Source: Tannerellaceae bacterium (GTDB lineage: Bacteria; Bacteroidota; Bacteroidia; Bacteroidales; Tannerellaceae). Taken from it: a stretch of DNA of 22,908 nucleotides. The position numbers and the translations under genes are program-made. The stretch covers positions 1-22,908 of the forward strand of contig JAITHO010000016.1 of the NCBI GenBank assembly GCA_031279915.1, read 5' to 3'. The notes beneath the pieces were generated by a model. That model made no database searches. It saw only the letters and a program-made list of their open reading frames with translations, and was not told where the DNA came from. Of this stretch, positions 1-22,908 are shown piece after piece. Each line of letters opens with the position of its first letter. Position 1 is the stretch's first letter.

Positions 1-1650
1 CGCGATTCTATCCGTAAAGTGAACGACGGCGATCCGGCGGCGCTGAAATTTGCTTCATCCGCAGCACACCTGGCAGGGCGCCGATTCACTTCGGCTGAGA
101 CCTTCACCTGGCTCACAGAGCACTTCCGAACCTCGCTCTCGCAGTGCAAGCCGGAGCTCGACCTCATGCTGGCCTCCGGAGTTAATCGCGTCGTTTTCCA
201 CGGATCAACCTATTCTCCGCAAGACGCCCCCTGGCCGGGATGGAAATTCTACGCCGCCGTCGACATGTCGCCAACCAACACCATCTGGCGCGACGCTCCC
301 GCATTCTTCCAATACATCGCTCGCGCCCAATCCTTCCTCCAAAGCGGCGAACCCGACGCCGATTTCCTCCTCTACTTTCCCCTCTACGACATTTGGCACG
401 AGCATCGCGGCAATCATTTCCTATCCTTCCCAATCCACGGCATGCGCGAACGCTTAGCCGAATTTTACGCCGACGTCGATACCATAATGGCTGCCGGCTA
501 TGACGTCGACTATATCTCCGACCGCTTTATCCGCAGCAGTACCGTTGAAAACGGATTTATCCGTACCTCAGGCGGCAGCCTTTATAAGAGCCTGATTATT
601 CCTCGCGTTAAGCGGATGCCTCCCGAAACACTTGCGCACATCAGGAATATGGCCAGCCAGGGAGCCCGTATATACTTCGCAGGCGATTATCCAAGCGACG
701 TGCCCGGCCTTTACCGCATGCAGGAACGACGCCAGGAGATGGCGAAAATCATTGAGCAACTGATGCGGGAGAAAACCGTAACCGCCGGCGCCGGAACCAT
801 CATTCCCCAAGGTTTCGAAGCCGGAGCCGAATCCTTCGTAAGCGATAAAAGCGGCACAATGATCCGTCGCCGGCACGAGCATGGACATATCTACTTCTTC
901 TCAATGCTTCGCAACCAGGCCGTCGACGGATGGGTACGGCTCGGAACAAATCCGGCAAGCGCAATTTTTTACGATCCCATGAGCGGAAAAATGGGGAATG
1001 CCATCCTCCGGAATAATCAGGGAGCAACCGAAGTATACATGCAGCTTCGCCCCGGAGAATCCCTTATCCTCAAAACATTTGACCGTCCGAACTCCGCGGC
1101 CTCCAACTGGGAATATTTTAAGCCCACAGGCAGGGCCGTAGATCTCCAATCCGAATGGCGCATGCATTTCATCGAGAGCGATCCGCCCCTCGAATCCTCC
1201 GCATACCTGATCGACAAGCCAATCTCATGGACAGAAATCCCAGGCGACAGCCTCAGCGTCAATCGCGGCACAGCCCTCTATGCAAAAAGCTTCATCCTCC
1301 GCAAATCGGTCGGCATGGAATACCGCCTCTGCCTTGGCGACGTTCGCGAAAGCGCCTCCGTTACGGTGAACGGGCAGCATGCAGGCGTTCTATTCGCCGT
1401 TCCCTTCGAGATCAACGTAGGCCATCTGCTGCGCGAGGGCGAAAATAGCATCGAAATATCCGTCACCAACCTCCCCGCCAACCGCATCTCCGACTACGAC
1501 CGTCGCGGCGTCGAATGGCGCATCTTCCGCGAAATCAACTTCGTTGGCATCCACTATCGCAACGAAACCTTCAGCCATTGGCAGCCCCTCCCCTCCGGCC
1601 TCCTCGGCCCCGCAAAGCTTCTTGAGCTGGAGCCGATGCCTCAGCCCTGA
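1..1650 (+). CDS. GH106-like alpha-L-rhamnosidase, C-terminal part (5' end outside window)
   Basis: The reading frame is open from base 1 (R-D-S-I-R-K before the GTG at 19), so this is the last 549 residues of a longer protein, not a gene starting at 19. GH106 enzymes are usually around 900-1100 residues and release terminal alpha-L-rhamnose from plant polysaccharides such as pectin, typically in the periplasm. Family-like features are the YFPLYDIWHE segment in the catalytic region, a beta-rich middle part (IYFFSMLRNQ, AIFYDPMSGKMG) and a C-terminal galactose-binding-like jelly roll with LGDVRESASVTVNG, REGENSIEISVTNLPANR and a terminal SGLLGPAKL. The catalytic glutamates cannot be assigned from this fragment. 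Codons are strikingly C-rich compared with the genes just downstream. No intrinsic terminator follows; the 41-bp array begins about 50 bp later. The GH106 call rests on remembered family pattern; a related GH2-like rhamnosidase family is the alternative. Confidence 0.75.
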   Translation, partial: RDSIRKVNDGDPAALKFASSAAHLAGRRFTSAETFTWLTEHFRTSLSQCKPELDLMLASGVNRVVFHGSTYSPQDAPWPGWKFYAAVDMSPTNTIWRDAPAFFQYIARAQSFLQSGEPDADFLLYFPLYDIWHEHRGNHFLSFPIHGMRERLAEFYADVDTIMAAGYDVDYISDRFIRSSTVENGFIRTSGGSLYKSLIIPRVKRMPPETLAHIRNMASQGARIYFAGDYPSDVPGLYRMQERRQEMAKIIEQLMREKTVTAGAGTIIPQGFEAGAESFVSDKSGTMIRRRHEHGHIYFFSMLRNQAVDGWVRLGTNPASAIFYDPMSGKMGNAILRNNQGATEVYMQLRPGESLILKTFDRPNSAASNWEYFKPTGRAVDLQSEWRMHFIESDPPLESSAYLIDKPISWTEIPGDSLSVNRGTALYAKSFILRKSVGMEYRLCLGDVRESASVTVNGQHAGVLFAVPFEINVGHLLREGENSIEISVTNLPANRISDYDRRGVEWRIFREINFVGIHYRNETFSHWQPLPSGLLGPAKLLELEPMPQP

Positions 1651-1700
1651 TTTTAGCCCTTTTTCCTCTCGCAATCCATTCAGAAAAACAGCATGCTTAC

Positions 1701-2062
1701 ATCTCTATATCGCAAAAGTCTGAAATTATTTCCCGCAAACCTTTTCGATGTCGCAACGGTCTGAAACTATTTCTCGCAAGCCTTTTCGATATCGCAACGG
1801 TCTGAGATGTTTTCTCGCAAGCCTTTTCGATATCGCAACGGCTTGAATTTATTTCTCGTAAACTTTCTCGATGTCGCAACGATCTGAAATTATTTCTCGC
1901 AAAGCTTTTCGATGTCGAAAAAGGCCGGAATTATTTCTCGCAAAGCTTTTCGACATCGAAAAAGCCTGAGATAATTTCTCGTAAAGGATCGCGACGTCGA
2001 AAAGCCATGAAAAGATTTCTCGCAACATTTTGCGATATCGAAAAGGTTTAAAATTATTTCCT
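1701..2062. repeat. Tandem array 1: 41-bp unit, about 9 copies
   Basis: The dyad element (TCG of CGATRTCG) recurs at 1710, 1751, 1792, 1833, 1874, 1915, 1956, 1997 and 2038, exactly 41 bp apart with no indels. A second marker, TTTCTCGCAA, recurs at the same period. Each unit carries a near-palindrome centred on GATATC, GATGTC, GACATC or GACGTC. In the later copies it is extended to TTTTCGA...TCGAAAA. Because 41 is not a multiple of 3, successive units change frame and the array is not protein-coding. The last unit degenerates directly into the promoter of the next gene. There are no unique spacers, so it is not a CRISPR. Confidence 0.93.
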
Positions 2063-2063
2063 T

Positions 2064-2071
2064 TATATTTG
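2064..2071 (+). promoter_or_regulatory. Bacteroidota -7 box (TATATTTG)
   Basis: A perfect TAnnTTTG element lies 34 bp before the ATG at 2106. No good -33 TTTG lies 19-21 nt upstream; the nearest TTTTG (2028-2032) is too far. The element abuts the end of array 1, so the last repeat units occupy the -33 region. Confidence 0.5.
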
Positions 2072-2105
2072 TAGCCTATTAATTACAGAACAAAATTTAA
2101 AATAG

Positions 2106-2987
2106 ATGCAGAAGTTTATTGCGATACCGTTCAAAACCGTTTTGAAAACTCTTTACATAGGAGAGCATTTCAATTTTTATGAGTCTTCTATCATCATTCC
2201 TCTGGAGGCTTTGCTGGATAATTTGCCGACGATGAAGGAGATGTTGGATGCTTTGAAAAGCTCTTTTGCGGTGGAGGATACCTTGTTCAAGCGGAGCCAG
2301 GCTTCGATTTTTACGCCTGATATTGCTCGATTGAACGATGAAAGGGTGGCTTATTTCATTTTCCTTTGGAGATGCATTGAAATGGCCGATTTGCTGCCTG
2401 GCGCTGATGTGAAACATGCTGCCGACAGGCTGAAGTTCCTGCATCACACGTACAAGGACTTGCCCGAAATGAATTATTACGATATGAGCGGCGCTATGAC
2501 CAACTTCCTCCAAGATTGCGAGACTGCGGTTTATCAGCAGGCTACGCAAACCCTCTCATCGGCTCTGTTCATCGACCTTGCTCATTATATAAACAGGATG
2601 AAGGCCGTGCATGACAACTTCATGGAGCTGCATCAAAAGCGTTCGATCAGCAGGGAGCACGTGGCCGAGATGGGCAGGCTCTCGGAGGTGCGCTTCGATG
2701 TCGACGCCGCTTTTGCCGCTTTGATCGACAGTGCGAATGTGTCTTGGACGGCCAACGAAATGGGAGCCCAGGATGCTGTCATAAGCCACGATTTGCTCGC
2801 CGTGAAGGAAGTTGTTGATGCAGCCATTCACCAGGCGCAATTTGTATTGGCTCACCGCGGATTTCATCGCAAAAAAAAGGAAGATAAGGAGGATGTTGCG
2901 ACTGAGACGGCTTCGGCGGCTACGACTTCGGCCGCTCCCAACAGCTCGGCGCAATCGCCAACAGTGTCGCACACTGACTCCAAATAA
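2106..2987 (+). CDS. Conserved hypothetical protein, possibly DUF6261-like
   Basis: A 293-residue soluble protein with no signal peptide or membrane segment. It is mostly alpha-helical in composition; the N-terminal two thirds (to about residue 255) look like a compact helical domain with many hydrophobic heptad-like stretches. A basic KKK segment near residue 256 is followed by a low-complexity Ala/Thr/Ser tail of about 35 residues, probably disordered. The opening (basic start, then IGEHFNFY) recalls the Bacteroidota DUF6261 family, but I cannot verify this. The start at 2106 follows a TATATTTG box. The gene is followed after 46 bp by a DUF3127 gene that has its own -7 box. No function is assigned. 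Confidence 0.75.
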   Translation: MQKFIAIPFKTVLKTLYIGEHFNFYESSIIIPLEALLDNLPTMKEMLDALKSSFAVEDTLFKRSQASIFTPDIARLNDERVAYFIFLWRCIEMADLLPGADVKHAADRLKFLHHTYKDLPEMNYYDMSGAMTNFLQDCETAVYQQATQTLSSALFIDLAHYINRMKAVHDNFMELHQKRSISREHVAEMGRLSEVRFDVDAAFAALIDSANVSWTANEMGAQDAVISHDLLAVKEVVDAAIHQAQFVLAHRGFHRKKKEDKEDVATETASAATTSAAPNSSAQSPTVSHTDSK

Positions 2988-2988
2988 G

Positions 2989-2996
2989 TATCTTTG
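2989..2996 (+). promoter_or_regulatory. Bacteroidota -7 box (TATCTTTG) for the DUF3127 gene
   Basis: A perfect TAnnTTTG match begins two bases after the upstream stop codon and 38 bp before the ATG at 3034. No convincing -33 TTTG is present; the corresponding region lies inside the end of the upstream coding sequence. Confidence 0.5.
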
Positions 2997-3033
2997 CCGA
3001 CATAGTAAATCAAACAATTTAATATTATTTTTT

Positions 3034-3417
3034 ATGGAAATATCAGGAAAAGTAGTTGCCATTCTTGCGTTGCAAGAGGGAGTGAGCAGGGCCGGCAATG
3101 AGTGGAAGAAGCAAGAGTATATTATAGAAACCGAGGAGCAGTTCCCGAAGAAAGTGTGCTTTCAGATTTTTGGAGCGGATAAAATCTCGCAGTCTAATAT
3201 TCAGCAGGGGGAGCGTATTACGGTATCGTTCGACATTGAAAGTCGCGAATTTAACGGCAAATGGTACACGAATATAAATGCCTGGAAAGTGTCGCGGTCG
3301 GAAGGTCGGAAGGATAATGCGCCTGAGCCCATTCAGCCGTCGGGAGTTGTTTATCAGTCGTCGAGCGAGGCGCCGGAGTTCCCTCCGCCTGAGCCTTCAG
3401 AAGATTTACCCTTTTAG
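3034..3417 (+). CDS. DUF3127 domain protein, OB-fold/SSB-like
   Basis: A 127-residue protein matching the Bacteroidota DUF3127 family. Features are the MEISGKVVAIL opening, WKKQEYIIET, FPKKVCFQIFGADK, IQQGERITVSFDIESRE and KWYTNINAWKV. The pattern is a five-stranded OB-fold of the single-stranded-DNA-binding protein type. Residues about 95-127 form an acidic, proline-rich tail ending in DLPF, closely resembling the DIPF tip that SSB proteins use to dock partner enzymes. The frame stays open upstream to an ATG at 2812, but that would overlap the previous gene by 176 bp. The ATG at 3034 gives the canonical family start and follows a -7 box. The probable role is binding single-stranded nucleic acid, inferred from fold and tail; no specific reaction is known to me. 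The next gene begins 11 bp after the stop, so they are probably co-transcribed. Confidence 0.88.
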   Translation: MEISGKVVAILALQEGVSRAGNEWKKQEYIIETEEQFPKKVCFQIFGADKISQSNIQQGERITVSFDIESREFNGKWYTNINAWKVSRSEGRKDNAPEPIQPSGVVYQSSSEAPEFPPPEPSEDLPF

Positions 3418-3428
3418 ATTTCTGCATC

Positions 3429-4304
3429 ATGAAAAACATTTGCCTCCTTATTCTTTCTGCTATGCTTATTAGCTCTGCGATTGCGGCGCAAAAAACGGTT
3501 GGTAATATAAGCGAGCGGAGTTCGGTTAAAATAGCCCTGAATTTGTATTCGTTCAATAGTCCGCTTAGCGAGGGTAGCGAAACGTTGGAGAGTGTGATTG
3601 ATTATGCCGCATCGCTGGGCTATGCTGCGCTGGATATTACGGGTTATTACTTCAGCACGTATCCGGCGGTTCCGTCGGATGATGAGATTTATCGCACGAA
3701 GTACCGCGCTTTCCGTCGTGGTATTCAGATATGCGGTACTGGAGTTCGTAATGATTTCACGGTTGCAGATCCGGCTGCTCTTGAAAAGGAGAAGCAGTTG
3801 GTGAAGGAATGGATAGTTGTAGCGGCCAAGCTTGGAGCGTCGACGCTGAGGATCTTTGCCGGAGGCGGCGTTCCTCAGGGATCGAGCTGGGATGAAACCG
3901 CTCGCCGAGTGGCTGCATCCATCGACGAATGTGCCGAAGTTGCTCGCCGGTATGGCATCGTGATTGCGGTTCAGAATCACAACGATTTTCTCAAGACGGC
4001 TGCCGATGTTGAGAAGTTGTTCTCGTTGATTCGCTCCGAAGCCGTAGGCTTAATGCTGGATATAGGCAGTTATCGAACCGACCCGTATCTCGAGATTGAG
4101 CAAACGATTGGATATGCCGTCACGTGGCAAGTGAAGGAAACGGTATTTATAAATGGGATTGAGACGAAAACCGATGTGCCTCGTGTTATGGATATTATTC
4201 GCCGCAGCGGTTATTGCGGCTACGTTCCGATCGAAATTATCGGTAAAGGGAATGAGAGGGAGCGAGTGAAGAGGCTTCTGGAGGAGCTAAAATCCGTGAT
4301 CTAA
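3429..4304 (+). CDS. Exported sugar phosphate isomerase/epimerase-like TIM barrel (AP endonuclease 2 superfamily)
   Basis: A 291-residue protein with an N-terminal Sec signal peptide (MKNICLLILSAMLISSAIAA). The mature part has the xylose-isomerase-like TIM-barrel pattern: KIALNLYSFN opening strand, AASLGYAALDITGYY, KLGASTLRIFAGG, YGIVIAVQNHNDF (metal/substrate loop), AVGLMLDIGSYR, VTWQVKETV and a closing YVPIEIIGKGNE. Family members rearrange sugars or inositols using a divalent metal; the substrate cannot be read from sequence. The final metal-ligand glutamate is plausibly the E of PIEIIG. It sits 11 bp after the DUF3127 gene and is followed by a strong bidirectional terminator. A second exported TIM-barrel isomerase lies at 8735-9616 on the other strand. 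Confidence 0.8.
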   Translation: MKNICLLILSAMLISSAIAAQKTVGNISERSSVKIALNLYSFNSPLSEGSETLESVIDYAASLGYAALDITGYYFSTYPAVPSDDEIYRTKYRAFRRGIQICGTGVRNDFTVADPAALEKEKQLVKEWIVVAAKLGASTLRIFAGGGVPQGSSWDETARRVAASIDECAEVARRYGIVIAVQNHNDFLKTAADVEKLFSLIRSEAVGLMLDIGSYRTDPYLEIEQTIGYAVTWQVKETVFINGIETKTDVPRVMDIIRRSGYCGYVPIEIIGKGNERERVKRLLEELKSVI

Positions 4305-4333
4305 AGGCTTGGATTGAGAATCTTCGAGAAAGA

Positions 4334-4368
4334 AAAAGGCCGCTGCACTATAAAGTCAGCGGCCTTTT
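4334..4368. terminator. Bidirectional intrinsic terminator
   Basis: A perfect 12-bp inverted repeat, AAAAGGCCGCTG (4334-4345) and CAGCGGCCTTTT (4357-4368), encloses an 11-nt loop. The A-run on one side and T-run on the other allow it to work in both directions. It sits between the converging ends of the isomerase gene (4304) and the outer-membrane protein gene (4394). Confidence 0.9.
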
Positions 4369-4393
4369 CCGTTTTAAGCGATTAAAAGCGCTA

Positions 4394-5038
4394 TTACAAA
4401 GTGAACCGGTATCCGAAATTCAGTTGAAAGACCAGATTCGTGTAAGCTTTGTCGCGCTGTATAACCTGCTCGCTTGTTGCCTGCCCAGCGGTTGTATATG
4501 CTTTGTAGGAATCGTTCACGATATTGGCAAGCCCCCAATTAATATTGGCGGAGAAGCTCAATCCGGTATCGAGTTCGTATCCTATTCCGATAACAGCTCC
4601 AAAGTCGATAGGCTTTGTGATGGCGTCGGGCATTAGTTTACCTTCAAAGTCGGTTGTGTATCCAACCTTGTCCATCACAGCCATCAGGCTTATTTGCGGC
4701 CCGGCAACGATATAAAATCCCATGCTTTCGATGAGATAATCCGTGAAGTAAAACTTCAGCAGTAGGGGAATGTTCAGATAGTCGAGACTAGGAGAGAGCT
4801 GGTTGAAAGTTGCGCCTTGCATTGAATACAGCAAGCCGGTTTCCACTCCCCATTGCGCGTTGAACATGTAATCGGCGGTGAAACCGAAATTAAGCCCCGG
4901 CTTTAGCGAACCTCCGGAGGTAGGAACAATAGTCGCCAAATTAAGCCCAGCGCGTGGCGTGAAGGCTAAGCCTCCCTGGGCGCGTGCCGTCAAAAGAGGC
5001 ATCGCGAGACACATGATTAATAGAATCGTTTTTTTCAT
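4394..5038 (-). CDS. Outer-membrane beta-barrel protein (OMP_b-brl/PorT-like)
   Basis: A 214-residue protein from the ATG at 5038. It begins with a signal peptide MKKTILLIMCLAMPLLTARA with likely cleavage before Q21. The mature protein alternates hydrophobic and polar residues in about eight strands separated by turns: GLAFTPRAGLNLAT, PGLNFGFTADYMF, GVETGLLYSMQG, YLNIPLLLKFYF, FYIVAGPQISLM, DFGAVIGIGYEL and a terminal FQLNFGYRF. This is the small porin-like barrel of PF13568, common in Bacteroidota; the cargo or partner is unknown. An upstream in-frame ATG (5053) would add five residues before the signal peptide, so 5038 is preferred. The ATG overlaps the purL stop (ATGA, 5035-5038), suggesting translational coupling, which is odd for an OMP and a purine enzyme. 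Confidence 0.85.
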   Translation of the reverse strand: MKKTILLIMCLAMPLLTARAQGGLAFTPRAGLNLATIVPTSGGSLKPGLNFGFTADYMFNAQWGVETGLLYSMQGATFNQLSPSLDYLNIPLLLKFYFTDYLIESMGFYIVAGPQISLMAVMDKVGYTTDFEGKLMPDAITKPIDFGAVIGIGYELDTGLSFSANINWGLANIVNDSYKAYTTAGQATSEQVIQRDKAYTNLVFQLNFGYRFTL

Positions 5039-8000
5039 TTGTTGATAATCCAATTATATGCATTAATAAATATTTCAATCCATGGGGTGAGATAGTCAGA
5101 TTGTTTGTTCTCCGGATAATATCCGCATTGCCAGGGGAAGATGGCTCGCTCTGGGTGAGGCATCATGGCTAAGTGGCGTCCGTCGGCGGAACAAATGGCG
5201 GCCACAGCTCCCGGCGATCCGTTTGGATTGCCGGGATAGGCATCATAGTTATATCTGGCTACAATGTGATAGGCACTATCATCGTAAGGGAAGTCGAATC
5301 GTCCTTCACGATGGGCAACCCATATTCCGAGCTTGCTTCCGCTCAGCGAGGCGAGCATAACGGAAGAGTTTTGAGGTATTTCTACAGACACAAAGGCCGA
5401 CTCAAACTTGGTTGATTCGTTAATCCGCATCTTGTGCGGCTTTTCATGGTCGGGATACAAGAGGCCGAGTTCGGTCATGAGCTGGCATCCGTTGCAAACG
5501 CCTAAGCTGAGAGTATCCTGCCGAGCGTAGAAGCTATTGATAGCCGCACGCGCCTTGTCGTTGTATAGTATGCCTGCAGCCCATCCTTTGGCGGAGCCGA
5601 GAACATCGGAATTAGAGAATCCTCCGCAAAAAACGCTTAGGCTAACGTCGCTGAGCGTTTCTCGTCCGGAGGAGAGATCAGAGAGGTGCACGTCTTTTAC
5701 GTCGAATCCAGCAGTGTATAGCGCGTAGGCCATTTCGCGTTCGCCGTTTGTTCCCTTGTCGCGCAAGATAGCTGCCGTTATGCCCGACGGACGTCGGCGT
5801 GCGGTTGAGGAATAGGCGTCGAACGAGCCATTGAAAGCTTCTGGGAAACGGAACTGAAGCGCTTGCTTTCCGTAGTTTTCGAATCTTTTTCCGGCGCAGA
5901 TACTACCGCTTTGCTTTTCGTCGAGCTTGCGGGATGGAGTGTACCAGATATTGCGAGCAGCGTCGATGTCGATATCAATGTCTATGTCGGAGTCTATGCT
6001 CTGCTGAAAACGATCGTTGCGTATCTCTAAGCATCGTTTGTCGATGGGACGAGCAACAGGGATGAAGCGCACTTGAGCTTTGCGCATTATATCCTCGAAC
6101 GCTTCCAGATCTTTTACCTGAAGAAGTACAGCAGGATTCTCGGCGAAGAGGATAGCCGTGTCGTTCCATTGGGAGAGATCCACATAGAGTCCGCCTTCAA
6201 CGTTCGCGAAGCACATCTCCAGCAGAGCCGTTATCATTCCTCCGGCCGATATATCATGTCCGGCAAGGATTAAACCTTTGGCGATGGCTTCCTGCACAGC
6301 TTCGAAGACGCTGACAAATCTTGCAGGATCTGTAACCGTCGGAGCTTCGTCGCCAATCCTATTCATTGTTTGCGCCAGAGCAGATCCACCCAGCTTAATA
6401 CTGTCGAAGGAGAAGTCTACATAATATATATATGTATAAGGATCCTTTTTAAGTACCGGAGATACGATCTTCCTTACATCGGCCACTTCAGCTCCTGCGG
6501 AGATAATTACTGTCCCCGGAGAGATGACTTTGCCGTCGGCGTACTTCTGGGTCATCGATAGAGAGTCTTTTCCGGTAGGGATATTGATTCCAAGCTTGCA
6601 TGCAAAGTCGGAAGCAGCGCTGACGGCTGCATACAAGCGAGCATCTTCGCCTTCGTTCCGGCACGGCCACATCCAGTTAGCGCTGAGCGATACTCCGGCC
6701 AGCCCGTAAGTAAGCGGGGCGAAAACAATATTGGTCAGAGCTTCGGCGATGGAGAGAACCGATCCAGCTACCGGATCGATTAATCCCGCCTGCGGAGCGT
6801 GGCCGATAGAGGTTGCCATACCTGCTTTTCCGGTATAATCGAGGGCAACTGCTCCGAGATTGGCCAGTGGCAATTGGAGCTCGCCTTGACATTGCTGATG
6901 GGCCACGCGACCCGTCACCGATCTGTCAACCTTATTAGTTAGCCAGTCTTTGCATCCTACGGCTTCGAGACGGAGTACATTGCCGATGTATTCCAGAATA
7001 CGGGCCTCGTTGAAATCAATAGGAGCGAAGGATGTCGGCACGCTCACGTCGTTTATTATCATTTTAGGCGGTCGGCCCAACAGATCCTCAATCTTCAGGT
7101 CAATGGGCTTGCGTCCGTCGGCTTGCTGGAATACGAGCTTCTGATCGCCTGTGGTTTCGCCTACGCGGTAAATCGGCGCTCGTTCGCGCTCGGCTATTCG
7201 CATGATGCCGTCCATATCTGCAGGTTTGATCAGGATTCCCATACGCTCCTGACTTTCGTTGCCGATGATTTCCTTTGAGGATAGAGTCGGATCTCCTATC
7301 GGCAATTGGCTCATGTCGATGCGTCCTCCTATTGACTCCACGAGTTCGGAGAGGCAGTTTAGATGTCCGCCGGCTCCATGATCATGTATGGATACAATAG
7401 GATTCTGATCCGATTCTGCTATGCTGCGAATCACGTTTGCAACGCGCTTCTGCATTTCAGGATTGGCACGTTGCACGGCATTGAGTTCTATTCCGCTAGT
7501 ATATTGTCCTGTATCTACCGATGAAACGGCGCCGCCTCCCATTCCTATGCGGTAGTTATCTCCTCCGAGAACGAGCACGCAATCGTGTGGCTGGGCTTCG
7601 CCTTTTAGCGCATCGCGTTGATTAGCGTAGCCTACGCCTCCTGCGAGCATGATCACCTTATCATATCCGTAAAGCTTATCATTTTCATCGTGCTCAAAGG
7701 TGAGAAGCGAGCCACAGATCAGAGGCTGTCCGTATTGGTTACCAAAGTCGGAAGCTCCGTTGGATGCTTTGATTAATATCTGTTCAGGGCTTTGGTATAG
7801 CCATTGACGCGGATTGATGGCGCGTTCCCATTCGTTTGCGCTTAGGCCGGTTCGCGGATAGGATGTCATGTATACAGCTGTGCCGGCCAAGGGGAGGGAG
7901 GCCTTTCCACCGCCTAATCGGTCGCGGATTTCGCCTCCGGTTCCGGTGGAAGCTCCGTTGAAGGGCTCGACGGTGGTGGGGAAGTTATGCGTTTCGGCTT

Positions 8001-8730
8001 TAAGTGACAGAACGGTTTGTATCTCCTTCACAACGAAAAAGCTGGGTTCATCGCCGCGCTCGGGAGCAAATTGTTCGATTGTTGGGCCCTTGTTGAAGGC
8101 CACATTGTCTTTATACGCTGAGACGAGCCTGTTGGGATTCTCGCTCGCCGTGCGACGTATGAGGCCAAATAGCGAAAGAGGCTGTTCTTGGCCGTCGATC
8201 ACGAATGTTCCGTTGAATATCTTATGCCGGCAATGTTCGGAGTTAACCTGGGCGAAGCCGTAAACTTCGCTGTCGGTGAGCTTGCGACCTAGCCGGCCAC
8301 TTAGCTCAACGAGATATTCAACCTCATTTTCGCTTAGCGCAAGCCCTTCTTCTCGGTTATAACTTTGAATGTCGTTTACGAAAAGTATATCAGCCGGACG
8401 AATATCGGGGGCGAAGATGTCTTGACCTAATCCACGATAAAGTCGTTGTAGCATCGGGTCGTATTTTGCGTCGGGCGATGATTGAACGTATTCTTCGATT
8501 CGCCTGATGCCATCGATCCCCATTGTTCGAGTTATTTCGACTGCATTTGTGCTCCAGGGAGTGATCATCTCTCGCCTTGGCCCTATGAAGTAGCCTTCCA
8601 CGGAAGTTTCGTCGATGAGAACGGCCGATCCGAAGAGCCAGGCCAGCCGACAAACATCATTGCCGTCAAAAAACCTGTCGGTTTCAACGGCAATTAATTT
8701 TGCTTCCGATGACTTGAAAAATAAGATCAT
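5035..8730 (-). CDS. purL: Phosphoribosylformylglycinamidine synthase, single-chain PurL
   Basis: A 1231-residue large-type FGAM synthase, which makes FGAM from FGAR, glutamine and ATP in step 4 of purine synthesis. Domains in order: an N-terminal PurS-like region, with ITPWSTNAVEITRTMG near residues 60-75; two AIRS-type synthetase halves, with LKAETHNFPTTVEPFNGAST near 240, SNGASDFGNQYG and SIHDHGAGGHLN; and a C-terminal class I glutaminase, with the nucleophile Cys in LGVCNGCQLM near 1078 and the His-Glu pair in MPHPERA near 1190. The frame is open back to 8811, but MILFFK at 8730 matches the family start and lies 4 bp after the upstream stop. A strictly alternating Asp-Ile run (about residues 911-925) interrupts the linker before the glutaminase. 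The gene is in an operon between a Tat-exported isomerase and an outer-membrane barrel. Confidence is high for function. Confidence 0.97.
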   Translation of the reverse strand: MILFFKSSEAKLIAVETDRFFDGNDVCRLAWLFGSAVLIDETSVEGYFIGPRREMITPWSTNAVEITRTMGIDGIRRIEEYVQSSPDAKYDPMLQRLYRGLGQDIFAPDIRPADILFVNDIQSYNREEGLALSENEVEYLVELSGRLGRKLTDSEVYGFAQVNSEHCRHKIFNGTFVIDGQEQPLSLFGLIRRTASENPNRLVSAYKDNVAFNKGPTIEQFAPERGDEPSFFVVKEIQTVLSLKAETHNFPTTVEPFNGASTGTGGEIRDRLGGGKASLPLAGTAVYMTSYPRTGLSANEWERAINPRQWLYQSPEQILIKASNGASDFGNQYGQPLICGSLLTFEHDENDKLYGYDKVIMLAGGVGYANQRDALKGEAQPHDCVLVLGGDNYRIGMGGGAVSSVDTGQYTSGIELNAVQRANPEMQKRVANVIRSIAESDQNPIVSIHDHGAGGHLNCLSELVESIGGRIDMSQLPIGDPTLSSKEIIGNESQERMGILIKPADMDGIMRIAERERAPIYRVGETTGDQKLVFQQADGRKPIDLKIEDLLGRPPKMIINDVSVPTSFAPIDFNEARILEYIGNVLRLEAVGCKDWLTNKVDRSVTGRVAHQQCQGELQLPLANLGAVALDYTGKAGMATSIGHAPQAGLIDPVAGSVLSIAEALTNIVFAPLTYGLAGVSLSANWMWPCRNEGEDARLYAAVSAASDFACKLGINIPTGKDSLSMTQKYADGKVISPGTVIISAGAEVADVRKIVSPVLKKDPYTYIYYVDFSFDSIKLGGSALAQTMNRIGDEAPTVTDPARFVSVFEAVQEAIAKGLILAGHDISAGGMITALLEMCFANVEGGLYVDLSQWNDTAILFAENPAVLLQVKDLEAFEDIMRKAQVRFIPVARPIDKRCLEIRNDRFQQSIDSDIDIDIDIDAARNIWYTPSRKLDEKQSGSICAGKRFENYGKQALQFRFPEAFNGSFDAYSSTARRRPSGITAAILRDKGTNGEREMAYALYTAGFDVKDVHLSDLSSGRETLSDVSLSVFCGGFSNSDVLGSAKGWAAGILYNDKARAAINSFYARQDTLSLGVCNGCQLMTELGLLYPDHEKPHKMRINESTKFESAFVSVEIPQNSSVMLASLSGSKLGIWVAHREGRFDFPYDDSAYHIVARYNYDAYPGNPNGSPGAVAAICSADGRHLAMMPHPERAIFPWQCGYYPENKQSDYLTPWIEIFINAYNWIINK

Positions 8731-8734
8731 GTAT

Positions 8735-9616
8735 TTATACGTCGCAGATCTTAATGCATTTTTCGAGCGATGCGATCTTGTCTGCTTGTTTGGGTACAAA
8801 TTCCTGCCCAACGAATCCTTTGTATCCCGTTGCGACGATGGCTTGCATGATTGCAGGATAGTAAAGCTCCTGAGTTTCGTCGATTTCGGCGCGTCCGGGA
8901 TTACCTCCGGTGTGGATATGCGAGAAGAAGGAATGATACTTCCTGATGTTATTAATAATGTCGCCTTCCATGATTTGCATGTGATAAATGTCGTATAGCA
9001 GGCGGAAATTAGGCGATCCGAGTCGTCGGCAAAGCTCTACGCCCCACACGGTGTGATCGCACAGGTAATCTTTATGCCCGATGCTGTTGAGGAGCTCCAT
9101 CGTTAGCACAACTCCGTGCTTTTCGGCAATGGGGATAATCCGTTTCAGCCCTGCCTCACAGTTTTCCCATCCCTGCAAATCCGTAACGCCATTTCTCTTG
9201 CCCGCAAAGCATATCAGGTTCGTAAGCCCTGCTTTGGCTACTTGCGGAATCACGTCCTCATAACTTTTCACGAGTTCATCGTGAAGCCTGGGGTTGTTAA
9301 ATCCATCATCGATTCCCTTTCCGGCTCCTTGCGCCATTGCAACCGTAAGTCCGTTTGCTTGCACCGTAGGCCAGTCTTGCGGATCAAGAAGTTCAACCGA
9401 TTCAATTCCTATACGTTTACAGATTTTGCAAAACTCGTCGAGCTCATATTCTTTGAAGCACCATTTGCTAACCGAGTGACGAATATTTCCTTTCAAAGGA
9501 GCCGTTTCCATCGCTCCTACGTTCCTCATCCCATATATGGACGACGATGATACTGCCGCTAAGGCTCCGCCGACTAAAGCGGTTTTGATGGCATTACGCC
9601 TTGTAATATGTTTCAT
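8735..9616 (-). CDS. Tat-exported hydroxypyruvate isomerase-like TIM barrel
   Basis: A 293-residue protein opening with a twin-arginine-type leader: TRRNAIK at residues 5-11, then a hydrophobic ALVGGALAA stretch and a likely cleavage region before residue 35. The rest resembles hydroxypyruvate isomerase (Hyi, PF01261): SVSKWCF opening strand, FCKICKRIGIESVELLDP, a conserved glutamate in VLTMELLN, LLYDIYHMQIMEGD, HIHTGGNPGR and a closing FVGQEF, which together provide the usual divalent-metal ligands. Hyi interconverts hydroxypyruvate and tartronate semialdehyde, but exported Bacteroidota homologues probably act on other sugars, so the substrate is open. It is the first gene of a minus-strand operon; the stop is 4 bp before purL. 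A TATATTTG box lies 75 bp upstream of the ATG. Confidence 0.85.
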   Translation of the reverse strand: MKHITRRNAIKTALVGGALAAVSSSSIYGMRNVGAMETAPLKGNIRHSVSKWCFKEYELDEFCKICKRIGIESVELLDPQDWPTVQANGLTVAMAQGAGKGIDDGFNNPRLHDELVKSYEDVIPQVAKAGLTNLICFAGKRNGVTDLQGWENCEAGLKRIIPIAEKHGVVLTMELLNSIGHKDYLCDHTVWGVELCRRLGSPNFRLLYDIYHMQIMEGDIINNIRKYHSFFSHIHTGGNPGRAEIDETQELYYPAIMQAIVATGYKGFVGQEFVPKQADKIASLEKCIKICDV

Positions 9617-9690
9617 TTGAAATTAGAATTTATAGATTTATAATAAGTACCGACAATGTAACTAAGACTAGTTCATTTTTATCTGCGGGC

Positions 9691-9726
9691 CAAATATACG
9701 ATTATCTCCTTATTTATTTGGACAAA
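9691..9726 (-). promoter_or_regulatory. Putative promoter of the isomerase-purL-OMP operon
   Basis: On the minus strand a perfect -7 box TATATTTG occupies 9698-9691. TTTG is at 9726-9723, giving a 24-nt spacer, longer than the usual 19-21, so the -33 assignment is weak. The 5' leader would be about 65-70 nt. Confidence 0.5.
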
Positions 9727-9979
9727 ACAGGTACGCAATGGATTTAAGTAGGAGTATGTCATGGGGCGATATTTCTTTTGAAGCCTAACGCACAATGCCT
9801 CCAATTTTTCTTTCCCTCCTTTCTAATTACAAATATTGAATTATGATTTACGGATGAAGATTCTTTTTCTGAAGATTAAAAAGTTTTTTTGAAGCCTAAT
9901 TTTTTTTTCGGCGAGTTTTCAATATTTCGAGATAGTCAAAAAAAAATGCTGTGCGAGAATAACACTCGTTGTTGGAGCC
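9727..9979. other. AT-rich intergenic stretch with a 13-bp direct repeat
   Basis: No credible gene is seen. The sequence has long T and A homopolymers and two copies of TTTTGAAGCCTAA (9776-9788 and 9887-9899). No tRNA, riboswitch or terminator was recognised. It leads into tandem array 2. Confidence 0.6.
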
Positions 9980-10230
9980 AAAAATCTGCTGGACGCCGAC
10001 AAATTGAATTTATCGGAGCCCTGCAAATGCTAGGATGAAAAATCACTGTTTAAATGGCGTCCTGCAATTGCTGGACGAAAAATCACTCTTTAAATGTCGC
10101 CCTGCAAATGCTGGATGAGATTTACATCGTTAAATGTCGTCCAGCAAATGCTAGGATGAAAAATCACTGTTTAAATGGCGCCCAGCAAATGTTGGACGGG
10201 AAATAAACATTTAAATGGCGTTCGGCAATT
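9980..10230. repeat. Tandem array 2: 40/41-bp unit, 6 copies
   Basis: The element GCTGGACG/GCTAGGATG recurs at 9988, 10029, 10070, 10110, 10150 and 10191, spaced 41, 41, 40, 40 and 41 bp. The partner GCAAATG recurs with matching periodicity (10023, 10064, 10104, 10144, 10185). The first unit (9988-10028) is diverged. Each unit has a hairpin-forming dyad of the type CGTCCAGCA-n-TGCTGGACG followed by a TTTAAATG stretch. It lies in the divergent region between the purL operon and the leu operon, about 200 bp upstream of the leu promoter. Not coding and not CRISPR. Confidence 0.9.
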
Positions 10231-10433
10231 ATTTTATCTCCAAAAAATTTGTTTTCTTTTTTGCGGCAAAAAAATCTTTGGCAAAAATTTCTTTATTTGG
10301 AATTTAGCAAAAAAGATTAGGAAATATTTTTGTTGTGATGCCGGAAATTTGTTTGCGCAGTTGGATTTAGGGATTAAAATTGGAGGAGGATTTTTTTGGG
10401 GCTTGAAAATAAGCTTTGCATGGTGGCAAAATA
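10231..10433. other. G/T-rich spacer between array 2 and the leu promoter
   Basis: The stretch is low-complexity on the + strand, with many TTTG, GGAAATTTG and poly-T runs. An open frame across it (10175-10459) starts inside array 2 and has an implausible Phe/Lys/Cys-rich composition, so I do not call a gene. Nothing else was recognised. Confidence 0.55.
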
Positions 10434-10464
10434 TTTGCAGATGTCGGGAAAGAGTGTAATTTTG
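10434..10464 (+). promoter_or_regulatory. leu operon promoter (TTTG-N19-TAATTTTG)
   Basis: TTTG at 10434-10437, a 19-nt spacer, then TAATTTTG at 10457-10464 is a full match to the Bacteroidota -33/-7 consensus. Transcription would start near 10470, about 15 nt before the leader-peptide ATG at 10486. Confidence 0.85.
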
Positions 10465-10485
10465 CGACGAAAATAAAGTAGACAC

Positions 10486-10563
10486 ATGCATAACGTAACA
10501 ATATATCATCTCATCGCTCCCCTAAGTATTATTCTCATATTGCGCGAGCAAATCGGGAAGTGA
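10486..10563 (+). CDS. leu operon leader peptide (attenuator), 25 aa
   Basis: ATG at 10486 and TGA at 10561-10563 encode a 25-residue peptide containing [18 protein letters not shown]. It has six Ile, four Leu and one Val, with an almost uninterrupted Leu/Ile run at codons 13-19 (10522-10542). It lies just after a consensus promoter and just before an antiterminator/terminator pair ahead of leuA. This is the classic arrangement of a branched-chain amino-acid leader peptide whose translation senses charged tRNA. A ribosome stalled on the Leu/Ile run leaves 10556-10565 free, whereas one that reaches the stop codon covers it. The mixed Ile and Leu composition suggests both amino acids are sensed. 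No function is expected for the peptide product itself. There is no clear Shine-Dalgarno, as is usual in Bacteroidota. Confidence 0.85.
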
Positions 10564-10614
10564 GATTGTTATGCCTTTTGTTTTTATAGTGAAAATGGCG
10601 CCTCTCTCGCTTCC
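10556..10614 (+). promoter_or_regulatory. leu attenuator antiterminator (2:3 pairing)
   Basis: GGAAGTGAGA (10556-10565) can pair with TCTCGCTTCC (10605-10614), giving 10 bp with one G-U. The downstream strand is the loop-proximal part of the 5' arm of the terminator, so the two structures exclude each other. The upstream strand contains the leader peptide's TGA. A weak 1:2 alternative pairs CGCTCCC (10515-10521) with GGGAAGTG (10555-10562) with one bulge. Confidence 0.75.
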
Positions 10615-10638
10615 AAAGTGAGGGAGGTTTTTTCTTTT
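10601..10638 (+). terminator. leu attenuator terminator hairpin
   Basis: Arms 10601-10612 (CCTCTCTCGCTT) and 10616-10627 (AAGTGAGGGAGG) form 12 pairs including two wobbles, with a 3-nt loop. They are followed by T6, C, T4 (10628-10638). The hairpin lies 28 bp before the leuA ATG and would stop transcription when the leader peptide is fully translated. Confidence 0.85.
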
Positions 10639-10666
10639 AATGGTATGTACTAAATAATTAGATATT

Positions 10667-12187
10667 ATGTCAAACGAGAGATTATTTATTTTCGATACTA
10701 CATTGCGCGACGGCGAGCAGGTTCCTGGCTGCCAGCTGAGCCTTGGCAAGAAGGTGAAGCTTGCCAAGAAGCTTGCCGCAATGGGAGTAGACGTGATTGA
10801 GGCTGGTTTTCCGGCTTCGGGTCAAGAGGATTTCGATAGCGTTGTCGCCATATCGAAAGAAGTTAGCAAGGCGCGGGTGTGCGCTTTAACGCGGGCGAAT
10901 GAGAAGGATATCGACCTTGCCGCAAGGGCGTTGGAGTATGCCACGTACAAACGTATCCATACGGGCATAGGTACGTCGGATTATCACATTCAGGGCAAGT
11001 TCCGCTCAACGCGCGAGGATATTCTCGAACGTGCAATCGGCTGCGTAAAGTATGCCAAGCGATATGTGGAGGATATTGAGTTTTATGCCGAAGATGCGGG
11101 CCGTACCGATAATGATTACCTAGCTCGCGTGGTGGAGGCTGTGATTAAGGCCGGCGCTACGGTTGTGAATATTCCTGATACGACGGGCTACTGTTTGCCG
11201 GAGGAATACGGGGCGAAGATTCGGTATTTGATGGAGAATGTTAGCGGCATCCATAACATTATTATATCTACGCATTGCCATAACGATCTTGGTTTGGCCA
11301 CGGCCAATACTCTGCAAGGTGTGCTGAACGGCGCGCGTCAGGTGGAAGTTACGATTAACGGAATTGGCGAACGTGCCGGCAATACGTCGCTTGAGGAGGT
11401 GGTGATGATAATAAACAGTCATAAGCTACCTTATCAAATAGACGTGAAGCCGATTTACATTCACGACCTGAGCAACACCGTTTCGAGCATGATGAACATG
11501 CCGGTGCAGGCAAATAAGGCTATCGTTGGTCGCAACGCATTTGCTCACTCCTCGGGCATTCATCAAGACGGGGTGATAAAGGAACGGAGCACCTACGAGA
11601 TTATCAATCCCGAAGACGTTGGAATCGATAGTAACATGATAATTCTTTCGGCGCGTAGCGGACGGGCGGCTCTGAAAGCGCATCTAAAAAGCTTTGGAGT
11701 AGATATAGATAATGGAAAGCTCGATGACGTATACAAGCGCTTCGTTGAATTAGCCGAAAAGAATAAATACTTCAGCAATGCCGATGTGTTGAAGCTTGTC
11801 AGGAAAGATTATAAGAAGATGCAACGCTACTCGCTCGAGTATATGCAAGTAACTTCGGGCAAAGAGCCAATCCGTCCCGTAGCAAGCATTGGCGTTATGG
11901 ATAACGGCAATCTCATCGAATCCTCAGCATCAGGAAGCGGTCCGGTAGATGCCGTAATCAGAGCCATCAACTCAGCCATCATCTTGAAAAAAGATAACGA
12001 CGCTGGACGGAAAACACTGACGACATTCAGCATCACAGCCGTCGAATCAGGCAGCGAAGTAGTTGGAAAAGCCCACATAACGATAAGTTACGATAAAAAC
12101 ATATACCACGGCCATGCCGCTCATACCGATATAATCGTAGCCTCAGCCGAGGCTTACATAGATGCCATAAACAAGATTGCAGAATGA
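10667..12187 (+). CDS. leuA: 2-isopropylmalate synthase
   Basis: A 506-residue cytosolic enzyme joining acetyl-CoA and 2-ketoisovalerate, the committed step of leucine synthesis. Seen: [13 protein letters not shown] (residues 9-21, metal and substrate site), [12 protein letters not shown] with metal ligands H203 and H205, [21 protein letters not shown], and a C-terminal regulatory domain from about residue 375 ([24 protein letters not shown]), which in LeuA binds leucine for feedback inhibition. The length is normal for the family. Expression should depend on the leader-peptide attenuator 30 bp upstream. The stop overlaps the leuC start (ATGA, 12184-12187). Around 11,820-11,940 the base composition of the + strand shifts from G/T-rich to A/C-rich within the gene, although the frame and domains are intact. 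Confidence 0.96.
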
Positions 12188-13590
12188 AAACGCTTTTTGA
12201 TAAGATCTGGGACAAACATATTGTCGACACAATGCCCGATGGCACCGTGCAGCTATATATCGACAGGCTATATTGCCATGAAGTAACCAGCCCACAAGCT
12301 TTCGAAGGCTTGCGGCGGCGCGGTTTGAAACCGATGCATCCTGAGAGGATAATATGCGTTGCCGATCATAATATTCCAACCATTAATCAGGATCAGCCAA
12401 TAGCCGATCCGGTGTCTCGACTCCAAGTAGCAACTCTCGAAAAAAACTGTCGAGAATTTGGGCTGACATACTACGGGCTTCAGCATCCGCGCAACGGTAT
12501 AGTTCATGTTGTGGGTCCGGAATACGGTTTTACGTTGCCGGGGATGACCATCGTATGCGGCGATTCGCATACGTCTACTCACGGCGCTCTCGGCGCGATA
12601 GCCTTCGGAATAGGCACCAGCGAAGTAGAGATGACGCTTGCCACTCAGTGCCTGCTCCAGCGCAAGCCTAAAACTATGCGGATAACCGTTGATGGCCGCA
12701 TGCGCCGCGATGTAACGGCGAAAGATCTGTCTCTATACCTCATCAGCAAGATGGGAGCCGGCGGAGCCACCGGATTTTTCGTAGAATATGCCGGCGAAAC
12801 CATCCGCAACTGTACTATGGAGGAACGCCTCACGATATGCAACATGTCGATCGAGATGGGCGCAAGAGGAGGAATGATAGCTCCCGATGAAAAGACCATT
12901 GAGTACATTCACGGAACCGATTTCGCTCCCCGCTGGGATGCATGGAAGAAGTCAAAGGCCGAATGGGCTAGGCTGTGCAGCGATCCGGATGCAACATTCG
13001 ATGCCGAGTTCAGCTTCCGAGCCGAAGCCGTTGAGCCAATGGTAACCTTCGGCACCAATCCAGGAATGGCGATGGGCATACGCGAGAGGATTCCCGTTCC
13101 GGAATCAGCCGAAGACAACGAACGATCCTCGTGGCTGAAAGCTTTAGAGTATATGGGCTTCGAGCCATGGGAACCCATCCTCGGCAAGCCTATCGATTAC
13201 GTATTCCTTGGAAGCTGCACCAACGGCAGAGTGGAAGACTTCGCTGCATTCGCCTCCATCGTTAAAGGGAAAAAGAAAGCCGAAAGCGTTACAGCCTGGC
13301 TGGTGCCCGGCAGCCATACAGTATTGCGGCAAATCCGAGCCAAGAACATCGACAAGATACTCGAAGAAGCCGGCTTCGAGATCCGTCAGCCCGGATGTTC
13401 AGCTTGTTTAGCCATGAACGACGATAAAGTGCCTCCGGGAAAGTATGTAGTATCCACCTCCAATCGTAATTTCGAAGGACGACAAGGTCCCGGAGCGCGT
13501 ACCATCCTCGCCAGCCCGATAGTAGCTGCTGCAGCCGCCATAACCGGAAAAATCAGCGATCCAAGAGAGATTTATACCCACGAGGCTTGA
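12184..13590 (+). CDS. leuC: 3-isopropylmalate dehydratase large subunit
   Basis: A 468-residue aconitase-family protein that with LeuD isomerises 2- to 3-isopropylmalate using a [4Fe-4S] cluster. Cluster cysteines are visible as C345 (GSCTNGR), C405 and C408 (GCSACLAM). Other signatures are [10 protein letters not shown] at the start, [34 protein letters not shown] and NRNFEGRQG near the end. The length is typical of bacterial LeuC. Translation is probably coupled to leuA through the 4-bp overlap. leuD follows after 44 bp. If the operon also makes citramalate, this enzyme would also act on that intermediate, as LeuCD does in citramalate-pathway organisms. Confidence 0.97.
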
Positions 13591-13634
13591 ATAGCCAATA
13601 GAAACATAATATAAATAAGGAAAGAAGAATCAAG

Positions 13635-14222
13635 ATGAAAGAACGATTCGAAACAATAACATCCACATGCGTTCCCCTCCCGCTGGAGAACGTGGATACC
13701 GATCAAATCATCCCAGCTCGCTTCTTGAAAGCCACAACGCGTGATGGCTTCGGCGATCTGCTGTTTCACGACTGGAGATTCGGCAAAGATGGGCAGCCCG
13801 ATCCCAGCTTTGTTCTCAATCAGGGACGATACAAGGGAGTAATCCTCGTGACAGGAAAGAACTTCGGCAGCGGAAGCAGTCGCGAGCATGCAGCATGGGC
13901 AATAGCCGGCTACGGATTTAAGGCCATAGTAAGCAGCTTCTTTGCCGACATCTTCATGAATAATGCGCTTAACAACGGTTTGCTGCCCGTAGTTGTGTCG
14001 CCGGAGTTCCTTGCCGAAACGCTGGATCTGTTGGAAAAATATCCGGAGGCAATGCTTACGATTGATCTGCCGCAGCAAAGCATTCAATCGCATCAGTCGG
14101 GTCGGCAGGAATCATTCGAGATAAATCCCTTCAGAAAGGAATGTCTTCTGAATGGCTATGACGACATCGACCATATTCTGGCTCGGAAGGAGATAATCGA
14201 AGCATACGAGAGACGTTTATGA
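13635..14222 (+). CDS. leuD: 3-isopropylmalate dehydratase small subunit
   Basis: A 195-residue swivel-domain partner of LeuC. Family marks are [20 protein letters not shown] near the start, [20 protein letters not shown] (substrate-binding loop with the conserved SSREH), [19 protein letters not shown], and the usual short C-terminal region. The ATG at 13635 lies 44 bp after leuC and gives the canonical start. The stop overlaps the next gene's ATG (ATGA, 14219-14222), indicating translational coupling to the second synthase. Confidence 0.96.
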
Positions 14223-15736
14223 TAGAGATAATGGATACAACCCTGCGCGATGGCGAGCAAACCTGGGGCGTGTCGTTCGCCGCGCAGGAGAAGCTAAGTA
14301 TTGCGCAGGCTGCCATTGCAGAGCTTGGGATCGACCGTATAGAGATTGCATCGGCGAGAGTATCCGCCGGCGAGCTGGATGGCGTAAAGAGAGTTGCCGC
14401 ATGGGCCGAGCGCATGGGATATATCGACAGACTGGAGGTTCTGGGCTTTGTTGACGGCGGACTTTCTCTGAAATGGATAAAGGATGCAGGATGCCGAACC
14501 GTTAATCTCCTGTGCAAAGGATCGTATCGCCACGTAACGGAGCAGCTCCGCAAAACTCCCGACGAGCATCTGAGGGATATCCAACGGGAGATTGATGCCG
14601 CCTCCAGGATGGGCATTGCCGTGAATGTTTATCTGGAAGACTGGTCGAATGGGATGAAGAACTCGCCAGACTATGTTTTTCAGATGGTCGACGAGCTGCA
14701 AAGCCTGTCTATCCGACGCATCATGCTTCCGGATACTCTCGGCATCCTCAATCCTCTCAACACACACGAATATTGCCGGCAGATGACGACCCGCTATCCC
14801 AATGTGCACTTCGATTTCCATGCGCATAATGATTACGATCTGGCTGTGGCCAACGTATTCTCGTCCATACTTGCCGGAGTGAAGGGCGTTCATACCACCA
14901 TCAACGGCCTGGGCGAACGTGCAGGCAATGCTCCTCTGAGCAGCGTGCTTGCCGTGATAAATGATCAGATCGGCGAATCTACCGGCCTCAATGAAGAAAA
15001 GCTGAACTATGCCAGCCGGCTGGTAGAAACCTATTCGGGCATTCGCGTAGCTCCCAACCGTCCCATCATTGGCGAAGCCGTATTCACTCAATGCGCCGGA
15101 GTTCATGCCGACGGCGATTGCAAGAATAATCTATACTTTAATGATCTGCTTCCCGAACGTTTCGGCAGAGTTCGAGAGTACGCTCTCGGCAAGCTATCAG
15201 GCAAGGCTAATATCCGCATGAACCTCGAAGCTCTGGGCTTAGATATAGGTATGGATGAAGACAGCATACGGAAAGTAACGGAGCGCGTTATTGAGCTTGG
15301 CGACAAGAAGAAGATTCTAACGCAGGCCGATCTGCCATACATAGTGAGCGATGTGCTGAAAGCCGAATCAACTGCCGAACCGTCGGTGCGCATCCTCAAT
15401 TACTCTTTATCGCTCACCAAAGATCTTCACCCGGTTGCAACGCTGAAAATAGAGATCAACGGAGAGTTTTACGAACGCTCATCGTCGGGCGACGGGCAGT
15501 ACGATGCTTTCGTCAAAGCTTTGCGGATGATATACGCCGAGCTCGATCGCCCCTTCCCAATCCTTACGGATTATGCAGTAACTATACCTCCTGGAGGCCA
15601 CACAGACGCTCTAGTGCATACCGTCATACGCTGGAATCTCGACGGAGAAGAGTTTAAAACAAGCGGCCTCGACGGCGACCAAACAGAAGCCGCCATACAA
15701 GCTACTATCAAAATGTTGAACAAAATAGAAAGGTAA
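14219..15736 (+). CDS. LeuA-like acyltransferase, possible citramalate synthase
   Basis: A 505-residue second member of the isopropylmalate/homocitrate/citramalate synthase family. Seen: [13 protein letters not shown] (residues 5-17), the metal-binding [15 protein letters not shown] with H201 and H203, [24 protein letters not shown], and a C-terminal LeuA-dimer-type domain with [18 protein letters not shown]. It is clearly different from the LeuA upstream: HAHNDYD rather than HCHNDLG, and HADGD rather than HQDGV. Several Bacteroidota carry this paralogue in the leu operon. The acyl acceptor is not readable from sequence; pyruvate (giving citramalate for isoleucine) is attractive because LeuCD and LeuB lie alongside and the leader peptide is rich in Ile codons. 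A duplicated isopropylmalate synthase is the alternative. It overlaps leuD by 4 bp and precedes mgsA by 6 bp. Confidence 0.88.
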
Positions 15737-15742
15737 TTTATT

Positions 15743-16189
15743 ATGAACAAGAAACTGAATATTGCGCTCGTTGCGCACGACAGGCGTAAAGCCGACATGG
15801 TGGAATGGACGCTTCACAACGCCGAGTTCCTATCGCATCATCACCTTATTTGCACCGGCACAACCGGCAGCCAAATATCCAACGCTTTTGCCGCGAAAGG
15901 CATTGCCGCCGAGATTAGCTGCATGCACTCCGGCCCTCTTGGAGGCGATGCAGAGATAGCGGCAATGGTGGTTCGCAAGGAAATCAGCCTTGCTATATTC
16001 CTTATCGACGACCTCAATCCGCAGCCTCACGAAGCCGACATTCAGATGTTGCTCCGCCAGTGCAGGATTCACAACGTACCCATCGCATGTAATCGATACA
16101 GCGCCGACCTCATGATAACGAGCGCTCTTTGGGACGAGCCAACATACACTCCCAGCGAACCAAAGTATATTCATTTCCATAGAGATTAA
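15743..16189 (+). CDS. mgsA: Methylglyoxal synthase
   Basis: A 148-residue enzyme that converts dihydroxyacetone phosphate to methylglyoxal and phosphate, a glycolytic bypass used when phosphate is scarce or sugar phosphates accumulate. Seen: IALVAHDRRK start, the phosphate-binding TGTTG (residues 38-42), SGPLGGD with the catalytic Asp at 69, and QPHEAD with His96 and Asp99. These line up with Asp71, His98 and Asp101 of the E. coli enzyme, offset by two. The E. coli WDPL motif is IDDL here. NVPIACNRYSADLMI closes the core. Length and active-site residues argue for an active enzyme. The location, 6 bp after the LeuA-like synthase and 9 bp before leuB, is unusual and places it under leu attenuation. 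Confidence 0.93.
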   Translation: MNKKLNIALVAHDRRKADMVEWTLHNAEFLSHHHLICTGTTGSQISNAFAAKGIAAEISCMHSGPLGGDAEIAAMVVRKEISLAIFLIDDLNPQPHEADIQMLLRQCRIHNVPIACNRYSADLMITSALWDEPTYTPSEPKYIHFHRD

Positions 16190-16198
16190 TATACCGAG

Positions 16199-17296
16199 AT
16201 GAAACTGAAATTAGCCATACTGCCGGGCGACGGCATAGGCCCCGAAGTTGTTCGCGAAGGGCTGAAGGTGATTAAAGCCGTAAGCAAGCGATTTAATCAC
16301 GAACTGATATGCGCGGAAGCCTTAGTTGGAGCCGCGGCCATAGACGCTGTCGGCGATCCTTATCCCGAAGCGACTCACAAGCTTTGCATGGAATCCGACG
16401 CTGTATTCTTCGGCGCCATAGGCCATCCAAAATATGACAACGATCCTTCGGCTCGCATCAGGCCCGAACAGGGATTGCTACGGATGAGGAAAATGCTGGG
16501 CCTATATGCCAACGTTCGCCCAGTATCTGCGCTTCCATCGCTAGTGCATACCTCTCCGCTCAGAGCCGACTTGGTTGAAGGAGTTGACTTCGTATGCATT
16601 CGCGAGCTTACCGGAGGATTATATTTCGGTCGCCCACAAGGACGCAGCGAAGATGGCTTGACGGCATACGACACCTGCGTATATTCTCGCCATGAAGTCG
16701 AACGCATCGTTCGCCTCGCCTTTGGATACGCCATGCGACGAAGGAAGAAACTCACGGTTGTGGACAAAGCCAACGTGCTGGCAACTTCGCGTCTATGGCG
16801 GCAAGTTGCAGGCGAGATAGCCGTAGAATTTCCCGATGTAAACACAGAGTACATGTTTGTCGACAATGCAGCAATGCGCATCATCCAGTCGCCGCGAAGC
16901 TTCGATGTAATAGTCACCGAAAACATGTTTGGCGATATCCTGACCGATGAAGCCTCGGTTATTGCAGGTTCGCTCGGACTTTTGCCATCGCTATCGGCCG
17001 GACTGCATACTTCGGTTTACGAACCAATCCACGGCTCCTATCCGCAGGCTGCCGGCAAAAACAGAGCGAATCCCTTAGCCTCAATCCTCAGCGCCGCCCT
17101 GATGTTTGAAAACAGCTTTGGCCTTCTCGACGAAGCCCGATCGATTCGCGAGGCCGTTGCTCTGTCGGTCGAACGTCGAATCGTTACGGAAGACATAGCC
17201 GCCGGCGCTCCTTCCTTCTCCACCTCCGAAGTTGGCGACGCCGTGAGCGATTTTATCGTCCAAAACTCAGATTACAAACCGCCAAAATCGTTTTGA
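16199..17296 (+). CDS. leuB: 3-isopropylmalate dehydrogenase
   Basis: A 365-residue NAD-dependent decarboxylating dehydrogenase, the last operon-encoded step of leucine synthesis. Seen: ILPGDGIGPEVV at residues 7-18, FGAIGHPKYD, the RELTGGLYFG substrate loop, VDKANVLATSRLW with the catalytic Lys, ENMFGDILTDEASVIAGSLG with the metal-binding aspartates, and EPIHGSYPQAAGKNRANP for NAD binding. The length is typical. It is the last gene of the operon. No T-tailed terminator follows; a 10-bp dyad lies about 55 bp downstream. Like leuC and the second synthase it is C/A-rich on the coding strand. Confidence 0.97.
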   Translation: MKLKLAILPGDGIGPEVVREGLKVIKAVSKRFNHELICAEALVGAAAIDAVGDPYPEATHKLCMESDAVFFGAIGHPKYDNDPSARIRPEQGLLRMRKMLGLYANVRPVSALPSLVHTSPLRADLVEGVDFVCIRELTGGLYFGRPQGRSEDGLTAYDTCVYSRHEVERIVRLAFGYAMRRRKKLTVVDKANVLATSRLWRQVAGEIAVEFPDVNTEYMFVDNAAMRIIQSPRSFDVIVTENMFGDILTDEASVIAGSLGLLPSLSAGLHTSVYEPIHGSYPQAAGKNRANPLASILSAALMFENSFGLLDEARSIREAVALSVERRIVTEDIAAGAPSFSTSEVGDAVSDFIVQNSDYKPPKSF

Positions 17297-17687
17297 GTTC
17301 TCGGCAGGTTATTCCATCGAAATCAAGACAATTAGATCTTGGCACATTGCGTTATCGGCGCGAGCGGCAGGGAAGGACGCATTCACGCCGATAACAAATT
17401 AGTTGGCCTTCGGATAAAACAGCGATATCGTTTTTCTTGCGTGCGATTTTTTTGCGATAAAGAAAGGTGGTTTTGGCTTGCGAAGGTTTTTTTTAGAGTG
17501 TAGCTTTTTTCCCACGCTCTCTCCGATTTACAATCGCTGCGTAATAAGATTTCAGAGCTTTAATGCCAGGCTAATTGCAAATTCGCGCGAACGACATTTA
17601 GCTACGACGCAAAGAATGAAATCAACATCAAAAGATAAAACAAACGTTACATTATCTCTCATAAAAAGCTCTCAGCATTTCGGCGGC
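17297..17687. other. Intergenic region between converging operons
   Basis: No credible gene is seen; the small open frames here lack any recognisable protein pattern. Contents: a 10-bp perfect dyad at 17351-17395, T-rich stretches around 17420-17510, a small imperfect hairpin (AGAGTGT 17495-17501 with ACGCTCT 17514-17520), and a weak minus-strand terminator at its right edge. Confidence 0.6.
17351..17395. other. 10-bp perfect inverted repeat downstream of leuB
   Basis: GTTATCGGCG (17351-17360) and CGCCGATAAC (17386-17395) form a perfect inverted repeat around a 25-nt loop. No T-run follows on either strand, so it is a poor intrinsic terminator. It may be an mRNA 3'-end stabilising structure or a protein-binding dyad. 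Confidence 0.6.
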
Positions 17688-17695
17688 TTACTGAG
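17666..17695 (-). terminator. Weak terminator candidate after the S41 protease gene
   Basis: On the minus strand CTCAG (17695-17691) pairs with CTGAG (17675-17671), followed by AGCTTTTT. The stem is only 5 bp and begins before the stop codon, so this is tentative. Confidence 0.3.
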
Positions 17696-18707
17696 CTCCG
17701 GAAAGGATTTGTATGGCGGTTTCGATTAGCGTATCCAGATGCCGTTCCTCGTCGGCAGGGTCGAGAGCGACGGGGATGTTGGGGGCAACGCCAAATTCGG
17801 TTTGCTGCTTATTAACGTCGAGTATGGGGCTTGAGGAAAATCGCACTCGCCAGCCGTTTGGAAGTTCGGATGTTAGCGGGAAGCCGCTGCCGCCGCCGGT
17901 GGTATCGCCAAGTGTAGTTACGTTCGGCAGGATGCCAACTTTGCTTACGAAGTTATTTCCTGCACTGTAACATCTGCGGTTGGTTAGGACAATGACGGGT
18001 TTGAGCCATAGATGTCCGATGCTGTATGGTTCGAGATAAAGTGGATATGGTTCGGAGAAATCGTTGTGTCCCTTGCCTGTTTTGTGGAGGATATATCCGC
18101 AATGAACTCGTTTGTCGGTGAAACGTGCGGCGAGGCGATCGGAATTGGTTAGCGAGCCTCCGCCGTTATTTCGCACGTCGATAATCAGGCCGTTGCAATT
18201 AGCGAAGGAGTCGAATATTTTGTTCAGCTCTGTTTCCAATATGCTTTCGTGAAAGCTACCGTAATATATATATCCGATTTTACCGTCAGAAAGAGTTTTG
18301 TAGCGTATTTCATCGTAATCACCGGTTCGTTGGCTTCCTTCCAGGTAGGTTTGTATGACGTTCCAGTTTAAATTGGAAGGATATTCGGAGTGCCAACCTT
18401 CGTAAGCGGAAAAAGCGTAGAAGGATGTGATGTTGATATGTCCGTCTTGCAGTTCGTCGGCCATGTTCGCTAGGGTTCGGAACAAATCGTACTGGTTGCT
18501 TGAATCGCTTATAAGAGGGCTGTACTCCTCGTAAACAGCGTTCCAGTCGACGTTTTTGTACTCAAAGAAGCAGTAGTTTTCGTCGATCAGCTGCCAGAAC
18601 GCATCAAAATTACGTCGCGGAGATTCGTTGTATTCATCGTCCACCGTACATCCGGATATGATGGCGGCCCAGAGGCATAGCTGGAATATGAGCTTCATGT
18701 TTTTCAT
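17688..18707 (-). CDS. S41 family peptidase, lipoprotein
   Basis: A 339-residue protein with a lipoprotein signal peptide: MKNMKLIFQLCLWAAIISGC, lipid Cys at 20. It is therefore likely anchored in the cell envelope. The fold matches tail-specific/C-terminal processing peptidases: an N-terminal helical part (NFDAFWQLIDENYCFFEYKN), LQDGHINI, IGYIYYGSF, NGLIIDVRNNGGG, then PVIVLTNRRCYSAGNNF with the likely nucleophile Ser248, and DTTGGGSGFP. No PDZ domain is evident. The ATG at 18707 overlaps the preceding stop (ATGA, 18704-18707). An alternative start at 18731 would bury the signal peptide, so it is rejected. Substrate unknown; it is last in an operon with parC and a DUF3316-like gene. Confidence 0.87.
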   Translation of the reverse strand: MKNMKLIFQLCLWAAIISGCTVDDEYNESPRRNFDAFWQLIDENYCFFEYKNVDWNAVYEEYSPLISDSSNQYDLFRTLANMADELQDGHINITSFYAFSAYEGWHSEYPSNLNWNVIQTYLEGSQRTGDYDEIRYKTLSDGKIGYIYYGSFHESILETELNKIFDSFANCNGLIIDVRNNGGGSLTNSDRLAARFTDKRVHCGYILHKTGKGHNDFSEPYPLYLEPYSIGHLWLKPVIVLTNRRCYSAGNNFVSKVGILPNVTTLGDTTGGGSGFPLTSELPNGWRVRFSSSPILDVNKQQTEFGVAPNIPVALDPADEERHLDTLIETAIQILSGAQ

Positions 18708-19513
18708 TTGAGATAAAATTCTTTGACCCATCCTATAAGTAAGGTATTAGAAAATATTCGGGTTTGGATGGAGTGTACATCCGTCGTGTAATAGCTATAC
18801 AGATATCCCAAGCGCAAAGTCTGAGTGTATATAGGAATATCGATAGTTACGTAGTTTGTGAGCCCAAGTTTATTATGAAAGGAGTTAAATGCGAGGACAT
18901 CAGAAAGATTTCCTTCGTTAAACATTTCATAGTAAGAAGCTCCGTAAGGAGGCGCGAAGAAGAGGCCGGCAACGGGCAACATGCCTTGATAGCGCAAGGT
19001 AACCGGGGCTTCGTTTATCCAAAGAGTGTACATCAGCATAAGCGACAAGCTAAGGCTGACGTCAGCTTTGGCCGATAGCGGATTATTGCCGTTGCGCGTA
19101 TTGTAGATAAAGCCTCCCATAATAGATGCGGACGCGCCGAAGAGTATATTGAAATCGTTTCCGTTGAAAACATTATAATGATAGGCATGCGAGTAATCCA
19201 CAAAGATTCCGAAGTCGTTCACATTCTCGGCAGGGTTTTTAGTCGTAGCTAAATCCACTCCTATTATCCGCTGGCGCGATAACTTTGATTGCAGCCATGT
19301 GACACGTTCGTTGAGTATGCGTCCGCCCCATCCCTGGTAAATGAATGGCGACAGATAGGTATCTTTCAGCTGATAACTTCCGAATCCGAAACTTGTTGCC
19401 TCATCCATTGCTCTCAGTGCAAGCGTATCGATTTGCGTAAGCCCGGATTGGCTGCAAGCAAAAAGGATGAGGATCCCCATAAAGAGTTTGTTACGGATTC
19501 TCCTTTTAATCAT
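18704..19513 (-). CDS. DUF3316-like envelope protein
   Basis: A 269-residue protein with a basic, hydrophobic signal sequence (RRIRNKLFMGILILFACSQS, probable cleavage near residue 26). The rest is rich in aromatic residues and amphipathic beta strands: FGFGSYQLKDTYLSPFIYQG, GRILNERVTWLQSKLSRQ, FGIFVDYSHAYHYN, ILFGASASIMGGFIYN, TLRLGYLYSYYTTD and a final NTLLIGWVKEFYLK. The pattern resembles the Bacteroidota DUF3316 family of predicted outer-membrane barrels. I am fairly but not fully sure of the family; no function is known to me. It overlaps the end of parC by 8 bp and the S41 peptidase start by 4 bp, so the three are one operon. Confidence 0.75.
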   Translation of the reverse strand: MIKRRIRNKLFMGILILFACSQSGLTQIDTLALRAMDEATSFGFGSYQLKDTYLSPFIYQGWGGRILNERVTWLQSKLSRQRIIGVDLATTKNPAENVNDFGIFVDYSHAYHYNVFNGNDFNILFGASASIMGGFIYNTRNGNNPLSAKADVSLSLSLMLMYTLWINEAPVTLRYQGMLPVAGLFFAPPYGASYYEMFNEGNLSDVLAFNSFHNKLGLTNYVTIDIPIYTQTLRLGYLYSYYTTDVHSIQTRIFSNTLLIGWVKEFYLK

Positions 19514-22205
19514 CGAAGAGTTTCATTTGGCCTGTGATTTGGTCGATCAGGTCGGATTGATTTTCGCTTTCCGGATTCAAATCCTCTGCCGTTGGAGGGA
19601 TTTCTGCCTCAGGATCTTCATCTGCGGGAGCGGATTCATCGTCGGTTGAGAGGAAGCGTACAGGCTCAAGCTCGTTGATAGTCTCTATTTCGAAGGTGGA
19701 GATTCGTTTGCCTTTCACTTTAAAGCCTTTCACGGAGATGAATTCTTCGACGTCTATAAGGAGTGGCTCCCGCTTGGCATCTTTCCCTCCAAATACAACT
19801 TCTATCCTCGGATAGGCTTCGTTAGTGAGTAGATAGAGGCGATTGGCTGCATTATCACCGATGAAATTCTGTTTGCGTGGCGTGGCTTCGAGCTGGAATC
19901 GCTTCAGGTATCGGAAGCCTTGTTCAGCATCGAGATAAGTAGCCGTCCATATCTTTTCGGGCATATATTTCTCGATGCTTAGGATATTATCTTCATAATG
20001 ATTGCTGAGATCGAAGCTTGTGATGTAGAAATCACCGTTACGGAGTATGACGAGGATTTGGTCGCTCGACTGAAATTCGCCAAGTTCATCGCCGCGTCCG
20101 TCATAGTTAAGTCGCAGAACGGCCCAGTCGAACCAAACCAACCTGCCGCCGAGCGTGGATATGCCCTTTTGCTTGAGGGAGATCTTGTGCACTTCGGCTT
20201 TTGTGAGGATGATGCCCAAAGCCGCGCGCGCTTTGATGCCTACATCGCTGAATGATTTCTCGAACACCAGATTCTTTTGCCTTGGCTTGGGCTTGTGAAT
20301 AATCTTGATGGTTTCGGCCTCGCCGTTTGGATTGGCGCTGAAGTACATTATTCGAGAGCCTTCCGTGCCTTTAGTAACGAAATATTCCTTATCGCGGGTC
20401 ACTCCAAGAACGTTGAATCGCTTTATGTAGTTGTAGCCAAGTTTGCCGTCGCGGTAGACCACGTTGTATATCGTTCGGCTATCATTTCGGGCAAATACAT
20501 TAATATATATTACGTCTTTACCGATAAAAATCTTGTCGGCCACTTTTATTACCTTGAAAGTTCCGTTGCGATAGAAGAGGATTATGTCGTCCATATCGGA
20601 GCAGTTGCATACAAATTCGTCTTTCTTGAGCGACATGCCTGCGAATCCTTCGGCTCGGTTGATATAGAGCTTCTCGTTTGCTTCTACAACCTTTGCGGCC
20701 TCTATGGTGTCGAAGTTGCGGATTTCGGTCATGCGCGGAAAGGCATCGCCGTACTTCTCCTTCAAGCCTTCAAACCATGCGATGGCGTAGGCTGTGAGGT
20801 TGTCGAGGTGGTATTGCAGTTTTAGTATCTCTTCCTCTGTGCGGGCGATGAACTCGTTGCTCTTTTCGGAATTGAACTTGAGGATGCGGCCCATTTTAAT
20901 CTCCATCAGCTTCAGAATATCATCGCGACCTACTTCACGAATGAAGTTCGGTTTGAAGGGTTCGATGCGGAGGTCGATATGCGTCACGGCTGCATCCATA
21001 TCCACTGCATTCTCAAACTCTGCATCCTTATATATACGTTCCTCAATGAAAATCTTTTCTAAGGATGCGAAGAAAAGGGCATCTTCCTGTTCGGCCTTTT
21101 GTATTTCGAGTTCCGATCGCAGTAGCGACATTGTGTTGTCAGCCGAATAGCGCAGCACGTTGCTCACAGTCATGAAGTGCGGCTTGTTATCCATGATGAC
21201 GCAACAATTGGGCGATATGCTGATTTCGCAATCGGTGAATGCGTATAGAGCGTCAATAGTTTTATCGGGCGATATGCCTGGCGAGAGGTGGATTATGATT
21301 TCCACATCCTTTGCCGTATTATCGTCCACCTTCTTAATCTTGATTTTCCCCCTTTCGTTTGCCTTCAGTATAGATTCTATAAGCGACGAAGTTGTTCGCC
21401 CGAAGGGGATATCGCTAATGACAAGAGTTTTTAAATCAAGCTTGGTGATTTTAGCTCTCACCTTAACAGTTCCACCCCGCTCGCCGTCGTTATATTTGCC
21501 GACATCTATAAAACCGCCTGTCTGAAAATCGGGATAAAGCACGAAGGATTCGTTCTTCAGATATGCGATAGATGCATCAAGCAGCTCATTGAAATTGTGT
21601 GGAAGAATCTTCGACGAAAGTCCCACGGCTATGCCCTCAACCCCTTGCGCCAGCAGCAGCGGAAACTTCACCGGCAGCGTAATCGGCTCGCGGTTCCTGC
21701 CGTCGTAGGAGGATTGCCAAAGAGTCGTTTTAGAATTAAAAAACGTTTCGAGGGCAAACTTCGACAGCCTTGCTTCGATGTATCGTGGAGCCGCAGCGCC
21801 ATCTCCCGTAAGAATGTTCCCCCAGTTGCCCTGGCAGTCGATCAGCAATTCCTTTTGTCCGAGTTGTACAAGAGCGTCGCCAATAGAGGCGTCTCCGTGA
21901 GGATGGAACTGCATAGTATGCCCAACGATGTTAGCAACCTTGTTGTATCGTCCGTCGTCGAGGCGCTTCATAGAATGCAGTATGCGCCGTTGCACAGGTT
22001 TAAGCCCGTCGTTGATGTGAGGCACAGCCCGTTCCAAAATAACATAAGAGGCATAATCGAGAAACCAGTTTTGATACATCCCTGAAAGATGATGGGTTAT
22101 TTTCCCATCCTTTCCGGGAGCTTTGTATTCGGAATGAGTTATCGATGTCTGCTCTTCCTTCATTTCGTTGTTACCTTGATTATCTATAAAATCTTCGAAG
22201 TCCAT
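19506..22205 (-). CDS. parC: DNA topoisomerase IV subunit A (ParC)
   Basis: An 899-residue type IIA topoisomerase subunit that cuts and rejoins DNA to unlink daughter chromosomes, acting with ParE. Seen: an N-terminal extension of about 40 residues, YASYVILERAVPHINDGLKP, the helix-turn-helix region HTMQFHPHGDASIGDAL, the catalytic Tyr142 in AAAPRYIEARLSKF, a coiled-coil tower region around 400-500 (EEEILKLQYHLDNLTAYA), a degenerate beta-pinwheel C-terminal domain, and an acidic tail (ESAPADEDPEAEIPP). The tail and KDGKITHHLSGMYQ match the Bacteroidota ParC type rather than GyrA. At the quinolone contact corresponding to E. coli GyrA Ser83 there is Ala106; the Asp87 position is Asp110. The start at 22205 follows a TAAGTTTG box. 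It is the first gene of an operon with two envelope-protein genes. Confidence 0.93.
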   Translation of the reverse strand: MDFEDFIDNQGNNEMKEEQTSITHSEYKAPGKDGKITHHLSGMYQNWFLDYASYVILERAVPHINDGLKPVQRRILHSMKRLDDGRYNKVANIVGHTMQFHPHGDASIGDALVQLGQKELLIDCQGNWGNILTGDGAAAPRYIEARLSKFALETFFNSKTTLWQSSYDGRNREPITLPVKFPLLLAQGVEGIAVGLSSKILPHNFNELLDASIAYLKNESFVLYPDFQTGGFIDVGKYNDGERGGTVKVRAKITKLDLKTLVISDIPFGRTTSSLIESILKANERGKIKIKKVDDNTAKDVEIIIHLSPGISPDKTIDALYAFTDCEISISPNCCVIMDNKPHFMTVSNVLRYSADNTMSLLRSELEIQKAEQEDALFFASLEKIFIEERIYKDAEFENAVDMDAAVTHIDLRIEPFKPNFIREVGRDDILKLMEIKMGRILKFNSEKSNEFIARTEEEILKLQYHLDNLTAYAIAWFEGLKEKYGDAFPRMTEIRNFDTIEAAKVVEANEKLYINRAEGFAGMSLKKDEFVCNCSDMDDIILFYRNGTFKVIKVADKIFIGKDVIYINVFARNDSRTIYNVVYRDGKLGYNYIKRFNVLGVTRDKEYFVTKGTEGSRIMYFSANPNGEAETIKIIHKPKPRQKNLVFEKSFSDVGIKARAALGIILTKAEVHKISLKQKGISTLGGRLVWFDWAVLRLNYDGRGDELGEFQSSDQILVILRNGDFYITSFDLSNHYEDNILSIEKYMPEKIWTATYLDAEQGFRYLKRFQLEATPRKQNFIGDNAANRLYLLTNEAYPRIEVVFGGKDAKREPLLIDVEEFISVKGFKVKGKRISTFEIETINELEPVRFLSTDDESAPADEDPEAEIPPTAEDLNPESENQSDLIDQITGQMKLFDD

Positions 22206-22240
22206 TTATAATATAGGATTTGCATGTTTAAGGATGTCGG

Positions 22241-22272
22241 CAAACTTAGATAAATTTTCCTGACCCCACAAC
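22241..22272 (-). promoter_or_regulatory. parC operon promoter
   Basis: On the minus strand, GTTG at 22272-22269, a 20-nt spacer, then a perfect TAAGTTTG at 22248-22241. The -33 half matches only as TTG. The 5' leader is about 30 nt. Confidence 0.65.
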
Positions 22273-22433
22273 CGCCCCAGTCCGCATAGCCCCGCAGAAA
22301 ATATTGAAATTGAGCTCCAAAAACAATCTCAGCCCATCTTTTTGCAGATTTCCGCATAATTAAAGCCCGAAAAATGCCCAAGCGAAGCCAAGAATGTCCC
22401 CGCCCTCCCAATAAAACAAGTCACAGTTCTAAA

Positions 22434-22768
22434 GCGTTCGACACTCTGTTTGGATTCCGTGGCAGAGCGTCGAACATGTTCAAAACTCTGTTTGGGTTCC
22501 GTGGCAAACCATCGAACATGTTAGACGCTTTGTTTGGGTTCCGTGGCAAACCGTCTAACATGTTAGATGCTCTGTTTGGATTCCGTGGCAAGCCGTCTAA
22601 GATCTTAGATACTTTGTTTGGAATCCATGGCAAACCGTCTAAGATCTTAGATGGTTTGTTTGGAACTTGCGGCAAACCGTCTAAGATCTTAGATGCTTTG
22701 TTTGGAATCCGTGGCAAACCGTCTAAGATCTTAGATGGGTTGTTTGAAACTTGCGGCAAGCCGTCTTA
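22434..22768. repeat. Tandem array 3: 42-bp unit, 8 copies
   Basis: GTTTGG (GTTTGA in the last copy) recurs at 22448, 22490, 22532, 22574, 22616, 22658, 22700 and 22742, exactly 42 bp apart. Each unit carries a dyad. Early copies centre on GAACATGTTC/TAACATGTTA and later ones on TAAGATCTTA, so the centre changed from CATG to GATC with both sides altered together. The flanks AAACCGTC and GAYGGTTT extend the palindrome in some units. Because 42 is a multiple of 3, long frames stay open on both strands (14-residue repeats), but unit differences are mostly amino-acid changing. I therefore treat it as non-coding. It lies between the parC promoter and a rightward promoter. Confidence 0.93.
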
Positions 22769-22790
22769 ACTCCAACAAAGGCTTTATATG

Positions 22791-22821
22791 TTGAATTTCT
22801 CCGCCAAGAGTTGTATATTTG
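22791..22821 (+). promoter_or_regulatory. Rightward promoter for a gene beyond the window
   Basis: TTG at 22791-22793, a 20-nt spacer and a perfect TATATTTG at 22814-22821 match the Bacteroidota promoter pattern. An 8-codon open frame starting at ATG 22843 and ending TAA follows. It may be a chance frame or a small leader, as the downstream gene is outside the window. Confidence 0.65.
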
Positions 22822-22908
22822 GCCCCATTAAACAACAACAAGATGTATGTACTTAAAGAGATAAAATAATAATTACAATATAACTGAGCTAACGCTCTCT
22901 TATTCTCA

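Follow-up and report, generated by a model that had tools for sequence, protein, structure and literature searches.

Tandem repeats of two particular lengths have been described in P. gingivalis. BrickBuilt, a tandem repeat of 23 nt, lies within a MITE of this organism (Klein et al. 2015, PMC4596501), MITE464/PgRS carries 41-nt tandem direct repeats, and tandem repeats of 41, 23, and 22 nt have been described in W83 (PMC4596501). These periods form the same two classes as those of the arrays described below, and the accessible part of that paper does not link them to turns of the helix. Prokaryotic direct repeats and palindromes have also been surveyed more generally (PMC4060949), with no mention of such arrays in the portion of the survey available to us. 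Among the matches listed from a mostly open-access literature, there was no report of such arrays in Tannerellaceae or Parabacteroides. We take P. gingivalis to belong to the order Bacteroidales, as does the host of the arrays.

The window, by which we mean the whole stretch of DNA analysed, is an entire contig (C32) of 22,908 bases from a Tannerellaceae genome, G000 (2.09 Mb in 229 contigs, 60.75% complete); MAGs of such Tannerellaceae are presumably of termite-gut origin. The features of the window that matter here are as follows.

1701..2062, no strand: array 1, 41-bp unit (TRF 1707-2060, 8.6 copies)
2064..2071, + strand: TAnnTTTG box directly 3' of array 1
8735..9616, - strand: sugar isomerase/epimerase-like gene (no match reaches its curated cut-off), facing away from leuA on the other side of array 2
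9976..10230, no strand: array 2, roughly six 40-41 bp units (TRF 10018-10230, period 40 or 81, 5.2 copies of 40)
10457..10464, + strand: TAnnTTTG box between array 2 and leuA; others at 10325 (+) and 9691 (-)
10667..12187, + strand: leuA, 2-isopropylmalate synthase (NCBIfam NF002086, TIGR00973)
19506..22205, - strand: DNA gyrase/topoisomerase IV subunit A (NCBIfam NF009397)
22434..22768, no strand: array 3, 42-bp unit, about 8 copies (TRF 22447-22746, 7.1 copies)
22814..22821, + strand: TAnnTTTG box past array 3; another at 22241 (-), on the topoisomerase gene's side

The preliminary description of this DNA had reported three arrays of 40-42 bp units lying between genes, and both observations stand. 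Tandem arrays were called by TRF, with score cut-offs of 60, 80, or 100 that varied with the test, and the program recovered all three (periods 41, 40 or 81, and 42). All three lie clear of the called genes, the calls being those of a custom script. Their supposed position upstream of a + strand promoter is not a general rule. TAnnTTTG boxes, which we take to be -7 elements of the Bacteroidota type, also lie on the - strand (9691, 22241), and arrays occur in gaps of all orientations. A + strand promoter is not defining because array 2 lies between divergent genes, isomerase-like (-) and leuA (+), and array 3 precedes the - strand gene at 19506-22205, past which no + strand gene is seen up to the contig end at 22908. 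Array 1 sits in a tandem gap with + strand genes on either side. The dyad claimed for each unit is present in arrays 1 and 3, whose consensus units both score 8, but the consensus of array 2 scores 4, the level of shuffled sequence, and its dyad CCAGCAAATGCTGG recurs in a form visible in single copies. In array 1 the axis varies among copies (CGATATCG, CGATGTCG, CGACATCG, or CGACGTCG), and in array 3 it shifts from copy to copy (GAACATGTTC, GAACATGTTA, TAACATGTTA, TAAGATCTTA) with both arms altered jointly. By eye, arrays 1 and 3 have GCAAAC/GCAAGC at an equal offset from the axis. The period of array 3 is a multiple of three, and the array is open on both strands (ORFs of 131 and 112 aa); a relative of it is found on another contig of the same genome (G000:C71), and a second array of the family of array 2 at L189 265-452.

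The array class is real and unusually dense. In the sample of G000 (81 whole or partial contigs, 727,200 bases out of 2085 kb), 87 arrays with a TRF score of at least 100 had a period of 39-43 bp, corresponding to 120/Mb. Seventeen further genomes of the genus (G001-G017) were searched alongside, and the topoisomerase subunit A closest to that of G000 was found in G017 (92% identity), a genome of about 3.1 Mb that is ~83% complete. Sixty stretches of G017 (914,146 bases) contained 134 arrays in the same range of periods among 168 at this score, or 147/Mb. The 221 arrays of the two genomes comprise 131 at 41 bp, 64 at 42, and 26 at 40; they take up 13.3% of the non-coding DNA in G000 and 16.3% in G017, and 86/87 and 128/134 of them, respectively, overlap called genes by less than 10%. 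The proposal of a genome-wide, intergenic class with an excess at 40-42 bp and a very narrow spread of lengths was thus borne out in both samples; neither a lack of excess nor a wide spread was seen, with 87 of the 108 G000 arrays falling at 39-43 bp. Locally shuffled DNA (40 G000 contigs, three times) gave no array with a score of at least 100, and six 50-kb stretches of E. coli K-12 (300 kb) gave nine arrays (score at least 50, period at least 10), none at 39-43 bp and one at 21. Arrays stand at contig ends in 23/87 cases in G000, so that the copy numbers of contig-end arrays are uncertain, and in 17/134 cases in G017; such arrays may account for part of the contig breakage in genomes of this kind.

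In the other Bacteroidota loci sampled, a shorter period prevails. We searched 79 of them, all around the topoisomerase subunit A gene and mainly from Bacteroidales, judging by record titles (1.35 Mb in total, with 201 kb non-coding; 13 congeners counted in, the record of G017 left out). Among 54 non-coding arrays with a score of at least 60, 42 had periods of 20-23 bp and six of 39-43; of the remainder, one was at 33 and five at 11-17, with none at 24-32 or 34-38. A further 20 arrays in these loci overlap genes. The 13 congener loci (166 kb) held nine arrays, seven at 20-23 bp and none at 39-43. The view that the unit spans about four helical turns gains weight because the non-coding periods in the sampled Bacteroidota loci lie near two and four turns, with almost none between, and the dyads of an array would then presumably face the same side of the DNA in the cell.

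The letters of the units vary far more than their length. At similarity thresholds of 22, 20, and 17, the 221 units fall into 121, 104, and 61 groups, respectively. It had appeared that the window arrays share no sequence, which is true of the palindromes but only in part of their surroundings, as a weak dyad-centred frame is common to many families. This frame, about TGGrGC - palindrome - GCyTCCgGAA, emerged when the 54 families (out of 104) that have a clear dyad were aligned on the axis, and carries 7.94 bits of information, compared with 4.57-5.05 in 8 flank shuffles. Stricter merging weakens it (6.28 bits in 30/61 families; the highest of 10 shuffles reached 5.37), and the window arrays fit it weakly (leave-out p of 0.02, 0.29, and 0.10 for arrays 1, 2, and 3). 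By eye, the palindrome has been swapped and the frame left unchanged at L240 19573-19704, at L169 8392-9013, and in the edge unit of array 2 (about 9990-10020), which has another second half, CCGACAAATTGAATTTATCGG, resembling the array at L009 5177. A fixed TTCCGCAAGC box was rejected as a general feature; only a subset of 18/104 families has at least 8 of its 10 matches, where 3.4 are expected by shuffling, the reversed box gives 8, and two arbitrary boxes give 2 and 2. Members from both genomes occur in 8/121 groups, the GCGATAATTATCGC family among them, and two G017 members of that family with a located G000 counterpart (L218, L236) face a different unit in G000, so that some units move. 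Away from arrays, copies of array units turned up at just 18 places, 20-72 bp long, which argues against mobility of single units.

Symmetry is a more constant property. The 87 consensus units of G000 have a mean dyad score of 6.39, compared with 4.29 after shuffling, and 21/87 score at least 8, compared with 0.8% of shuffles. An absence of dyads from most other arrays, which had been named as telling against the class, was found only half-way: 56/87 units score at least 6, as do 10% of shuffles, and the other 31 score 5 or less. Predicted RNA folding gave a single hairpin per unit in 187/221 cases, similar to shuffles (517/663), with a mean energy per unit of -10.4 kcal/mol compared with -7.5 for shuffled units and z below -2 in 72/221. 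The signal of a second full dyad at precisely half the period was weak, the weaker half reaching 0.43 compared with 0.38 in shuffles. The stems are the least variable part of the arrays, with fewer differences inside than outside in 65/84 arrays with a clear dyad (p=3e-6), although stems were picked from the consensus, possibly favouring less variable columns, and the copies of an array are related, so that the counts are not independent. Across these 84 arrays, differences from the consensus amount to 13% at the axis, 0.7-5.3% at bases 2-7 from it, and 12-13% at bases 10-12. Distinct double changes in the stems were Watson-Crick in 17/31 cases, compared with 53/264 over ten slid controls (p=7e-5; 2 to 13 complementary events per control, the highest 13/34). 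Single stem changes far outnumber compensatory ones (327 versus 17 distinct events). A dyad score of at least 7 was found in 41% of the 221 units and in 3.6% of those simulated after 0.32 unconstrained substitutions per site, a value equal to half the Jukes-Cantor distance at a four-fold-site identity of 0.569 (126 G000-G017 gene pairs). This difference leaves two alternatives: something, whether selection or copying by fold-back, preserves the dyads, or the units arose recently.

Arrays also recur at corresponding places in the two genomes. Where a G000 gap holds an array, the G017 gap holds one in 17/27 cases, compared with 13/62 for G000 gaps without one (odds ratio 6.4, p=2e-4), in a count that required gene identity of at least 60% and an array-free length of at least 100 bp on both sides and took each G000 gap once, although a G017 gap may recur. 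With both flanking genes adjacent in both genomes and 20-23 bp arrays included, only 3 G000 gaps with an array remain and the association is weaker ([[79,4],[1,2]], p=0.012; with at least 100 bp of free length also required, [[16,4],[1,2]], p=0.16). Testing by gene ends in gaps of at least 150 bp gave [[30,11],[9,16]] at 5' ends (p=0.004) and [[20,9],[3,8]] at 3' ends (p=0.03), a test that took in weak orthologues (4/24 listed co-occupied pairs were below 60% identity) and in which a gap could enter from each of its sides. In an uncontrolled, one-sided count, 24/37 G000 arrays and 24/51 G017 arrays were matched by an array lying no more than 1.5 kb away at the corresponding edge. The gap upstream of leuA holds an array in both genomes, with different units, as does the gap upstream of the topoisomerase gene, where the G017 array (L089 9297-9664) again has a differing unit; the slot of array 1 was absent among the orthologous matches in the G017 sample. 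Over 21 of the 24 listed slot pairs (two repeats of the same array and a second pairing of array 2 were dropped), mean unit similarity was 9.1, compared with 7.8 for random pairs, with 3/21 above the random 95% point of 12 and 18/21 below it. Simulated neutral inheritance gave 10.0 with an indel and 10.9 without one, and placed 51-62% of pairs at a similarity of 10 or less, where 17/21 were observed. Drift therefore nearly explains the changed letters, as the simulated means are close to the observed one, but it does not explain the dyads, given how few simulated units reach a score of 7.

With respect to the neighbouring genes, arrays are present in 17/51 divergent gaps in G000 and 28/64 in G017, in 8/46 and 11/58 convergent gaps, and in 19/282 and 42/353 tandem gaps. 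Since tandem gaps include short, probably operon-internal ones, we read the arrays as marking transcription-unit boundaries of every orientation. No strand preference was found in tandem gaps, where the frame points the same way as its neighbouring genes in 19/44 cases and the A-tract in 17/36. The lack of strand preference, together with the mixed gap types, favours a role at the DNA level, or none, over a role in RNA, and the earlier suggestion of structured transcripts accordingly loses ground.

The letters of the arrays differ by place and between two species, with period and symmetry much the same, which points to DNA shape as the conserved property. The explanation that we prefer, at a probability of roughly 0.4 and as judged from sequence, is that the arrays may be DNA-level minisatellites maintained for their shape at transcription-unit boundaries. 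The unit of ~41 bp would consist of a variable palindrome or short-loop hairpin and a spacer, often with an A-tract, repeated every four helical turns or so, with a sister class repeating every two or so. Letters of the units would drift, and some units would be shared or exchanged among arrays, with dyad and period kept because the structure matters. Under negative supercoiling, the palindromes could extrude as hairpins or cruciforms, all of them on one face of the helix if the phasing applies in the cell, and the extruded dyads might take up supercoils or offer an architectural protein a place between adjacent units, to the possible benefit of the host. Between such a benefit and mere self-perpetuation, we consider the odds close to even. 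A broader version is somewhat less probable: that Bacteroidales keep geometry-defined dyad arrays of two or four turns at transcription-unit boundaries beyond the persistence of their letters, as topological or architectural insulators that exploded in one Tannerellaceae lineage.

Self-perpetuation on its own is a serious contender, only slightly less probable. The arrays would then be non-functional minisatellites, non-autonomous repeats like PgRS or BrickBuilt, that spread in a lineage burst, grew by slippage, retained their dyads by fold-back and their period by homogenisation, and survived where insertion between transcription units is harmless. Abundance confined to G000 and G017, with none of the nine arrays of the 13 congeners at 39-43 bp, resembles a mobile-element burst, and units common to different loci and both genomes, half-units changed within arrays (by eye), and the 41- and 23-nt repeats of P. 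gingivalis MITEs (PMC4596501) fit the same picture. Neutral inheritance comes close to the unit divergence of orthologous slots (9.1 observed, 10.0/10.9 simulated), fold-back repair can keep palindromes without selection, and young units would likewise show intact dyads. However, terminal inverted repeats are not general (flank matches of at least 14 in 15/171 arrays), copies outside arrays are few, and repeats under no selection should presumably have been lost by deletion in the time that this divergence represents. Nor was a RAYT-type transposase found in either genome; RAYT/Y1_Tnp PF01797 had no match in G000 (61% complete) or G017 (83%), and its presence in 6/18 genomes was entirely among the 16 others, and matches to DDE_Tnp_1 were few (2 in G000, 1 in G017). 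Neither DDE_Tnp_1 nor HU-family genes were in excess, and SbcD and MutS2 are present in both genomes; these gene-content causes were therefore set aside.

Other explanations carry less weight. The dyads may be operator-like platforms for a dimeric nucleoid or regulatory protein, phased on one face, with the protein recognising mainly frame and symmetry, an improbable reading to which the four-turn period, the common frame (7.94 bits, at most 5.05 in 8 flank shuffles), and the steady arms around a variable centre (difference rates of 0.13 at the axis and 0.007-0.053 at 2-7 bp) nevertheless lend something. Against it, the arms vary by family, unlike those of an operator that is read by its sequence, and HU-family genes number 4 in G000 and 6 in G017, within the 1-16 of the 16 congeners. 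It is very unlikely that the arrays act once transcribed, as chains of hairpins serving as terminators, stabilisers, or sRNA sponges. The folding energies and the bidirectional promoter activity of BrickBuilt segments (PMC4596501) are in keeping with such a role, but orientation with flanking genes is absent, divergent gaps are occupied too, and the window has no Rfam match at gathering score. An artefact of assembly or repeat finding, or ordinary low-complexity DNA, is scarcely credible; the G000 arrays at contig ends could be taken in its favour, but the copies are imperfect (8.7% differences outside the dyad), the class recurs in a second assembly, and neither shuffled contigs nor 300 kb of E. 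coli contain it.

If shape and spacing are selected and the letters are free, as the preferred explanation would have it, the arrays would constitute a class of non-coding element invisible to homology searches and would let the insulation of adjacent bacterial transcription units be studied as a natural experiment. If they instead perpetuate themselves, palindromes and a helical period can persist without selection. Either way, what has been reported for P. gingivalis, repeats of 22/23 and 41 bp, becomes tied to a pattern across the sampled Bacteroidota loci.

Compared with known systems, the arrays resemble CRISPR in having palindromic repeats at regular intervals, but a CRISPR array was rejected, as here the whole 40-42 bp unit repeats and unique spacers are absent. 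Borg elements likewise carry pervasive, fast-evolving tandem direct repeats, but these are archaeal and extrachromosomal, and helical periods are not mentioned in the accessible part of their description (PMC9879509). The GTAG/CGTC REPs are also extragenic, combine a constant tag with a family-specific palindrome, and have sub-families with alternative complementary stem residues; however, a tandem arrangement at a fixed helical period is not described for them in the portion of the source available to us (PMC3733652), and no RAYT-type gene was found in the incomplete G000 and G017 genomes. The closest precedents are the two P. gingivalis elements. BrickBuilt is intergenic, has a unit near two turns and predicted long stem-loops, and keeps some of its locations in P. 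gulae, but it has a leader and a tail with TIRs, a single unit family, and 19 copies in ATCC 33277. TIRs are not general among the arrays here; matches between flanks average 9.44, compared with 7.85 in controls, with at least 14 in 0.8% of controls, and TIR-bounded elements were rejected, as the excess lies in few arrays, several of the matches being degenerate edge units. A PgRS-like 12-mer with one mismatch had 16 and 12 matches as a raw count. MITE464/MITEPgRS, likened by its description rather than by its repeat sequence (PMC4596501), is a single family with IS5-like TIRs and ~10-20 copies, whereas the arrays here form dozens of families at 120-147/Mb without general TIRs, but it comes from the same order and is multi-copy with a 41-nt period. 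The traits of the PgRS/BrickBuilt type that the arrays do have are a tandem unit of 41 or 22-23 bp and an intergenic location.

A 45-bp period was found in 6 of the 108 arrays scoring at least 100 in the sampled part of the genome from which the window comes (G000), and none was seen among the non-coding arrays of 79 loci in other Bacteroidota. These arrays, of which three examples are listed, look like repeats within protein genes, separate from the 41-bp class of intergenic arrays. The 22-bp arrays of the TTTACnTACTTAnGCAAAT-like type, as judged by eye, are without clear dyads and are perhaps a class of their own (L-numbers denote sampled stretches of G000 or of its congener G017).

L142 779-886, 45-bp array
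L155 1437-1546, 45-bp array
L178 17936-18027, 45-bp array
L178 5249-5338, 22-bp array
L166 8497-8619, 22-bp array
L150 4670-4760, 22-bp array

Both G000 and G017 carry an element resembling a MITE, some 170 bp long as judged by eye, the long inverted ends of which include GGTCATTCCCGCGAAGGCGGGAAT. With up to 2 mismatches allowed, the 24-mer matches 42 times in G000 and 193 times in G017; a search of 16 other genomes gave no match.

L177 6833-7008, example copy
L246 11776-11949, example copy
L232 5959-6130, example copy

The element recurs in the flanks of several arrays. In the contigs sampled it has 29 paired copies, and in 3 of them one inverted end contains an insert of 41-43 bp that, by eye, has a dyad of its own; in a fourth copy, the insert is shorter.

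L199 2010-2173, 41-43 bp insert
L237 7794-7960, 41-43 bp insert
L254 7059-7223, 41-43 bp insert
L019 12961-13111, shorter insert

At L168 6070-6297, a 28-bp inverted repeat (GGGCAATTTTTTTTCTGGGAAGAAnCTA) abuts the array at 6098-6269 flush on both sides, and some arrays may therefore sit within a MITE-like frame.
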